Source: Acidobacteria bacterium 28-9
GTDB lineage: Bacteria; Acidobacteriota; Blastocatellia; Pyrinomonadales; Pyrinomonadaceae
Direction: 5' to 3'
DNA: 64,000 bases
Assembly: GCA_002050355.1 (NCBI GenBank)
Contig: MWYY01000049.1
Location: forward strand, 1-64,000
Shown: positions 1 to 64,000 of the stretch, piece after piece
Numbering within the stretch: the stretch's first letter is position 1
Layout of the letters: the number at the start of each line of letters is the position of its first letter
Notes under the pieces: generated by a model
Databases searched by the model: none
Seen by the model: the letters and a program-made list of their open reading frames with translations, nothing else
What the model was told of the DNA's origin: nothing
Translations under genes and position numbers: made by a program

Positions 1-2
1 AA

Positions 3-953
3 TTAATAAGCTTTTGTCCCGACCTTTTGCACATTAGGGGGTTGAACGATGTCAGCTTCATCGGCGCATATCTAGGTTGGAAAGCGGACATCCCGCTGGG
101 CGGCTCCTGGCATACAAATCTGCACGAATTCGCCGCTCACCGGCTGGCGAAAATGTTTCGATTTATGCCCGAAACCGCCGTTTCCAAGCTGACGAATTTT
201 GCCGAAAGAAAAATTCTTGACGGTTCGGTTCTTTATTATAAAATACCGAAAGTCGTTCTGGCACCGAATCAGGAATTGGTTGACCTGCTCGGCAGAGGCA
301 CTCGCAGAAAGGCTTTTCTGATGACGCGCGGCGTTGATACGGAAATTTTCTCGCCCGCCAGAAGAACCGCGGACGACGGCGTTTTCCGCTTTGGCTTTGT
401 CGGCAGACTTCGCGCTGAAAAAAATGTGCGGATGCTGGCTGATTTGGAAAAGGAGTTGATAAAAGCAGGCAAAACGAACTTTAAGTTTTTAATAATCGGC
501 GAAGGCAACGAGCGCGATTTTTTGCAAAAAAATCTGCGGCAAGCTGAATTTACGGGCTTTCTCGACGGCGCAAAATTATCTGAAGCATATGCAAATATGG
601 ACGTATTCGTGTTTCCTTCAGAAACCGACGCCTTCGGCAACGTCGTCCAGGAAGCAAACGCTTCGGGTGTTCCGTCAATCGTGACAAATCAGGGCGGACC
701 GAAATTTATCGTCCGGCACAATGAAACGGGATTTATTGCCAAAAACTTTGACGATTTTGTAAAATTTTCGCTCGAATTGATGAACAATCCGGAAAAACTG
801 GCGAAAATGAAAATCGCTTCGCGCGAGTTTGCGCGGTCGCGTTCCTGGGATTCGGTTTTTGTAAAAGTTTATCAAGCCTACGGCGAGTGCCTCAGAATTC
901 ACCGCGAAAATTTGAAATCAAATGCCGCCGCTTCCGCCGCATCTTCGATATGA
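3..953 (+). CDS. GT4 family glycosyltransferase, 5' end cut by window edge
   Basis: Probable sugar transferase of the GT-B fold, GT4 family, acting on a cell-envelope or exopolysaccharide glycan; donor and acceptor cannot be read from sequence. The frame is open to the left edge, so the true start lies outside the window. An internal TTG at 27 would begin inside the N-terminal Rossmann half, which includes the family-like stretch GGSWHTNLHEF. The C-terminal nucleotide-sugar half shows FGFVGRLRAEKN, then FPSETDAFGNVVQEANASG, the GT4 E-x7-E type site. The stop overlaps the next start (ATGA at 950-953), so the two genes are translationally coupled. Family is confident, substrate unknown. Confidence 0.88.
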   Translation, partial: LISFCPDLLHIRGLNDVSFIGAYLGWKADIPLGGSWHTNLHEFAAHRLAKMFRFMPETAVSKLTNFAERKILDGSVLYYKIPKVVLAPNQELVDLLGRGTRRKAFLMTRGVDTEIFSPARRTADDGVFRFGFVGRLRAEKNVRMLADLEKELIKAGKTNFKFLIIGEGNERDFLQKNLRQAEFTGFLDGAKLSEAYANMDVFVFPSETDAFGNVVQEANASGVPSIVTNQGGPKFIVRHNETGFIAKNFDDFVKFSLELMNNPEKLAKMKIASREFARSRSWDSVFVKVYQAYGECLRIHRENLKSNAAASAASSI

Positions 954-1780
954 AAGAAATGACATTTGAAACGCCGCCGCCGATACTTGCCGCCGCTGCT
1001 GTTCCGCCGACCAAGACGATTAGCGAAGCCTTGAGCGGTGTTTGGCGCGACCCGGCGCAGCTTGTCCGGCACTGGAATTACAAAGGCGCGATTATGAGCG
1101 GCAGCCTGCGCGCGCCGATTTTTCTGATTACCTATCTGGTCGGACGCGAAAGCATAAAGCTCGCGCTCGGTGCGGCATTCGCGCAGTTTGTTTTTCGCTT
1201 TATCTTTGCCGGAGTCGGCGGCGCGCTGATTCAAGCGTTTCGTCGTGTCGAACCGGCTTGGAAAGCGCTCGCAGCTATTTTGCTAATCGTTCCGGTCATC
1301 AGCCATATTTTCGAGTTTTTGGTACAAACTGGTTTCGCGCATTTTACTCAAACCAGCGACCACACGGACGTAGCGATTATTCGCTCGATTTGCCTCTCGA
1401 TTTTGTCGGCATTCTTTAGTTTGTTTATTATGCGACGCAACGTGATGATCGTCGGCGAAGCGGAAAGCAAATCGATTTGGAGCGATTTGGGTAATCTTCC
1501 CGTTTTGATTTTCGAATTCATAATGTTCATACCGCTTGAAATTACCAAAATGCTGCGGCGCGGCGATTATCTACGCGCTCTGGCTAGCGTTGCGGCGTTT
1601 GGAATTTTTGCCGAACTTCTCGGTTGGGCTATTGTTAATAAACCTTATTGGACATACAACAAAGGCAAAATGAGCATTGCCTCGTTTTGGGGAATTGACG
1701 GAATCATTCTTTTGTTGATGTGCGTCGGGTTGGCGGCAATTGTTGTTCCTCGAAACGCAAAATCATCTGAAGATGTGTGA
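950..1780 (+). CDS. Polytopic membrane protein of unknown function
   Basis: A 276-residue protein starting at the ATG that overlaps the upstream stop as ATGA; an in-frame TTG at 887 would give an implausible basic leader. After a soluble N-terminus of about 45 residues there are roughly five or six hydrophobic segments, with a conserved-looking loop around VGEAESKSIWSDLGNLP. I do not recognise the family. The position between two GT4 glycosyltransferases, with coupling to the first, suggests a role in envelope glycan assembly or transport, but that is context only. Confidence 0.72.
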   Translation: MKEMTFETPPPILAAAAVPPTKTISEALSGVWRDPAQLVRHWNYKGAIMSGSLRAPIFLITYLVGRESIKLALGAAFAQFVFRFIFAGVGGALIQAFRRVEPAWKALAAILLIVPVISHIFEFLVQTGFAHFTQTSDHTDVAIIRSICLSILSAFFSLFIMRRNVMIVGEAESKSIWSDLGNLPVLIFEFIMFIPLEITKMLRRGDYLRALASVAAFGIFAELLGWAIVNKPYWTYNKGKMSIASFWGIDGIILLLMCVGLAAIVVPRNAKSSEDV

Positions 1781-1856
1781 TTAAACCGTCGTTTCCGGTT
1801 AAAATTAACTCTTGTGCCGGTGCGCAAACGAGTCAAGATTTTTTAAAGACAGACAA

Positions 1857-3224
1857 GTGATAAACAAACCTCTGAAATCAGTCCATATCACGAATTTTTA
1901 CCACAAAAATTCGGGCGGTATCAGCACATCTTACAATAATCTGCTCGCCGCCGCAGAACGTCATCAACGTTATATTCGCCTGATTGTGCCGGGCGAACTG
2001 GAAGAAATCGAGCATGTCAACGAATTTGCGAAAATTTATTATGTTCCCGCCAAATTCTCGCCCGTTTTCGACAAACGCTACCGCATAATGATGCCCTGGC
2101 AATATATGCCGGACGGCTCAACCATCCGCAAAATCCTGCTTGCGGAGATGCCGGATATAGTCGAAGTCACAGACAAATACACGCTCTCGATGATGGGCGC
2201 GATGATACGCATCGGCAAATTTCGGCAGCTCGGACGCCCGATGCTCGTGCATTTTTCCTGCGAGCGTATGGACGACAATGTGGCTTCTTTTATGACGAAA
2301 GGCGCGGCGGGAAAATGGCTTTCGCATCTCGTAATGGGCGTGTATAATTTTGCTTCCTACGATTTTCACATTGCAAACTCGGCATACACGGCTCAGGAAT
2401 TTTACGAATCAATCGAGGCGGAAAACAATTCACCGATTTCCAGACGGCTTTTAAATTTTTCATGGCGTTTTTTCAAAGCGGCAAAAGTTCCCGTTAGTAA
2501 GCGTATTTTTGTTTGTCCGCGCGGTGTTGACTCGGAAAGATTTAATCCAAATCGAAAATCTGACGATGTGAAACGCGAAATGCGCACGCGTGCCGGGATT
2601 CCCGAAAATTCGATTGTTCTGCTTTACGCGGGCAGGATTTCGCCGGAGAAAAATATCGGACTTTTGGTTGAAATGATGGAAATTCTTGCAAAAGACACCG
2701 GAAAAGATTTTCGTCTTTTGGTTGCGGGCGCGGGACCACAGAGCGACTGGCTCAAGGAAGAAACCGAAAAGCGTTTTCTGAATAAAGTCGTTTTGCTCGG
2801 GCATCTCGACAAAGAAATTCTAGCGAATTATTACGCCAACGCAGACGTTTTCGTTCATCCGAATCCACGCGAACCGTTTGGCATCGCTCCTTTGGAAGCA
2901 ATGGCTTCCGGTGTTCCGACGCTTGCGCCGAACGCGGGCGGAATTTTGTCTTATGCGACAAACGAAAACGCCTGGCTCGTCGAACCGACGGCGGAAAATT
3001 TTGCAAGCGCGGCGCGTGAAATCGTTGAAAATCCAGCGTTAAAAGAAGAAAAAATTGCCACAGCTTTGCAAACGGCGCGAAGCAACACTTGGGAAAAATC
3101 CACCAATCGTCTGCTTGCAACATACGATGAAGCGTACGATTATTTTCAAAAACACAAGGAACTTTTTGCTTACAGTGAAAAGCCGGAAAATTTTGATTTT
3201 GCGTCAGAATTGTTGAAAGATTAG
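1857..3224 (+). CDS. GT4 family glycosyltransferase
   Basis: Full-length GT-B glycosyltransferase of about 455 residues. The N-terminal acceptor half begins KSVHITNFYHKNSGGISTSY, with the glycine-rich turn usual near the start of GT4 enzymes. The C-terminal half has LLYAGRISPEKNI (nucleotide-sugar loop) and HPNPREPFGIAPLEAMASG (E-x7-E). The frame opens at a TTG at 1812, but the GTG at 1857 places the protein start just before the first beta strand and is preferred; no strong Shine-Dalgarno supports either. It is separated by 76 nt from the membrane protein upstream and probably belongs to the same glycan locus. Confidence 0.88.
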   Translation: MINKPLKSVHITNFYHKNSGGISTSYNNLLAAAERHQRYIRLIVPGELEEIEHVNEFAKIYYVPAKFSPVFDKRYRIMMPWQYMPDGSTIRKILLAEMPDIVEVTDKYTLSMMGAMIRIGKFRQLGRPMLVHFSCERMDDNVASFMTKGAAGKWLSHLVMGVYNFASYDFHIANSAYTAQEFYESIEAENNSPISRRLLNFSWRFFKAAKVPVSKRIFVCPRGVDSERFNPNRKSDDVKREMRTRAGIPENSIVLLYAGRISPEKNIGLLVEMMEILAKDTGKDFRLLVAGAGPQSDWLKEETEKRFLNKVVLLGHLDKEILANYYANADVFVHPNPREPFGIAPLEAMASGVPTLAPNAGGILSYATNENAWLVEPTAENFASAAREIVENPALKEEKIATALQTARSNTWEKSTNRLLATYDEAYDYFQKHKELFAYSEKPENFDFASELLKD

Positions 3225-3302
3225 TTTAGCCGCTAATAAACACGACGGAATACGAAAATAAATTTGTGTGCGTTTAGTGTTTGCCGTCGGTTTTATTTCA
3301 AA

Positions 3303-4400
3303 ATGCTTGAATTAGTTTTTGCCAATTTGAAAACACGTCCGTTTCGCACGCTGATAAGCATCGTCGGCGTTGCGCTCGGCGTCGTTTTGGTCGTTTTGTT
3401 CACCGGTCTGGCGCGCGGAATGTCTAATGATATGGCGCGTCGCGCTTTTAACTTGAAAGCGGAAATCCTTTTTACGCGCGCAGGCGCAATGAACCTGACA
3501 AGTTCGAGTTTGAACGTCAGCACGGCTTACGCTTCAAAGCTGCTTGAAATAGAAGGCGTCCAAACGGTTGTGCCGGTCGGTCGCTACATTACGTCGAACG
3601 CGAAAGCACGCTGGGGACTCGAGCAAATTGACGGCGTCGAATGGCAACCGTTTGCCGAGATGAACGAAATGCAAATTCTTCAAGGTCGCGCCGCAACCGC
3701 CGCCGATGAAGTAATTTTAGACGAGCGCAAAATGCTCGACGAGAAATACAAACTTGGCGACGGAATTGAGCTTTTCGGGAAATCTTATAAAATTGTCGGA
3801 GTTTTTGCGCCGCCTTCGGGTGCGCGCATAAAAATGTCGCTTGCTGCGTTGCAGGACGCACTTCAGGCGGAAAATAAATGCACGTATATTTTGGTCAAAC
3901 TCAAAGACGGCGTAGATGTTGACGAAGCCGCACGCCGAATAGACGAAACTTTGCCGGGCAATAAAGTAAATTTAACGCGCGATTTAGTAATTGACCAGCA
4001 GGAGAGAGTTCCGGCTTTAAATTTGTTTTTGCGTGTTCTGGTCGGTTTAGGCGCGTCCGTCTCGACAATTTTCGTTCTGCTTTCGATGTATACGACGATA
4101 ACCGAACGGCGCAAGGAAATCGGCATCTTAAAATCTCTCGGCGCGTCGAAATCTTTTATTATAAAAGTCATCGAAGGCGAAGCATTTATGATTGGCATTT
4201 TCGGCGTGCTTTTCGGCTTCGTCGTTTCATTCTTAGCTTCATATTTGATTGCGAAAAGTTTCGATTTGCAGTTTGAATTCTCACGCGACTGGATTTTAAC
4301 GGCGATTGCGATTGCCATCGGCGGTAGTCTCGTCGGCGCGCTCTATCCGGCGTGGCGCGCGTCAGACATTGACCCGGTTTTGGTTTTAACCAACGAGTAA
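3303..4400 (+). CDS. MacB/FtsX-like ABC transporter permease
   Basis: A 365-residue inner-membrane permease of the MacB/LolC type. A first membrane helix at about residues 15-40 is followed by a periplasmic MacB_PCD-type domain of roughly 190 residues, then three C-terminal helices. The cytoplasmic coupling loop reads ERRKEIGILKSLGAS and the C-terminus ends YPAWRASDIDPVLVLTNE, both typical of the family. The ATG at 3303 is preferred over an upstream in-frame start at 3264. No ATPase or membrane-fusion partner lies next to it, so its partner must be elsewhere. Substrate unknown; lipoprotein or lipid export and cell-division roles are all possible. Confidence 0.88.
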   Translation: MLELVFANLKTRPFRTLISIVGVALGVVLVVLFTGLARGMSNDMARRAFNLKAEILFTRAGAMNLTSSSLNVSTAYASKLLEIEGVQTVVPVGRYITSNAKARWGLEQIDGVEWQPFAEMNEMQILQGRAATAADEVILDERKMLDEKYKLGDGIELFGKSYKIVGVFAPPSGARIKMSLAALQDALQAENKCTYILVKLKDGVDVDEAARRIDETLPGNKVNLTRDLVIDQQERVPALNLFLRVLVGLGASVSTIFVLLSMYTTITERRKEIGILKSLGASKSFIIKVIEGEAFMIGIFGVLFGFVVSFLASYLIAKSFDLQFEFSRDWILTAIAIAIGGSLVGALYPAWRASDIDPVLVLTNE

Positions 4401-4403
4401 GAG

Positions 4404-4470
4404 TAATGGTGAATGGTGCATGTAAGAAATCCCTTTTGATTCACCATTCATCATTCATCATTCACCATTA
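4404..4470. repeat. Inverted heptamer array, TGGTGAA word
   Basis: The left arm is taatggtgaatggtg followed by catg; the right arm is three to four copies of TTCATCA/TTCACCA ending in ccatta. The arms are reverse complements apart from two mismatches and enclose a loop of about 15 nt. The array fills the gap between convergent genes, and its terminal TTA is the stop codon (TAA on minus) of the acyltransferase. It could act as a bidirectional terminator. Confidence 0.85.
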
Positions 4471-5961
4471 TTTAATAATTTCCTCGATTTCCTTTTGCAG
4501 CGTTTCTCTCTCGACCAGTAATCTCAAGAACAGCGCGCGCTGGCGAAACAACAGCCACGTTGCTTTTATCCAAATAGTCATATCAATCACCGTTTCAAAC
4601 GAGCGCAGCGCGACGTAGCCGCACAAAATCGCAATCGGTATAGAAGCGAGCGCAAACTGCCAGCCGAAAAACCAGAAGATAACGGCGGAAACAACGAGCC
4701 ACGTTAGCGGCATAAACACCATCGCTGCGAGGATTTTGTAGGTTGAGCCAGCTTCGTCCGCGCCATGCGTTTTGAACATTAAGCCGACGAGATTTGAGAA
4801 AAGATACGCCGGCGAATGGACAATCGCGCCGATAATCGAGAGCGGCGCGAGCAGAATTAAAATAATATTTCGCAAAACCAAATAACGAAAAACATACGCC
4901 GTCGGGTGCTGCAAAACCGAAAGACTCGTCGCAGTTACGCCGCTTGTTGCCAGTTCGCTTTCGTATCGTTCGATTTTTTCGCTTAGCTCACGCATCTTTT
5001 CGGGATTGTTTTGTCCGAGAAGCCGGTATTTATCCGCCAAATCCCGAAGACGCAGAAAACTTTGCGACAAGGTTTGCTTGAACAAAAGATTTTCATAAAC
5101 GGACGAAAACAAGGCTTCGGCTTTGAGAACCGTGTCGAGTTCTTCCGCCGTTTCAAGATTTAAGGTGGTATTTCGCAAAGCCGTCTCAATTCGGTTTGTC
5201 AATTGCCGCACGGCTTCGCGCGGCGGCTCGCCGTTTTTGTCCAGTCCGACCGGCGCGACATCGAGCGTTTCGCCGTAGCGAATCAACGCTTCACTGCGAA
5301 AAGCAGTTTTGGAAGTGTAATAAAGCCCGACCGCCATTATTTTTAGAGATAAAGGATTAAGGATTAAGGATGAATCAGAAGGATTTTCTTCTTTCATCCC
5401 TTCGCCTTCATCCTTCATCCTTTGTCCCGCGCCGAGCGCGCCGAGAGCAATACGCGCCGCGCCGCTCTTCAAAGGCTGCAATTCGGTTTCGTCGTGCGAG
5501 ATGCCTTCGGGGAAAATTGCAATACAGCGATTTCGTGCGAGCAGCGCGCGGCAAATCTCAAATATTCCAAAGTTTTTTCGCATCTCCAAATTCGCGTCAA
5601 TCTGCCGATAGACCGGCAAAACTTCGAGCGCACGCATTAGAAATGCAGCGAATTTCATCGAAAAAATTGTAGATTTCGCAAGAAAAGAGATGCGGCGCGC
5701 GAGTGAAACAAAAACAAGTGCCGGGTCAATCAAACCGTTTGGATGGTTGAGAACAAAAATCACGGCGCCTGACCGCGGAACTTTCTCGATGCCCGTCGCT
5801 TCGATACGCCGAAAAAAAAGCCGCAGCGCAATGGAAATTATGGCGTGCAGAACGCGGCGAAAAAGCGTGCCTTTACCGAGAAAAATCATTTCCCAAAGCC
5901 GCAGAATTTTTACGCTTTCCGGCTTTTCGGAACGTTGATTTTGCTCGCTGGAAATTTCCAA
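4468..5961 (-). CDS. PlsC-like glycerol-phosphate acyltransferase with C-terminal membrane region
   Basis: Predicted membrane-bound acyltransferase that would transfer an acyl chain to (lyso)phosphatidic acid or a related acceptor. The HX4D-type box is LNHPNGLIDP (residues 71-80), with the conserved histidine at 73 and aspartate at 79; the second box is FPEG (150-153). At 497 residues it is about twice as long as simple PlsC proteins: a helical region and several C-terminal membrane segments (about 365-470) follow the catalytic domain. Residues about 179-207 are encoded by an inverted AAGGATT/AAGGATG array and look like an in-frame insertion inside the acyltransferase domain. Natural substrate not assigned. 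Confidence 0.85.
   Translation of the reverse strand: MEISSEQNQRSEKPESVKILRLWEMIFLGKGTLFRRVLHAIISIALRLFFRRIEATGIEKVPRSGAVIFVLNHPNGLIDPALVFVSLARRISFLAKSTIFSMKFAAFLMRALEVLPVYRQIDANLEMRKNFGIFEICRALLARNRCIAIFPEGISHDETELQPLKSGAARIALGALGAGQRMKDEGEGMKEENPSDSSLILNPLSLKIMAVGLYYTSKTAFRSEALIRYGETLDVAPVGLDKNGEPPREAVRQLTNRIETALRNTTLNLETAEELDTVLKAEALFSSVYENLLFKQTLSQSFLRLRDLADKYRLLGQNNPEKMRELSEKIERYESELATSGVTATSLSVLQHPTAYVFRYLVLRNIILILLAPLSIIGAIVHSPAYLFSNLVGLMFKTHGADEAGSTYKILAAMVFMPLTWLVVSAVIFWFFGWQFALASIPIAILCGYVALRSFETVIDMTIWIKATWLLFRQRALFLRLLVERETLQKEIEEIIK
5351..5423. repeat. Inverted AAGGATT/AAGGATG array inside the acyltransferase gene
   Basis: The left arm is three copies of aaggatt/aaggatg; the right arm contains catcctt repeated, reverse complementary to the left. 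The length keeps the reading frame open, so on the minus strand it encodes a hydrophilic segment of about 29 residues. The architecture is the same as the intergenic arrays, but the site is intragenic. Confidence 0.8.
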
Positions 5962-6042
5962 TTGTTGTTAGATTATGTCGATTTTTCATCAATTGCCATT
6001 AAATTACGGGCAATTTAACAATTATTAAGGCAGCTTTTTGGA

Positions 6043-6090
6043 AGGTGAAAAATTTATGAATATATTTAAAAATCACTAAACTTTTCACCT
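6043..6090. repeat. Short inverted repeat between the acyltransferase and the RraB-like gene
   Basis: Perfect 9-nt arms, aggtgaaaa and ttttcacct, are separated by about 30 nt of A+T-rich sequence. It lies in the 146-nt gap downstream of the minus-strand RraB-like gene. It could be a weak terminator or processing site; no U-run follows closely. Confidence 0.4.
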
Positions 6091-6107
6091 CTAATTCTAT
6101 TACCAAT

Positions 6108-6515
6108 TTAAGAAGGCGATTCGACTTCAAGGTCTTCTTCGTCATCATAATCGCCTTCTTCGCCAAATTCCCAGCCGTCGTAAGTCGCAACTTGAAATTC
6201 ATCGGCGAGTTTGGCAAATTCGACGTTTCTCTGCGCCAGAGATTCGGGCGTGTGCGTCTCGACTTTATCAATGTGCAGCAGATACTCGCCGGTAGATTCG
6301 TCGGTTTGCTCGTCGCCAAGTTCGTAAATGCCGATGAAATCGTAATTTTCTTCTTCAAGACGCTCGCCGAGATTTTCCAGCTTTTCAGCGTCCGTGTCTA
6401 CGAAATAAAAGCTGTAAAGCATCGGCTCATCAATTTTCCAATTATCTTCGCGCGTCGCGGCGGCAAAAATTTCTTTTATTCCCTCGATTTGCGATTCAGT
6501 GTCTTTAAATTCCAT
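6108..6515 (-). CDS. RraB-like protein (ribonuclease E regulator family)
   Basis: A 135-residue acidic protein resembling RraB, which binds RNase E and modulates RNA decay in enterobacteria. Visible family signs are the C-terminal stretch TPESLAQRNVEFAKLADEF, then YDGWEFG, then an acidic tail; an acidic N-terminal helix is also present. A good Shine-Dalgarno (GAGGAG on the minus strand) lies just before the ATG, inside the end of the upstream gene, and only 2 nt separate the two genes, so they are probably one operon. Whether it regulates an RNase E/G here is inference. Confidence 0.72.
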   Translation of the reverse strand: MEFKDTESQIEGIKEIFAAATREDNWKIDEPMLYSFYFVDTDAEKLENLGERLEEENYDFIGIYELGDEQTDESTGEYLLHIDKVETHTPESLAQRNVEFAKLADEFQVATYDGWEFGEEGDYDDEEDLEVESPS

Positions 6516-6517
6516 TG

Positions 6518-6781
6518 TTACTCCTCATCGTCTCCGGCGATGTGCGCGATGTCCGAAGACCTGTCCGAATAATCCTGAATCGCGCCGACGCCGCTTGTCG
6601 GTTCTGAATCTTCATAATTTTCAAGCGAATGGTCTTGTCCGGTTTTCTGATTTTTTTTGCCGCTGGAAATCGCATTCATATCTTCGTCGGAAATCGTGCC
6701 GTCGCCGCCCGGAATATCACGCCCCGTTTTAGTTGTGTCCATTGCTCTGTCAATAAATACGTCGTCATTTTCCTGTGCCAT
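6518..6781 (-). CDS. Small acidic hypothetical protein
   Basis: An 87-residue hydrophilic protein rich in Asp, Glu, Ser and Gly, with no signal peptide or membrane segment and the look of an intrinsically disordered polypeptide. I do not recognise a family. It sits 2 nt upstream of the RraB-like gene and a Shine-Dalgarno (GGGAG on minus) lies before its ATG, which supports a real coding region. A role with the RraB-like protein is possible but unproven. Confidence 0.6.
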   Translation of the reverse strand: MAQENDDVFIDRAMDTTKTGRDIPGGDGTISDEDMNAISSGKKNQKTGQDHSLENYEDSEPTSGVGAIQDYSDRSSDIAHIAGDDEE

Positions 6782-6868
6782 TTTTTTCTCCCTTAAAGTT
6801 AAAATTTGAAAACTTATCTCAATACTTTGTTCTGCTCAATTTTTTTACAAACCAATTATGACTTTCTG

Positions 6869-7654
6869 CTAAGATAAACGAAATCCTGTTGTCAGAGTTG
6901 TTCCGACAATTCTAATTTTTGTAATATTCGGCGGTCCTTCATAACCGCGATACGTTTCGATTATCACGATTGCCCCGCGCGGCTCGAACGGACTCAGCAA
7001 ACTGCCGGAAATCTCCGCATTCCTAAAAGATTCATATTTCTTCGGGTCAAATTTTTTTTCGTAAATCGTTTTTCTTCCCTTTTCCTTTGAAATTAACTGC
7101 AAAATAACATTACCCGTCACTGCGTATTCATTATTAACCGTTATGTTGACCTTAATTTCAGGAGTCAGCACATCTTTCTTATAATTGATTGCAGGATTTT
7201 GCAAAGCAAACTGCTTTTGCGCCCTGATGCGGTATTGAGCCAGTTTTTGAGAAAACTCTTTCTGATTTTTTGCCCAATACTTTTTGAGCGTAACTTGAGA
7301 GTTTCCGTCGCTGTTATAACTGCGTTCCCAAAGAATTTTGTCAGTCCGCAAATCCTGAATGACCAATTTCGCAAAATAGCAGCCGCATGCTTCGTCGGCA
7401 GGTTCGACATAGAAAGCGAATTTGCCGTCTTTTGACCAACCGATTGGATAAAACTCTTCCCTCAGCAAAATCCCTTTTTTCTCTTCTTCGACGGCATTTT
7501 TGTCGCCTTTCAACATTAGTCGCGTCGGTTGAGCGTATAAAACATTTGATTGTTTGCCCTGCGCTTTACAGGGAATTTGCCCGAACAAAAATATTGCGAA
7601 AAGCGCGATTGCCGGAACATTTATTTTTCGCAGCAAAATGAATTTGTCTTTCAT
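6869..7654 (-). CDS. Secreted hypothetical protein
   Basis: A 261-residue protein. The chosen ATG at 7654 gives a clear signal peptide: a basic start, a hydrophobic core ending IFLFGQI, and cleavage near CKAQG. The longer frame to 7792 overlaps lysS and lacks this logic. The mature part has a beta-rich look with GWSKDGKFAFYVEPADE, typical of proteins that report on modelled or measured properties, followed by DEACGCYFAK with two close cysteines. Lys/Tyr-rich strands fill the C-terminal half. Family not recognised. It lies 22 nt downstream of lysS on the same strand and may be cotranscribed. Confidence 0.62.
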   Translation of the reverse strand: MKDKFILLRKINVPAIALFAIFLFGQIPCKAQGKQSNVLYAQPTRLMLKGDKNAVEEEKKGILLREEFYPIGWSKDGKFAFYVEPADEACGCYFAKLVIQDLRTDKILWERSYNSDGNSQVTLKKYWAKNQKEFSQKLAQYRIRAQKQFALQNPAINYKKDVLTPEIKVNITVNNEYAVTGNVILQLISKEKGRKTIYEKKFDPKKYESFRNAEISGSLLSPFEPRGAIVIIETYRGYEGPPNITKIRIVGTTLTTGFRLS

Positions 7655-7676
7655 AAAATTACTTTTCGGCTGTGTC

Positions 7677-9926
7677 CTATTTAACAAAATAGCCTGATAC
7701 GCGCCATTCTCCATCCGCGTCTTTCCTTGGCACAACTGTTTCCGTGCCGTTTTTTTTCTGCTCAAAAGACGTTTCATATTCGACAACGACATACTCTCCG
7801 TCCGGCGCGCCAGGCAATTCCTTGGTGTATCGTTTGGATTTCAATTTACGAGAGACGACTTTTCCAAGCGGAACCTGCGCCGACGCTAAAGAAGATTTCC
7901 ATTGCTCTGAGGTAACGGCGGTTTTGAATAAAGATGCGGCTTGATTCCAACTTTCGCCCGCATCGTCGTTATCAATTAGAGCTAACCAGTTTTCGGCGGC
8001 GGTTACGGCGGACTGTTCAGCGATTTCGCTGTGTTTCCGTTCGGGTCGCATGTGCGGGAAAAGAATCACGTCGCGGATTGAATGGCGATTTGTGAGCAGC
8101 ATAACCAATCTATCAATCCCGATGCCGATTCCGGCGGCGGGCGGCATTCCGTAAGCGAGCGCGCGAATGTAATCTTCGTCCATCACCATCGCTTCTTCGT
8201 CGCCGAGCGTCCGTTCTTTCATCTGGTCGCGGAAACGCTCCATTTGTTCCTGCGGGTCGTTGAGTTCCGAAAAACCGTTGGCGCATTCCATTCCGTTGAT
8301 AAAGAGTTCAAACCGCTCGGCGACGTTTGGGTTTTCCGGCGACGCTTTTGATAAAGGCGAAATTGATTTCGGGTAATCAATGATGAATGTTGGTTGAACA
8401 AGCAAAGGTTCAATGTTTCCAAATAATCTTTCAACTATGTGAGCTTTCTTGCGTTCGTCAGCAACTTCCTTAATAAGATAATTTCCAATAAACCCAAGCA
8501 TTCCATCTGTAAGTCCATTCTTTGAAGCTATATCTCTATCCGGCATAGATTCACTAAATAAATCTGCTTTTTCCCACAACTTGTCTATATTCTTCTGAGA
8601 CTGTGCAAACTCATCTTGTTTTTTGAAAGATTCTGAAAGTAATTCATTATCAGAAGTATTGGCAGAGAAACTTGCAACAACACCTGCTTCCACCTTTCCT
8701 AAATCCATTAACATTAGAAACGCATAAAGGCGACGTAAGTTAGTTAAACTACTAAGCCATTCTTCTTCAATTCTCGGAAATTTATAATATTTTACAATTG
8801 CCTGTTTCATCATCAATCTTTCAAACTTTGAAAAATCAATCTCATTCTCGCCATATTTCACCTGCAAACTTCCGCCCGTCGCTTTCCGCACCGATTCCTT
8901 CAACATCTGTTCGCAAAAATCCATCATTCCGTTCACGTCCATATACGCGCAATAAAATTCGAGCATCGTAAATTCGGGATTGTGTTTGTTTGAAAGACCT
9001 TCGTTGCGAAAGTTTCGATTCAGTTCGTAAACCCGCTCGAAACCGCCGACGGTCAGGCGTTTCAAATAAAGCTCCGGCGCGATGCGGGCGTAAAGCGGAA
9101 TCTTTAACGCTTCGTGAAAAGTTGAAAAAGGCTTTGCCGCCGCGCCCGTCGCTTTCGGCGTGAGCATCGGCGTTTCGACTTCGATAAAATCGTGGTCGTC
9201 CAAATAGCGGCGCATTCCGCTGATTAATTTTGCACGGCGTTCAAAAACTTCGCGCGTCGTCAAACCGTCGTGTTCGACTTGCAGGCTCGACGCAATCAAA
9301 TCGGCGTAACGAAAACGTCTTTGAAGTTCCGGGTCGCTGATACCGTGCATTTTGTCGGGCATCGGCAACATTGCTTTTGATAAAAACCGGATTGTTTCGA
9401 CATGAACCGAAAGCTCGCCCGTTTTTGTTATAAACAAATATCCTTCGACACCGATAAAATCGCCGTGGTCGAGAAAATTAAAAAGTTCCCACGCCGCATT
9501 TTCCGCTTCGATAACTTTTCCCGTGTCGTTGCTAATAGCTTTCGCATCTTGCTTGCGAACGTAGATTTGCAAACGTTCGGCGCCGTCCGACAAATGAACG
9601 AACGCCGCTTTTCCCATCACGCGCGGCGGAACGGCGAGGCGTCCGGCAACACGAACTCGAAGTTGATTCAATTCTGCGTTTACCGCGTCGCGCTGTTCGT
9701 CGGAAGGCTTTTCATTTTCGGCTAATTGCGAAATATGCGAATCGGCAATCGGGCTGGCAAACGCGACAACGCGCGTTATCGTATCTTCTTCGCCGGTTAT
9801 ACGCGAACGTTCAAATTTATTCGGATAGACGTTTCCGACAATCGCGCGTAACTTTTCAAGGTGTTCTCGACGCGCTTCGGTCTGGTCGTTCGGCTCGATA
9901 ATTTGGTCGAATTCGAAAATACTCAT
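7677..9926 (-). CDS. lysS: Lysyl-tRNA synthetase (class II) with internal insertion and C-terminal DUF4019 domain
   Basis: Charges tRNA-Lys with lysine in the cytoplasm. The N-terminal OB-fold anticodon-binding domain (to about 200) is followed by the class II core: [20 protein letters not shown] is motif 2 and [15 protein letters not shown] is motif 3. The protein has 749 residues against about 500 usual. Two additions explain most of this. About 84 extra residues lie between motifs 2 and 3 (roughly 385-470), encoded by clearly more A+T-rich DNA than the flanks. Residues 639-749 match DUF4019 ([52 protein letters not shown]), a domain usually found in secreted or lipoprotein contexts. The catalytic motifs are intact, so aminoacylation is expected. 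Confidence 0.95.
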
Positions 9927-9980
9927 AATATTTGTTTTAATAATGAAGAAAGATTATAAACCACAGACCGATTTTTGATA

Positions 9981-10049
9981 ATCGTTAATTGTTAATTGTT
10001 AATTGAAATCGCCGCTTTTACAATTTACTATTAACGATTAAACATTAAC
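9981..10049. repeat. Inverted heptamer array, GTTAATT word, between lysS and mfd
   Basis: The left arm has three copies of gttaatt; the right arm is caattta, ctattaacgattaaacattaac, reverse complementary to the left with some mismatches. It fills much of the divergent lysS/mfd gap just before the mfd ATG. Promoters for both genes must lie in or next to it. Confidence 0.72.
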
Positions 10050-10059
10050 CGTAAACGAA

Positions 10060-13000
10060 ATGAGTTTTCCGTCCGAATCAAAAAGCGAATTCGAGCGTCT
10101 GCGCGGCGAAATCGGCACAGGCGCGCGCGTGATTTCCCTGAGCGGTTTGACTTCAATTGCTTCGCGCGCTTTTGTTCTGTCCAAGCTGCAACGTGAGACG
10201 AAAAAAACTTTTGTCGTCGTCGCCGATTCAAATAAAGAGTTAGAAACGTGGACGTGCGATTTGAATTTCTGGCAAAACTCAATCCGAAATCAAAATTCGG
10301 CTAACTCGCAACCGAAATCTGGCAACTCACGACTTTTAGCCTTGCCTTCTTTTGAGTCCGACGTTTATTCGGGCGTCTCGCCGCATGCGGAAACTTTGGA
10401 AACACGCGCTCTGGCATTGTGGAGTTTGTCGCAGAACCAGCCTGATTTTGTGGTTGCTTCCATTAAATCTTTGATTACAAAAACAATTTCCCCCGTGGAA
10501 ATGCGCGAACTCGGCGCGGTTTTAAAACGCGACGAAGATTTTGCGCCTGAAATTCTGCTTGAAAAACTTATTGCAAGCGGTTATGTCCGCGAAGAGCCGA
10601 TAAAAGCGGTCGGTGAGTTTTCCGTGCGCGGCGGAATAGTTGACGTTTGGTCGCCGGACGCGGAAATGCCCGTGCGCGTCGAATTTTTTGGTGATACGGT
10701 TGATTCGATACGCGAATTCGATGCCGAAACACAACTTTCAACCGGACAAATAAAGGAAATCTCACTCGCGCCGATGCGCGAATTTGCAGCAGGCGCGCAG
10801 GATTTCAAAGATTGGGCGTTTTTCGCACGAGAAAGATTTGCCGACGAAAAATTTTCGCGCAACTTGCTCGACAGAACGCAATTTGCCGATGAAGGTGAAG
10901 ATTTTTCCGGCTGGGAATTCTTTATTCCGCTTGTAAAGCCGCGCCAATCAAGCGTTTTTGATTATTTGAAAGACTGCGTTTTCGTCGTTGATGAACCGAC
11001 GATTGCGGAAAATTCGCTGTCGCTTTTTTACGAAAATCTTGAAAAGCGTTTTAACGAAACTATCGAAGCCGACGATATTGGTTTACAGCCGACAGAACTA
11101 TATTTAAACGCCGAAGAATTACGCGAAAAGTTGAACAAACAAAAGCGAATCGAACTTAGAACACTCGGCAAAGCAGCTTCGGCAACTGACGAAAGTCTGG
11201 CGTTTGAAAATGAAAATCCCGAAATTCAAATCGGAAGAAATAATCATGAAAGCAAACCGCTTTTTCTTTTTCCGACGGCTGAAATCGAACAGGAAATCTC
11301 GCTCGGGTCGCGTTCGACGCGAAAGTTTCACGGAAATTTGAAGGATTTTGCCAACGAAATAAAACAAAAGGAATTTCCCACTGGAAAGGCGCAAAGTTTC
11401 GGCGACGGAAGAATTTTTGTTTTGCAGTCGCACGGTTTAGCCGAACGCCTGACGGAAATTCTGCGCGATTACGATGTTTCCGTTCCGCAAAACTCTTTGC
11501 TTGTCGGTGATTTATCCGCCGGTTTTGAAATTCCCGCGTTTGATTTGACGGTTTATACGGAAAGCGACATTTTCGGCGAAAATACGCAGCACGAATATCA
11601 AAAGCCGCAGCAAAAATCGGCGCGCAAATCTCAAAAATCGAAAACCGCCGCTTTTGTTTCGGACTTCCGCGATTTGAAAGCAGGCGATTTTGTCGTTCAC
11701 GTCGACCACGGCATCGGGCGTTTTGAGGGTTTGCAGACTTTGCAGACCGGCGGTTTATCGCGTGAATTTATGCTCCTTATTTACACCGAAAACGCCAAAC
11801 TTTTCGTGCCGGTCGAACGCCTTGATTTGGTTTCGCGGTATTCTTCGGGCGAAGCGGCAACGCCAACTTTAGACCGTCTGGGCGGTTTGGGCTGGCAAAA
11901 AACGAAAGCGAAAGCAAAGCGCGCGATGCGCGATATGGCGGACGAACTTCTTCGTCTTTACGCCGAAAGGAAATTGGTCGAAGGTTTTGCGTTTTCCCCC
12001 GATACGCCCTGGCAGGAAGAATTTGAAGATGCTTTTCCGTATCAATTGACGGTTGACCAAGGGACGGCAATCGAGGACGTGAAAGGCGATATGCAAGCTG
12101 CCGTTCCGATGGACAGATTGATTGTCGGCGATGTCGGTTACGGAAAAACGGAAGTGGCAATGCGCGCGGCATTTAAGGCTGTGATGGACGGAAAACAGGT
12201 CGCGGTTTTGACGCCGACAACGATTCTTGCTTATCAGCATTCGGAAAGTTTTAAGCAGCGTTTTGCCGCGTTTCCTGTAAAAATCGAATTATTATCACGC
12301 TTTCGCTCGACAAAAGAACAAAAAGCGGTTGTCGAAAAGGCAGAAAAAGGCGAGGTTGATATTTTAATCGGCACGCACCGGATTTTGTCGAACGACGTGA
12401 AAGTGCCGAAAATTGGTCTAGTAGTTGTTGACGAAGAACAGCGTTTTGGCGTCGCGCACAAAGAGAAACTGAAGCAGTTGAAAAAGAAAGTCGATGTTTT
12501 GACTTTGAGCGCGACGCCGATTCCGCGCACGCTGAATATGTCGCTTCTCGGAATGCGCGATATGAGCATAATTGAAACGCCGCCGCGTGACCGTCTTGCG
12601 ATAAATACGCAGGTCGTCCAATTTAGCGAAGGCGTTATCAAATCGGCAATCGAACTCGAATTAGCCAGAAACGGTCAGATTTTTTTCATACACAACCGCG
12701 TCGAAACAATCGAAGCAATCGCCGCGCTGGTTCAGAAAATCGTGCCGAACGCGCGCATCGCTATCGGACACGGGCAGATGAACGAAAAAGAGATGGAAAA
12801 CGTAATGCTCGATTTTGTTGATTATAAATACGACGTTCTCGTCGCCACGACAATTATCGAAAACGGCATCGACATACCGCGCGCAAATACAATTATCATC
12901 AATCGCTCCGACAATTACGGTCTTTCACAGCTTTATCAACTGCGCGGTCGCGTCGGGCGTTCAAACCGCCGCGCTTACGCTTATTTGCTTATTCCAAGCG

Positions 13001-13659
13001 AACTTGAATTAACGCCGATCGCGCGCCGACGCCTTTCGGCGATTCGTGAATTTTCTGATTTGGGCGCGGGCTTTCGCATCGCGGCTCTGGACTTAGAACT
13101 GCGCGGCGCGGGAAATATTTTGGGCGGTCAGCAATCCGGTCAACTCGACGCTTTGGGATTTGACCTTTACACTAGAATGCTCGAACACACGATTCAGGAA
13201 TTAAAAGGCGATGAAATCGAAGACGAAACGAGCGTTTCGATAAATCTTGGCATAGACGTTTCGATTCCGAATGATTATATCAACGAAACGAGCCAGCGTC
13301 TGCGCACTTACAAGCGGATTTCTTCCGTTGCGCGCGAAGAAGATTTGCGCCAAATTTACTCGGAAATAAATGACCGTTACGGCAAAATGCCTGCGTCTGT
13401 GGAAAATCTGTTTCAATATGCGCGCCTTAGAAAATTAGCCGAACAAATGCACGTCGTCTCCGTTGATAAAACACGCGATGGCATTGCCGTAAAATTAGGC
13501 GAAAATGCGCGTGTTGCGCCTGAGAAATTGATGAAATTTTTAGCCGAAAACGAATGTGCAAATTTTTCGCCGGGCGGCATTTTGAAAATCATTACTGTTG
13601 AAGAAAATTTGATTGAAACCGCAAGGCGAGTTTTGGACAGTGTTAAAGTCGGTAATTAA
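10060..13659 (+). CDS. mfd: Transcription-repair coupling factor
   Basis: An ATP-driven translocase that removes stalled RNA polymerase at DNA lesions and recruits UvrA. It has 1199 residues, normal for Mfd. Domains in order: UvrB-like N-terminal module (1-400), a CarD-like RNA polymerase interaction domain (about 540-600, DFVVHVDHGIGRFEG), a superfamily 2 helicase with Walker A GDVGYGKT (690-697), DEEQ (791-794) and SATPIPRTLNMSL, and the C-terminal TRCF domain. A low-complexity stretch (about residues 72-90, rich in Asn, Ser and Gln) may be an insertion. It is transcribed divergently from lysS and alone in its unit. Confidence 0.97.
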   Translation: MSFPSESKSEFERLRGEIGTGARVISLSGLTSIASRAFVLSKLQRETKKTFVVVADSNKELETWTCDLNFWQNSIRNQNSANSQPKSGNSRLLALPSFESDVYSGVSPHAETLETRALALWSLSQNQPDFVVASIKSLITKTISPVEMRELGAVLKRDEDFAPEILLEKLIASGYVREEPIKAVGEFSVRGGIVDVWSPDAEMPVRVEFFGDTVDSIREFDAETQLSTGQIKEISLAPMREFAAGAQDFKDWAFFARERFADEKFSRNLLDRTQFADEGEDFSGWEFFIPLVKPRQSSVFDYLKDCVFVVDEPTIAENSLSLFYENLEKRFNETIEADDIGLQPTELYLNAEELREKLNKQKRIELRTLGKAASATDESLAFENENPEIQIGRNNHESKPLFLFPTAEIEQEISLGSRSTRKFHGNLKDFANEIKQKEFPTGKAQSFGDGRIFVLQSHGLAERLTEILRDYDVSVPQNSLLVGDLSAGFEIPAFDLTVYTESDIFGENTQHEYQKPQQKSARKSQKSKTAAFVSDFRDLKAGDFVVHVDHGIGRFEGLQTLQTGGLSREFMLLIYTENAKLFVPVERLDLVSRYSSGEAATPTLDRLGGLGWQKTKAKAKRAMRDMADELLRLYAERKLVEGFAFSPDTPWQEEFEDAFPYQLTVDQGTAIEDVKGDMQAAVPMDRLIVGDVGYGKTEVAMRAAFKAVMDGKQVAVLTPTTILAYQHSESFKQRFAAFPVKIELLSRFRSTKEQKAVVEKAEKGEVDILIGTHRILSNDVKVPKIGLVVVDEEQRFGVAHKEKLKQLKKKVDVLTLSATPIPRTLNMSLLGMRDMSIIETPPRDRLAINTQVVQFSEGVIKSAIELELARNGQIFFIHNRVETIEAIAALVQKIVPNARIAIGHGQMNEKEMENVMLDFVDYKYDVLVATTIIENGIDIPRANTIIINRSDNYGLSQLYQLRGRVGRSNRRAYAYLLIPSELELTPIARRRLSAIREFSDLGAGFRIAALDLELRGAGNILGGQQSGQLDALGFDLYTRMLEHTIQELKGDEIEDETSVSINLGIDVSIPNDYINETSQRLRTYKRISSVAREEDLRQIYSEINDRYGKMPASVENLFQYARLRKLAEQMHVVSVDKTRDGIAVKLGENARVAPEKLMKFLAENECANFSPGGILKIITVEENLIETARRVLDSVKVGN

Positions 13660-13716
13660 AAATTCAAACGACGATTTAAGTTTGTAAAGCAAATTTATAT
13701 TGCGGTCTGCCAATTG

Positions 13717-13752
13717 AAAAAGGCAAAATTTCGTAATTGAATTTTTGCCTTT
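13717..13752. terminator. Bidirectional terminator between mfd and the kinase-like gene
   Basis: The stem aaaggcaaaatttc pairs with gaatttttgccttt with one mismatch around a short loop, flanked by A-runs on the left and T-runs on the right. It lies between two convergent genes, as expected for a shared intrinsic terminator. Confidence 0.75.
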
Positions 13753-13770
13753 CTATTTTTTACTCTTGTC

Positions 13771-15345
13771 TTACAAATTTTGCTCTTCTCCGCTTTGCGG
13801 ACGCTTTGCGGTCGAAGCGGGCGGCGTTGTAGTTTTCGGAGTTGCAACCGGTTTTGCCGGAGTCTTTTCCGTTTTCGGAGCCGGCGTCGGTGCCGGTTTC
13901 GTATCTGCTGCCGGAGTTTGCGCGTTCGGTGTCGGCGAAGGCTGCACCGTATTTGCGGCAGGCGCGGGCGTTTTCCCGCCTTTCGGTGTTGCCGTAGGCG
14001 CAAGCTGCGCGTTTGTGTTTGTATTGGAATTAACCGGCACGCGCTCGTAAATTACGCCGTCTTGCATAAATATACTGTTTGAATTTCCCGGAATCGTATA
14101 GATTTGTCCGGGCGGACCAATCGGCATTGGCGGCGGCGCACCCGCAGGAGGCGCACCGCCACGCGCCCACGGGTCATATCCACCACCGCCGCCGGACATA
14201 ATTTGCGGAATCATTATATTTGCGTTTCCCGCCATTTCTGCTGACGGATACGGTATATTAGCCAAACCCTGCTCGCTTGTTCCGGTTGCCGGATTCAGAG
14301 GCTGAACCGGTTGACCGTTAGCGTCTGTCTGCAGCTGCGTCGGCACATTGGTTTGCTTGACGGAAGTCGCGTAAATCAAACCGACGGCAAGCAGAGAAAT
14401 TCCCGCCAAAACGACAAACGCCGTTTTCCACAGATTATTCGTCGCATTGTCGGTTACGTCTGCTGCTGCAAGCGGCGCGAGAATCGTTTGCGCGCCGCCG
14501 ACGTTATTTGACGCGCGATTCAGAGCATTGGCGAATTCACTTGCCGTTTGATAACGCATTTCGGGATTTTTTGCCAATGCTTTTAACACGACAAACTCAA
14601 TATCTTCCGGTAAATCACTGCGGTATGCAGTAAGCGGCGGCGGCGGATTTTTCGCTTGTTTACTTATCAAGGCAGCGACGTTTTCCGCTTTGAACGGAAC
14701 TTCGCCCGTCAGCATTTCATAAAAAATCACGCCGAGCGCATAAACGTCCGAGCGTTCATCCGATTCTGTTGCTGAAGTATTTTGTTCGGGCGAAAGATAC
14801 TCCAAATCTTTCAAAACCGTTTTATCTTCAGGCGCAAAATCTTTCTTCGATTCTACCGAACCGAAATTCAGAATCTTTACCGTTTCCGGGTCGGCAGGCG
14901 TTTGCGCGAGCAAAACGTTCCCGGCGTTTAAGTGATTGTGAACGACTCCGGCAGCGTGCGCGGCGGCGAGCGCGGCGGCGATTTGCCAGGCAATGCGAAC
15001 GGCGCGGTTAAGCGTAAATTTTTCTTCGCGGGCAATTGCTTCCTTGAGAGTTTCGCCGTTTGCGTCTTCCAAAATCGTGTAAACAGTGCCGCCGGCATCC
15101 GTGCCGAAATCTGTTACGTTTAAAATGTTCGGATGAGAAATGCGCGAAATGGTGCGCGCTTCGGCTGAAAAATCCTTCACCGTATTTTCATCGGCGGCAA
15201 GCGCGGGCGAGAGAATTTTCACGCTCACGGGCTTATCCATCAAAAGATGCGTCCCGCGATAAATCTTACCCAAACCGCTCTCGCGCAATTTGGAATCAAC
15301 CCGGTATTTACCCGCTAAAGTTTGTCCGATAAATTGGTCAGTCAT
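13771..15345 (-). CDS. Membrane-anchored Ser/Thr kinase-like protein, predicted pseudokinase
   Basis: The N-terminal Hanks-type kinase fold (about 1-275) is followed by a membrane helix (about 305-328) and a long Pro/Thr/Ala-rich C-terminal tail. The ATP-binding lysine (K43) and helix C glutamate (E62) are present, as are the SPE element (YLSPEQ) and helix F aspartate (DVYALG). The two catalytic aspartates are missing: the HRD loop reads H136-N137-H138 and DFG reads N160-F-G. The glycine-rich loop is also degenerate (RESGLGKIY). The protein may bind nucleotide but should not phosphorylate by the usual mechanism. The ATG at 15345 is preferred because the five codons upstream lie in an inverted repeat arm. 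It is the last gene of the efp-to-atpE minus-strand run. Confidence 0.9.
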   Translation of the reverse strand: MTDQFIGQTLAGKYRVDSKLRESGLGKIYRGTHLLMDKPVSVKILSPALAADENTVKDFSAEARTISRISHPNILNVTDFGTDAGGTVYTILEDANGETLKEAIAREEKFTLNRAVRIAWQIAAALAAAHAAGVVHNHLNAGNVLLAQTPADPETVKILNFGSVESKKDFAPEDKTVLKDLEYLSPEQNTSATESDERSDVYALGVIFYEMLTGEVPFKAENVAALISKQAKNPPPPLTAYRSDLPEDIEFVVLKALAKNPEMRYQTASEFANALNRASNNVGGAQTILAPLAAADVTDNATNNLWKTAFVVLAGISLLAVGLIYATSVKQTNVPTQLQTDANGQPVQPLNPATGTSEQGLANIPYPSAEMAGNANIMIPQIMSGGGGGYDPWARGGAPPAGAPPPMPIGPPGQIYTIPGNSNSIFMQDGVIYERVPVNSNTNTNAQLAPTATPKGGKTPAPAANTVQPSPTPNAQTPAADTKPAPTPAPKTEKTPAKPVATPKTTTPPASTAKRPQSGEEQNL

Positions 15346-15348
15346 ATG

Positions 15349-15430
15349 TTCATTTATCATTTATCAATTTTTACGTTCGATGTCGAATAATGTTCATTAG
15401 TTTAATGGTAAATGATAAATGTTAAATGAA
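15349..15430. repeat. Inverted heptamer array, TGGTAAA/TGATAAA word
   Basis: The left arm ttcatttatcatttatca and right arm tggtaaatgataaatgttaaatgaa are imperfect reverse complements around a loop of about 40 nt. The array sits between atpE and the kinase-like gene, directly against the latter's start codon. The remaining gap to atpE holds nothing else recognisable. Confidence 0.75.
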
Positions 15431-15487
15431 AAAGCGGGCAAAGTTTTGGAAACCTTGACCGCAAAAGTTTGAAAATCGAATTTAGAA

Positions 15488-15811
15488 CTATGCCACTTTG
15501 AGAAACACGAGCAGCAGCGCAAACAAAACGAGTGATTCGATGAGCGCCAGAGCGATAATCATCAATGTCTGGATACTGCCGACCGCGCCCGGATTGCGAG
15601 CCGCGCCTTCTGCCGCACGCGAACCGACCAAGCCCTGACCGATGCCCGCAAGTCCTGCCGCCAAACCGAAACCGATAAGCCCTAAGCCTGCGCCTATCGC
15701 TTTCGAAGAAGTAACGGTTGATTCATTGTCGGCTGCGCCTTGCGCGAAAGCCATTGTCGAAAAAATCAGCAAAGTTAAAACGCTGAAAAAGATATTTTTG
15801 TATTTATTCAT
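15488..15811 (-). CDS. atpE: F0F1 ATP synthase subunit c with signal-like leader
   Basis: Forms the membrane rotor ring of ATP synthase. It has 107 residues: an N-terminal hydrophobic leader ending near AFAQG, then two membrane helices joined by the polar loop ARNPG. The ion-binding carboxylate is E92 in ALIESL, with S93 after it and Q59 in helix 1 (GIGQG). Gln, Glu and Ser at these places are shared with known sodium-binding c subunits, although the following Thr of those proteins is Leu here, so the coupling ion is uncertain. A Shine-Dalgarno (AGGAGA on minus) precedes the ATG. It follows atpB after a 263-nt gap. Confidence 0.95.
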   Translation of the reverse strand: MNKYKNIFFSVLTLLIFSTMAFAQGAADNESTVTSSKAIGAGLGLIGFGLAAGLAGIGQGLVGSRAAEGAARNPGAVGSIQTLMIIALALIESLVLFALLLVFLKVA

Positions 15812-16074
15812 TTTAGTCTCCTAATTTAGTTTTTTAGTTTGAGACTTCCGGGCAATTTTGCTTTCCGCGTAAAAATTCGCTTTGTCTGTTATGATTTCGC
15901 CTGACTTCCGGTATGCAATCCGCAGTCTTGGGAGACGCGGCGCTCCTGTAATCGTGTCGGCACAATTGCTATAAAATGCAGATTTTCAAACGTTAAAACA
16001 AAACTGCTTTCGTGTCTCTTAAGAAAATTATCAAATGTAATTTGAATCAAAAACCAATCCAAAATTTAAAATCG
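15812..16074 (-). other. 263-nt gap between atpB and atpE
   Basis: No coding region is convincing. The atpE Shine-Dalgarno is at the left end. A word of the type ccggaagtc occurs twice (near 15844-15852 and 15904-15912). The right end, 16044-16074, reads on minus as a TTTTAAATTTTGGATT-like word, similar in style to the repeat words elsewhere. A separate atpE promoter or an RNA element could lie here; I see no recognised RNA family. Confidence 0.35.
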
Positions 16075-16986
16075 TTAGACGTGCGCCGTAGCAAGTGCTT
16101 CGCCTGTTTCGGGCGAATGTACGCCTCCGTGTTTATCGTCGTGCGGCGCGTGCGAAACTTCGCTGATGTAAATCACCGAAAGCAGCGTAAACACAAACGC
16201 CTGCACAAAAGCGACGAAAAGTGCCAGCGGCAAAAGCACGACCGGAACGAGAAACTGCGTAAACGGCGGATACATATTGGCGATGGTCTCGCTGATTTTT
16301 TCGTCGGCAAACATATTGGCAAAAAGCCGCACGCCGAGCGTCAGAGGTCGAATCGAATTACTGACCAGCTCGATGCCGAAAATCAAAACCGTGATTAAAA
16401 ACATATACCAGGGCAATTTCGGTCCCGCAAAATGCGCCAGATGGTTTTTCAGTCCGTTCTCTTTTATCCCGATGTAATTGTAATAAACGAAAGACGCAAT
16501 GCCGAGCGCAAACGTAACGCTGGTTGAAGCCGTCGGCGCCATAAACAGCGGAAAAAGTCCCATCAAATTTGAAATCAAAATCAAAACAGCAAAGGTCGCC
16601 ACGACCGGAAAATATTTAAAGCCGTGTTCGCCGATGACGTTGACGACCAAATCGCGCAAAGCAAAATACCCGGCTTCGAGCGTAAGCTGCCCTTCGTGTG
16701 GGTCGTCTTCTGAGAGTTTGCCTTTGAAAATCCAGATTGCGACAAGCGTTAAAATGCACGCAATCAAGAACATTATCGTATACCACGGAATCGCGTTCTC
16801 CGGTGTATATTTACCGAACACGGCTTCAGCGTTTGAGCCGAACAGACCGAGAAATTTATCCCAAATCGGTTTTGTATAAGTAACCTCAAAATGATGAAGC
16901 GGCTCGCCCAAATAATGATTGACAAACTCAACGATAAGCGGCGAATGATGTTCTTCCGCTGCTGCGGCTTCTGCAAATAAAAACAT
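16075..16986 (-). CDS. atpB: F0F1 ATP synthase subunit a
   Basis: Stator subunit of F0 that carries the ion half-channels. It has 303 residues with about six membrane helices. The essential arginine lies in LTLGVRLFANMFADE, matching the position of Arg210 in Escherichia coli. The ATG at 16986 is preferred over the frame start at 17046, because it leaves a 4-nt gap to the atpI stop and avoids overlap. The N-terminus has an Ala/Glu/His-rich segment before the first helix. No b, delta, alpha, gamma, beta or epsilon genes are adjacent, so F0 a/c are separated from F1. Confidence 0.95.
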   Translation of the reverse strand: MFLFAEAAAAEEHHSPLIVEFVNHYLGEPLHHFEVTYTKPIWDKFLGLFGSNAEAVFGKYTPENAIPWYTIMFLIACILTLVAIWIFKGKLSEDDPHEGQLTLEAGYFALRDLVVNVIGEHGFKYFPVVATFAVLILISNLMGLFPLFMAPTASTSVTFALGIASFVYYNYIGIKENGLKNHLAHFAGPKLPWYMFLITVLIFGIELVSNSIRPLTLGVRLFANMFADEKISETIANMYPPFTQFLVPVVLLPLALFVAFVQAFVFTLLSVIYISEVSHAPHDDKHGGVHSPETGEALATAHV

Positions 16987-16990
16987 AATT

Positions 16991-17434
16991 TTATTTCTTA
17001 AAAACGGATAAAAATAAAAGTATAAAAGCCTCGACAATAATCGCAAACGCGAAACTCGCCAAACCTAATAACACGGCGATTATCGGCAAAACTTTTGTCA
17101 GGAAAACGATTAACAAAAGCGTTCCGAACGCCAGATAACGCAAAAAGTATGTACCGCCAAAAAATCTCGGTCTCTCGCCCGTAGAAACGGCTTTATCAAA
17201 AATGCCGCGAAGCGAACTTTTCAGCCAATAATAATTGACCAAAGATAAACCGCCGCCGAATAAAACGCCCGCGCCGAACTCCGGCGAAACAAAGATAAAA
17301 CCGAGCAAACCGCCGAGAATCGTTACCGCCGCCATCGCCCACAAAATCCGACGGTGCGAAACGAGCGCGCCAGCATTGGCATCAATAACGTCGCTTTCTT
17401 GTTCTGTCTCTACAGGTTCGGAATTTCCGCTCAT
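16991..17434 (-). CDS. atpI: ATP synthase assembly protein AtpI
   Basis: A 147-residue membrane protein with four hydrophobic segments and a short acidic N-terminus. The pattern GAGVLFGGGLSLVNYYWLK is characteristic of the AtpI family, which helps assemble the c-ring and may assist ion supply. It sits 4 nt upstream of atpB on the same strand, the usual place for atpI. Confidence 0.85.
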   Translation of the reverse strand: MSGNSEPVETEQESDVIDANAGALVSHRRILWAMAAVTILGGLLGFIFVSPEFGAGVLFGGGLSLVNYYWLKSSLRGIFDKAVSTGERPRFFGGTYFLRYLAFGTLLLIVFLTKVLPIIAVLLGLASFAFAIIVEAFILLFLSVFKK

Positions 17435-17533
17435 TGCGAAACAAAGATTTTACAAAGAAAATCAGTAAATATCAAAGCAGGAATAAAGGTTTGTGCAATT
17501 TTTCTCAAAATAACCCAACTTAAAGGTTATAAG

Positions 17534-17633
17534 TTTTCACCGCAGAGGCGCAGAGAAAAGACGCGGAGTTTCGCAGAGAAAACATTACTTCTTAAAAAAT
17601 TGTTCTGCGGCGTTTTATCTCTGCGGTAAAAGT
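17534..17633. repeat. Inverted CCGCAGAGGCGCAGAG-type array between atpZ-like and atpI
   Basis: The left side carries accgcagaggcgcagag, then aaaagacgcggag and cgcagaga; the right side carries ctgcggcgttttatctctgcggtaaaa in inverse orientation. The outer arms pair well (ttttaccgcagag against ttttcaccgcagag). The array lies within a run of minus-strand ATP synthase genes and would form a hairpin in the transcript. Confidence 0.8.
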
Positions 17634-17661
17634 TCTTATTTATTTTGGCATACTCGAAGAC

Positions 17662-18231
17662 TTATTCTTTATTTTTAAGGATTTGCGAAGTAAGCCGGAA
17701 AAATTGAATAAATCCAATGGTTGCGCCTAAAACTATGCCGACAACAATTCCCCACGGAGAACTACCCAAAAGCAAATCCGCAAACCATCCAATAACCATC
17801 ATAAAAACGACCGCGCCGAAAAGCGTGATTGCCGCCGCATACGCAAGCCCGCTGTTACGCATCGTTTCGGCTTGCGATTCGGGTTTATAATCGGTTTGAA
17901 AAAGCGGCGGCGGTTCTTGTCTTGTCTGCGTCGGTTGGTCGGCAGGTAAAACAAAATTTTCTGTTTCGGGCTTTGACGATTCAACAAATGTTTCATCGCT
18001 AATTTGCTGAAAATTTGTCGTATCAATCGGCGTTCGGGAAATTTCCGCAACATTTTGCGGTTCGACGGCAGTTGCGGGAATTTCAAGAATATCTTCGGCT
18101 TGCAATGTACGGTCAGCCAAATCAACTTCTTTACTGCCAATCGTTGCCGTCGGTTCAACAGTTGTCTCTTCTATTATTACTTTTGTTCCCGGCGGCGGAT
18201 TTTCGTCTGCGTCGAGCAAATTTTTTATCAT
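17662..18231 (-). CDS. AtpZ/AtpI-type membrane protein with long disordered N-terminal extension
   Basis: The last 65 residues match the small AtpZ family (ATPase gene 1 type): two membrane helices with GLAYAAAITLFGAVVFMMV, LLLGSSPWGIVVGIVLGA and a C-terminal basic end. AtpZ works with AtpI in ATP synthase biogenesis or Mg/Ca transport. Unusually, the two helices follow about 120 residues of Pro/Thr/Glu-rich, probably unstructured sequence, making it 189 residues instead of about 80-100. Position upstream of atpI-atpB-atpE supports the assignment. Confidence 0.78.
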   Translation of the reverse strand: MIKNLLDADENPPPGTKVIIEETTVEPTATIGSKEVDLADRTLQAEDILEIPATAVEPQNVAEISRTPIDTTNFQQISDETFVESSKPETENFVLPADQPTQTRQEPPPLFQTDYKPESQAETMRNSGLAYAAAITLFGAVVFMMVIGWFADLLLGSSPWGIVVGIVLGATIGFIQFFRLTSQILKNKE

Positions 18232-18279
18232 ACAAAATTCTCCCGCGTTAGTTTATTTTTCTTTACTGTTCGGGCAATT

Positions 18280-19584
18280 TTATTCGGTGTTATCGCTAAT
18301 AATGACAGTTTCGCCGGCGGATTTCAATTCGTATTCGATGCCGCGCCAAACGATTTTCCGTGAAAGCAGCGCCGCGCAGTCGTTGTAGAAAAACAAAATA
18401 GGCGTAATTGTCCAAAGCGTCATTTGCCATAAAAAACTTTGGTTTAACTCTTTTTCATAATTTTTCAAAACAAGTTTGACAGCATTTAACCGAAGATATG
18501 CTTTGCCTACACCGAGTGCGAGAATTGTCAATAAAAATGCGAGCGTTACCCAGAATTGCCAGCCTGAAACGAAAAACAAAAGCAAAACGCCCGTCCAAAA
18601 TGTAAACGAAAAAAGAAATGAACCGGCAAAAGACGCTTTCCACAAATGCGGCGCATAAACGCGCGTAATTTTCATCTGTCGCGTCGTAAATTCGAGAAGT
18701 TCCGAAAACGAACAATCTTCAACCGTCGCCGTCAGCGCCTGTGAAACAAAACAAATAGGCAAACTCGCTTCTTTTAAAACTCTCGTAACGGTAAAATCGT
18801 CCGACAAAGTTCCGCGCCATTTTTCGCGTATATTCAATTTTTCAAAGGTTGCGCGCCGAATCGCCGTCGCGCCGCCCCAGCAAAAATTTGATTTCCCGTT
18901 CGCGCCCAGAGCCGAAGCAATCGAAGCGTTCCAAACCGAGCGTAATTGTGACGAAAATCCGCCGTTTTTTGAAATAAACCAACGATAACCGGTCGCCGCA
19001 CCGACCGTTTCATCTTCTAAAGGCGCGATTAAATCACGCATCCAATTTGCAGTCGGGCGCGCGTCGGAATCTACGAAAACGAAAATCTCGCTGTGCGCCG
19101 CAGTTTCCAAAACGGCTTGGCGCAGATTGCGAACCTTTTGCCCTTCAACTTCGGCTCGTCCGGCAATTACATATTTCACCGTTACGAGTTTTTCTATGTC
19201 CGCTCTTTGCGAGAGCGGAACATTAGAACCGTTCAAAACGTCGATTATCTTACCCGGACTATTTCCGGTTTCATCGGCGCGAATTTTGTCCGTATTCGAT
19301 TCGACCAAATTTTCAACCGCCGTAAATGCCTGGTCTTTTTCATCGTCAAATACGAAAATTATTTCGTATTTAGGATAATCTTGTTGAAACAACGCTGATA
19401 GATTCCGGCGCAAACCTTCCTCAATTCCGCGACACGGCACAATTACGGAAGCATACGGCGTAAAATCCGGCTGCGTTTTTACTAGTTCTTTTTTGAAATA
19501 GTTCAGATAATCAATTCCGCCGTGCAGAGATTTGTAGCCGAGAAAAACTAAAACTAATGTGAAAAAGTAAAAGACGAAAATCAT
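18280..19584 (-). CDS. GT2 family glycosyltransferase (ceramide glucosyltransferase-like)
   Basis: Membrane-bound GT-A glycosyltransferase of 434 residues. An N-terminal membrane helix precedes the catalytic domain with ASVIVPCRG, the metal-binding DSDARP, the catalytic LSDDFTVTRVLK and the product-side motif RQMKITRVY; two or three C-terminal helices follow. This layout resembles the glucosylceramide synthase branch of GT2. It begins 12 nt downstream of waaA, so a lipid A, lipopolysaccharide or glycolipid acceptor is reasonable, but the acceptor is not shown by sequence. Confidence 0.88.
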   Translation of the reverse strand: MIFVFYFFTLVLVFLGYKSLHGGIDYLNYFKKELVKTQPDFTPYASVIVPCRGIEEGLRRNLSALFQQDYPKYEIIFVFDDEKDQAFTAVENLVESNTDKIRADETGNSPGKIIDVLNGSNVPLSQRADIEKLVTVKYVIAGRAEVEGQKVRNLRQAVLETAAHSEIFVFVDSDARPTANWMRDLIAPLEDETVGAATGYRWFISKNGGFSSQLRSVWNASIASALGANGKSNFCWGGATAIRRATFEKLNIREKWRGTLSDDFTVTRVLKEASLPICFVSQALTATVEDCSFSELLEFTTRQMKITRVYAPHLWKASFAGSFLFSFTFWTGVLLLFFVSGWQFWVTLAFLLTILALGVGKAYLRLNAVKLVLKNYEKELNQSFLWQMTLWTITPILFFYNDCAALLSRKIVWRGIEYELKSAGETVIISDNTE

Positions 19585-19596
19585 AAACTGCGTGAT

Positions 19597-20949
19597 TCAA
19601 GAAGCATCGGGTTGATTGTTTTGCGAGAAAGTTTTTGTGCTGCTGTTTTGCAGAAAAGGTTTGAGCTGCTCAATTGTTTTTTCGGTTGCGCCGCGATTTT
19701 TTCGCATTACGGCAAGCGCGTTTTTCGCTAATGTTTGTCGCGCTTCCTGGTTCTGCAAAAGCTGTGAAAAAGTTTCCGCGAGTTTTTCGACAACTTCTGT
19801 TTCGGCGAGTTTTGGCAATTGAATGAGCGCGTTTTGATTCAAAAATTCTTTTGTCGCGGCTTCAAAGTTCATCGTGTAAAAACCCGTAACAATCGGCTTT
19901 TCAGCAATTGCAGGTTCTAAAATGCTTTGCCCGCCATGCGGGATAAGGCTTCCGCCGACGAAAACAATCTTGGCAAGCGAATAGATTGCGCGAAGTTCGC
20001 CGATAGAATCGAGCAAAATTACTTTAGCTGAACGGTCGCGGCTCGATTCGGTTTCGGAACGCTTTGCCCAATCAATTCCGGTTTCTTTTACCAATTTTTC
20101 AACTTCCGCGAAGCGTTCAGGGTGGCGCGGCGCGATTAAAAGACGCGGCGGATTTTCCGTCGAAGATTTATAAACCTTTTTGAAAGCCTGCAAAATCCAT
20201 TGTTCTTCCGGCGCGTGCGTGCTTGAGGCGACAATCAGCGGCGCGTCTTTTGTAATAGCAAATCTTCTTTGTAAGTTTTCGGTTAAGCCGTTTTTGGTTT
20301 CGTCAAAATTCTGGTCAAATTTAACATTTCCCGTAACATTTACTTTATCGGCGCGAATTCCGAGCCGCACGATTCGCTGCGCGTCTTTTTGCCCCTGCAT
20401 CAGAGCCAAATCAATGTTTTGCAGCACGCAGCGAATTGTTTTCGGAATCCAAAGATACCGATTAAGCGAATTTTCCGAAAGTCTGCCGTTGACGATGACG
20501 ACGATCGCGCCGCTTTCTTTAGATTCGCGGATAAAGTTGAACCAAAGCTCGGTTTCCATTATCAAAACAACGTCCGGTTTTATGTTGCGCAAAACACGGC
20601 GAACGCTGAATTTCCAATCAAAAGGCATATAAAAAACCAGTTCCGCAGAATCTGCAAAAATTTCGCGCGCCAGATTTTGACCCGTTCTTGTCGTTGTCGA
20701 AATGACAAGCCGATATTCGGGAAAGTTTTCAAGAATTTTGTTGACGAGCGGTCGTGCTGCGTTTGTTTCACCGACCGAAACGCAGTGCAGCCAGATGACG
20801 GGTTTTTCGCCGCGCGGAAATTCCGGCAAACTTCCAAGCCTTTGCCAAAAACCGGCGGCGTATTTTCCCTTTCGCCAGGCGTCGAGCAGAAAACGCGGCA
20901 GCAAAAACAGAAAACTGATTGTCAGCAGAAGGCTATAGAGGAAAAACAT
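19597..20949 (-). CDS. waaA: 3-deoxy-D-manno-octulosonic acid transferase
   Basis: Adds Kdo to lipid IVA in the inner membrane, so it indicates an outer membrane with lipopolysaccharide. It has 450 residues. An N-terminal membrane anchor is followed by WLHCVSVGE (catalytic glutamate E61), IMETELW, VASSTHAPEE, APRHPER, FVGGS and HGGQSILEPA, all family signatures in the right order. It is separated from efp upstream only by an inverted repeat array. Confidence 0.95.
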   Translation of the reverse strand: MFFLYSLLLTISFLFLLPRFLLDAWRKGKYAAGFWQRLGSLPEFPRGEKPVIWLHCVSVGETNAARPLVNKILENFPEYRLVISTTTRTGQNLAREIFADSAELVFYMPFDWKFSVRRVLRNIKPDVVLIMETELWFNFIRESKESGAIVVIVNGRLSENSLNRYLWIPKTIRCVLQNIDLALMQGQKDAQRIVRLGIRADKVNVTGNVKFDQNFDETKNGLTENLQRRFAITKDAPLIVASSTHAPEEQWILQAFKKVYKSSTENPPRLLIAPRHPERFAEVEKLVKETGIDWAKRSETESSRDRSAKVILLDSIGELRAIYSLAKIVFVGGSLIPHGGQSILEPAIAEKPIVTGFYTMNFEAATKEFLNQNALIQLPKLAETEVVEKLAETFSQLLQNQEARQTLAKNALAVMRKNRGATEKTIEQLKPFLQNSSTKTFSQNNQPDAS

Positions 20950-20952
20950 TTT

Positions 20953-21028
20953 TAGTCCGGAGAGTCTGGAGAGTTTTGAGAGTCAAAAGATATTTCGCAC
21001 TCTCCAGACTCCCTAAACTCTCCAGACT
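20953..21028. repeat. Inverted GGAGAGTCT array between efp and waaA
   Basis: The left arm is agtccggagagtctggagag plus ttttgagagt; the right arm is actctccagactccctaaac plus tctccagact. The 30-nt arms are near-perfect reverse complements around a 16-nt loop. It fills the whole efp-waaA gap, and the efp stop codon (21027-21029) overlaps the right arm. Confidence 0.88.
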
Positions 21029-21590
21029 ATTTCACTCTTTCGATATATTTCGATTCGGTCGGGTTGACGCGGATGCGCTCGCCTTCGGTAATAAACGGCG
21101 GAACGGAAATCGCCACGCCGTTTTCCAAAGTTGCTGGTTTGTTTGAATTGGAAACGGTCGCGCTTTTTAAAATCGGGTCGGTTCGCGTAACCGTCAACTC
21201 CATCGAATCCGGCAGTTTTACGCCAATCGGCGTGCCGTTGTAAAACTCGACTTCAATTTTCAAGCCGGGCATCAGCCATTGCGCCGCGTCGCCAAGCTCG
21301 TCTTCGCTCAAGGCAACTTGCTCGTAATTTTCCGTGTTCATAAAATGATGCTGCGAGCCGTCCGAATACAGATATTCCATATCGTGCTGTTCGAGCATCG
21401 CGCGTTCTATCGTGTCGTTCGAGCGAAAGCGATGTTCAAAAGAACTTCCCGTTTTCAAATTGCGAAGCCGCGCTTGAACCATCGCGCGCAGGTTTCCCGG
21501 CGTGTGATGCCGAAATTCCATCACTTTGCACGGCGCGCCTTCAAAAACTATCACCATTCCTTTGCGCATATCGTTTGCCGATTGTGCCAT
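21027..21590 (-). CDS. efp: Elongation factor P, with Asn in place of the modified Lys/Arg
   Basis: Relieves ribosome stalling at proline runs. It has 187 residues and three domains as usual, ending with GERIRVNPTESKYIERVK. The loop that reaches the peptidyl-transferase centre reads HHTPGNLRAM: the residue after PG, normally Lys (beta-lysylated or otherwise modified) or Arg (rhamnosylated), is Asn33, and the usual next Gly is Leu. The protein therefore cannot carry the known modifications at that place. It is the first gene of the long minus-strand run to the kinase-like gene. Confidence 0.95.
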   Translation of the reverse strand: MAQSANDMRKGMVIVFEGAPCKVMEFRHHTPGNLRAMVQARLRNLKTGSSFEHRFRSNDTIERAMLEQHDMEYLYSDGSQHHFMNTENYEQVALSEDELGDAAQWLMPGLKIEVEFYNGTPIGVKLPDSMELTVTRTDPILKSATVSNSNKPATLENGVAISVPPFITEGERIRVNPTESKYIERVK

Positions 21591-21690
21591 AAAATTATTT
21601 AATCTCCGTATCTTAAAAGTTTATTTGATTTTACAAAGTTTCTAGTTTAATTTTTGCAAAGCATTTTTGTCTAGTAGCTATAAAAAACCG

Positions 21691-22545
21691 ATGAAAATTT
21701 TGGTAACCGGAGCAAACGGAATGGTCGCGCGGGCAACAATTAAACACTGCCAAGCAATCGGCGATGACGTTTCTGCTTTTACGCGGCAGGAATTGGACAT
21801 TTCAAACGGCGAGCAAGTGTTTGAAGTTTTTGCGCGCGAAAAACCCGACGCCGTAATAAACTGCGCCGCTTACACGAATGTTGACGGCGCGGAAACCAAT
21901 CAAGATTTGTGCTTCGCGGCAAATGCTGTCGGCGTTGAAAATCTTGCGCTGGCGTCAAAAAAATATGAAAGTGCTTTTGTAACGATTTCGACCGATTACG
22001 TTTTCGACGGCGCGAAGGAAGAATTTTACACGCAGCGCGACACGCCGAATCCGCAGAGCGTTTACGGCAAATCGAAACTCGAAGGCGAAATTCGGGCGAG
22101 AAATGCCTACGCGCGTTCGATTATTGTGCGTTCGGGCTGGATTTTTGGAGACGATGGCACGAATTTTTTAAGCGTGATGCACGAGCTTCTCGCCGATAGA
22201 AAACAAATAAAAGCGATTTACGACGCATACGGGACGCCGACTTTTGCAGAAGATTTAGCAACGCGCTTGCGCGAATTGGCAGAACTTGATATGCCGTGCA
22301 TTTTTCACGTTACGAATTCGGGAAGCGGCGCGAGTTACGAAGAGTTTGCACGCAAGGTTTGTGAAATCAAAGGCTTTGACAAAAATCTGCTCGACAGCGT
22401 TTCAAACAATACCTTAAAACGTCCCGCGCCGCGCCCGAAAAATTCGCGCCTTGCTTGTCTTTTCAGTCAAAAATTCGGGCTTTCTCCTCTGCCAAATTGG
22501 GAAAAAGCCCTTGAAGTTTTTTTAAAAGTAAAAAGGCAAAAGTAA
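21691..22545 (+). CDS. rfbD: dTDP-4-dehydrorhamnose reductase family protein
   Basis: An NAD(P)H-dependent short-chain reductase that makes dTDP-L-rhamnose from the 4-keto sugar. It has 284 residues. The ATG at 21691 starts at MKILVTGANGMVARA (nucleotide-binding loop). STDYVFDG and the catalytic YGKSKLEGE are present. The other dTDP-rhamnose genes are not adjacent. The last codons and stop lie in the left arm of the terminator hairpin, giving the basic end KVKRQK. Confidence 0.87.
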   Translation: MKILVTGANGMVARATIKHCQAIGDDVSAFTRQELDISNGEQVFEVFAREKPDAVINCAAYTNVDGAETNQDLCFAANAVGVENLALASKKYESAFVTISTDYVFDGAKEEFYTQRDTPNPQSVYGKSKLEGEIRARNAYARSIIVRSGWIFGDDGTNFLSVMHELLADRKQIKAIYDAYGTPTFAEDLATRLRELAELDMPCIFHVTNSGSGASYEEFARKVCEIKGFDKNLLDSVSNNTLKRPAPRPKNSRLACLFSQKFGLSPLPNWEKALEVFLKVKRQK

Positions 22546-22571
22546 AGAATCACTTTTGCCTTTTTACTTTT
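22524..22571. terminator. Perfect 20-bp hairpin terminator between rfbD and wzc-like gene
   Basis: aaaagtaaaaaggcaaaagt and acttttgcctttttactttt are exact reverse complements separated by 8 nt and followed by T-rich sequence. It overlaps the end of rfbD and serves convergent genes in both directions. Confidence 0.85.
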
Positions 22572-22584
22572 TATTTTTGTCTTT

Positions 22585-25113
22585 CTAGTTTTTAGTTTCG
22601 TGAACCGAAGCGACGTCTTCCATCAACGGCGTCGAATCGTCGTGGTTGGTGTAATAATCGGATGTGTAGCCGTAGCCGTAATAGTTATATTCGACGGAAT
22701 TGAGTTTCACGCCGTTTAACACAACGCCGTAAATGCGCGCTCCGATAGTGGCAAGGCGTTGTTTGAAGCGCCGTATCAAATGAATAGAGCTTTTACCAGC
22801 CATCGCCACCAAAATAACGCCGTCAACCAAGGTTGACAGGATTGCCGCGTCCGTAAAGGAGATTGCCGGCGGCGAATCAATAATTACGTGCTTGTAATTT
22901 CCTTTCAGGAATTGCAAAAGATTTTTCATTTCCGCCGAACTCAAAAGTTCAGCCGGATTCGGCGGAATCGGTCCGCTGGTAATAACTTTGAGCCTCGGCA
23001 GATTTGTATATGGTTTGAGCAAATTATCCGTATTTTTTTCGCCAGAAAGATAATTGGTCAAACCGTTTCCGTTTTCCAATCCGAAATGACTGTGCAGACG
23101 CGGACGACGCAAATCGCAGTCAATAATTACAACATCAGCGCCGCCTTGTGCCAGCGTGATTGCCGTATTGATAGCGGTTGTCGTCTTTCCTTCAGCAGGC
23201 TGCGAAGATGTTACCAAAATCGTCTGCGGCGGCTTTCCGGCGGACGAAAACAGCAAAGATGTCCGCAAATGACGATAAGCTTCGGCGACAGCCGAACGAT
23301 TATCTTCGAGCGAAACCAAAGCCATTGAAGAGGCATAGCCGTTTTTCGCGGATGCGGTATTTAGTTTGCGCTTATCGTTATTGGTTTGGTGCGGAATCAA
23401 CGCCAGCGTCGGCAAGCCCAGGTATCTGCCAATGTCGTCGGAAGTCCGAACCGAATCGTCTAAGTAGTCAAGCAGAAACGCCAAACCGATGCCCGCCGCC
23501 AGCGAGATTAAAAATGCAATCAAAGTATTGCGTTTTCTGTTGGGTCCGACCGGCTCCATCGGTTTTTGGGCGTGATTTGAAATTATCAGATTGTCGGGTC
23601 TGCTACTGGTTAATGCCAGTTCCGTCTCTTTTTGTTTTTGGGTGAGTGTGTCAAGTAAAGTACGCTGTGTTTGAATTTCTCTGGTCAAGGTTGTCAGGCT
23701 CGTTACGTCCTGCCCTTGCTGGTTGGCGCTGGCGACTTCTCTTGCGTATGCAGTCTGCAACTGTGCTTCACGCCCCTGCGCCGCTTCGAGCTGCGATTTC
23801 AGCCCGACAAGAACGCCGCCGACGGCTTTGGTTTCGATTTTCCTGCTTTCATTTTCGATTAGCTGGGAAACCTCTTTATTGGTTTTTTCCTTGATTTGCT
23901 CTAATTTTGCGATTTGGCTGATGACGGATTTGTTTTCCGGCATTTCGTCCGTGTATTTCGCTCGAAGCTGGCTGAGTTTCGCTTCGGCGTCTTGAATATC
24001 TTTGTCAATAAGACGCATCTGGTCTTGCAGCTTGGCTTTTCGTTCGATATTCAAGCGCATTTCATTCTCAGCAATTTTGTTGTCGCTCAATTCCGGAATG
24101 GTAAGACCTTCGCCCCGACTGTTGGCGCGCACTGCTGCGTCGTGTTTGGCTTCAAGTTTTCGACGGTCGTCTATCGCCGTAAGCCATTGACCACTCAAAG
24201 TTGTCAATCTTTGTGCCGTCAAATCACCACCATTCTCCTGCAAAGGCAAACTTCTATTCTTTAAATAGGCAATGCGTTCCTTATCTTTTACGTCAACGGT
24301 TGTCTTCAAATCCTCGATTGATTTCGTCAAATCTTCCAGAGATTTTTTCGCGCCCTGTGTTGAACGCTCGATGTCTTTTTCAATAAAAAGTTCGGCGGTT
24401 TTATCGGCAACCTTCGCCGCTAAATCGGCGTTGGTGCTTTGAACGAAAATGTTGACGATACTTGTTTTTTCCTTTTGGTCAACCCGCAAACCGCCCAGCA
24501 GAATGGCAGCATACTTATTGACACGAGATTTTTCTTCCGGCGAAAGAATAACCTGGTCAATCTGAACCGTATCGTCCGCTCCGGTTTGAGCTATAACCGG
24601 AAGCGAAGAAGAAACTTCGCTGCTCTGAACTTCCTTTTCGCCCGAAACTATTGTTCCGAGTTTCGAGATAAAACCTTTGTTTTGTACGCCGAACAAGTTC
24701 GGTTCGCGCTGCAAACCCAGACGGATAACCACGTCGCGCATCAATTCGGGACTTTGGAGAAGCTGTAGCTGCGTGTTGTAATAATTTATATCATTGCCGA
24801 AATTGATGTAAGTCGCTTGTTTTTCCTGCGGTTTCGGTTTGCGCGGCTCGATAACCATTTCCGTGCGCGCTTCATAAACGGACTGTTGCCGATACATATA
24901 AAAGGCAACAACGGCGGTTGTTATAATCGTCATCGCCAAAATTATCGGCAGACGTTTATAGATAATATTTAAATACTCGATAACCGAGCGTTTATTCTCA
25001 ACCGTCTCATCATCATAGAAAGGTGAATAATTTACCGGATATTCCTGGCTAGCTGTTTGTAAGTCGTTGCCGACGCCGGCGGGCAGAGGCAGCAATCTTT
25101 CATTTTTTTCCAT
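22585..25113 (-). CDS. Wzc-like chain-length determinant / bacterial tyrosine kinase
   Basis: Inner-membrane co-polymerase that controls export of capsule or exopolysaccharide and autophosphorylates on tyrosine. It has 842 residues. A Wzz domain starts with a membrane helix (about 55-75), a long periplasmic coiled-coil region follows, and a second helix lies near 530. The cytoplasmic BY-kinase has Walker A SSQPAEGKTTT (about 634-642), Walker A' DCDLRRP and Walker B VIIDSPP. The C-terminal tyrosine cluster (YNYYGYGYTSDYY) is the expected phosphorylation site. It stands alone; a Wza partner is not in the window. Confidence 0.94.
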   Translation of the reverse strand: MEKNERLLPLPAGVGNDLQTASQEYPVNYSPFYDDETVENKRSVIEYLNIIYKRLPIILAMTIITTAVVAFYMYRQQSVYEARTEMVIEPRKPKPQEKQATYINFGNDINYYNTQLQLLQSPELMRDVVIRLGLQREPNLFGVQNKGFISKLGTIVSGEKEVQSSEVSSSLPVIAQTGADDTVQIDQVILSPEEKSRVNKYAAILLGGLRVDQKEKTSIVNIFVQSTNADLAAKVADKTAELFIEKDIERSTQGAKKSLEDLTKSIEDLKTTVDVKDKERIAYLKNRSLPLQENGGDLTAQRLTTLSGQWLTAIDDRRKLEAKHDAAVRANSRGEGLTIPELSDNKIAENEMRLNIERKAKLQDQMRLIDKDIQDAEAKLSQLRAKYTDEMPENKSVISQIAKLEQIKEKTNKEVSQLIENESRKIETKAVGGVLVGLKSQLEAAQGREAQLQTAYAREVASANQQGQDVTSLTTLTREIQTQRTLLDTLTQKQKETELALTSSRPDNLIISNHAQKPMEPVGPNRKRNTLIAFLISLAAGIGLAFLLDYLDDSVRTSDDIGRYLGLPTLALIPHQTNNDKRKLNTASAKNGYASSMALVSLEDNRSAVAEAYRHLRTSLLFSSAGKPPQTILVTSSQPAEGKTTTAINTAITLAQGGADVVIIDCDLRRPRLHSHFGLENGNGLTNYLSGEKNTDNLLKPYTNLPRLKVITSGPIPPNPAELLSSAEMKNLLQFLKGNYKHVIIDSPPAISFTDAAILSTLVDGVILVAMAGKSSIHLIRRFKQRLATIGARIYGVVLNGVKLNSVEYNYYGYGYTSDYYTNHDDSTPLMEDVASVHETKN

Positions 25114-25396
25114 ACTTCTATTATTAAAACTTTATTATTAAACCTTGAATTTCTATTATATTGCCGAAGTTTATGCGAGGCAAACTTTTTTTATATCATA
25201 TTGGGCGCAAATTCTTCCGGTATTTATCGTTACTGCTAAAAGAGACCTTGTTAAAATTATTGAAAATATACACCTTTCCGTCTGTTAAAGCAAAAATTTA
25301 AACCGCCCGTGCGAGGCAGCTTTTGTTTGAATCGAAGCGTAAATGTTATATTTTTCTTTGACGCAAATTATTATATTTACATCTAAAAAAACATAT

Positions 25397-28300
25397 ATGA
25401 TTGGGATTTCCGAAAAACAAAACGCAATTATAACTTCAGCTTCCGGTTACGATTTTGATTTGGGTATTGACGGATTTAAGTTTTCCGACCTTTATGATGC
25501 CGGAAAACTTAAAGAGATTGCTGAAAAATTCTACGCTGAACTCGAAGAAAAAGAATTCGTTTTGCACCAGGCGTTAATCAAATATATTGCCACGCGCGGG
25601 CGTGGTTACGAGAAGCGAGTCGAGTCAAAAATTCTGACCGATGCCGCACCGTATTTATCGGATTTTATAGCGCGAATGTTCGGCATCGTTTCAGACCGGG
25701 AAGAGTTGTTGAGTGTTATTAATGAGCAAGACCCGATTTGGTCGTATAAGTTCTTTGTTCAGCGGCGCGCCATCAAAAAATTCAAGGCGGAAGATTTAAC
25801 CGATTTTGACGAAACCGAACTCAACACGGCTCTGAATGAACTGAAAAACACGGCTTTCGGCGACGATTTGATTTATGACGAAGAATTAGCGGTCGCAGCT
25901 ATGACTGTAAAAATTCTCGAAGCCGAAGAACAGCTTGCGAAAAATCTCGAATTGACCGCTTCGGCGCAAAGCACGATAGAAAATATCCAGAGTGCTTCGG
26001 CGAAACTAAAAGATAAAATTTTCGGCAAAGTTTACTCGCAGTTTGTTAATGAAACGAACGAAACAGGCGAATTGCTCGAAGTTAAAGCCGTTCTGCATCT
26101 CATCGAAGCGTGGTCAGCCATTGCATTTTTCAAAAAAGAAAAAAAATGGTACAGCTTCAAAACGCCGCACGGTCTCGATTACCAAAACCTCGTACATATA
26201 ATTCATCCGAGCGACGAATTTCCCGATTTAATACGCGGCGCGACCGAAGAACTGCGCCGCCGCGACGGTTTTAAATTGACCGACGACCGCGGCAGTTTGC
26301 GCGATTCGCTTTACGAAACCGATTACTGCCTGATTTGTCACGAACGCTCGAAAGATTCCTGCTCGACAGGTCTGCACGAAAAAGACGGCTCGCCGAAGCG
26401 AAATCCTTTGGGAATAAAACTCGAAGGCTGTCCGCTCGACGAAAAAATCTCGGAAATGCACTTGTTGAAGAGGCACGGTGATTCAATTGCCTCGCTCGCA
26501 CTGGTTACGATTGACAATCCGATGTGCGCCGGAACAGGTCATCGCATTTGCAACGATTGTATGAAAGGCTGCATTTTCCAAAAGCAAGACCCGGTGAACA
26601 TTCCGTTGGCGGAAACTGCAACCTTGACCGACGTTTTGAATTTGCCATACGGTTTTGAAATTTACAGCTTGCTGACGCGCTGGAATCCGCTAAACGCGAA
26701 ACGCCCCTTTGCATTGCCTTACAACGGCAAAAACATTTTAGTCGTCGGTTTAGGTCCGGCAGGCTACACGCTCGCGCATTATCTTTTGAACGAAGGTTTC
26801 GGCGTCGTCGGAATGGACGGCTTAAAAATAGAACCGCTCGCCGACGAAATCACGGGTACGAACGGCAAAGTTTGTCCAAAACCGATAAAAGACATCCGGG
26901 AAATAACCGAAGAATTGGACGAAAGAATTTTGTCAGGCTTCGGCGGCGTTTCCGAATACGGGATTACGGTTCGCTGGGACAAAAATTTCTTAACGATGCT
27001 GCAGCTTCTTCTCTCGCGCCGCGAGCGTTTTCGCGCCTACGGCGGCATTCGTTTCGGCGGAACTTTGACGATTGAAGACGCCTGGGATTTTAGTTTTGAC
27101 CACATTGCAATTGCCACCGGCGCGGGTCGTCCGACGATCGTCAAGATGAAAAACAATTTGATTCGAGGCATTCGCAAAGCATCGGATTTTCTGATGTCTC
27201 TGCAGCTAAACGGAGCGTTCAAAAAAGATACGCTGTCAAATCTGCAAATCCGGCTTCCGGCAATTGTTATCGGAGGCGGCTTGACGGGCGTTGACACGGC
27301 GACGGAAATTTTCGCTTATTATCCGGTGCAGGTCGAAAAAATGCTGGAAATGTTTGAGAGTTTGAGCGCGGAGTTTGGCGAAGAAGCCGTTTGGAAGCGC
27401 TTCGACGAAGAAGAAACGCGCGTATTTCAAGAATTCCTCGAACACGGCAAAGAGATTCGTATTGAGCGCGAGCGTGCCGACGAAGCAGGCGAAGAACCAA
27501 ATTTTGTGTCGCTCGTACAAAGCTGGGGCGGTGTATCTCTGGTTTATCGAAAGCGTCTGCAGGATTCGCCCGCGTATCGCTTAAATCACGAAGAAGTTCA
27601 AAAGGCTCTGGAAGAAGGCATCAATTTCGTCGAATGTATGAATCCGGCGGAAGCCGTGCCGGACGATTTCGGCGCGGTCAAAGCGTTGATTTTTGAGCGT
27701 TTAAATTACATCGTCGATACAAATAAATTTGAAAACACCGGCGAAATGGTCGAGTTTCCCGCGCGCACGGTTTGCGTCGCCGCCGGAACAAGCCCGAACG
27801 TAATTTACGAAAAGGAAAATCCCGGAACGTTTAAGCTCGACGAATGGAAACAATTTTTCGCGCCGCACAAATTAGAGCGAAACGGTGACGGAAATTTTCA
27901 CGCCGTTCCGACGGAAAAAGGTGAAACCGGTTTTTTCACGTCTTATGAAAAAGGCGGAAAATTTATTTCTTATTACGGCGACAATCATCCGATTTACGCC
28001 GGAAACGTAGTCAAAGCGATGGCTTCCGCCAAACACGGCTACGAGCGCGTAGCAGAACTTTTTGCAAAGGAAACAACAAATCAAAACGAAGCCGAAAACG
28101 AAAATAAATTTAACCGACTCGTCAAAACTTTAGACGAACAGCTTCGCGGCTATGTCGTCCGAGTTGAACGCTTAACGCCGACAATCGTTGACGTTATCGT
28201 CAAAGCTCCGCTGCAAGCCAGGAAATTCGAGCCGGGACAATTTTATCGTCTGCAGAATTTTGAAACGACCGCTCCCGTTGTCGGAGGCAAACGCCTTATG

Positions 28301-29113
28301 ATGGAAGGTTTAGCATTGACCGGCGCATGGGTTGACGAAGAAAAAGGCTTGCTTTCGATGATTGTTCTGGAGATGGGAACTTCCTCGCGCCTCGTTTCGC
28401 TTCTTAAAGAAGGCGAAGAAGTCGTCGTTATGGGTCCGACCGGAACACCGACGGAAATTCCCGAAAATGAAACGGTTATGCTCGCCGGCGGCGGTTTGGG
28501 AAACGCCGTTTTGTTCTCAATTGCCAAAGCGATGAAACAGCGCGGCAATCGCCTGATTTACTTTGCCGGTTACCGAAACGGCGCGGATTTGGTCAAACGA
28601 GAGGAGATCGAAACTGCGGTTGACCAGGTCGTCTGGGCGACTGATATGGGCGAAGAAGTTGTCCCGCACAGACAGCAGGACGCGCATTTTCGCGGCAATA
28701 TAGTACAGGCGATGATTGCTTACGCGGAAGGACATTTGGGAGATCAAACTGTCAAACTGTCGGACGTTGACCGAATTATTGCTATCGGTTCAGACAGAAT
28801 GATGAACGGCGTTAAAGAAGCGCGCTACACAACTTTGAAACCTTTCCTTAAGGAAAACCACATTGCAATCGGCTCAATCAATTCGCCTATGCAGTGTATG
28901 ATGAAAGAGGTTTGCGCCCAGTGTTTGCAGCGCCACGTCAACCCGCACACGGGCGAAGAATTTTTCGTCTTCTCGTGTTTTAACCAAGACCAAAATCTCG
29001 ATTCGGTCGATTTCAAAAATTTGAACGAGCGTTTGAAGTCAAATAGCATTCAGGAAAAACTGTCGAATTTGTTTCTTGATAAAATTTTCAAAGATGTCGG
29101 ATTGAAAAGTTAA
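25397..29113 (+). CDS. Large fused Fe-S flavoprotein, NfnB/GltD-like plus NfnA/PyrK-like
   Basis: A 1238-residue oxidoreductase with three parts. Residues 1 to about 300 form a helical domain I do not recognise. Residues about 310-880 are GltD/NfnB-like: a cysteine-rich Fe-S region (CLICHERSKDSC, CAGTGHRICNDCMKGC), an FAD loop VVGLGPAGYT near 446 and an NAD(P) loop VIGGGLTGVDTATE near 618. Residues from about 910 are ferredoxin reductase/PyrK-like, with a nucleotide loop LAGGGLGNAV near 1025 and four cysteines (C-x5-C-x2-C-x17-C) from about 1166 for a [2Fe-2S] cluster. The combination resembles NfnAB in one chain and could shuttle electrons between NAD(P)H and an iron-sulfur partner. The ATG at 25397 is preferred over one at 25343. 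Confidence 0.82.
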   Translation: MIGISEKQNAIITSASGYDFDLGIDGFKFSDLYDAGKLKEIAEKFYAELEEKEFVLHQALIKYIATRGRGYEKRVESKILTDAAPYLSDFIARMFGIVSDREELLSVINEQDPIWSYKFFVQRRAIKKFKAEDLTDFDETELNTALNELKNTAFGDDLIYDEELAVAAMTVKILEAEEQLAKNLELTASAQSTIENIQSASAKLKDKIFGKVYSQFVNETNETGELLEVKAVLHLIEAWSAIAFFKKEKKWYSFKTPHGLDYQNLVHIIHPSDEFPDLIRGATEELRRRDGFKLTDDRGSLRDSLYETDYCLICHERSKDSCSTGLHEKDGSPKRNPLGIKLEGCPLDEKISEMHLLKRHGDSIASLALVTIDNPMCAGTGHRICNDCMKGCIFQKQDPVNIPLAETATLTDVLNLPYGFEIYSLLTRWNPLNAKRPFALPYNGKNILVVGLGPAGYTLAHYLLNEGFGVVGMDGLKIEPLADEITGTNGKVCPKPIKDIREITEELDERILSGFGGVSEYGITVRWDKNFLTMLQLLLSRRERFRAYGGIRFGGTLTIEDAWDFSFDHIAIATGAGRPTIVKMKNNLIRGIRKASDFLMSLQLNGAFKKDTLSNLQIRLPAIVIGGGLTGVDTATEIFAYYPVQVEKMLEMFESLSAEFGEEAVWKRFDEEETRVFQEFLEHGKEIRIERERADEAGEEPNFVSLVQSWGGVSLVYRKRLQDSPAYRLNHEEVQKALEEGINFVECMNPAEAVPDDFGAVKALIFERLNYIVDTNKFENTGEMVEFPARTVCVAAGTSPNVIYEKENPGTFKLDEWKQFFAPHKLERNGDGNFHAVPTEKGETGFFTSYEKGGKFISYYGDNHPIYAGNVVKAMASAKHGYERVAELFAKETTNQNEAENENKFNRLVKTLDEQLRGYVVRVERLTPTIVDVIVKAPLQARKFEPGQFYRLQNFETTAPVVGGKRLMMEGLALTGAWVDEEKGLLSMIVLEMGTSSRLVSLLKEGEEVVVMGPTGTPTEIPENETVMLAGGGLGNAVLFSIAKAMKQRGNRLIYFAGYRNGADLVKREEIETAVDQVVWATDMGEEVVPHRQQDAHFRGNIVQAMIAYAEGHLGDQTVKLSDVDRIIAIGSDRMMNGVKEARYTTLKPFLKENHIAIGSINSPMQCMMKEVCAQCLQRHVNPHTGEEFFVFSCFNQDQNLDSVDFKNLNERLKSNSIQEKLSNLFLDKIFKDVGLKS

Positions 29114-29117
29114 AATT

Positions 29118-29348
29118 ATGGAAAAGCTGAGCGAAAAACGGTTGGAAAAAATTGGAAAACTAATTAGAAATCCGCGTCCGGGAAGTAAAGTTGCCGCCGC
29201 TAAAGAATTCGGCATTGATTTGACTTTGCTGGCGCGCAACTTGAGATTGACGCCGGAAGAAAGAATTAATGAGACACTGCAAGCGATTGAAGATGTCGAG
29301 TTTTTTTCAAACGAGATGCGGAAATCGTTAAAAAATAAAAATGATTAA
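29118..29348 (+). CDS. Small protein upstream of a nucleotidyltransferase
   Basis: A 76-residue charged protein, starting 4 nt after the flavoprotein. It contains KVAAAKEFGIDLTLLARNL, which could be a short helix-turn-helix, then LTPEERINETLQAIEDVEFF, a helix often seen in proteins encoded beside minimal nucleotidyltransferases. It overlaps the next gene by 8 nt (ATGATTAA), so the two are coupled. It may be the antitoxin-like partner of a nucleotidyltransferase pair; function is inference. Confidence 0.65.
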   Translation: MEKLSEKRLEKIGKLIRNPRPGSKVAAAKEFGIDLTLLARNLRLTPEERINETLQAIEDVEFFSNEMRKSLKNKND

Positions 29349-29829
29349 GCCGACGCAAGCGATAAAGGCTTTTGTCGAAAATCAGGTCGCTTTCGTTATT
29401 ATCGGCGGAATGGCTCTTCGCGGACACGGCTCTTCATATTTAACGCAAGACCTTGACGTTTGTTACTCGCGCGAACGAGCAAATCTAAAAAAACTCGCCG
29501 CCGCTCTTGCTCCATTTAATCCGCGCCCGCGCGGATTTCCCGCAAATTTACTTTTTGTCTGGGACGAACAAACCTTGCAAAACGGCGCGAATTTTACGCT
29601 TGAAACTTCTATCGGCGACATTGATTTGTTAGCGGAAGTTTCAGGCGTGGGAATATTTTCAAATGTTTTTGACGAATCGGTTACGATTAGCTTATATGGT
29701 TTTGAAGTGAAAGTTTTGTCAATCGAAGGCTTGCTGAAAGCCAAACGCGCCGCCGGACGCACGAAGGATTTGCTGGTTCTGCCCGAACTCGAAGCCTTAC
29801 GCGAGATATTGGCGGAAAGCAACGAATAA
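29341..29829 (+). CDS. AbiEii/MNT-like nucleotidyltransferase fold protein
   Basis: A 162-residue protein with the minimal nucleotidyltransferase signature: VIIGGMALRGHGSSYLTQDL, then D, giving the GG and D-x-D elements, then a third acidic strand DIDLLAEV. The C-terminal helix SIEGLLKAKRAAGRTKDLL is typical of stand-alone relatives linked to toxin-antitoxin and AbiE-type systems. It is coupled to the small upstream gene and is 5 nt from the KirBac gene. The catalytic acids appear present, so transfer of a nucleotide is possible; the target is unknown. Confidence 0.72.
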   Translation: MIKPTQAIKAFVENQVAFVIIGGMALRGHGSSYLTQDLDVCYSRERANLKKLAAALAPFNPRPRGFPANLLFVWDEQTLQNGANFTLETSIGDIDLLAEVSGVGIFSNVFDESVTISLYGFEVKVLSIEGLLKAKRAAGRTKDLLVLPELEALREILAESNE

Positions 29830-29833
29830 AATT

Positions 29834-30856
29834 ATGGAGCTTGAAACAAAGCAAGACGTTAGAGAAGAAGTAAAAAAAGACGTTAAAGAAGAACTGGTCA
29901 AGACGAAAATGGCGACTGCGCTGTCCGAGCGTGAACCCCGCGATTTGGGTTTCGGCTCGATTGTCTCGCGTGAAAGCCGCCTGCGTCTTATCAACACGGA
30001 CGGGTCTTTTAATGTTCAGCGTAAAGGTTTGGCTTACATTTCGTCGCTGAATTTTTTCCACGTTTCACTCTCGATGTCCTGGACGAAATTTCTGGGCATT
30101 GTTTTAATTCTGTATTTTTTTAGCAATGTTCTTTTCGGCTTGCTTTACACGCTCTGTGGCGCTAACGCGCTGGTTGACAGTTCCTCGACACCGCTCAGCT
30201 CGCAATTTTTGCGCGCGTTTTTCTTCAGCGTGCAAACCTTTGCGACAATCGGATATGGCACGATTCATCCGGTCGGGGTGTTGCCGAATTTTCTCGTAAT
30301 GATAGAATCCTATTACAGTCTCCTGGTGAACGCACTTATTATCGGTTTGGTGTTTGCGCGTTTTGCGCGTCCGACGGCAATGATAAAATTCAGCGAAAAC
30401 GCCATTGTCGCTCCTTATCGGGGCGGTCAATCCTTTATGTTTCGGCTGGTAAATATGCGCGCCAGCCAGCTTATCGAAGTCAATATCAAAGTGATGATGT
30501 CGCATTTTGTCGAAGAAGGCGGGAGCGTCATCCGCCGCTTCGATTCGCTCGAACTCGAACGAAGCAACGTCTCCTTTTTTCCGCTTTCCTGGACAATCGT
30601 TCATCCGATTGACGAAGCGAGTCCGCTGTTTAATTTAACCAATAAAGATTTGGAAAAATCCGATGCCGAATTTTTGATTTTGCTGACGGCGATTGACGAA
30701 ACCTTCGCCCAACCCGTCCACACGCGCTCGTCCTACAAACCAAGTGAAGTCGTTTGGAACGCGAAATTTGTCAATCTTTACCGTAAAGTTCAAAACGACG
30801 AGCCGATTTCAATCGACGTTCGCAAGCTGTCATCAATCGAAATGGTTACGGAATAA
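29834..30856 (+). CDS. Inward-rectifier potassium channel, KirBac type
   Basis: A 340-residue channel. An amphipathic N-terminal slide region is followed by an outer helix, the pore helix with selectivity filter TIGYG (138-142), an inner helix, and a C-terminal immunoglobulin-like cytoplasmic domain of about 150 residues (NMRASQLIEVNIKVMM). This order is that of KirBac channels. The N-terminal 30 residues are unusually charged (alternating Glu and Lys). It conducts potassium across the inner membrane; gating ligand is unknown. Confidence 0.94.
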   Translation: MELETKQDVREEVKKDVKEELVKTKMATALSEREPRDLGFGSIVSRESRLRLINTDGSFNVQRKGLAYISSLNFFHVSLSMSWTKFLGIVLILYFFSNVLFGLLYTLCGANALVDSSSTPLSSQFLRAFFFSVQTFATIGYGTIHPVGVLPNFLVMIESYYSLLVNALIIGLVFARFARPTAMIKFSENAIVAPYRGGQSFMFRLVNMRASQLIEVNIKVMMSHFVEEGGSVIRRFDSLELERSNVSFFPLSWTIVHPIDEASPLFNLTNKDLEKSDAEFLILLTAIDETFAQPVHTRSSYKPSEVVWNAKFVNLYRKVQNDEPISIDVRKLSSIEMVTE

Positions 30857-30882
30857 ATTTTTTGTCCTTGCTTTTAACGAAT

Positions 30883-31527
30883 ATGTTTACCGGAATAATT
30901 GAAGAACTCGGCAAAATTTCAGAATTTGAAATGCGCGGTGACGGCGCGCGCGTAAAAATTTCCGCGCAAACGGTTACCGAAAATACAATTGAAGGTGACT
31001 CGATTGCCGTCAACGGCGTTTGTCTGACGGCGATTAATGTAAAAGAGAATTCTTTCGCGGCTGATGTTTCAAACGAAACGCTGCGGCGTTCCGCTTTGGG
31101 AAAATTAAAGGTAGGCGCAAAAGTGAATCTGGAGCGCGCCGTTACGCCTACGACGCGGCTCGGCGGACATCTCGTTCAAGGACACATTGACGCGAGGGGA
31201 GAATTTTTAGGCGCAATCCAGAACGGAGATTTTTGGACGGTGCGCGTCGGTTTTCCTGGGGAAATTGCAAAGTATTTAATTTACAAAGGCTCGATTTCCG
31301 TTGAAGGAATTAGTTTGACGATTGCGAATTTGAGCGGCGATTCGTTTGAAATCGCCGTTATTCCGAAAACCTGGAATCAAACAAATCTTCACACTTTGAA
31401 AAGCGGCGACAACGTGAATTTGGAAGTTGATATGATTGCCAAATACGTCGAGCGAATTATGCTTTACGGACAAAATAAACCGGACGGCGTAACAATTGAG
31501 AAATTACAGAAACTCGGTTTTGTATGA
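30883..31527 (+). CDS. ribE: Riboflavin synthase, alpha chain
   Basis: Dismutates 6,7-dimethyl-8-ribityllumazine to riboflavin. It has 214 residues and two lumazine-binding repeats. The ATG at 30883 gives the classical start [10 protein letters not shown]; the first repeat has VNGVCLTA and the second [14 protein letters not shown] with [12 protein letters not shown]. Its stop overlaps the next start (ATGA). No other rib genes or FMN riboswitch are visible nearby. Confidence 0.95.
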
Positions 31528-31960
31528 TTGATGTTATCGAAGCCGAAACGCCGGAGCAAATTGAAGCGGCGCGTCGGCTTATCCGCGAATACGAACAATG
31601 GCTCGCGCTCGATTTGTGTTTTCAAAACTTTGAAGAAGAATTGAAACGTCTGCGGGCAAATATGCGGCACCAAACGGTCGGCTTTTTTTGATTTACGTAA
31701 ATAACACGGTCGCCGGATGCGCGGCTTTGAGACGACTCGATGAACGTATTTGCGAAATGAAGCGCTTGTTTGTGCGTGAAAACTTTCGCGGCTTGAATCT
31801 GGGCAAAATTCTGATTGAGAAACTATTAACCGCAGCGCGCATTATAGGTTACGAAAAAATGCGCCTCGACACCTTGCCCGAGAAAATGCCGCGCGCCGTC
31901 AAACTTTATCAATCTTTTGGCTTTTATAAAATCGCTCCTTACTACGAAAATCCTTATTAA
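31524..31960 (+). pseudogene. GNAT acetyltransferase with a one-base frameshift
   Basis: The first frame starts at ATG 31524 (overlapping the ribE stop) and runs through NFEEELKRL to a stop near 31691. The family-like continuation [20 protein letters not shown] is in the -1 frame from about 31652 and continues to the stop at 31960 with CEMKRLFVRENFRG, the acetyl-CoA loop region, and RLDTLPEKM. Adding one base at ctg-cgg (about 31650-31655) would restore one open frame of about 145 codons. The parts match a single GNAT protein, so this is a recent frameshift, a sequencing error or a programmed shift. Confidence 0.82.
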
Positions 31961-32040
31961 AAGACTCTTTTCCTTGAACTGGATTTAACCAAAATAAATT
32001 CGTAAAAAAATAAAAATTTTCTAAAACAATAAAAATCTTG

Positions 32041-32100
32041 TGTTTCATACTTGAAACACGCTGCAACATATGTTAGATTTGTTTCATCAATGATACAAAA
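32041..32100 (+). promoter_or_regulatory. Two tandem palindromes upstream of the AAA ATPase gene
   Basis: The first is tgtttca-tact-tgaaaca (32041-32058), a perfect 7-nt inverted repeat. The second is tttgtttca-tcaa-tgatacaaa (32078-32099), eight of nine positions paired. Both contain TGTTTCAT, about 40 nt apart. They precede the ATPase start by 80-140 nt and look like dimer-binding operator sites. The regulator is unknown. Confidence 0.5.
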
Positions 32101-32182
32101 TGCCTTTGGCGGTAGGCAGTTATCAAACAAACAATCAGGAAAAACATTAAGAAAACATTTTAGAGCTAAGGAGAAAGCAAAA

Positions 32183-33235
32183 ATGAAAAATCCAAATAAA
32201 CCTAAAATCAATCCTTTGAGTCGTATGCCGCGCCAACAGCGGTTGATTATGGCGATTCGCGGCGGCGCGGGCGTCGGCAAAAGTCATTTTATAAGTTCGA
32301 TGGCGGAAGCCGGTTTGGGGAAACTGTGTATTTTCGACACCGAACGCAAAGCACGTCTGTTGCGCGGAGTCGGCGAAAAATTTGACGCGCTTGAAATCGA
32401 ACAAACCGACGAACTGCCGGAATTTATTGATTGGGCAATAAGCGGCGAAGGTCGTGAGCAAAATTACGGCTGTTTTGCACTCGATAGTTGGGCGGCGTAT
32501 TTCGGCGCGAAACATTCAGAGATGATTGAAGCCGTCCGAGAAAAAACCGGCGACCCGCTTGCTCAGCCGAGTGCCGAAGAACTTGCCGCCGACCAGATGA
32601 TTTTGCAGTCGGTTTTGCGAAGGCTGTGCATCGAAAGCGGAAAATCCGTTGTCATAGCTGACCAGATTCCCGCGAAAGGCAAAGAAGCAAAGGAAGACAA
32701 CGAAATCGGGCGTGTTTTGCCGATGACGGCTTCCGGACTCGAATACTTCGTGGACGTAATGGTTGAAGTTTCTATGCAGGAGCGCGACGGCGAAATCACC
32801 AGAGTTTTTCAAGTTGTGAAAAGCAATTCGCCGGCGTTTGAAGTGGGTTTTGAAATGACAGGCAATATCGGTTTCAAAGATTTTCTCGAACATATGAAAG
32901 CCGAGCAAGCGTTGGAATTGGCGTTTGACGCGCCCGCCAAATCCGATGTGCCGGAATTTATCGAAGACAAAACGCCGGTTTCGATTGCGCCGCCGACAAT
33001 GACAATCGATGATTTAATCAAAAAAGCGGAAGCGATGGGTTTCAAACGGGCGGATGTCGTAACAGGCGCGAAAATTTACCACAATCAGCCGAACATTACG
33101 CATTTGACCGGCGAGCAAATTGAGGATTTAGATCGCCGTATGACGGCACGCATCGAGAAAACGAAAGGCGAATCTAAGACGGAAGATTCGGCGAATGAAA
33201 AAGTAACAAACATTAAACGCGCAAAAGTTGCATAA
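32183..33235 (+). CDS. Phage-type AAA ATPase (RecA-fold, Sak4-like)
   Basis: A 350-residue ATP-binding protein. The ATG at 32183 has an excellent Shine-Dalgarno (AAGGAGA at 32168-32174), so the longer frame from 32051 is rejected. Walker A is GGAGVGKS (27-34), followed by LCIFDTERKARLL and a Walker B-like CFALDSW. This order matches RecA-fold ATPases of phage recombination modules (AAA_24/Sak4 type). The C-terminal 100 residues are charged with a possible small helical domain (MTIDDLIKKAEAMGFKRADV). No other phage genes lie nearby, so it may be a domesticated or isolated gene. Confidence 0.72.
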   Translation: MKNPNKPKINPLSRMPRQQRLIMAIRGGAGVGKSHFISSMAEAGLGKLCIFDTERKARLLRGVGEKFDALEIEQTDELPEFIDWAISGEGREQNYGCFALDSWAAYFGAKHSEMIEAVREKTGDPLAQPSAEELAADQMILQSVLRRLCIESGKSVVIADQIPAKGKEAKEDNEIGRVLPMTASGLEYFVDVMVEVSMQERDGEITRVFQVVKSNSPAFEVGFEMTGNIGFKDFLEHMKAEQALELAFDAPAKSDVPEFIEDKTPVSIAPPTMTIDDLIKKAEAMGFKRADVVTGAKIYHNQPNITHLTGEQIEDLDRRMTARIEKTKGESKTEDSANEKVTNIKRAKVA

Positions 33236-33295
33236 CAAAGTTTTGCTGAGGCAAAAGGCGAACGAACAAGGGAAGGCAGACAAGGCGGTAATACG

Positions 33296-33337
33296 AAAAA
33301 GACAAGGAGAATCGGGAAATATCTCTTTGTCTTTTTT
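33296..33337 (+). terminator. Intrinsic terminator after the AAA ATPase gene
   Basis: aaaaagacaaggaga pairs with tctctttgtctttttt with one mismatch around an 11-nt loop, ending in a T-run. It is 60 nt downstream of the ATPase stop. Confidence 0.75.
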
Positions 33338-33366
33338 GTTTTTAATTCAAAAGCAGGAGGAGAGCA

Positions 33367-33738
33367 ATGCTAAGAATAATTTTCGGAATCGTTGCCGGAT
33401 TTTTAGTTTGGTCGATTTTGTGGGTTGGAATTGATGCCGTTTTAAAAGGAGTTTGGACTGATTATAATCGAAGCGTCGAAGCGATGATCTTTAGTGCGGC
33501 GCAGTTGGTTGTGCCGTTGATTTTAAGTGCAGTTTGCTCGATTATTGCAGGCTTCGTCGCGGCTTTGATTGCCAAAGAAAATTCAAAATCGCCTTTGATT
33601 CTGGGAATTTTATTATTGGTTGTGGGAATTTTTGTGCAAATAGCGGTTTGGGACAAAATCCCGCTCTGGCATCATCTGACGTTTTGGATTTTGCTGATTC
33701 CAATGACAATTTTCGGCGGAAAATTGAGAAGGAACTAG
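33367..33738 (+). CDS. Small four-helix membrane protein
   Basis: A 123-residue hydrophobic protein with four predicted membrane helices and a basic C-terminus (KLRRN). A good Shine-Dalgarno (aggaggaga at 33355-33363) precedes the ATG. I do not recognise the family. It stands alone between two terminators, so it is its own transcription unit unless it is read from upstream. Confidence 0.7.
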   Translation: MLRIIFGIVAGFLVWSILWVGIDAVLKGVWTDYNRSVEAMIFSAAQLVVPLILSAVCSIIAGFVAALIAKENSKSPLILGILLLVVGIFVQIAVWDKIPLWHHLTFWILLIPMTIFGGKLRRN

Positions 33739-33746
33739 ATTAGAGG

Positions 33747-33784
33747 TTTGGAGTTTATATTTTAATTAAAATATAAACTCCAAA
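33747..33784. terminator. Perfect 38-nt palindrome between convergent genes
   Basis: tttggagtttatatttt, the self-complementary centre aatt, and aaaatataaactccaaa make a perfect palindrome with no loop. It separates the small membrane protein gene from recR, which converge, and probably acts as a bidirectional terminator. Confidence 0.75.
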
Positions 33785-33804
33785 TTTATTTTCAGAATTT
33801 ATTT

Positions 33805-34422
33805 TCAGATGTCGTGGCGATTTTGCATCGCTTTGTCCATCGTAACTTCATCGACGAACTCTAAATCCGAACCGACCGGCATTCCCATAGCGATTCGCGT
33901 TATACGGCGCTCGCCCAAAGGTTTCAAAAGACGGGCGATATAATTTGCCGTCGCTTCGCCTTCGGTCGTCGGGTTCGTCGCAATAATAACTTCTTTGACA
34001 TCAACGCCGTCGTTGTTTTCCGGTCTAAGACGCGGCAACAAATTCGCCAACATCAATTCGTCGGGTCCGACGCCGCGAATCGGCGACAGCGAACCGTGCA
34101 AAATGTGATAAAGACCTTTGAACGAGCGCGTTTTTTCGATGGCGACAAGGTTATAAGGTTCCTCGACGACGCAAATCATTGAGCGCTCGCGCGAGACAGA
34201 AGAGCAATACATACACGGATTAACGTCGGTTAAATTATTGCAAATGTCGCAAAAAACGATTTTTTGTTTGACTTCCTGCAAAGCCTCTACAAAACGTTCG
34301 ATTTCCGCTTCCGGACGGCGCAAAATATAAAACGCCAGCCGTTGTGCCGATTTGTGTCCGACACCGGGCAGACGTTTGAATTCGTCAATCAATTTAGCAA
34401 CAGGCTCTGAGTATTCCAACAT
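33805..34422 (-). CDS. recR: Recombination mediator protein RecR
   Basis: Works with RecO/RecF to load RecA on gapped DNA. It has 205 residues: an N-terminal helix-hairpin-helix (FKRLPGVGHKSAQRLAFYIL), a four-cysteine zinc site (CDICNN and CMYC), and a Toprim domain (ICVVEEPYNLVAIE; ATNPTTEGEATA). All parts are intact. It lies 72 nt downstream of ybaB on the same strand, the conserved ybaB-recR pairing, with an inverted repeat array between them. Confidence 0.96.
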   Translation of the reverse strand: MLEYSEPVAKLIDEFKRLPGVGHKSAQRLAFYILRRPEAEIERFVEALQEVKQKIVFCDICNNLTDVNPCMYCSSVSRERSMICVVEEPYNLVAIEKTRSFKGLYHILHGSLSPIRGVGPDELMLANLLPRLRPENNDGVDVKEVIIATNPTTEGEATANYIARLLKPLGERRITRIAMGMPVGSDLEFVDEVTMDKAMQNRHDI

Positions 34423-34424
34423 AA

Positions 34425-34496
34425 TAATGGTGAATGGTGAATGGTTAATGATGAATGTAAAACATTTCTTAATTCACCATTCACCATTCACCATTA
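34425..34496. repeat. Inverted heptamer array, TGGTGAA word, between ybaB and recR
   Basis: The left arm is taatggtgaatggtgaatgg then ttaatg; the right arm aattcaccattcaccattca ends ccatta. The arms are almost perfect reverse complements around a loop of about 20 nt. It fills the whole gap: its last three bases are the ybaB stop (TAA on minus), and recR starts 3 nt beyond the other end. Confidence 0.9.
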
Positions 34497-34799
34497 AATA
34501 AGTCCCGGCGGCAGCATTCCGCCGAGTTTTCCTTTGAGCGATTCTTCGACTTTGCGACGTGCTTCGTTAATTGCCGCGAGCGTCAAATCCTGTATCATTT
34601 CCGTATCGCCGTCTTTGACTAAATCGGGTGAGATAACGAGTTCTAAAACTTCAAAATCACCGCGCATTTTCACCGTAACCGCGCCGCCGCCCGCCGTTGC
34701 GTCGACGGTCATTTCCTTCATCTGTTTGCCCATTTCTTCCTGCATTTTCTGGGCTTGCTTCATCATCGAATTCATATCGAAACCGCCGGGTAATTTCAT
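34494..34799 (-). CDS. ybaB: YbaB/EbfC nucleoid-associated protein
   Basis: A small dimeric DNA-binding protein of about 101 residues, commonly encoded beside recR. The ATG at 34799 has a Shine-Dalgarno (GGAAGGTG on minus) and begins MKLPGGFDMNSMMKQAQKMQ; the longer frame to 34832 is less likely. The family core VKMRGDFEVLELVISPDLVK and the C-terminal KLGGMLPPGL are present. Confidence 0.93.
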   Translation of the reverse strand: MKLPGGFDMNSMMKQAQKMQEEMGKQMKEMTVDATAGGGAVTVKMRGDFEVLELVISPDLVKDGDTEMIQDLTLAAINEARRKVEESLKGKLGGMLPPGLI

Positions 34800-34893
34800 T
34801 TGTTTTTCACCTTCCTGTAAAAATAATTGCAACCTAAAACTGTTAAGAGATTATAACATCTCAGCCTGGGAATTGTCTTTTCCGCAAATGTTT

Positions 34894-35398
34894 TTAATGG
34901 CTCATCCGCGACGGACGAAAGCGCAGAAAAATTTGAAAGCCGCCGTGTTTATTGCCGCCGTAAATTTCACTAAGCGCCAGCGGATTTGTGTAAACAGTCG
35001 CCTGCGCACCCAAGCCAACATCGATGCCTTTGTCCCGAACAAGGTCGCGCACGTAACCGACGGAATACAAGCCGACCCCAAAATTACCTTCCGGGTGCGG
35101 CTCGGATAAAGCGAGTTCGTGGGCGTTTTTCTGCACTCGTTCGGCGCGTCCGAAAACCGCGTTTTTCTGAAACTGATAATTGCTCTCAAATAGAAAAGCG
35201 TTTGTGCTTCGAATACATCGTCATAAACATCGAAGGCACGTCAAAACGGCTGCGGTCACCTCTGCCGCCAGCCAATAAATCACGTTTTGAGCCTATGGTT
35301 GTGTAACGCACAAACATTGTTCCGTGCAGCATCAGCATATCGCCATTGGCAAATGTCTTCATCCACGCATACATCGGTGTCGAATCCGCCGTCCAAGA
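34894..35398 (-). pseudogene. Remnant of the C-terminal (outer-membrane-like) half of the cupredoxin fusion protein
   Basis: Past the stop of the cupredoxin frame, homologous-looking coding sequence continues in two pieces. From about 35398 a second frame reads WTADSTPMYAWMKTFANGDM through DVPSMFMTMYSKHKRFS, then stops at 35186. From 35187 the original frame resumes with ESNYQFQKNAVFGRAERVQK, then GLYSVGYVRDLVRDKGIDVG and a C-terminal FLRFRPSRMSH. These two ends resemble the first and last parts of a larger outer-membrane-like family linked to copper and heavy-metal genes; the middle, probably 200 residues or more, is missing. So at least one frameshift and one deletion are needed. Confidence 0.75.
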
Positions 35399-36333
35399 GC
35401 TGTGCCGCTGCTTTCGCGCGTCATTGGGTCACCTGCGTTGACAACCGAACGCATTGCCATCGTGCCGTGATTCATTCCCGGCACATTCGACATCTCGCCG
35501 TTTCGGTGCGACATACCGGACATTTCATCGTGATTGCTGTGATTCATCGCAGCCATTTCATCAGACTTTTTATCGTCCATTTTCATATCCGACATTTCAC
35601 CATTTGGTTTTTTGTCAGATTTTTTCACGTCGGTTTTCTTGCCGTGAGAGTGCGATTTGCTTTCGTCGCGCGTTTTGTTTTCGGTTGCCGCTGGTTTCTC
35701 TTCTTCACCGTGCGAATGCGGTTCGTTTTCCTCGTCTGCCGAATGAATATGAACTTTCTTTTCCGGCATTTTCATATTCGCGCCGGGTTTTACATTGACT
35801 AAAATGTTTCCCCACATTCCGCCTTTGGCGTGTCCGCGCACGGAACAGAAATACTTATACGCGCCGTCTTCATTGGCTTTTATCGTAAATTCTTCTGCCT
35901 GCAAAACACCGTCTTCGCTTCTCGCCGTTAATTTTGTGCTTCCGGCAGTTTCTTTGATATCCGGTGCAATCGGAAATTCACCGACAATGTATCCAAAACG
36001 AACGTCGTGTCGCATATCGGTGTCGGTATTGATAAATAAAATCTTTAGTGTTGCGCCCGACGGCACAACTAAGTTCGGATTTCGCACCGCTTGAATGCGA
36101 TAGGAAAGCATATCATCTTCGGGACCCGTCGTAACGACGATCCGAATTTCCTTGCCGGTAAAAGTTAAATTGGTTTTGTTTTTTTTGCCGGGTGTCTGGT
36201 CTTTTTCAAGTTTCGCCAAATCGCTTTCTTTGACGGTTTTCTTCTCGCTACCGACTAATGTAAAAGTCTCATGAGCGAAAGCGCTGATGTTGAGTAAAAG
36301 TAAAAAAATAAACAAGGATATAATTCTTTTCAT
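35359..36333 (-). CDS. Secreted cupredoxin-domain protein with His/Met-rich linker, truncated
   Basis: A 324-residue frame. A signal peptide (MKRIISLFIFLLLLNISAFA) is followed by a cupredoxin domain with a type 1 copper site: His in DMRHDVRF, then C-x4-H-x4-M in FCSVRGHAKGGMWGN. A linker of about 110 residues, rich in His, Met, Asp and Lys (MNHSNHDEMSGMSH), could bind copper. The last 13 or so residues (ALGRRIRHRCMRG) are out of frame with the family and end the protein early. The cupredoxin part may still be made and exported. It follows a Cys/His-rich secreted protein on the same strand, which suggests copper handling. Confidence 0.82.
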   Translation of the reverse strand: MKRIISLFIFLLLLNISAFAHETFTLVGSEKKTVKESDLAKLEKDQTPGKKNKTNLTFTGKEIRIVVTTGPEDDMLSYRIQAVRNPNLVVPSGATLKILFINTDTDMRHDVRFGYIVGEFPIAPDIKETAGSTKLTARSEDGVLQAEEFTIKANEDGAYKYFCSVRGHAKGGMWGNILVNVKPGANMKMPEKKVHIHSADEENEPHSHGEEEKPAATENKTRDESKSHSHGKKTDVKKSDKKPNGEMSDMKMDDKKSDEMAAMNHSNHDEMSGMSHRNGEMSNVPGMNHGTMAMRSVVNAGDPMTRESSGTALGRRIRHRCMRG

Positions 36334-36351
36334 TGGTAAATCTCCTGTTTA

Positions 36352-36462
36352 TAAAGCCAAAATTTTCTCTTTGGATTCTTTGCGAAAACTCAGCACACTT
36401 TGCAGTTAAAATCTTTTTGACCGTAAATGTGCGAAAAATACGGAAAGAGCGCAAAGCAAATT
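36352..36462. repeat. Degenerate inverted CTTTGCG-type repeat
   Basis: The left part has tctttgcgaaaactcagcac and actttgcagttaaa; the right part has gaccgtaaatgtgcgaaaaa and gagcgcaaagc in inverse orientation. It looks like a decayed member of the same style of inverted word arrays, between two minus-strand genes. Nothing else is seen in this 180-nt gap. Confidence 0.5.
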
Positions 36463-36513
36463 CAAGTCGTCAGAAAACAACTTTTGTAATCTTTGTAATT
36501 GATATTTTCTGCT

Positions 36514-36939
36514 TTACAAACGAGGCGGAGCGCGACCGGGCGTGAGATTGTAGAAAGAATCCGTAAGATAAAATCTGGTGAGAAATTCTGATTCGACTAA
36601 AATCGTCTGCGGAACAAAAGCACTTTCAACGCGCGAAAGCTGATTGAAAACTGAGAATTGTTTTTCGATTTTAAGATTTTCAATCTTAACAGAAACTTTC
36701 GGTGCAGACTGTATGCAGCAACAGTCAGGCTGCGAAACATTTGTTTCTAAAATTTCCGTCGAAGGTTCGTAATTATGTCCGCCTGAAATTTCGTGCGAAT
36801 CCTGCTGTTCTGGATGACAATGTTCCGCAACTTGTTTGTGTTCATGCGAGCAAGTGCAAGCCGCCGCAAATGAAGACACAAACAGCGACAAAACAACTAG
36901 AAAACTTGCCGAAAATTGTTTTAATCGCTGATTTTTCAT
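36514..36939 (-). CDS. Small secreted Cys/His-rich protein
   Basis: A 141-residue protein with a signal peptide (hydrophobic core FSASFLVVLSLFVSSFAAA). The mature part has CTCSHEHKQVAEHCHPEQQ and a CCC triplet, then ends TPGRAPPRL, a C-terminus seen in small proteins encoded with copper-resistance genes. I do not assign a named family. It is 180 nt upstream of the cupredoxin gene on the same strand; a periplasmic metal-binding role is likely but inferred. Confidence 0.65.
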   Translation of the reverse strand: MKNQRLKQFSASFLVVLSLFVSSFAAACTCSHEHKQVAEHCHPEQQDSHEISGGHNYEPSTEILETNVSQPDCCCIQSAPKVSVKIENLKIEKQFSVFNQLSRVESAFVPQTILVESEFLTRFYLTDSFYNLTPGRAPPRL

Positions 36940-36998
36940 AACCGAATTCGCGTGTTAGATTCTAAATATCATTATAAAATTGTCCCGAAAATTTAGCA

Positions 36999-39074
36999 AT
37001 GGCTCGAAAATATATTATCAAACGCGACGAAAGCGGCTTGCCGGAACGCCTGACGCGCTATCGTGAAGAATTAAACGCCGAGCAATTTCGCGTCGTCACG
37101 GCAAAGCCAAAAGCAGCGCTCGTCGTTGCGGGCGCGGGAACGGGCAAGACGCGCACGATAACTTATCGAGTTGCGTATTTGATTGAGCAAGGCGTATCGC
37201 CGCAAAAAATTTTACTTGCCACTTTTACGAATCGCGCCGCAAGAGAGATGCTGCGGCGCGTCGAAAATCTCACAGGCTCGCAAAACGTACATAAAATTTG
37301 GGGCGGAACTTTTCATCGAATTGCAAATTTGATTTTGCGGCGACACGCCGTTTCAATTGGTTTCGATTCAAATTACTCGATTCTCGACGCTGAAGACGCC
37401 CGTGACTTTTTGAGCGTCTGTGTTGACGAAGCCGGAATTGACACGAAAGCAAAACGATTTCCGAAACCGGAAGTCGTACAAGACATAATTTCTTACGCCA
37501 ACAACACCGACCAGCCGATTGAAGATGTTGTCATCAATCGGTATCCGTATTTTGAACCGCTCACGCAGCAAATACGGCGCGTTGATATGCTTTACATCGA
37601 GCGCAAGCGTGAAAGAAACGTAATGGATTATGACGATTTATTATTAAATTGGAAACGTCTTTTGATTGAAAAACCTGAAATTGCAAATGTTTATGCCGAA
37701 CAGTTCGAGCATATTTTGGTTGACGAATATCAAGACACGAACCGTCTGCAAGCGGAAATCATTGATTTATTGGCAATCAAACACAAAAACGTAATGGTCG
37801 TCGGCGACGACGCACAATCAATTTTTAAATGGCGCGGCGCGGAATTTACGAACATTTACGAATTTCCGAAACGTTATCCTGATTGCGAGATTTATAAATT
37901 GGAGACGAATTATCGTTCGACGCCGGAAATTTTAGGTTTAGCGAATGTTTCGCTTGCAAATAACAGAAAACAGTTTCCGAAAACTCTCGAAGCTGTTAAA
38001 AAATCGAAAGGCTTTGCGCCCGCATTAATTCCCTGCCGCGATGTCGAACAGCAATCGGCGTTTATTGCGTCGAGAATTTTGGAATTGCGCGACGAAGGAA
38101 CTTCGCTCGAAAACATCGCCGTTTTGTATCGCTCGCATTATCACTCGCTCGAATTGCAACTGGAATTAACCAGAAGAAATATTCCGTATCGCATTCAATC
38201 CGGCGTCAGATTTTTCGAGCAGGCGCACATCAAAGACGTGATTTCTTATCTAAGAATAACTGTCAATCCGCGCGACGAACTCGCCTGGAAACGAATCTTA
38301 AAAATGATACCGAGCGTCGGAAATGCAACCGCCGCTAAGATTTACGAATCGCTGGCTTATGCCGAAAATCCGTTTGCGCTTGTTAAAAGAGACGATTTCA
38401 AATTCAAGCCGCGCAGTTCAAACGGCTGGCAGAATTTTATCGATTTGCTCGATAATCTCGTCAAAGATGAAACCAGAAACAAACCGGCGAAACAAATCGA
38501 GTTGATTTTGACGAGCGGTTACGAGCAGCATTTGCAGGAAACTTACGAAAACGCCGAGGCGCGCACTGAAGATTTGCGGCAGCTCGCGCTTTACGCTTCA
38601 AAATACGATTCGACCGAAAGTTTTTTGTCAGAACTCGCACTAATTTCAACCGAGCGTTTCGGCGCGCCGCAAACGCTTGTCGGCGAAGACGTTGTGCAAG
38701 GCGGCGAAGAAGATGAGCTTTTAACTTTGACGAGCATTCATCAGGCAAAAGGCGCGGAATGGACGGTTGTCTTTATCATTTGGGCGGCGGAAGGCAAATT
38801 TCCCTCGCCGCGCTCGCTCAAAGAAATTGACAGCGAAGAAGAAGAAAGAAGGCTTTGGTATGTCGCCTTAACACGCGCCAAAGACGAATTGTATCTGACG
38901 TATCCGTTGATGATAACCGATTACAACCGCCAAACCGTTTTGCAGAAACCGTCGCGTTTTGTTATGGAAGTTCCGCCCGCGCTGTTTGAGATTTGGAGTC
39001 TGGAAGAAGACGCGCCGCAATTTGACGCGCCGGTTGAATTGCTTGACGAGAAAAAGCAGGATTTTATCAACTAA
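36999..39074 (+). CDS. UvrD/PcrA-like superfamily 1 DNA helicase
   Basis: An ATP-dependent 3'-5' DNA helicase of 691 residues for repair or replication restart. Motifs in order: Walker A GAGTGKT (45-51) with RTITYRVAYLI, LATFTNRAAREML (Ia), LVDEYQDTN (II), VVGDDAQSIFKWRGA (III), ETNYRST (IV), SIHQAKGAEW (V) and YVALTRAKDEL (VI). All are intact. The length is normal. It starts at ATG 36999 and stands as a single-gene unit before hicBA. Confidence 0.95.
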   Translation: MARKYIIKRDESGLPERLTRYREELNAEQFRVVTAKPKAALVVAGAGTGKTRTITYRVAYLIEQGVSPQKILLATFTNRAAREMLRRVENLTGSQNVHKIWGGTFHRIANLILRRHAVSIGFDSNYSILDAEDARDFLSVCVDEAGIDTKAKRFPKPEVVQDIISYANNTDQPIEDVVINRYPYFEPLTQQIRRVDMLYIERKRERNVMDYDDLLLNWKRLLIEKPEIANVYAEQFEHILVDEYQDTNRLQAEIIDLLAIKHKNVMVVGDDAQSIFKWRGAEFTNIYEFPKRYPDCEIYKLETNYRSTPEILGLANVSLANNRKQFPKTLEAVKKSKGFAPALIPCRDVEQQSAFIASRILELRDEGTSLENIAVLYRSHYHSLELQLELTRRNIPYRIQSGVRFFEQAHIKDVISYLRITVNPRDELAWKRILKMIPSVGNATAAKIYESLAYAENPFALVKRDDFKFKPRSSNGWQNFIDLLDNLVKDETRNKPAKQIELILTSGYEQHLQETYENAEARTEDLRQLALYASKYDSTESFLSELALISTERFGAPQTLVGEDVVQGGEEDELLTLTSIHQAKGAEWTVVFIIWAAEGKFPSPRSLKEIDSEEEERRLWYVALTRAKDELYLTYPLMITDYNRQTVLQKPSRFVMEVPPALFEIWSLEEDAPQFDAPVELLDEKKQDFIN

Positions 39075-39084
39075 AAAACTTGTG

Positions 39085-39090
39085 TATAAT
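39085..39090 (+). promoter_or_regulatory. Candidate -10 element for hicBA
   Basis: A consensus TATAAT lies 18 nt before the hicB start; the upstream -35 region is only weakly matched. The spacing fits a short or leaderless transcript. Confidence 0.4.
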
Positions 39091-39107
39091 TCTATGCGAA
39101 TAAGATC

Positions 39108-39317
39108 ATGAAAAAATACGTTTATATCATCGAAAAATGTGCAGACACTAATCTTTATGTTGGATATATTCCGGGATTCGCGGGCGCTCACAGCCAAGCC
39201 GAAACGCTCGACGAACTAAGCAAAAATATGCGTGAGGTCGTTGAAATGCTGCTTGATGACGGCGAGCCTGAAATGGAAACCGATTTTGTCGGCACACAAA
39301 CCTTATTGGTCGCCTAA
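39108..39317 (+). CDS. hicB: HicB-family antitoxin
   Basis: A 69-residue protein of the short HicB (UPF0150) type: KYVYIIEKCADTNLYVGYIP, the G-x-A turn and TLDELSKNMREVVEMLL form the partial RNase H-like fold. It lacks the added DNA-binding domain of longer HicB proteins. It ends 1 nt before the HicA toxin gene, so antitoxin comes first in this operon. Confidence 0.9.
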   Translation: MKKYVYIIEKCADTNLYVGYIPGFAGAHSQAETLDELSKNMREVVEMLLDDGEPEMETDFVGTQTLLVA

Positions 39318-39318
39318 A

Positions 39319-39543
39319 ATGGGTAATCTTCCCATATTAAAATCAACGGAAGTAGTTAGCGTTCTGAGAAAACTAGGCTTCGAGGAAGTTCGCAGGCGCG
39401 GTTCGCACATTCAATTTCGCCATGCGGACGGGCGCGGCACGACCGTTCCGCTCCACGAAGGCAGAGACATTTCGCCGGTTCTGCTACGTAAAATCGCTCA
39501 AGACATAAAATTAACAATCGAAGAGTTGCTGCAAAATCGCTAG
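39319..39543 (+). CDS. hicA: HicA-family mRNA interferase toxin
   Basis: A 74-residue double-stranded RNA-binding fold toxin. The start at ATG 39319, one base after the hicB stop, is preferred over an upstream frame start inside hicB. The core has VLRKLGFEEVRRRGSHIQFR with the catalytic histidine in GSH, then VPLHEGRDISPVLLRKI. HicA cleaves mRNA when freed from HicB. Both genes look intact, so the module is probably active. Confidence 0.92.
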   Translation: MGNLPILKSTEVVSVLRKLGFEEVRRRGSHIQFRHADGRGTTVPLHEGRDISPVLLRKIAQDIKLTIEELLQNR

Positions 39544-39663
39544 CTGAATTCATATCAGAATTTTATAAACTAATTAATTGGTATTTGCGCCCATCATAAT
39601 TTACTTTTGCCGAAACTCTACTTATACTTCACATTATAATTTAGATGAATCAAATTAAAACGA

Positions 39664-40326
39664 ATGAAATTTCAGAGTAGTAAAAATTTGTGCGCGCTGG
39701 TTTTTGTCATCGCGCTGGTTTTTGTAAGTTTTTCGTGCAAAAAGTCGCAAACCTCAAGTAATCAAACGACGGCGGAAGCCACCGCAAATCAGCCAACAAT
39801 CAAAGCCCAAACACCGACCGACGCTTACAAATTGCTTTTCGAAGCGGTTAAGGCAAAAGATACGGGAAAAATTCGGCAGTTGATATCGAAAAACTCGCTG
39901 GCTCTTGCCGGTTTCGGAGCGCAGACATTTAAGCATTCGATGGAAAAACAGCTTGAAAACGGTATGTTGGAGACGACTATGACTGATTCTCTGCCGGAAA
40001 TCCGCGACGAGCGCATCAAGGATAATTTCGCGGCAATCGAAGTTTTTAATCAAAGGGCAAACCGTTGGGAAGACACGGCTTTTATTTTTGAAGACGGCGG
40101 CTGGAGACTTGCGGTCGGCGACCAATATAACGGCACATATCAATCGCCCGGTAAAGGTCAGGCGCAGGCTGAGTCGGAAGCGTCAAATTCGATGAACAAT
40201 ATGACGCCGCTCACGACAAATACGAACGGCAAATTCCCGACTGCCAAAAACAGCAACGTCAAAACGGTCGAAGTTCCGCTTGAAAATTCCAATAAGACGC
40301 CGGACGATAAAAAGAAAAATGATTAA
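39664..40326 (+). CDS. Putative lipoprotein
   Basis: A 220-residue protein with a hydrophobic N-terminus and a lipobox-like end VSFSCKKS, suggesting a lipidated cysteine at about 25. The mature N-terminus is Thr/Asn/Gln-rich. A domain of about 100 residues follows (DAYKLLFEAVKAKDTGKIRQ to FIFEDGGWRLAVGDQ), which fits a small NTF2/DUF4878-like fold. The C-terminus is Asn/Pro/Lys-rich and disordered. It overlaps the next gene by 8 nt (ATGATTAA). Function unknown. Confidence 0.72.
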   Translation: MKFQSSKNLCALVFVIALVFVSFSCKKSQTSSNQTTAEATANQPTIKAQTPTDAYKLLFEAVKAKDTGKIRQLISKNSLALAGFGAQTFKHSMEKQLENGMLETTMTDSLPEIRDERIKDNFAAIEVFNQRANRWEDTAFIFEDGGWRLAVGDQYNGTYQSPGKGQAQAESEASNSMNNMTPLTTNTNGKFPTAKNSNVKTVEVPLENSNKTPDDKKKND

Positions 40327-40642
40327 CGCGGCGCAGATCGAGGAAATTTTGAAGCAATACAAAAAACACGGCTGGACATTACGCCGTGTTTTGCTTTGCG
40401 CGCAAACACAGGAAATTTTGCAAAACTCACTCGAAACTTTGTTCTGTGAAACGCCGGTTGTTTCCTCTGAAACGGACGCGGTTTGGTTTTCACGCGCTTC
40501 GGCTGGCGGCGATGAAACGTGGGAACTACGCCGTTTGAGCGCATCGCCATTCGCGCTGGTCGAAGTTTTCCACGCCGACGATGATGAAGACGTGCGCGAG
40601 GAAACGCGGCGCGACATAGAAAAACTGGTAAGCGCTAAGTGA
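40319..40642 (+). CDS. Hypothetical cytoplasmic protein
   Basis: A 107-residue protein starting at the ATG that overlaps the upstream stop. It has a helical N-terminus (AAQIEEILKQYKKHGWTLRR), two cysteines and a strand-helix C-terminal half with a run of acidic residues. I do not recognise a domain. The last few codons and stop (LVSAK) lie in the arm of an inverted repeat, so the C-terminus may have been altered by the repeat. Confidence 0.68.
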   Translation: MINAAQIEEILKQYKKHGWTLRRVLLCAQTQEILQNSLETLFCETPVVSSETDAVWFSRASAGGDETWELRRLSASPFALVEVFHADDDEDVREETRRDIEKLVSAK

Positions 40643-40680
40643 AAGCAAAAACTTACCACTTACTGTTTAGCACTTACCAC
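40626..40680. repeat. Inverted array, TGGTAAG/GCTAAGT word
   Basis: The left arm tggtaagcgctaag contains the end of the upstream gene; the right arm is ttagcacttacca, with one mismatch to the left arm, and another ttaccacttac lies in the loop. It is the start of the gap before phoU. Confidence 0.65.
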
Positions 40681-40687
40681 TAATTAT

Positions 40688-40726
40688 TTAACTTCTTTTT
40701 AACTTTCTGTTCACACCGCGTTAAAA
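40688..40726 (+). promoter_or_regulatory. Candidate Pho box: four hexamers at an exact 11-nt period
   Basis: TTAACT (40688), TTAACT (40699), TTCACA (40710) and TTAAAA (40721) start exactly 11 nt apart. Repeats of TT(A/C/T)ACA spaced by 5 nt are the known binding pattern of PhoP/PhoB-type regulators. A possible -10 TATATT lies at 40748 and a TATAAT at 40769. It sits 76-114 nt upstream of phoU-phoB-phoR, which makes autoregulation likely. No binding data are available. Confidence 0.62.
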
Positions 40727-40801
40727 TCTTTCATTTATTCTGACGCTTATATTTCGGCTTCGCGCTTTTATAATCGGCGGTTTTAATCTACATTTCTAAT
40801 A

Positions 40802-41467
40802 ATGGAGCAAAGAAAACTTCTTGAGCGCGAATTGGACATCCTGCGCGACCGACTTTTACTGATGGGCGGCGAAGCCGAGCTTGCCGTGCAGCGCGCAATG
40901 CACGCGCTTATGCAGCGTGACAGCGACGTTGCCAATCAGGTTCTCGAACACGACGACGTTATTGACCGTCTCGAACTTGAAATTGACCGTCTTAGTGTCG
41001 AGCTTTTAACCTTGCGCCGTCCGGTTGCGCGCGAGCTTCGCCTGGTAATTTCGATTTTCAAGATTACGCCGATTTTAGAACGCATTGCCGATCACGCTTC
41101 GAGTATTGCGCGCGCCGCTCTGGAACTGAACGACGAGCCGGAACTGAAAACTTACGGCGAGTTGAACCAAATGGCTGAAAACGCCCTTGAAATGCTGCAA
41201 TCCGCGCTTGATGCTTTCACGTCGCACGACGCGAATAAAGCGCGCGAGTTGATAAAAAAAGACGAAGAGATTGACAGAATCTACGACAATCTGGCGAACA
41301 ATCTGATGGAAACAATGTCGCAGGACGCGACAAAATCAAAACGTCTGGCAAGACTTCTTTTCGTCGCAAAAAATCTGGAGAGAATCGCTGATTACGTCAA
41401 AGACGTTTGCGAGCTGACCGTTTATATGAAGGAAGCCGTTTTTATCAAACACAGCGAAAGCAGGTGA
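40802..41467 (+). CDS. phoU: Phosphate signalling regulator PhoU
   Basis: A 221-residue helical protein that links the Pst transporter to the PhoR kinase and damps the response when phosphate is plentiful. Two PhoU repeats of three helices are visible, each ending in the family metal-site motif: ITPILERIADHASSIA and AKNLERIADYVKDVCE. It leads a phoU-phoB-phoR operon. No pst genes are in the window. Confidence 0.93.
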   Translation: MEQRKLLERELDILRDRLLLMGGEAELAVQRAMHALMQRDSDVANQVLEHDDVIDRLELEIDRLSVELLTLRRPVARELRLVISIFKITPILERIADHASSIARAALELNDEPELKTYGELNQMAENALEMLQSALDAFTSHDANKARELIKKDEEIDRIYDNLANNLMETMSQDATKSKRLARLLFVAKNLERIADYVKDVCELTVYMKEAVFIKHSESR

Positions 41468-41496
41468 TAGGCGATAGCTTCTTTCCTACCTATCAC
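41464..41496. repeat. Short inverted repeat, GTGATAGG word, between phoU and phoB
   Basis: gtgataggcgatag and cctacctatcac pair over the outer eight bases. The phoU stop (TGA) lies in the left arm. It fills most of the 39-nt gap and resembles a small member of the word arrays. It may modulate read-through to phoB. Confidence 0.6.
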
Positions 41497-41506
41497 TCGA
41501 ATAATT

Positions 41507-42193
41507 ATGCCAAACGAACTTTTAATCATCGAAGACGACGCCGATATTGCCGAAAGTTTGCATTATAATTTCAAGCGTGAAGGCTTTCGTCCCGTCATTG
41601 CTGAATCGGGCGAAAAAGGCTTGCGGCTGGCGCTCGACGAGAAAAATCCGCCAGCGTTGATTATTCTCGACCTAATGCTGCCGGGAATGAGCGGAATGGA
41701 GCTTTGCCGACGCTTGCGGCGCGAGCCTCTAACGGAAAAAACGCCGATTATAATGCTGACCGCAAAAGCCGCCGAGGCTGACAAAATCGCCGGACTCGAC
41801 CTCGGCGCGGACGATTATATCGTCAAGCCGTTTTCGGTTAAGGAAGTCGTCGCGCGTGTGCGAGCCGTGATGCGGCGCATTGAAAAAGACGAAATTCAGC
41901 GTTACGAATACGGCAGTCTGACAATTGATTTTGCCGACGTGCGTGTTGCCTGCGCCGGCGCGGACGTTAAACTCACCCGCAAAGAGTTTGCTTTGCTCAC
42001 ATATTTGATAAAAAGCGCGGGGCGAGTCGCAACCCGTCAAAACCTGCTCGACAACGTTTGGGGTTACAGTTATTTCGGCGACACGCGCACGCTCGACGTT
42101 CACATTCGCCGCCTGCGCCAGAAATTAGGCGACTGCGGCAATTGTATCGAAACTGTCGTCGGCATTGGTTACCGCTTTATAGAAGTGAAATGA
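41507..42193 (+). CDS. phoB: Response regulator, PhoB/OmpR family
   Basis: A 228-residue transcription factor. The receiver domain has the acidic pair E9-D10-D11, phosphoacceptor D55 (IILDLMLPG), T85 and K107 (YIVKPF). The winged-helix DNA-binding domain has LTRKEFALLTYLIKSAG and ends VDVHIRRLRQKLGD with a TVVGIGYRF hairpin. It is placed between phoU and phoR, so phosphate limitation is the probable signal. Its stop overlaps the phoR start (ATGA). Confidence 0.93.
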   Translation: MPNELLIIEDDADIAESLHYNFKREGFRPVIAESGEKGLRLALDEKNPPALIILDLMLPGMSGMELCRRLRREPLTEKTPIIMLTAKAAEADKIAGLDLGADDYIVKPFSVKEVVARVRAVMRRIEKDEIQRYEYGSLTIDFADVRVACAGADVKLTRKEFALLTYLIKSAGRVATRQNLLDNVWGYSYFGDTRTLDVHIRRLRQKLGDCGNCIETVVGIGYRFIEVK

Positions 42194-43266
42194 GTTTTTT
42201 TGAAAATTGGTTTGGAAATAGAAAAGCGGACGAGAAAGTTTCGCCCGTTGTTTTGAACAAAATCCTGGAAACGATGCGCGAAAGCGTGATTGTCGTTGGT
42301 GAGGATACGCGCATTTTATCTTCCAATCAAGCAGCGTATCAAGCATTTGCACGGAAAAACGGCGCGCTCGAAGATAAACGCTTGAGCGAAGTCATCCGTG
42401 ATTTAACTTTGCACGAAGCCTTTCGTAAAGCGCTCGAAGAAAACGTTTCGTCTGACATTGAACTGGAAATTCCGAGTCTCGAAAGCCGCCGTTACGATGC
42501 GCACGTTGCGCCGATTGTGTTGGAAAACGGACGAAGTGCAATCGGAGTTTTTTACGACATTACACAGATTGAACATCTCGAACGGGTTCGACAGGAATTT
42601 TTATCAAACATATCGCACGAGCTTCGCACGCCTTTGACTTCAATTATTGCTTTTGTCGAAACGCTCGAAGACGGCGCGATAAAAGACGAGGAAAATAACC
42701 AACGCTTTTTGAGCGTCATTCGCAAAAATGCGCAAAGAATGCACCGCCTGATTGACGATATTCTGGAGCTTTCGACAATCGAATCGGGGAAAATCAGACT
42801 CGAAATAAAAAAGGTAAACTTACCAGCTTTAATCGAAGAAGTTTTCACTAATCTTTCCGGCAAAGCCGCCGAACGTCATATTACATTAACGAATGAAATT
42901 CCCGAAGATGCGTTTGTTTTCGCCGATGCCGTCAGGCTCGAACAAATGCTCACGAATTTAATTGACAACGCCGTAAAGTTTAATTCCGACGCCGGAAAAG
43001 TCACCGTCAAACACAAGCGAACCGACATAAAAGACGTGATTTCCGTCTCGGACACGGGCGAAGGGATTTCCGGCGAACATCTTCAACGAATTTTTGAACG
43101 CTTTTACCGTACAGACCGCGCGCGCTCGCGCGAAATCGGCGGTACCGGTTTAGGGCTGGCAATCGTCAAACATCTGGCGCGGCTTCACGAGGGCGAAGTT
43201 TCCGTCGCTTCGACAATTGGTAAAGGCACGACTTTTTCTCTTGAACTGCCCGTAAAATCTGTCTAA
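42190..43266 (+). CDS. phoR: Sensor histidine kinase, PhoR-like, without membrane segments
   Basis: A 358-residue kinase coupled to phoB by ATGA at 42190; a longer frame from 42058 runs through phoB and is rejected. A PAS domain (about 20-125) is followed by HisKA with H143 (SNISHELRTPLTS) and HATPase_c with the N box (LTNLIDNAVKF), G1 (VSDTGEGIS) and G2 (GGTGLGLAIVKH). No hydrophobic membrane segment is visible, unlike most PhoR proteins, so it should be cytoplasmic and rely on the PAS domain or PhoU for its signal. Confidence 0.92.
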   Translation: MSFFENWFGNRKADEKVSPVVLNKILETMRESVIVVGEDTRILSSNQAAYQAFARKNGALEDKRLSEVIRDLTLHEAFRKALEENVSSDIELEIPSLESRRYDAHVAPIVLENGRSAIGVFYDITQIEHLERVRQEFLSNISHELRTPLTSIIAFVETLEDGAIKDEENNQRFLSVIRKNAQRMHRLIDDILELSTIESGKIRLEIKKVNLPALIEEVFTNLSGKAAERHITLTNEIPEDAFVFADAVRLEQMLTNLIDNAVKFNSDAGKVTVKHKRTDIKDVISVSDTGEGISGEHLQRIFERFYRTDRARSREIGGTGLGLAIVKHLARLHEGEVSVASTIGKGTTFSLELPVKSV

Positions 43267-43403
43267 AATCATTTCAAGATTTTCTTCCAAGCAAATGTTA
43301 TCTGTGTTACAATAAGCCTACTTCAACAATTTGGCTCAAACGCAAATCGACTTTGTTGTTCGTTTTTCAATTTTTTGAATGTTATCTAAAAGGAGAAAGC
43401 GCA

Positions 43404-43940
43404 ATGGAATTAAAAATTGGACAAAAGGTTTCTTACCCGAATCAAGGTATTTGCATGGTCGAAGATATTGAAGGAAAAAAAATCGGCGACGAACGGATGA
43501 ATTTTTACCTTTTGCGAATTTTAAGCGATAATTCGACGATTTTTGTGCCGATGGCAAACGCTGAAACAGTCGGCATCCGACCGATTATCGGCGCGAAAGA
43601 ATACAAAAATCTGATAGACGGTTTGAGTGCGGATTTCAGCGACGTTTCCAGCGACTGGAAAACGCGCTCGCGCGAATACAGCGAACAGCTCCAATCGGGG
43701 TGCGTTTTCAGAGCGGCTGACGTTTTGAAAAAACTCACCTTTTTAAGTCTCGAGAAGAAACTTTCGCTGCGCGAACAAACCTTGCTTGAGAAAGCACGAT
43801 TTTTAATCGTCTCTGAAATCACAAACGCCGGTTTAGCCAGCGAAAACAAAATCGAAACCAAGATAAGTCAGCTTATCGAAAACGCCTGCGTCAAACATCA
43901 CGCAACCCAGCCGCGCGTGATGGCGGCGGCAAGTCATTGA
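43404..43940 (+). CDS. CarD-family transcriptional regulator
   Basis: A 178-residue protein. A strong Shine-Dalgarno (AGGAG at 43391) fixes the ATG at 43404. The N-terminal CarD/TRCF domain (KIGQKVSYPNQGICMVEDIE to FVPMANAETVGIRPI) binds the RNA polymerase beta subunit and stabilises open complexes; the C-terminal half is helical, as in CarD/CdnL proteins. A possible -10 (TACAAT at 43308) precedes it. It is a single-gene unit, converging on queF. Confidence 0.9.
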   Translation: MELKIGQKVSYPNQGICMVEDIEGKKIGDERMNFYLLRILSDNSTIFVPMANAETVGIRPIIGAKEYKNLIDGLSADFSDVSSDWKTRSREYSEQLQSGCVFRAADVLKKLTFLSLEKKLSLREQTLLEKARFLIVSEITNAGLASENKIETKISQLIENACVKHHATQPRVMAAASH

Positions 43941-43943
43941 AAA

Positions 43944-43997
43944 CAATTACGAATTAAAAGAAAATCTCTGATATTTGTAATTTGAAATTCGTAATTT
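43944..43997. terminator. Inverted repeat between carD-like gene and queF
   Basis: caattacgaatt and aattcgtaattt pair around a loop of about 30 nt between convergent genes. The queF stop overlaps its right end. It may act as a bidirectional terminator, although the loop is long. Confidence 0.55.
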
Positions 43998-44421
43998 ATG
44001 CTTTATCCCTTGTGTAGTTTGCTCGCACAATAGTTTTGATATTTCCGCGCACGTGAAAATCGCCTTCAATCTCGACTCTTAACGGGTCGCACGCCTTGAC
44101 GAAATCTTCCAGAATAATATTGACGACGTGTTCGTGGAAAACTTTTATTTCTCGAAACGAATTGATGTAGAGTTTCAAACTTTTCAGTTCAATACAGCGC
44201 TCGTTCGGCACGTATTTTAATTTAATAACGGCAAAATCCGGAAAGTCCGAAAACGGGCAAATCGCCGTAAATTCCGGAATTTCAAAATCAATCCAAATCT
44301 CGCGCCCGGCGTATTCATATCGAAAAGTATCGAGCGGAAAAAGGTTCATCGCTTCGCGCGGCGTTGAGCGAATATCTAAATTTTGCTGATTTGTGGGCGG
44401 TAAATTTACTTCGTCTAACAT
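43996..44421 (-). CDS. queF: 7-cyano-7-deazaguanine (preQ0) reductase
   Basis: Reduces preQ0 to preQ1 in queuosine tRNA modification, using NADPH. It has 141 residues, the short unimodular form. The ATG at 44421 places the catalytic Cys at 55 and Asp at 62 ([11 protein letters not shown]), the same numbering as the Bacillus enzyme. The QueF motif [14 protein letters not shown] is intact. A Shine-Dalgarno (GGAG on minus) precedes this start, against a longer frame to 44475. No other que genes are nearby. Confidence 0.95.
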
Positions 44422-44517
44422 AGAAAACTCTCCGTTAAATAATCGAAACGACAATTCTACAACAAAACGCTTCAAAAAATTAAATCGCCTCGCCTTGAAA
44501 GTAATTTGAAAAGCTAC

Positions 44518-45318
44518 TTAAAATCTCAGCCGTTTCGCTGCGGCTAAATCCCGAACGCCTCGTGATTCAAGTTCGCCCAAAAAGTTTACGAAAATATGCG
44601 CGGTTGCGTGCGCGTCGTCGCTGGCGCGGTGATGATTCACGAGCGCGACCGAATAATAGGCGGCAACCGTGTTGAGGCGATGATTTTCAATATGCGGCAA
44701 CAGTTTGCGCGCTAATTTAACTGTACAAAGATGCGCGTTGGCAACGCGATATGCTTCGTAAATTCTGCTGATTTCATGGTTCAAAAAGCGCAAATCAAAA
44801 TTCGCGTTGTGGGCGACTAAAACCGCGTCGCCGATAAAATCCAAAAACTCGTGCGCGACTTCGCGGAACTTCGGCGCGGTTTTAACCATTCCGTTCGTAA
44901 TACCTGTCAGTTGCGAAATAAACGTCGGAATCTGTGTTTCGGGATTGACGAGCGTTTGAAATTCGGCGACTATTTTACCGTTTTTGACGCGATAGGCGCC
45001 GATTTCCGTGATGCGGCACGGCGGAGTTTTCGCGCCCGTCGTTTCCAAATCGAATACGACAAATTCGGTTTCAGCCAAGTTTCGTTTTCTCGTGCTGATT
45101 TGCACCAGTTCGACCGTATCTTTGTTTAATTGAAGGCGCGGGTCAATTTCAACCAAATCCGAAACCAGAAGACGCGCTAAATCCGCGTCGGGCGCGGAGA
45201 TTTTCATCACATAATCGACCACTTTGATCGCCGACGCGCGACCGCCGAAAGCATTCAGAAGCTCGATTGTTTCGCTAACGAGTAAGGAGTCGGAAATTAA
45301 ATTGGAAGGCGGCGGCAT
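44518..45318 (-). CDS. DnaQ-like 3'-5' exonuclease
   Basis: A 266-residue protein with an N-terminal helical module of about 75 residues and a DEDDh exonuclease domain: FDLETTGAKTPPCRITEIGA (Exo I), VAHNANFDLRFL (Exo II) and HRASDDAHATA (Exo III His and Asp). It resembles the epsilon proofreading subunit or the exonuclease half of UvrC-related fusions, but no GIY-YIG domain follows. It may act in repair or proofreading. It is divergent from the membrane protein gene across a repeat array. Confidence 0.87.
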   Translation of the reverse strand: MPPPSNLISDSLLVSETIELLNAFGGRASAIKVVDYVMKISAPDADLARLLVSDLVEIDPRLQLNKDTVELVQISTRKRNLAETEFVVFDLETTGAKTPPCRITEIGAYRVKNGKIVAEFQTLVNPETQIPTFISQLTGITNGMVKTAPKFREVAHEFLDFIGDAVLVAHNANFDLRFLNHEISRIYEAYRVANAHLCTVKLARKLLPHIENHRLNTVAAYYSVALVNHHRASDDAHATAHIFVNFLGELESRGVRDLAAAKRLRF

Positions 45319-45323
45319 ATTTA

Positions 45324-45422
45324 TAATGGTAAATGGTAAATAGTAAATAGTAAATCAAAGAATCTGTCTTACATTTACCATTTACCATTTACCATTTACC
45401 ATTACTTATTTACTATTTACCA
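45324..45422. repeat. Inverted heptamer array, TGGTAAA word, in a divergent gap
   Basis: The left part is taatggtaaatggtaaatag plus tagtaaat; the right part is four copies of atttacc and then cttatttactatttacca. The arms pair over 25 nt or more. The array occupies nearly the whole gap between two divergent genes and abuts the ATG at 45423, leaving no Shine-Dalgarno. Promoters for both genes must overlap it. Confidence 0.88.
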
Positions 45423-47507
45423 ATGTTTGTTTCTCTGTTTCTGCTTTTTCTTTTGACCGTCGGTGGTTTCGCTTTGACGTATCTTTTTGCCAAAGACGAA
45501 ACACTGTTTTGGCGCGCGTGTGCCGGAAACGTTGTCGGCTCGGTTGTTTTTTCTTTAATTTGCTTTTTAGCTGCGTGCCTGTTTGGTTTTACAACGCTAA
45601 CCGTTTCCGTTTCGTATTTGCTGACGCTTTTGCCTTTGATTTTATTTACTCGAAAAGACTTCAGACAAAATTTTTCATCTGATTGGCGAACGGCGACGAA
45701 AAAACTTGAAGACACGGATTTTAAAAAACTTCTGCGCGCTGGTTATTACGCTTTCTTTTTCGTTCTGTTCTGGTTTTTTTTCCAGCGCGCGATGATGGAA
45801 ACCGGCGGCGGAATATTTATCGGCTCGTCGCACAATCTGGGCGATTTGCCGTTTCATCTCGGCGCGATTTTTTCTTTCACCGACGGGCAAAACTTCCCGC
45901 CCGAAAATCCTTCGTTTGCCTTTGCCAAATTTACTTATCCGTTTATGGCGGATTTGGTTGTGGCAAGTTTCGTTGAATTCGGAGCGCGCGTCAGCGATGC
46001 GATGCTCGCGCAAAACGTTTTCCTAGCCTTTTCTCTGCTGGTTATTTTAGAAAGATTTACCCTTAAATTTACCGGCAATCGTATCGCGGCGAAAATCGCG
46101 CCGGCTCTTTTATTTCTCTGCGGCGGCATCGGTTTTCTGTGGTTTTTCAAAGACGCGCTGCAATCGGCGGACGGATTCTTTAAATATTTTGGGAATCTTC
46201 CCGTAGATTACACGATTCGAGAGGAAAAATTTCGCTGGGGAAATACTTTGTCGCTGTTTCGCTGGGGCAATTCGCTGACGACGCTGTTTTTAACGCAGAG
46301 AAGTTTACTTTTGGGAATGCCGCTGACACTGATTGCTTTGCAGAAAGTTTGGGAAATTTTTAGCTTTGGTCAGAAACAAGAAGATGAAATCAAGAAGCCA
46401 TTTTCCATTTCCCAGTTTCCACTTTCCACTTTCATTGTCGGTCTTCTCGCCGGGACTTTGCCGCTTGTTCACACGCACAGTTTAGTGGTTTTATTCCTCG
46501 TCTGCGCGTTTTTGTTTTTCTTCAGCGTAAGTAAATGGCGCGAATGGTTTGCCTTTGGAATCGGCGTTTCGATTATCGCCGTTCCCGAACTTCTCTGGGC
46601 AATGACGGGCAGCGCGACGCGCTTCGGCGTGTTTTTCGATTGGCATTTCGGTTGGGACTCGCGCGGCGAAAATATCTTTTTATTCTGGGCGAAAAATTTG
46701 GGCTTGTTTATTCCGCTGCTTGCTTTGGGAATTTATTTTGTTTTTAGAAATAAAAATCAAAAAATTGAACCGCGGATAAACGCAGATAAACACAAATTAA
46801 ATCAAGGCGGTCAACAGTCAGCAATCAGAAGTCAACAGGACAAATTAATTCACCATTCACCATTCACCATTCACCATTTACTTTTCTACGTTCCGTTTCT
46901 GCTGTGTTTTATCGTTCCGAATCTTGTTCGGCTTGCACCTTGGGAATGGGATAATATTAAGGTTTTGATTTACTGGTTTGTCGGTTCTGTTCCATTTGTC
47001 GCGCTGGTTTTGGCACGGCTTTTGGAAAGAAAAACAGTTTTTAAGTTTGCTGCCGCAGCTTGTTTGATTGTTTTGACTTCGGCGGGCGCGCTCGACGTTT
47101 GGCGCGTCGCTTCACGCGCGGTCAATTATCAAGTGTTTGAGCGGGATTCAGTAAAAATCGCCGAGCAAATCAAACAAAAAACGCCGCCGCGCGCTTTGTT
47201 TCTCAACGCGCCGACTTATAATACTGCCGTCGTCTTGTCGGGCAGGCGTTCGCTAATGCGTTATACCGGACATCTTCAATCTTACGCAATTGATTTCGAA
47301 CCGCGCGAGAGCGAGGTCAAAAGAATTTACGAAGGCTCGGCTGCGTCGGAGAGCTTACTAAAAAAATACGACATTGATTATATTTTAATCAGCCCGGAAG
47401 AGCGCAGTTACGCGCAGACAAACAACACACGGCTTAATGAAGATTATTTTCGCCGGTTTCCTGTCATTGCGGAAGTCGGGCAATATCGAGTTTATAAAGT
47501 TAAGTAA
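45423..47507 (+). CDS. Large polytopic membrane protein, putative GT-C-type glycosyltransferase
   Basis: A 694-residue protein with at least 12 hydrophobic segments and a soluble C-terminal domain of about 120 residues. An N-terminal loop near 125-165 reads GSSHNLGDLPFHLGAIFSF, an acidic/His pattern compatible with the catalytic loop of GT-C enzymes, but the family is not recognised. Two stretches are encoded by repeat words: about residues 326-337 (FSISQFPLST) and 449-486 (EPRINADKHKLN, then SAIRSQQDK, then HHSPFTIHH). Both fall between membrane helices. It is followed by another GT-C protein (Agl23-like), suggesting a glycan assembly role. Confidence 0.75.
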   Translation: MFVSLFLLFLLTVGGFALTYLFAKDETLFWRACAGNVVGSVVFSLICFLAACLFGFTTLTVSVSYLLTLLPLILFTRKDFRQNFSSDWRTATKKLEDTDFKKLLRAGYYAFFFVLFWFFFQRAMMETGGGIFIGSSHNLGDLPFHLGAIFSFTDGQNFPPENPSFAFAKFTYPFMADLVVASFVEFGARVSDAMLAQNVFLAFSLLVILERFTLKFTGNRIAAKIAPALLFLCGGIGFLWFFKDALQSADGFFKYFGNLPVDYTIREEKFRWGNTLSLFRWGNSLTTLFLTQRSLLLGMPLTLIALQKVWEIFSFGQKQEDEIKKPFSISQFPLSTFIVGLLAGTLPLVHTHSLVVLFLVCAFLFFFSVSKWREWFAFGIGVSIIAVPELLWAMTGSATRFGVFFDWHFGWDSRGENIFLFWAKNLGLFIPLLALGIYFVFRNKNQKIEPRINADKHKLNQGGQQSAIRSQQDKLIHHSPFTIHHLLFYVPFLLCFIVPNLVRLAPWEWDNIKVLIYWFVGSVPFVALVLARLLERKTVFKFAAAACLIVLTSAGALDVWRVASRAVNYQVFERDSVKIAEQIKQKTPPRALFLNAPTYNTAVVLSGRRSLMRYTGHLQSYAIDFEPRESEVKRIYEGSAASESLLKKYDIDYILISPEERSYAQTNNTRLNEDYFRRFPVIAEVGQYRVYKVK
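46398..46434. repeat. TTTCCAC word array inside the membrane protein gene
   Basis: ccattttccatttcccagtt followed by tccactttccactttca is a direct array of a 7-nt word. It is in frame and encodes FSISQFPLST between two membrane segments. No inverted partner is adjacent. Confidence 0.6.
46768..46880. repeat. Three different repeat words in frame inside the membrane protein gene
   Basis: The insertion holds aaccgcggataaacgcagat then aaacacaaatt (46768-46798), ggtcaacagtcagcaatcag then aagtcaacag (46809-46838) and four copies of attcacc (46847-46880). Each resembles a repeat word seen at or near intergenic sites. Together they encode about 38 hydrophilic residues without a stop. Confidence 0.85.
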
Positions 47508-47520
47508 GTCAGACAAGAAA

Positions 47521-47578
47521 AATGGTGAATGATGAATGATGAATGATGATTGTTAAGAACTTTCTTTCATTCACCATT
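47521..47578. repeat. Asymmetric heptamer array, TGGTGAA/TGATGAA word
   Basis: The left part has four copies, aatggtgaatgatgaatgat and on; the right part is only cattcaccatt. They pair over 11 nt. It lies in the gap between two large membrane protein genes on the plus strand. Confidence 0.78.
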
Positions 47579-47607
47579 ATAAAACCTGCGGTTATATTTT
47601 TACCGAA

Positions 47608-49407
47608 ATGAGCGAACAGGAAAATCAAATAATGACAGACGATAAACAGCAAACAGCCGACAAACTATGGCTTGTCGGCTGTTCGATTATCACGGCAATC
47701 GCCGCGTTTGTGCGTTTTTATAATCTCGAACTAAAACCGCTGCATCACGACGAAGGCGTCAACGGGTTTTTTTTGACGACGCTTTTCCGCGAAGGCGTTT
47801 ATAAATACGACCCGAGCAATTATCACGGTCCGACGCTTTACTACTTTGCGCTCGCGTTCTCAAAAATGTTCGGCTTTAATACTGTAAGCATTCGCGCCAG
47901 CGTGGCGATTTTCGGTGTTTTGACGGTTGTGCTGGCGTTCTTTCTAAAAAATTACATCGGCAAAATCGGTAGTCTCGCCGCCGCGTTGTTTCTCGCGCTG
48001 TCGCCCGGAATGGTTTTTATCTCGCGTTATTTTATACACGAAATTTTGTTTGTTTTTTTTAGTTTCGCTATCGTCGTCGGCGTTCTGTATTTCATCGAAA
48101 AGCAAAAGGCGGGAGTTTTTGCGATTTCGGCAATGACGTTTTTGCTGCTCATCTGCTTGCTGCCGACGGCGCTGAATTTAGCAAACGCGATTGGCGAGCA
48201 AAACGCGACACTTGTTTGGATTGTGCGCGTCGGTCTTTTTGCCGTTGAAGCGGTTCTTGTTTTTTTGATAATGCGAATGCTTCTGGCTTGGAACGAAGGC
48301 AGAGCAATTTATTTAATACTCGCGTCCGCCTCGGCGGTTTTGCTTTTTGCCACAAAAGAAACGGCGTTTATCACGATTGCGACGATGTTGATTGCCTGCC
48401 TGTGCGTTTGGATTTGGCGGAAAATTTACCGTGCAGCGTTCGGCGAACCGAAAGCAAACGAGATTGAACCGGTTGAATTGACGTGGCGAAATTTCCGCGC
48501 TCGGGTGGGTGATTCAAGCGATTTGACATTGCTGATTGTCGCAGTTTCGGTCGTTTTCGCTTACGTCGGCATTTTGTTTTTCTCGTCGTTTTTCACTTAT
48601 TCCGAAGGCGTTTCCAAAGCGTTTGAGGCTTACAGTTTGTGGACGAAAACCGGAACAAAAGACCACACGCAAAATGGAATATGGGCTTATCTGAAATGGG
48701 GAATGAAGCTGGAATCGCCGATTCTTCTGCTTTCCGCACTCGGAACTTTGATTGCGCTGGCAAAAGCGCGGCATCGCTTTGCCGTTTTTGCAGGCTTTTG
48801 GGCATTAGGAATGTTCGCCGCTTACACGATTATTCCGTATAAAACGCCTTGGCTCGCATTGTCATTTTTGCTCCCGATGTGCATTATTGGCGGTTACGGC
48901 GTCAACGAATTACTAGCCGCCAAAGATAAAATCGTTAAACTTCTTGGCGCGCTCGTTTTACTTTTCGCCGCTGCAATTTTGGGTATTCCAACTTACGATT
49001 TGAATTTTCAAAGATACGACGATGATTCGATGCCGTATGTTTATGCGCACACAAAACGCGGATTCCACGACCTTATCAAACAAATCGAGTATTACGCCGA
49101 CAAAAGCGGCAAAAGTAAAGACGCGGCAATCGAAATCGTCTCGCCCGATTACTGGTCGATGCCCTGGTATATGCGCGAATACCCGAAAGCAATTTTTCAC
49201 GGGCAATTTGCCGACGCGACCGCATCGGAAATGATTGTCGCATCTACCGCGCAGACCGCAGAATTAAACAGGCGTTACGGCGCGAGTTACAAACACGCCG
49301 GAACATATCCTTTGCGTCCGGGTGTTGATTTGATTCTGCTGGTGCGGAAAGATTTAGCGGAGGCGAATGCGCAGGACATTTACAAAATCAGTAAAGTAGC
49401 GCCCTAA
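47608..49407 (+). CDS. Agl23-like GT-C membrane protein (TIGR03663 family)
   Basis: A 599-residue polytopic protein of the GT39-like group. The N-terminal part has AFVRFYNLELKPLHHDEGVN, with the acidic catalytic-loop residues, and YDPSNYHGPTLYYFALAFSK; both are typical of the TIGR03663/Agl23 family. About 11 membrane segments are followed by a soluble C-terminal domain (EIVSPDYWSMPWYMREYP). Members occur with glycan flippase and transferase genes and probably transfer a sugar from a lipid carrier outside the membrane. Substrate unknown. Confidence 0.85.
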   Translation: MSEQENQIMTDDKQQTADKLWLVGCSIITAIAAFVRFYNLELKPLHHDEGVNGFFLTTLFREGVYKYDPSNYHGPTLYYFALAFSKMFGFNTVSIRASVAIFGVLTVVLAFFLKNYIGKIGSLAAALFLALSPGMVFISRYFIHEILFVFFSFAIVVGVLYFIEKQKAGVFAISAMTFLLLICLLPTALNLANAIGEQNATLVWIVRVGLFAVEAVLVFLIMRMLLAWNEGRAIYLILASASAVLLFATKETAFITIATMLIACLCVWIWRKIYRAAFGEPKANEIEPVELTWRNFRARVGDSSDLTLLIVAVSVVFAYVGILFFSSFFTYSEGVSKAFEAYSLWTKTGTKDHTQNGIWAYLKWGMKLESPILLLSALGTLIALAKARHRFAVFAGFWALGMFAAYTIIPYKTPWLALSFLLPMCIIGGYGVNELLAAKDKIVKLLGALVLLFAAAILGIPTYDLNFQRYDDDSMPYVYAHTKRGFHDLIKQIEYYADKSGKSKDAAIEIVSPDYWSMPWYMREYPKAIFHGQFADATASEMIVASTAQTAELNRRYGASYKHAGTYPLRPGVDLILLVRKDLAEANAQDIYKISKVAP

Positions 49408-49414
49408 AAATCGT

Positions 49415-49444
49415 GGCGGCAACCTTTTCGGCTGAAACGCCGCC
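49415..49444 (+). terminator. GGCGGC stem after the Agl23-like gene
   Basis: ggcggc and gccgcc are separated by about 18 nt just after the stop codon. There is no clear T-run, so it may be a weak terminator or a transcript-stabilising hairpin. Confidence 0.35.
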
Positions 49445-49461
49445 TAATGTTTCAGAAAGGA

Positions 49462-49574
49462 AATTTAACCGCAGATGTACACAGATAGACATAGATAAAA
49501 ATCGGACAAAAGCAAAAAATTAATTTTTCTATCTGCCAATATCTGCGTTCATTTGCGTTCAGCTGCGGTTAAAT
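49462..49574. repeat. Inverted CCGCAGAT-type array before the aminopeptidase gene
   Basis: The left part is aatttaaccgcagatgtaca plus cagatagacatagat; the right part is atctgccaatatctgcgttc, then atttgcgttcagctgcggtt, then aaatt. The outer arms pair well (aatttaaccgcag with ctgcggttaaatt). It fills the gap upstream of the M1 peptidase gene. Confidence 0.82.
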
Positions 49575-49590
49575 TATTCGGTAATAATTT

Positions 49591-52398
49591 ATGTGTAAAT
49601 CTCTACTGCTCGCTTTTATTTTGATGACAGCTTCGATTTTCGCACAAACGCCGCCGATTGAAGCGGGCGTTTCGCAAACCTTAGCTAAATGGCGCGCGGC
49701 GAATTATTCGGACGTGCGTTATAAGTTGAACGTCACGCTCGAAAAAGGCGCGCCGCTAATGAAAGGCGACATCGAGATTCGCGTTAAAATCAGCGAAGCG
49801 GGTGCAAAAAACGATTTGATTTTAGATTGGCGCACAACGCAGTTTCAGAACGATAAGGATAACCCTTTCGCCGATGTCGTCGCCGTCAACGACGCCGTAG
49901 AAATTTTGTTTTCGGTCGCCAACGAACACATCACGATTTCGAGAAACTTGCTGAAAGCGGGCGAAAACGTCATCAAAATCAAATTTGCGTCGCCGATAAA
50001 AACGAGCGGCAGCGCAATCACGCGCTATGTAGACAAGGAAGACGGCGCGGAATACGTCTATTCGCTGTTCGTGCCGTCGGACGCAAGCACGGCGTTTCCC
50101 GTGTTTGACCAGCCGGATTTGAAGGCTAAGTTTGGATTAACAATTAAGACCCCAACTACATGGAAAGCGATTTCGAATGGAAAAATTAAATCTTTCTCAA
50201 GCGCCATATATGAAAATTTCTTGCCCGATAAAATAGAAGCAACGACAGAAAATATTTATGTGTTTGAAGAAACACAGCCAATCAGTACTTACGTTTTCGC
50301 GTTTGCGGCGGGCGAATTTACAAGATTTGAGGAAAAGTCTGTTGATGAAAAAAGTTTTACTATTAATGACAGTGGAAATTTTGGCACGCAGGCAGGTACG
50401 TCAATCTATCTGCGCAAATCGCAAGCCGAAAAATTCAAACAGCACGCCGCCGAAACTTTTCGACTCAACCGCGAAGGCGTGAAATTTCTTGAAAGCTATT
50501 TCGATTACAAATTTCCGTTTCCGAAATACGACCTTGTTTTGATTCCCGAATTTCCGTTCGGCGGAATGGAACACGCCGGCGCGACGTTTTTAAGAGAAGA
50601 CCGCGTTATTTTTCCGACCGAGCCGACGAAAAACGATTATATTACGCGGGCAAACGTCATCTTTCACGAAGCCGCGCATCAATGGTTCGGCGACACGGTG
50701 ACGATGCGCTGGTTTGACGATTTGTGGCTCAAGGAAGGCTTTGCCGAGTTTATGGCGTATAAGACTCTGGAAAAGGTGATGCCCGAATACAATGCGTGGA
50801 AAATCTTTTACGAGCGCAACAAACAGCTTGCCTATCTGACCGATTCGACGCGCGGGACAACGCCGATTTATCAGGAAATCCCGAACCTCTCGGCGGCAAA
50901 ATCCGCTTACGGCAACATCGTCTATCGCAAAGCCCCGTCGTTTCTGCGCCAAGCCGAGTTTTACTTAGGCGAAGATAAATTCCAAACGGCAGTCCGCGCA
51001 TTTTTGAAGAAACACGAATTCGCCAACGCCGAATGGACGGATTTGGTGAAGGAATTTGAAACGGCAAGCAAGCAGGATTTGAAAGATTGGGCGAATGTTT
51101 GGGTAACGGAACGCGGAATGCCGGTTTTTAGAAGCGCCGAAGTTCCGCCTTACAAAACTATTTGGGGAAAATTGCGAAGCACGGGAGATTATTTTCTAAC
51201 ACAAAAACCAAGTCTTGAAAATTCAGCTTTTTGGAAAGAGAACACAAAAGTCTTGATTATTTACGAAGACGATTCAAGGCAAGTGAAGGATTTAAACGTT
51301 TCCCGCGCTTTTGAAGGACTTCAACTTTTGGACGGAAAAAAAGTTCAAATTCCAGGTGAAAAAGTAGTTCAAACTATTGAAGTTAAACGAAACTTGAAGA
51401 ATTTAGTAGGAATTAAAAACAAAGCGAGTTTTGTTTTCCCAAACTACCAAGATTACGGCTACGGCATCTTTCTGCTTGACGAGCGAAGCCGCGCTTACAT
51501 TCTCGAAAATATCCAAAACGAAAAAGACGATTTTCTCCGCACGATGATGTGGGGAAGTTTGTGGGACAGCGTGCGCGAAGCCGAACTCGCGCCGCGTGAT
51601 TACGTCGAACTCGTCATCAAAAACATCAATGTCGAAACCGACGAAAGCACGATTCAAACTCTGCTCAATCGCGTTTCAACCGCGATGAATTATTATTTGT
51701 CGGATGCGCAATCGAAAGAACTCGCGTCGCAAGTCGAAACGCTTTTGATTGATAAAATGCAAAACACGCCGACGCTCGGACAGCGAATCACGTTTTACCG
51801 TGCGTTGTTGAACGTCGCTTCAAGCGAGAAGGCAAGACAAACTTTAAAGGACATATTGAACGGCAAATTTGAGATTTCAAATTTCAAATTAAAAACTAAA
51901 GACAAATTCGACATCGTAACGCGCCTTTTGATTTTGAATGACACGGACGCAGCCCGGCTTTTAAGCGAACTCGAAAAAGCGGAAACATCCGACGAAGCGA
52001 AACGCTACGTTTACGCCGCAAAAGCCGGAATTGCGACAGCGGAAAACAAACAAAAGTTTTTTGCGGATTTTATCGGCAGCAAAGAAATCTCCGAAAGCTA
52101 TATCGAAACGGCGTTCGTGCCGTTTAATTCAATCAGACATAGCAATCTGACTTTGCCGTTTCTGGAAAAAGCATTGGCGGAATTGCCGAATCTCAAACGA
52201 ACGCGCAAAATCTTTTTCATCAACGGCTGGCTCGCGGCTTTTATCGGCGGGCAGAAAAGCGAACAGGCTCTGGCAATCGTCAATAAATTTTTGGGCGATA
52301 ACGCGAATCTCGATAAAGATTTGCGCTTTAAAATTTTGGAAGCGTCGGACGGTTTAGAGCGAAGCATAAAAATTCGCCAAAAGTTTGCCGGAAAGTAA
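49591..52398 (+). CDS. Secreted M1 family zinc aminopeptidase
   Basis: A 935-residue gluzincin that removes N-terminal residues from peptides, probably in the periplasm. The signal peptide (LLLAFILMTASIFAQ) is followed by a beta N-terminal domain, the exopeptidase motif GGMEHAG (324-330) and the zinc site H359-E-A-A-H363 with E382 (WLKEGFAEF). A long helical ERAP1-like C-terminal domain completes it. DNA encoding about 50110-50400 and 51160-51440 is more A+T-rich than the rest. Near 51870, repeated aaattt/gatttcaaattt words encode FEISNFKLKTKDK, possibly another small repeat insertion. Confidence 0.94.
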   Translation: MCKSLLLAFILMTASIFAQTPPIEAGVSQTLAKWRAANYSDVRYKLNVTLEKGAPLMKGDIEIRVKISEAGAKNDLILDWRTTQFQNDKDNPFADVVAVNDAVEILFSVANEHITISRNLLKAGENVIKIKFASPIKTSGSAITRYVDKEDGAEYVYSLFVPSDASTAFPVFDQPDLKAKFGLTIKTPTTWKAISNGKIKSFSSAIYENFLPDKIEATTENIYVFEETQPISTYVFAFAAGEFTRFEEKSVDEKSFTINDSGNFGTQAGTSIYLRKSQAEKFKQHAAETFRLNREGVKFLESYFDYKFPFPKYDLVLIPEFPFGGMEHAGATFLREDRVIFPTEPTKNDYITRANVIFHEAAHQWFGDTVTMRWFDDLWLKEGFAEFMAYKTLEKVMPEYNAWKIFYERNKQLAYLTDSTRGTTPIYQEIPNLSAAKSAYGNIVYRKAPSFLRQAEFYLGEDKFQTAVRAFLKKHEFANAEWTDLVKEFETASKQDLKDWANVWVTERGMPVFRSAEVPPYKTIWGKLRSTGDYFLTQKPSLENSAFWKENTKVLIIYEDDSRQVKDLNVSRAFEGLQLLDGKKVQIPGEKVVQTIEVKRNLKNLVGIKNKASFVFPNYQDYGYGIFLLDERSRAYILENIQNEKDDFLRTMMWGSLWDSVREAELAPRDYVELVIKNINVETDESTIQTLLNRVSTAMNYYLSDAQSKELASQVETLLIDKMQNTPTLGQRITFYRALLNVASSEKARQTLKDILNGKFEISNFKLKTKDKFDIVTRLLILNDTDAARLLSELEKAETSDEAKRYVYAAKAGIATAENKQKFFADFIGSKEISESYIETAFVPFNSIRHSNLTLPFLEKALAELPNLKRTRKIFFINGWLAAFIGGQKSEQALAIVNKFLGDNANLDKDLRFKILEASDGLERSIKIRQKFAGK

Positions 52399-52410
52399 AA
52401 TCAAAAGTTT

Positions 52411-53637
52411 ATGAATTCAACGACAAACATATTGTTGACGGCGGCGGGCGCGACTTTGCTTTTATTTGTTTTTTACGACATTTACTCGACAATTTTGCGG
52501 GCGACCAAGCGGCAGGGTTTTATCAGCGAATTCTTAAATCGCGGTCTGTGGCGGATTGCAACACGGGTTACGTGCCGTCTTGACCGTCGCTGGCGGCACC
52601 GAGTTCTGACATCAGTCGGACCGCTTTTGATGCCGCTGCTGATAGCCCTTATAGTTTCGATGCTGATAACCGGATTTGCGCTCATTTATCTGCCGCGAAT
52701 TGAAACCGATTTCAACATCAGCGAAAGAGCGGGCGGCGACGCGATTATGCAAGCGTTTTATTTTAGCGGCGTTACGCTTTTGACCATCGGTTACGGCGAT
52801 ATGGTGCCGGTTTCCGGCGCGATGCGGCTTGCCGCGATGATTGAAGCCGCTTCCGGTTTGGCGATTATTTCGCTTTCAATAACTTATTTATTGTCGGTTT
52901 ATAATGCGTTGGAGCGAAAACGCGCCGTTGCGCTGACATTTTATCACCAAGCGCGACAAGGCGCGGACGTTTCCGGTTTTATTACAAATCATTTTGCGCG
53001 TGGACGTTTTTATAGTTTGACGGAAACTTTGCGGCAGTCAACGCGCGATTTGGACGAGCTGCTCGAATCGCATCTCGAACATTCGGTAATTCATTATTTT
53101 CATCCGCTCGAAGTTTACAAAGGTTTGCCTCGCGCTCTTTTTATCGTGCTGGAAGCAACCGCGATTCTAAACGCGCACGTTGACGAAAAAGAATACGTCG
53201 AAGCCGGCGACCACCCGGACGTTCTGATAGCCAGCGACAGCGCGCGGCACGTTCTCGCCGAACTTGTTACGACGCTCAAACTCGGAGAACGCGCAAATGA
53301 ACCGTTTGAACCGGAAGCCAAAACGCTTCGGCGGAGGCACAATTCTTTTAGCCGCGCGATGGGACGTTTGCGAAAAGCTAAAATCAAAACTCGCAATGAC
53401 TTTGAAATGACTTTTGACGAATATTCGACAGACCGCGATTTGTGGGAAAAACAGCTTTTTCATTTAGCCGATTTTCTCGGCTACGATTGGGACGAAGTAA
53501 CCGGCGACCGAAGCCTCGAAGACGCGACCGACGACGAAGTTGCCGAACGCCACGAACATTTGACCGCCGAAAATCAGTCGGAAGCGTCGCCTTCAACCGA
53601 AGCCGAAACGCGAGAACAAATCCGAACCGATTCGTAG
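52411..53637 (+). CDS. Two-helix potassium channel-like protein with cytoplasmic domain
   Basis: A 408-residue protein. An N-terminal membrane segment (about 6-26) precedes a pair of helices around the selectivity filter LLTIGYGDMVPVSG (TIGYGD at 125-130), so this is an ion channel of the Ion_trans_2 type. The cytoplasmic C-terminus of about 230 residues is helical and charged and is not an obvious RCK domain. It starts 12 nt after the aminopeptidase gene and is probably cotranscribed. It is the second potassium-type channel in the window. Confidence 0.85.
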   Translation: MNSTTNILLTAAGATLLLFVFYDIYSTILRATKRQGFISEFLNRGLWRIATRVTCRLDRRWRHRVLTSVGPLLMPLLIALIVSMLITGFALIYLPRIETDFNISERAGGDAIMQAFYFSGVTLLTIGYGDMVPVSGAMRLAAMIEAASGLAIISLSITYLLSVYNALERKRAVALTFYHQARQGADVSGFITNHFARGRFYSLTETLRQSTRDLDELLESHLEHSVIHYFHPLEVYKGLPRALFIVLEATAILNAHVDEKEYVEAGDHPDVLIASDSARHVLAELVTTLKLGERANEPFEPEAKTLRRRHNSFSRAMGRLRKAKIKTRNDFEMTFDEYSTDRDLWEKQLFHLADFLGYDWDEVTGDRSLEDATDDEVAERHEHLTAENQSEASPSTEAETREQIRTDS

Positions 53638-53700
53638 ATTTACCTTTTCGCACGATAAAATCATAGCCTAAAACTTGCAAAAATTACCGTTAGCTCAATC

Positions 53701-53755
53701 TTGACAAAAAAGTAATGATTTGCGATTCTAAATAGTGAAAGGTTTTAATTAAAAC
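53701..53755 (+). promoter_or_regulatory. Candidate promoter and operator of the SUF cluster
   Basis: A consensus -35 TTGACA (53701) is followed after 17-19 nt by a weak -10 within gattctaaat. Downstream is the perfect 14-nt palindrome gttttaattaaaac (53742-53755). TTGAC followed by an A+T-rich spacer and GTA also resembles Rrf2/IscR-type sites. The Rrf2 gene begins 76 nt downstream of the -35 start, so autoregulation is plausible. Confidence 0.45.
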
Positions 53756-53776
53756 GAAGGAACGCTTCTCGAGTTT

Positions 53777-54262
53777 ATGAAAATATCCGCCCAGGAAGAA
53801 TACGGTTTGCGATGTCTCGTGCAGCTTGCGACGCTCGAAGCGAGCGAAAGTTTAACGCTGCCGCAGATTGCCGAGCGCGAAGGAATCTCGCAGGCAAACG
53901 CCGGAAAATTGATGTGGCTTTTAAACAAAGCCGGTTTCGTACAGGCGACGCGCGGAACAAAAGGCGGTTACGTTTTATCGCGCCCAGCGAGCGAAATACA
54001 TTTAAACGAAGTCATCAAAATTTTAGATGCCGACGAAATCGGCAATCATTGTGAAAGTTACACAGGCGTTTTGGATTCGTGTGTTCACAAAGGCGATTGC
54101 GGTATTCGTCCCGTTATTGTCGGTCTTCACGAAATTGTGCAAGAAGCGTTATCGCAGATTACTTTAGCTCAATTAGTCGGCGACGAAGCGAAAGTTGACG
54201 CGACATTTCACCAAATCAAAAAGTTTGAGCGCAAACTCGGACAGGAAAATTTAAGACATTAA
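53777..54262 (+). CDS. Rrf2-family Fe-S cluster regulator (IscR/SufR-like)
   Basis: A 161-residue DNA-binding repressor. The N-terminal winged helix has EEYGLRCLVQLATLEASESL and ISQANAGKLMWLLNKAGFV with the wing RGTKGGYVLSRP. Three cysteines, C92, C102 and C108 (C-x9-C-x5-C), can bind an Fe-S cluster; the spacing differs from IscR (C-x5-C-x5-C), as in SufR-like members. It heads the SUF cluster, 21 nt before sufB, and probably controls it by cluster occupancy. Confidence 0.9.
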   Translation: MKISAQEEYGLRCLVQLATLEASESLTLPQIAEREGISQANAGKLMWLLNKAGFVQATRGTKGGYVLSRPASEIHLNEVIKILDADEIGNHCESYTGVLDSCVHKGDCGIRPVIVGLHEIVQEALSQITLAQLVGDEAKVDATFHQIKKFERKLGQENLRH

Positions 54263-54283
54263 TCATTAAATTATAATAATATT

Positions 54284-55723
54284 ATGAGTACGGCTGTTGA
54301 ATTACTAACAAACAGAGAATATAAATACGGTTTCACGACCGACATCGAAACGGAAACGATTGCAAAGGGTTTATCGGAAGACACGGTTCGCCTTATTTCA
54401 CGAAAGAAAAACGAGCCGGAATGGTTATTGAATTTTCGCCTGAAAGCGTATCGTCATTGGCTGACGATGAAACAGCCTGACAACTGGGCGAATTTTGATT
54501 ATCCGAACATTGATTTTCAAAACATCAGTTATTATTCCGCGCCGAAACAGAAAGTAAAAAAACAAAGTCTCGACGAAGTTGACCCGGAACTTATCCGAAC
54601 TTTCGAGAAACTCGGCATTCCGATTACCGAACAAAAAATGCTGGCAAACGTCGCCGTTGACGCCGTGTTCGATTCGGTTTCGGTGGCGACGACTTATAAG
54701 AAAAAATTGCTTGAAGCGGGCGTGATTTTCTGCTCGTTCACCGAAGCGGTTGCCGATTATCCCGAACTGATTCAAAAATATCTCGGCTCGGTCGTGCCGT
54801 CTTCGGATAATTATTACGCGGCTCTGAACGCGGCGGTTTTCTCGGACGGTTCATTCGTTTTTATTCCGAAAGGCGTGCGCTGTCCGATGGAATTGTCCAC
54901 TTATTTTCGCATCAACACGCAGGACTCGGGACAGTTTGAACGCACGTTAATTGTCGCCGAAGAAGGCGGTTATGTCGCATATAACGAAGGCTGCACCGCG
55001 CCGCAGTTTGACACGAATCAATTACACGCGGCGGTCGTCGAACTCGTCGCGTTGGACGACGCGGAAATCAAATATTCGACCGTCCAAAATTGGTATGCGG
55101 GCGATGAAAACGGGAAAGGGGGAATTTACAATTTCGTTACAAAACGCGGCGCGTGTCGCGGTCGCAATTCAAAAATTTCGTGGACGCAGGTTGAAACCGG
55201 AAGCGCGATTACTTGGAAATATCCGAGCGTGATTTTGCAGGGCGACAATTCGATTGGCGAATTTTATTCGGTCGCGTTGACCAACAACGCGCAAGTTGCC
55301 GACACCGGAACGAAGATGATTCATCTCGGTAAAAACACGCGCAGCACGATTATCTCGAAAGGAATTTCCGCCGGAAAATCAAACAATTCGTATCGCGGGC
55401 TTGTGAAAGTAATGCCGAAAGCCGAAGGCGCGAGAAATTATACGCAGTGCGATTCGATGCTCATCGGGCAAACATGCGAGGCGAACACTTTTCCGTATAT
55501 CGAAGTGATGAACGCCAGCGCGCGCGTCGAACACGAAGCGACGACATCGAAAATCAGCGAAGAACAATTGTTTTATCTCCAACAGCGCGGGCTTTCGCAG
55601 GAAGATTCGGTGTCGTTGATTATCAACGGTTTTTGTAAAGAAGTTTTCAAAGAATTGCCGATGGAATACGCCGTCGAAGCGCAGAAACTTCTCGGCTTGA
55701 AATTGGAAGGTAGCGTCGGTTAA
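54284..55723 (+). CDS. sufB: Fe-S cluster scaffold protein SufB
   Basis: Core of the SufBCD complex, on which new Fe-S clusters form. It has 479 residues. [20 protein letters not shown] opens the protein; [20 protein letters not shown] and [20 protein letters not shown] are strongly conserved parts of the beta-helix and C-terminal helical end. Cysteines are present in [19 protein letters not shown]. Genes for the partners SufC and SufD are 2 kb downstream, separated by four inserted genes. Confidence 0.96.
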
Positions 55724-55734
55724 GGAGATTTATC

Positions 55735-56178
55735 GTGTCTTGGAAGTGGTTTGGCGTAAAAACATTAACTCGTTGGGAAGCCATCGGCAAGCCAAAATCC
55801 ATTGATGAAAATTTCGATGCAGACGCGACTTTGATTGAAGAAAGAGTTGTTTTGATTAAGGCACGAAGTTTTGATGAAGCTATAAGAAAAGGCGAGAAAG
55901 AAGCCAAAGGAAATTTATCAGAATATAAAAATTTTTACGGTCAAAAGATAAAACAAAGATATTTAGAGGTTTGCGATGCTTTTGAACTTTTTGATGAGCC
56001 TAATGAAAATGGCATAGAAGTTTTTTCTTTAATTGAAACAGTCAGCAAGAAAGTTAAAGATTCAGTACTTATTGAAAACAAATTTGGGAAAGATCAAAAT
56101 CCTGAATCTTTTGCCAAAAAAAGAGAAAAATTTTGGGGTGCCGAATTGCTTAACAAAGTGATAACGAAATTATCGTAA
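55735..56178 (+). CDS. DUF4288-like protein, A+T-rich
   Basis: A 147-residue protein with start GTG at 55735, supported by a strong Shine-Dalgarno (AAGGAGA). The pattern WKWFGVKTLTRWE, EERVVLIKARSFDEAIRKGE and RYLEVCDAFELFDEP fits DUF4288, whose function is unknown. The gene is more A+T-rich and uses different codons from sufB on its left, which suggests recent arrival. It breaks the sufB-sufC order. Confidence 0.7.
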   Translation: MSWKWFGVKTLTRWEAIGKPKSIDENFDADATLIEERVVLIKARSFDEAIRKGEKEAKGNLSEYKNFYGQKIKQRYLEVCDAFELFDEPNENGIEVFSLIETVSKKVKDSVLIENKFGKDQNPESFAKKREKFWGAELLNKVITKLS

Positions 56179-56190
56179 GAAAAGACTGAA

Positions 56191-56571
56191 GTGGGAAAAA
56201 TCAAACTGCCAAACACGCCTGAACCGAAAGGGCATTATTCGCCAGCCGTTGTGCATAACGGCTTGATTTTTGTGTCGGGGCAATTGCCGCGAAACGCGGT
56301 GACGGGCGAGGTCGAAACGGGAGCGATTGAAGCGCAGACAGAACTCGCTTTGCGGAACGTCGAACAGATTTTGCTGGAGGCTGGCAGCGATTTGAATCAC
56401 GTTTTGCAGATGATTATTTACGTTTCGGAGATGGAGCTTTGGGATAAGGTTAATGAAACTTACGCTTCGGTTTTGGGCGAACACAAGCCCGCGCGGGCAA
56501 TTGTTCCGGTCAATGATTTGCATTTTGGGACGAAGATTGAAATTCAAGCGATTGCGGCGGTGAAAGAATGA
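56191..56571 (+). CDS. RidA-family imine deaminase
   Basis: A 126-residue trimeric enzyme that hydrolyses reactive enamine/imine intermediates such as 2-aminoacrylate, protecting PLP enzymes. The start is GTG at 56191. The family motif HKPARAIVPVNDL contains the catalytic arginine R102, and E118 follows near the C-terminus. It overlaps the next gene (ATGA at 56568). Protection of PLP enzymes such as SufS would fit its position, but that is inference. Confidence 0.9.
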   Translation: MGKIKLPNTPEPKGHYSPAVVHNGLIFVSGQLPRNAVTGEVETGAIEAQTELALRNVEQILLEAGSDLNHVLQMIIYVSEMELWDKVNETYASVLGEHKPARAIVPVNDLHFGTKIEIQAIAAVKE

Positions 56572-57188
56572 AAATTGCGATTGTTATTTTTGATAAATTT
56601 ACGGACGTTGATTTGTGGTTGATGTGGGATTTGCTTAATCGTGTTCGCGTTCATGATTGGTCGGTGAAAATTTTGGGTGAAAAAGAGGCGCACGTTTCGG
56701 CGACGGGAATCTCCGTTGCAACGCACGGGCGAATTGAAGAAGCAACTGATGCAGATGCTGTTTTGTTTGTGAGCGGTCAAGGCACGCGGGCGAAGATGAT
56801 TGATAAAGACTGGCTATCGCGTTTTCGTTTGAATCCCGAAAAACAACTGATTGGCTCGATTTGTTCAGGCGCGTTGATTCTTGCGGCTTTAGATTTGCTC
56901 GAAGGAAAAACGGCGACAACATATCCGACATCGAAAGCCGCGCTTGAAAGTTTCGGCGTTGAAACAATCGAAAAAGCTTTCGTTCAAAACGGAAATGTCG
57001 CAACGGCAGGCGGTTGCCTGGCGCAGCAGTATTTGGTCGGTTGGGTAATTGAAAATTTAGCTGACGCGGAATGGAAAAATCTGATATTAAAATCAATTCA
57101 GCCGGTTGGCGAAGGTTTGTTTTTTGAAGACGCGGAAAATTTGACAAAACTTTACGCGCCGCCGGCGATGGCGAGCGCGAAAATATAA
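56568..57188 (+). CDS. DJ-1/PfpI family protein
   Basis: A 206-residue protein of the class I glutamine amidotransferase-like fold. IAIVIFDKFTDVDLWLMWD opens it; the nucleophile elbow is GSICSGALIL with C99, followed by TTYPTSKAALESFG. The overall pattern fits the isonitrile hydratase/YhbO-like side of the family; true activity is not assigned. It is translationally coupled to the RidA gene, and 3 nt separate it from the GNAT gene, so all three probably form one unit. Confidence 0.88.
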   Translation: MKIAIVIFDKFTDVDLWLMWDLLNRVRVHDWSVKILGEKEAHVSATGISVATHGRIEEATDADAVLFVSGQGTRAKMIDKDWLSRFRLNPEKQLIGSICSGALILAALDLLEGKTATTYPTSKAALESFGVETIEKAFVQNGNVATAGGCLAQQYLVGWVIENLADAEWKNLILKSIQPVGEGLFFEDAENLTKLYAPPAMASAKI

Positions 57189-57191
57189 ACG

Positions 57192-57635
57192 GTGAAATCG
57201 GATGTCGAAATAAGAATCGCTTCGCCTGACGAATCGGAGAAAATTGCCGAAGTGATGCGCGAGTCTTTCGCTGAATTTGAATCACTCTATACGCCCGAAG
57301 CGTTTGCCGTGACTATCTCCGACGCGGAGAAGATTCGTAAACGATTTGACGAAGGCGCAATTTGGGCGGCGTTGGAAAATGAAACGCTTGTCGGAACGGT
57401 TTCGACAGTTGCGGATAAAGAGCGGCTTTACATTCGCAGTATGGCGGTTTTACCGTCGGCGCAAGGCTCGGGAATTGGACGCAAGCTGCTCGAAGCGGTT
57501 GAACATTTCGCAGTTGAGGATGGATTCAAGAGCTTGTTTCTTTATACAACGTCTTATTCGTTGAGCGCGATAAGTCTTTACGAACAAAATGGATTCGAGC
57601 GCGGCGAAGAATCAGGCGCGGATGAATTTTTCTGA
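57192..57635 (+). CDS. GNAT N-acetyltransferase
   Basis: A 147-residue acetyltransferase starting at GTG 57192. The acetyl-CoA loop is [19 protein letters not shown] (motif A, Q-x-x-G-x-G/A), with [12 protein letters not shown] as motif B. The substrate is unknown. Its place after RidA and DJ-1 genes suggests a small-molecule repair or modification cassette. Confidence 0.88.
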
Positions 57636-57688
57636 ACGCCGGGTTTTACGATGGAAAAGAAATTAATTTAGACAGGAAATTTAGAAAA

Positions 57689-58441
57689 ATGTTATTGGAA
57701 ATCAAAAATTTACACGCCGGAATCGAAGACAGAGAGATTTTAAAAGGCTTGTCGCTGAACGTCAACAAAGGTGAAGTTCACGCGATTATGGGACCGAACG
57801 GCTCGGGCAAATCCACATTGGCGAAAGTTCTCGCCGGTCACCCTTCGTATGAAGTTTTGAGCGGCGAAGTCATTTACGAAGGCAAAAATCTTCTCGAATT
57901 AGAACCGGACGAGCGGGCGCGTGAGGGTGTTTTTCTCGCGTTTCAGTATCCGGTCGAAGTTCCCGGCGTGTCAAATTCGCAGTTTTTGCGACTCGCTTAT
58001 AACGAGAAGATGAAACATCTCGGCGAGGAAGAACTCGACCCGCTCGAATTTAATGATTTGCTCAAAGAGCGTGCAAAAATCGTCGAAATGGATTCGTCGT
58101 TTTTCAAACGTTCGGTCAACGAAGGTTTTTCGGGCGGCGAAAAAAAGCGCAACGAGATTTTGCAGATGGCTGTCTTGCAGCCAAAGCTCGCGGTTCTTGA
58201 TGAAACCGATTCCGGGCTTGACATAGACGCTTTGCGAATCGTTGCCGAAGGCGTGAATAAACTGCGAAATGCGGACAAAGCGATCATTCTCGTAACGCAT
58301 TATCAGAGGCTTTTGAATTACATCGAGCCGGATTTTGTCCACGTTCTGGCAGACGGTAAAATCGTTAAAGAAGGCGGCAAGGAACTCGCGCTCGAACTCG
58401 AAGAAAAAGGCTATGATTGGGTGAAAGCGGCGGGGAAATAG
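57689..58441 (+). CDS. sufC: Fe-S assembly ATPase SufC
   Basis: ABC-type ATPase that drives conformational change in SufBCD. It has 250 residues. Walker A is GPNGSGKST (35-43), the Q loop [14 protein letters not shown] is of SufC type, the signature is [12 protein letters not shown] and Walker B is [12 protein letters not shown]. Start ATG 57689. It is followed after 13 nt by sufD. Confidence 0.97.
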
Positions 58442-58454
58442 TTTATACAAATAA

Positions 58455-59768
58455 ATGAATTTACAAACGGCGAAAGAAACAAATTACAGCCAGGCTTTTC
58501 GTGAAGTTTTAGCGCGCGAGCAAAATGATTGGCTCAAAAGCCTGCGGGAAAAGGCTTTTAAGGCTTTTACGGAAAAGGGATTTCCAACCGTTCGAGACGA
58601 AGAATGGAAATATACGAATCTTGCGGAACTTGTGCGCGAGGAATTTAAAACTTCGGAAAACGCACAGGTTGACGCGGAAAAAATCGGCGCGCTTTTTTCA
58701 AATACCGAAAGCGAAAATCGGGTTGTTTTTGTCAATGGCATTTTTAATGCAGAGTTGTCGAGTCTTTTCGCTTTACCGGAAAACGCGCAGGTTTCATCTT
58801 TAAATAAAGCACTCGATGATGAAAGATTCGGCGCGGTTGTCAAAGAAAATCTGGGAAAATTCGTCGGTGCGGAAACAAACGGTTTTACGGCTCTGAATAC
58901 AGCTTTTTTGAACGAAGGCATATTTATTTTCGTGCCGAAAAACTCGAAAATCGAAACGCCCATTCATCTGGCTTTTGTTGCCGACGGCGAAACGGCGAGT
59001 TTTCCGCACGTTCTATTTGTTGCCGAACGCGGAAGTGAAGCGACTTTAATTGAAAGTTATTTGCGAACGGGCGAAACAAGATATTTTACCGATTCAGTTG
59101 TCGAAATTGTTTTGGCGGACGACGCGAAGTTAAAGCATTTGCGCGTTCAGCGCGAAAGTCACGCGGCTTTTCACGTCGGCACGACGGCGGTTAGTTTGAG
59201 TCGCGCCAGCTTTTATGATTCGACGAATATCACGCTCGGCGCAAAACTTTCGCGGCACGATGTTAATGTAAAATTCAATGCCGAAGGCGCGGAATGCTTT
59301 GTTGACGGGCTTTATTTAGTTTCCGAATCGCAGCACACCGACACGCATTCGGTTATTGACCACCGATTGCCGAACTGCGTTTCGCATCAAACTTATAAAG
59401 GAATTGTTGACGGTAAAGCGCGCGCGGTTTTTAATGGAAAGGTGTTTGTCAGGGAAAACGCAAGCGGCACCGACGCGCAGCAATCAAATAAAAATCTGCT
59501 TCTTTCAAACGACGCGCGGGTTGACACCAAACCCCAATTGGAAATTTACAACGACGACGTGAAATGTGCGCACGGCGCAACGGTCGGGCAATTGGAAGAA
59601 GAAGAATTGTTTTATCTTTTGTCCCGCGGCTTGAGCGACACTTTGGCGCGCAACCTTTTGACTTACGGCTTTGCTGAGGAAATCGTAAATAAAATAGAAA
59701 TCGAATCAATAAAACGGCAATTGGACGAAGCGGTTTTGAATCGTCTGAACGCGAAATTGGAAATATAA
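58455..59768 (+). CDS. sufD: Fe-S assembly protein SufD
   Basis: Scaffold partner of SufB. It has 437 residues: an N-terminal helical part (ending TVRDEEWKYTNLAELV), a right-handed beta-helix, and a C-terminal helical end with KCAHGATVGQLEEEELFYLL and SRGLSDTLARNLLTYGFAEEI, the SufD signature. It would form SufBC2D with the neighbouring proteins. Confidence 0.96.
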   Translation: MNLQTAKETNYSQAFREVLAREQNDWLKSLREKAFKAFTEKGFPTVRDEEWKYTNLAELVREEFKTSENAQVDAEKIGALFSNTESENRVVFVNGIFNAELSSLFALPENAQVSSLNKALDDERFGAVVKENLGKFVGAETNGFTALNTAFLNEGIFIFVPKNSKIETPIHLAFVADGETASFPHVLFVAERGSEATLIESYLRTGETRYFTDSVVEIVLADDAKLKHLRVQRESHAAFHVGTTAVSLSRASFYDSTNITLGAKLSRHDVNVKFNAEGAECFVDGLYLVSESQHTDTHSVIDHRLPNCVSHQTYKGIVDGKARAVFNGKVFVRENASGTDAQQSNKNLLLSNDARVDTKPQLEIYNDDVKCAHGATVGQLEEEELFYLLSRGLSDTLARNLLTYGFAEEIVNKIEIESIKRQLDEAVLNRLNAKLEI

Positions 59769-59773
59769 AAACT

Positions 59774-59971
59774 ATGAGAACCAGAACAAACATTATTTTA
59801 GAAGAAAGCATTCTGAAAAAAATCGATATCATCGCGGGCGAAAAACAAAAACGCGCCGCTGTCATCGAAACTGCTTTGCGCGAATATATCGAACGCGAAG
59901 AAGCCAAGATGCCGCCAGTTGACCTTGACGCAGAAGTTGTCGGCGAAAAAGCCACAACTAGAAGCAGATGA
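59774..59971 (+). CDS. Ribbon-helix-helix (CopG-type) protein
   Basis: A 65-residue protein. [18 protein letters not shown] is the ribbon strand and first helix, followed by [17 protein letters not shown]. It probably binds DNA as a dimer, as in antitoxins and small repressors. It sits between sufD and sufS, ending 1 nt before the sufS start. No toxin gene is adjacent, so it may be an orphan antitoxin or a regulator. Confidence 0.8.
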
Positions 59972-59972
59972 T

Positions 59973-61220
59973 ATGAAAGCAGTAAAAAAAATGAAATCGA
60001 ACGATTGGGACGTTGAAAAAATTCGCGCCGATTTTCCTGTTTTGTCGCAGACGGTCAACGGCAAGCCGCTGGTTTATCTCGACAACGGCGCGTCGTCGCA
60101 AGTGCCGAATTTGGTGATTGAACGCGGCTCGAAGTATTTGCAGGAAGAACATTCAAACATTCATCGCGGCGTTCATTATCTTTCGCAAAAGGCGACGAAT
60201 GCTTACGAAGGCGCGCGCGAAAAAGTTAAGAGATTTATCAATGCGCGAGACGTGAAAGAATGTATTTTCGTGCGCGGCTGCACGGAAGGAATAAATTTGG
60301 TCGCGCACGGTTACGGCAGAAAGTTTATCGGCGCGGGCGACGAGATTATTATTTCCGCGATGGAGCATCATGCCAACATCGTTCCCTGGCAAATGCTGTG
60401 TGAAGAAAAAGGCGCGATTCTGCGCGTGATTCCGATGAACGAGCGCGGCGAGCTGATTATTGACGAATACGAAGCGATGCTCAACGAGCGGACGAAATTC
60501 GTTTCGATTATTCACGTCTCGAACGCGCTTGGCACAATTAATCCGGTTAAGGAAATAATTCAGGCGGCGCATAAATTTGGCGTTCCGGTTCTGCTCGATT
60601 CGGCGCAAGCCGTTCCGCATATGGCGGTTGACGTGCAGGATTTGGACTGCGATTTTATGACGTTCTCCGGTCATAAAATGTTTGCGCCGACGGGCAGCGG
60701 TATTTTATACGGCAAGAAAGAACTGCTGGAGAAAATGAACCCGTTTCAAGGCGGCGGCGATATGATTCGCACCGTAACTTTCGAGAAAACGACTTACGCC
60801 GGTTTGCCGAATAAATTTGAAGCCGGAACGCCCGCGATTGCCTCGAACATCGGATTAGGCGCGGCGATTGATTATTTGAATTCGATTGACCGCGACGCCG
60901 CATTTCAATACGAAGAAGAATTATTAAAATACGCGACCGAACGATTATCGGCAATCGAAGGGGTGAAACTCATCGGCACGGCGCGTGAAAAAGCATCGGT
61001 GATTTCTTTTACCATCGAAAACGTCCATCCGCACGACATCGGCACAATCCTCGACCAATCGGGCATTGCCGTCCGCGCCGGACATCACTGCGCCCAACCC
61101 GTGATGCAGTTTTTCCAAGTTCCGGCGACAGCTCGCGTTTCGTTTGCTTTTTATAATACTTTTGAGGAGGTTGACGTTTTGGTCGATTCGATTCAGAAAG
61201 TGATTGATGTTTTTGCGTAG
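59973..61220 (+). CDS. sufS: Cysteine desulfurase SufS
   Basis: PLP enzyme that mobilises sulfur from cysteine as a persulfide. It has 415 residues from ATG 59973; an internal ATG at 59991 is also possible. PLP-binding lysine is K235 (FSGHKM), the histidine [10 protein letters not shown] stacks on PLP, and the active-site cysteine is C373 in [11 protein letters not shown] (group II). It would hand sulfur to SufU, encoded 1.1 kb downstream. Confidence 0.96.
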
Positions 61221-61242
61221 AAACATCGGAAGTTCAGAAGTT

Positions 61243-61698
61243 ATGAGTTTTATTATTTCTGTTATTAAAAATCCAATATATGTTTGGGATGAAAGACGAA
61301 AATGCGACGTAATTAATTGGGATGAAAGCGCGGGCGACCATCATTTAGGTTTGGATTTTGATTACAAAGATTTTGAAGAACTACGAAATTTTCTTGACAT
61401 AAAATTAACACAGGCAAAACGACGCGAAGATGAAGGTTATATCGAACACGAAGAACGGTTAAAAGATGAGTATTTAAAGGTTGCCAAAGAGAAAGGATAT
61501 GAAATGCTCGGACGAATTTGGTATTGGTATGAAAGCGTCAGCTATTTGCCTTCAGAAATTGACCAATTGCTTAATGAGTGTTTGAAACTCAAGAATAACA
61601 ATCAGAATTCAAATCAATTGATAGCGATGGACAAACTTATAACTGCTTGTAACGAAGCACATAAAACAAATAGTGGAATTTTCTTGGGCAGTGATTAA
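61243..61698 (+). CDS. Hypothetical protein, A+T-rich
   Basis: A 151-residue protein starting at ATG 61243 (a longer frame to 61204 overlaps sufS). It is rich in aromatic and acidic residues: NPIYVWDERRKCDVINWDES, then GRIWYWYESVSYLPSEIDQL. No domain is recognised. Like the DUF4288-like gene it is more A+T-rich than the surrounding SUF genes and interrupts them, so it may be a recent insertion. Confidence 0.65.
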   Translation: MSFIISVIKNPIYVWDERRKCDVINWDESAGDHHLGLDFDYKDFEELRNFLDIKLTQAKRREDEGYIEHEERLKDEYLKVAKEKGYEMLGRIWYWYESVSYLPSEIDQLLNECLKLKNNNQNSNQLIAMDKLITACNEAHKTNSGIFLGSD

Positions 61699-61716
61699 TA
61701 TTTAAACTATAAAAAA

Positions 61717-61932
61717 ATGCAGCAAACTCCGATTCAAGTTGGCGAATACAGTTTTACGATTTTGATTGAGCCGAACGAGCCGGACGGCTACTTGGTAACG
61801 AGTCCCGCTTTGCCCGGACTCGTTACCGAAGGCAACACGCTAAACGAAGCCTACGCGATGGCGCAGGACGCGATTCAAGGTTATACGGAAAGTTTGATAG
61901 CGCACGGCGAACAGATTCCGAGTTTAGTTTGA
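61717..61932 (+). CDS. HicB-like (UPF0150) protein without a HicA partner
   Basis: A 71-residue protein: YSFTILIEPNEPDGYLVTSP, LPGLVTEGNTLNEAYAMAQD and a C-terminal helix form the partial RNase H-like fold of HicB. No HicA-like gene is adjacent; a cupin gene starts 9 nt later. It is therefore an orphan antitoxin-like protein, distinct from the hicBA pair at 39.1 kb. Confidence 0.85.
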   Translation: MQQTPIQVGEYSFTILIEPNEPDGYLVTSPALPGLVTEGNTLNEAYAMAQDAIQGYTESLIAHGEQIPSLV

Positions 61933-61941
61933 GATTACAAA

Positions 61942-62304
61942 ATGGAAAAGATTAATCTAGCCGAGAAATTCGCTTTGATTTCAGAGCATTGGCGACCGAA
62001 AGTTGTCGGCGAGCTGAATGGTCAGGAAATTAAACTTGCAAAAATCAAAGGCGAATTTCCGTGGCATCAGCACGAACTCGAAGACGAAATGTTTATGGCG
62101 GTGCGCGGAAGTTTTAGAATTGAGTTTCGAGATAAAACGGTTGAAATGAAGGCGGGCGATTTTTTGATTGTTCCGCGCGGCGTTGAACATCGCCCTGTCG
62201 CCGAAGAAGAAGTCGAGATTTTGCTTTTTGAGCCGAAAGGCGTGAAGAATACAGGAAACATCGAAGACGATAATTTCACAGCACCCGTGGGCGATAAAAT
62301 TTAA
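61942..62304 (+). CDS. Cupin-domain protein
   Basis: A 120-residue single-domain cupin. FPWHQHELEDEMFMAVRGSF carries the metal ligands of motif 1 (H-x-H, E), and AGDFLIVPRGVEHRPVAEEE carries the motif 2 histidine. It probably binds a metal; the reaction or ligand is unknown. It lies 12 nt upstream of sufU. Confidence 0.88.
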   Translation: MEKINLAEKFALISEHWRPKVVGELNGQEIKLAKIKGEFPWHQHELEDEMFMAVRGSFRIEFRDKTVEMKAGDFLIVPRGVEHRPVAEEEVEILLFEPKGVKNTGNIEDDNFTAPVGDKI

Positions 62305-62316
62305 TAAAAATTTACT

Positions 62317-62766
62317 ATGTCCGAATTAAGCGATTTATATCAGGAAGTTATTCTTGACCACAACAAAAATCCCAGAAATTTCCGCGAGATTGCGACGGCG
62401 AATTTTAAAGCCGACGGCAATAATCCGCTGTGCGGCGACGCGCTTCGAGTTTATGTCGAGATGGAAGACGACCGCGTGAAAGATGTCGCCTTTAAAGGTT
62501 CGGGCTGCGCGATTTCAAAGGCTTCGGCAAGTATGATGACACAAACGGTGAAGGGAAAAACAAAGGGAGAAGCCGAGAAAATGTTTGACGAATTTCACCG
62601 GATGGTTTTGGGCGAATTGGATGAGGAAACCGAAGAAAACAATTTGGGCAAACTGAAAATTTTTGCCGGCGTTCGAGAGTTTCCCGCGCGCGTCAAATGC
62701 GCTTCTTTGAGCTGGCATACGCTGAACGCGGCGCTTCACGGCGAGGAAGAAGTTTCGACAGAATAA
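62317..62766 (+). CDS. sufU: Fe-S assembly sulfur acceptor SufU
   Basis: Zinc-containing sulfurtransferase that accepts persulfide sulfur from SufS. It has 149 residues. The ligands are C39 and D41 (LCGDALRV), C64 (GSGCAIS) and C128 (VKCASLSWHTL). The insertion between the second and third ligand, typical of SufU against IscU, is present. It is directly followed by the globin gene. Confidence 0.95.
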   Translation: MSELSDLYQEVILDHNKNPRNFREIATANFKADGNNPLCGDALRVYVEMEDDRVKDVAFKGSGCAISKASASMMTQTVKGKTKGEAEKMFDEFHRMVLGELDEETEENNLGKLKIFAGVREFPARVKCASLSWHTLNAALHGEEEVSTE

Positions 62767-63150
62767 ATGAAACCGGATATTGAAACGCGCGCAGATTTGG
62801 AAACGCTTTTGCTTGAATTTTATAAAATCGTCGCGCACGACGAAGAAATCGGGCATCATTTTGCCGACCTCGATTTAGCCGCGCATTTGCCCGTAATCGT
62901 TGATTTTTGGGAAAAAGTTCTTTTCGGAAAGCCCGTCTATTTCGGCAATCCGCTTGCCGTTCATCAAAAAATAAACGAAAAATCGCCGCTTCGGTTTGAA
63001 CATTTTCGGCGCTGGACGGAAATTTTTGCCTCGACGGTTGACCGATTTTTTGCGGGCGTTCGGGCAGAAAATGCCAAACTCCGCGCGCGGATGATTGCAC
63101 ACACTCTCAATCAACGCATTAATCAGGAAATTGTTGAAATTGATAGTTGA
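62767..63150 (+). CDS. Group III truncated haemoglobin
   Basis: A 127-residue globin starting at the ATG directly after the sufU stop. The proximal histidine is H66 (PLAVHQKI), followed by the family motif HFRRWTEIFASTVDRFFAG. Such proteins bind oxygen or nitric oxide or act in redox protection. Cotranscription with SUF genes suggests protection of Fe-S assembly from oxygen or NO; that is inference. Confidence 0.9.
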   Translation: MKPDIETRADLETLLLEFYKIVAHDEEIGHHFADLDLAAHLPVIVDFWEKVLFGKPVYFGNPLAVHQKINEKSPLRFEHFRRWTEIFASTVDRFFAGVRAENAKLRARMIAHTLNQRINQEIVEIDS

Positions 63151-63194
63151 CGAGAAAAATTGTTGAAATTTATAAAATTAAACGACAATCTTTA

Positions 63195-64000
63195 ATGATA
63201 ATAAAGCTAATCGAACTGGTCGAAATCAAAATGCCGCTCGTCTCGTTTTTTGAAACAAGTTTCGGCAGAACTTATGAGCGGCGAATAATTTTAACGCGCG
63301 TTGCGGACAAAGAAAATAACGAAGGCTGGGGTGAATGCACCGCCGGGGAAACGCCTTCCTACTGCGAAGAATGGACGGACGGCTGCTGGTCGGTTCTGCG
63401 GGAAATTCTCGCACCGATGGTTTTGGACAAAGAAATCGAATCGGCTTCGCAAGTTTGGGATTTAATGAAACAAGTGCGCGGCAATCGAATGGCGAAGGCG
63501 GCAATTGAAACCGCTGTTTGGGATTTGGAAGCGAAGAAATTAAATGTACCGTTGTGGAAACACCTCGGCGGCACAAATCGGGAAATCGCGTGCGGCGTCT
63601 CAATTGGAATTCAGGATTCGGTCGAACAGCTTTTCAGGAAAATTCAAACCGAGTTGGACGTCGGTTATAAAAGAATAAAAATCAAAATCGCCCCGCATTG
63701 GGATTTTGAAATCATCCGGCAAGTGCGCGAAAAATTCGGCAATATTTTGTTGATGGGCGACGCTAATTCGGCTTATTCGTTAAGCGATATTGATTTATTC
63801 AAACGAATGGACGCTTTTTGTTTAATGATGTTTGAACAACCGCTTGCCCACGACGATATGCTCGACCACTCGAAATTGCAGCGCGAAATCGAGACGCCGA
63901 TTTGTCTAGACGAATCAATCCGCTCGCCGGAAGACGCTCGAAAAGCGATTGAACTGGGCGCGTGTAAAATTATCAACGTCAAACTCGGACGAGTCGGCGG
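63195..64000 (+). CDS. menC: o-Succinylbenzoate synthase (MenC2/NSAR-type enolase), 3' end cut by window edge
   Basis: Dehydrates SHCHC to o-succinylbenzoate in menaquinone synthesis. 268 codons from ATG 63195 remain open to the edge. The enolase-superfamily signs are RIKIKIAPHWD (catalytic K-x-K), LMGDANSAY (metal Asp), FEQPL (metal Glu), CLDES (metal Asp) and NVKLGRVGG (second catalytic Lys). N-terminal MPLVSFFETSFGRTYERRI also matches the OSBS/N-acylamino acid racemase branch. No other men genes are visible, so the racemase activity cannot be excluded. Confidence 0.88.
   Translation, partial: MIIKLIELVEIKMPLVSFFETSFGRTYERRIILTRVADKENNEGWGECTAGETPSYCEEWTDGCWSVLREILAPMVLDKEIESASQVWDLMKQVRGNRMAKAAIETAVWDLEAKKLNVPLWKHLGGTNREIACGVSIGIQDSVEQLFRKIQTELDVGYKRIKIKIAPHWDFEIIRQVREKFGNILLMGDANSAYSLSDIDLFKRMDAFCLMMFEQPLAHDDMLDHSKLQREIETPICLDESIRSPEDARKAIELGACKIINVKLGRVG

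Follow-up and report, generated by a model that had tools for sequence, protein, structure and literature searches.

Inverted arrays of short tandem words in Pyrinomonadaceae: dispersed hairpins of one architecture whose words change between related species

The window analyzed here is a stretch of 64,000 nucleotides from Acidobacteria bacterium 28-9, and its nearest named relatives are metagenome-assembled genomes (MAGs) of the Pyrinomonadaceae (Acidobacteriota). It carries a series of arrays in which a short tandem word is followed, after a loop, by inverted copies of the same word. The first, with words AATGGTG/AATGATG, occupies a convergent gap at 4404..4470 (fold z score −4.0), and the second, with words AAGGATT/AAGGATG (5348..5426), lies in frame within an acyltransferase open reading frame (ORF; 4468-5961, minus strand). 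A GTTAATT array (9979..10056) sits in the divergent gap directly upstream of mfd, and the AATGATA/AATGGTA array at 15350..15429 is reversed in orientation, its 5′ arm being pyrimidine-rich. Longer periods occur at 17538..17629 (period 8-10, CGCAGAG; z −4.0), 20954..21028 (period 9, GGAGAGTCT; z −6.4) and 49467..49575 (period 10, CGCAGATRWA-like; z −4.6). An AAAAGTA array overlaps an ORF end at 22524..22578 (z −7.8), an AATGGTG array fills its own gap at 34425..34496 (z −7.8), an AATGGTA/AATAGTA array fills the gap between divergent ORFs at 45324..45403 (z −9.2), and an AATGATG/AATGGTG array lies at 47521..47578 (z −2.9). Two arrays are weak, namely AGTGGTA/AGTGCTA/CAGTAAG at 40624..40688, which overlaps an ORF end, and AATTACG at 43945..43996 (z only −1.8). 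Two coding loops of the ORF at 45423-47507 also hold tandem words on the plus strand: CCACTTT heptamers with no inverted partner detected (46398..46433), and three adjacent arrays with no inverted partner seen (46771..46885), built of the period-10 word CGCAGATAAA, a GTCAACA-like word (by eye) and ATTCACC.

Arrays were called with a detector that seeks a tandem word of period 6-12 and a nearby inverted copy, at loose and strict settings; ORFs were called with a crude ORF caller. The initial annotation had described the inverted layout at ten sites, and the layout proved real: eight of these (4404, 5351, 9981, 15349, 20953, 34425, 45324 and 49462) pass the strict setting, which finds 11 sites in the window versus one in total over 20 dinucleotide shuffles. 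Three strict sites (22524, 43945 and 47521) are additional to those ten. The loose setting gives 13 sites against a mean of 0.83 (maximum 3) in 12 dinucleotide shuffles. An exact-word test also gives 13 (shuffle mean 2.12, maximum 7) and is the sole test passed by the site at 17534; the site at 40626 fails the strict and exact-word tests and folds better than its shuffles (z −3.3). Elsewhere in the genome, 20 stretches (282 kb of 3.65 Mb) contain 17 strict arrays versus 0-4 in five shuffles, in a sample where an AATGGTG 17-mer was already known from eight of the 20 contigs and a match to it lies in one stretch (L117). Arrays exceed shuffles in relatives as well, and this search of genome and relatives returned many sites with one architecture. 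Nearly all of the loci come from MAGs, as an assembly artefact of metagenome bins would have it. That explanation is scarcely credible, since the arrays hold orthologous places in independent assemblies, some are in-frame insertions, and the same detector at its strict setting finds 0 arrays in 50 kb of E. coli.

Across 164 elements the median arm is 31 nt, the loop 16 nt and the whole 82 nt, each arm having about four imperfect tandem copies of a word that is usually 7 nt long; the loop is A-rich at its start and T-rich at its end. The best period was 7 in 142 of 226 inverted arrays and 14 in 31, in a loose set that includes some G+C-rich coding repeats. These totals, like the gap counts below, count some elements twice because sequence sets overlap (L066/L216, L028/L215, L038/L217-L218, L041/L205 and L044/L209). 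Segments above a G+C content of 0.72 (ortholog and flank comparisons) or 0.75-0.8 (geometry and bias sets) were excluded as likely coding repeats. The unit consensus across arrays is TGNYRAR. On the strand that points to the center, 95 of 154 arrays fit ARTNNNV, against 15 on the other strand and a mean of 46 (maximum 59) for permuted words; among distinct words the figure is 35 of 73 (permuted 20, maximum 29), and in the window's own genome alone the bias is not significant (8 of 12 versus 5.8, maximum 10). Unit variants are mirrored between arms, for example at L118:8080-8159. Hairpins nested in the loops of other elements were seen by eye at L049:1466-1604, L225:16907-17063 and L226:1773-1985, and when elements were scanned systematically for an outer inverted pair, 2 of 195 had one, against 0-2 with mismatched flanks, which is no excess. 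The idea that elements generally insert into the loops of hairpins already present was therefore rejected, also because the flanks of AGTGACR elements are not complementary: beyond the ends of 19 copies, 48 of 133 positions pair, a value reached by 2007 of 5000 shuffles.

The arrays had been described as filling intergenic gaps; not all are purely intergenic, because the array at 5348-5426 is inside an ORF and those at 22524 and 40624 overlap ORF ends. Between 25 and 66 gaps per sequence set hold an array (21 in the window's own set), with the double counting noted above, and 7, 54 and 33 arrays fall outside the gaps of the crude ORF caller, being a mix of G+C-rich coding false matches and real coding arrays. 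At the acyltransferase site, two of seven same-genus relatives (L155 and L156) carry tandem arrays of other words, and five (L150-L154) have no array. At the coding loop 46398-46433, four relatives (L131-L134) have in-frame inverted arrays of four different words; one row (L157) was dropped from this alignment as the wrong ORF (part of Mfd). Arrays occur in 11 of 152 divergent gaps, a depletion relative to the 101 of 637 among other gaps (p=0.006); of the 77 arrays in same-strand gaps, 57 lie closer to the upstream stop. Together these biases could reflect a 3′-end function. The arrays might accordingly be bidirectional terminators or mRNA 3′-end hairpins whose structure is under selection and whose words drift since only pairing matters. 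This bias to gene ends is in keeping with such a role, as are the strength of the window hairpins (z −1.8 to −9.2) and the presence, at the L041 partner of an L044 array, of a different, perfect hairpin (6940-6998). We nevertheless consider the terminator role unlikely. TTTT adjoins the 3′ arm in 20 of 164 elements (background 8, with AAAA at the same place in 14), full inverted arrays stand within coding sequence, and drift fails to explain the replacement of whole words with tandem order kept. Moreover, folding is no stronger in 42 array-less orthologous gaps (median z −0.72) than in 112 control gaps (−0.50; p=0.85). With few T-tracts and array-less orthologous gaps that are not hairpin-prone, simple conserved terminators do not fit, and a functional need for a hairpin at every site is unsupported. 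A simple terminator and promoter scan of positions 33000-52000 gave 55 terminator-like sites versus 37.8 (sd 6.4) in shuffles, none of them a long array, in part owing to the scan's loop limit of 8 nt. Rfam, at the gathering threshold, gave no match in the window.

The word was said to differ from site to site. Many words do occur, yet the types AATGGTG, AATGGTA and AATGATG recur at 4404, 34425, 45324 and 47521, and one AATGGTG 17-mer has 23 matches in the genome (reversed control, 0). Elements form families with a common word, fixed size and fairly sharp ends, and several families co-exist in a genome. In the relative G060, where 40 of 1044 candidates were scored, one element has near-full-length copies at 34 places or more, and stretches sampled from genus g37 gave 27 matches, including 2 overlaps counted twice and 6 partial matches. 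In the AGTGACR family, examined closely in the genera-mates G060 and G061, the loops are broadly similar. Genera g10 and g37 are rich in arrays, and most of g8 is poor in them for the words tested. Such families could be miniature elements of the REPIN or MITE type that a transposase mobilizes in trans; each word family would then be a family of elements, and a word would be replaced when a new copy inserts at a favored site and the old one is later lost. Fixed size, fairly sharp ends, REPIN-like palindromic form and presence/absence differences at orthologous gaps speak for this possibility, which we regard as real but doubtful. No Y1_Tnp match was found in seven of 50 named relatives, all seven with arrays at the mfd locus (among them L041, L044, L066 and L033), the MAGs being incomplete and the Y1_Tnp model not RAYT-specific. 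Genomes with more Y1 matches tend to have a lower array density (Spearman −0.45, p=0.001, n=50, the related genomes not being independent). These Y1-free, array-bearing genomes and the negative correlation led us to reject a RAYT/Y1 transposase as a necessary partner. No target-site duplication was noticed by eye in the flanks of 19 copies or in empty/filled pairs, nor was a clean empty site with such a duplication seen in orthologous comparisons, and the flanks past the element ends are non-complementary.

At orthologous gaps whose flanks are 87-94% identical, the word is often exchanged on both arms between related species; three L028 sites with AACGATG words, for instance, carry AGTGACR words in L066. 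Five pairs at 86-92% identity gave the same word 6 times, a changed word 10 times and no array 4 times, and four pairs at ≥92% identity gave 6 same and 2 changed, these counts being directional, so that one site may count from both sides, and the pairs sharing genomes. Words were kept at 87-89% identity downstream of mfd (GTTTCAA in L028/L035/L066) and in L041/L044 (GTAAATG). The two orthologous same-word copies (n=2) are 83 and 84% identical, no closer than the all-pairs median of 82%, and their flanks align at about 93.5-95%. Among 53 mfd loci, the window included, 15 have an array at most 260 nt upstream, with 11 different words by eye. Of 13 arrays compared between G123 and G122, 3 were changed, 5 were absent and 5 lacked anchors. 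Three of the absent five resemble coding repeats rich in G+C, and inspection by eye shows a weak array of another word in one partner gap (8524-8588). The predicted presence/absence differences were therefore found, and copies were neither few nor identical at all orthologous sites. A hairpin kept at the orthologous spot but built of another word suggests that something seems to keep rewriting it, in line with the ongoing process that the initial annotation had proposed. Its phrase "defined by structure and not by sequence" holds insofar as architecture outlasts word changes, and falls short in that the elements form families and their heptamers share a compositional bias. Rewriting could be purely local, by polymerase slippage and palindrome correction at each site with no copying between sites. 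The R positions of the words do vary between orthologs, and a published report (PMC4692102) offers slippage linked to polymerase contact length as its guess for heptamer excess. Local slippage is nonetheless very unlikely to suffice: one word occupies many sites of a genome and is changed at several sites together in a sister (L028/L066), elements of one family have loop features in common, and 46 of 119 genomes share the unit order GATG-GCGG-GATG-GATG, the letters between the units differing. Among the matches listed for GATGANNGCGGANNGATGANNGATGA, 118 of 150 have the same NN three times (by-eye count). A concerted two-letter change in all units, with unit order kept, fits neither simple slippage nor copying alone.

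Our tentative reading, which we hold at a little under an even chance, is that the arrays are dispersed palindromic repeats of high turnover, copied between sites, perhaps through template switching in replication. Sites stay in use over long periods, during which both arms take on a new word. The template for a new hairpin would be an element at a different genomic position, copied in the course of replication or repair; an end stalled at a hairpin could switch template through short homologies, for which 7-nt units would give many registers; and palindrome correction, copying one arm into the other, would yield mirrored unit variants and the loss of older arms. The template-switching origin suggested at the outset fits the mirrored arms and nested hairpins; no copying act has been seen. 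The elements seem to persist chiefly by propagating themselves where this is tolerated, in protein loops and at the ends of genes, rather than as required terminators. On the side against this reading, no enzyme was found, there are only two same-word ortholog pairs, some sites keep their word as noted above, and the distribution among gaps could point to a 3′-end function. Reverse transcriptase was rejected as necessary, with RVT_1 in 13 of 50 genomes (one match each in L041 and L044; none in L028, L033 and L066), as was Ku (8 of 50; none in L028, L033, L041, L044 and L066), the MAGs being incomplete; two array-bearing genomes show no match to any of Y1 transposase, reverse transcriptase and Ku, with the same incompleteness. 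A bolder and distinctly improbable version has a dedicated, undescribed copying machinery rewriting any hairpin of about four ART-biased heptamers genome-wide as an interchangeable cassette, so that architecture is the mobile unit and words are lineage-specific dialects sweeping many sites; the shared word bias and concerted letters would then be its recognition footprint.

Cyanobacterial STRR are dispersed, strain-specific intergenic tandem heptamers, and, to our knowledge, heptamer repeats have been seen in scattered bacteria with no consensus on their origin. In the single bacterial family studied here, hairpins are numerous and dispersed, each genome carries several word families, and in some pairs of species the word is replaced while site and architecture are kept, so that the origin of heptamer repeats becomes testable; it would also be a reason not to take such hairpins for conserved terminators or RNAs. 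A search limited to open-access literature turned up no report of arrays like these from Acidobacteriota, which is only weak evidence that none exists. TAACTGA, two words from Nostoc and the Xanthomonas word share the ARTNNNV bias, but the word tested from H. pylori does not share it. Dispersed extragenic palindromes in families are likewise known as REP, BIME and REPIN sequences, the subject of two reports (PMC3116915, PMC3733652); here the arms are tandem heptamers, and several array-bearing genomes have no detected RAYT-type (Y1) transposase. The TAACTGA repeats of Beggiatoaceae are similarly dispersed, intergenic, tandem and strain-specific, but are described as direct repeats with one indirect repeat (PMC4679880), whereas the paired hairpin is the rule here. 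The paired inverted form had been taken as distinct from known heptamer repeats, which is not supported. In the Xanthomonas report (PMC4692102), intergenic GGGAATC repeats have 7-nt units, mostly four per array, with 70 and 75 cases of two nearby convergent arrays, inverted with the G-rich strand towards the center, and most arrays occupy the same intergenic position in both species compared, varying in length and sequence. Unit, copy number and pairing resemble ours; that system has one G-quadruplex-capable word (GGGANTN), whereas here there are many words per genome, replaced between species, and window words such as AATGGTG, GTTAATT and CGCAGAG have no GGG tracts. In the Nostoc tRNA-Leu intron, the P6b stem is likewise built from heptanucleotide repeats paired with their complements, of class I (TDNGATT) or class II (NNTGAGT), and the whole hairpin is repeatedly swapped for one of a different word with pairing kept (PMC4476775). 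That case concerns one locus in a self-splicing intron and two word classes, in contrast to the many loci and words found here, where one architecture recurs both near the ends of genes and within coding loops. What is new relative to the Xanthomonas and Nostoc reports is the combination of many word families with replacement at many loci.

The ten stretches to which the initial annotation assigned one layout, tandem copies of a short word followed by inverted copies round a loop, were read and run through three detectors, one based on exact words and two, a loose and a strict one, on a tandem word of period 6-12 with a nearby inverted copy. Eight passed the strict detector and two failed it. 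Over the whole window, the exact-word detector returned 13 sites against a mean of 2.12 (maximum 7) in shuffles, the loose detector 13 against 0.83 (maximum 3) in dinucleotide shuffles, and the strict detector 11 against a total of one across 20 dinucleotide shuffles; a 50-kb E. coli control stretch gave no strict arrays. Further copies were found in the source genome (3.65 Mb in 117 contigs, with the window as C24:1-64000), where 20 extra stretches (282 kb) held 17 strict arrays against 0-4 in five shuffles. In L116, also from this genome, two identical inverted arrays at 15248-15311 and 16829-16892, spaced 1.58 kb apart, look like a recent local duplication. Genes identified in the window encode Mfd, a PepN-like aminopeptidase and SufB; among named sequences, this Mfd is closest to those of Acidobacteria/Pyrinomonadaceae MAGs (73-76% identity along the whole protein), and a few best segments exceed this. 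A convergent gap of the window also contains a long A+T-rich, near-perfect palindrome that lacks tandem words (33739-33804), perhaps an ordinary terminator; two copies of a 26-nt tandem repeat lie within a KDO transferase-like gene (19617-19670).

Across 164 deduplicated elements from the window, a genome sample and relatives, median lengths were 31 nt for the arm, 16.5 nt for the loop and 82 nt overall. Period 7 was the most frequent (142 of 226 inverted arrays in a loosely defined set, with 31 more at period 14). The 5' arm was purine-rich in 139 of the 164 elements and pyrimidine-rich in 22, so that, by arm symmetry, the purine-rich strand is directed to the centre from both sides; the 5' arm is A-rich where it meets the loop, and the 3' arm begins T-rich. 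The best common rotation of the heptamers was TGNYRAR-like (3.84 bits, vs 2.70 and at most 2.82 in letter-permuted words), and ARTNNNV was matched by 95 of 154 arrays (permuted mean 46, maximum 59) and by 35 of 73 distinct words (permuted 20, maximum 29). In the source genome alone ARTNNNV was not significant (8 of 12, vs 5.8 and at most 10). The shared pattern is a bias, not a rule.

Single words recur within the genomes of relatives: AACGATG, with a GCGG variant, at four sites in L028, GGGTGCT and CACAGAG several times each in L044, and AGTGACR repeatedly in L066. Three near-identical period-8 hairpins of the CACAGAG type lie within 21 kb of L044 (1260-1324, 13642-13706 and 21678-21741). When 20 kb from G061 was searched against its genus-mate G060, at least 34 places, syntenic matches aside, matched at least 74 nt of the AGTGACR element (40 of 1044 candidates scored). 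The fetched stretches gave 27 matches to this element, including 2 double-counted overlaps and 6 partial ones; in most of the remaining copies each arm consists of four units and the ends are alike, and A/G changes cluster at unit junctions. The pattern GATGANNGCGGANNGATGANNGATGA occurred in 46 of 119 family genomes, and its reversed control in one. Among the matches listed, NN was identical at all three places in 118 of 150 (counted by eye), although part of this agreement is expected where a single family dominates a genome, as it does in G022 (31 of 31); several versions co-occur in G012 (14 of 16 with the same NN) and G056 (9 of 15), again among the matches listed. The order of variant units is thus constant while the other letters change in concert. 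Within the class, 8 of 32 genomes contained RTGAATG in three copies, as did 3 of 265 genomes from the rest of the phylum; one of these three was also positive for the reversed control.

The word at a given site is often replaced between species. Three gaps with AACGATG in L028 have AGTGACR in L066, and a GTTTCAA array downstream of mfd is retained. Between L041 and L044, several gaps have a changed word, one has kept GTAAATG, and at others just one of the two species has an array; a perfect G+C-rich hairpin (L041:6940-6998) occupies the position of an L044 GGGTGCT array. Counted in both directions, orthologous sites had the same word in 6 cases and a changed word in 2 at ≥92% identity (4 pairs); 6 and 10, with 4 lacking an array, at 86-92% (5 pairs); 4 and 7, with 13 lacking one, at 82-86% (8 pairs); and 17 and 67, with 90 lacking one or empty, below 82% (107 pairs). 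One change occurred at 93.5% identity (G061:15495 vs G060 C53). Of 53 mfd loci, the window among them and some with short upstream sequence, 15 have an array within the 260 nt upstream; 9 of the 15 end 72-79 nt ahead of the match start, and 11 words were counted by eye. Two same-word ortholog pairs of G060 and G061, 83 and 84% identical, are not closer than typical copies (all-pairs median 82% for 14 copies).

Arrays also lie within genes. The 694-aa product of ORF 45423-47507, without an NCBIfam match, has congeneric homologues (L131, L132, L133 and L134) that each carry an inverted array in one loop, in four different words. A second loop has tandem arrays in L130-L134 (5 of 9 relatives) and three in the window, and the array-bearing frames of the relatives are open. 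A second copy of this protein in the source genome (65% identity) is encoded at G000:C98:2131-4173. The acyltransferase ORF 4468-5961 contains an array in the window; at the same place L155 and L156 have tandem arrays of other words, and L150-L154 have none.

Such arrays within genes are difficult to reconcile with termination as their general function. Divergent gaps are array-poor (11 of 152 vs 101 of 637 other gaps, p=0.006, the sets partly overlapping), and in same-strand gaps the array is nearer the upstream stop in 57 of 77. TTTT follows the stem in just 20 of 164 elements, and 42 orthologous gaps in which no array was detected folded no better than 112 control gaps. The gene-end bias may arise from tolerance no less than from function.

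Variants are mirrored across both arms (e.g., L118:8080-8159), and nested hairpins were spotted by eye at L049:1466-1604, L225:16907-17063 and L226:1773-1985. Together with whole-word replacement, these features suggest copying from hairpin to hairpin through template switching, in which one arm would serve as template for its partner. The concerted unit letters are not accounted for by this proposal. Among 50 named relatives, the transposase profile Y1_Tnp was present in 43, the other seven all being array-bearing, and array density was inversely related to Y1 count (Spearman -0.45, p=0.001, phylogeny ignored); the reverse transcriptase profile RVT_1 was present in 13 and the end-joining protein Ku in 8. 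None of the three was found in L033 or L066. As the bins are incomplete and related, such absences count against the necessity of these proteins, not against any role.

The features of the present arrays are those of several published cases, here combined. Xanthomonas has inverted heptamer arrays, mostly of four units, described in a study whose authors also note that heptamers are over-abundant in bacteria and refer to a hypothesis of polymerase slippage (PMC4692102); the P6b stem of a Nostoc intron, which is made of either of two heptanucleotide classes, has undergone repeated replacement (PMC4476775); and TAACTGA repeats are patchily distributed across Beggiatoaceae, Cyanobacteria and Bacteroidetes (PMC4679880). 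To these accounts our analysis adds co-existing word families together with replacement at many loci.
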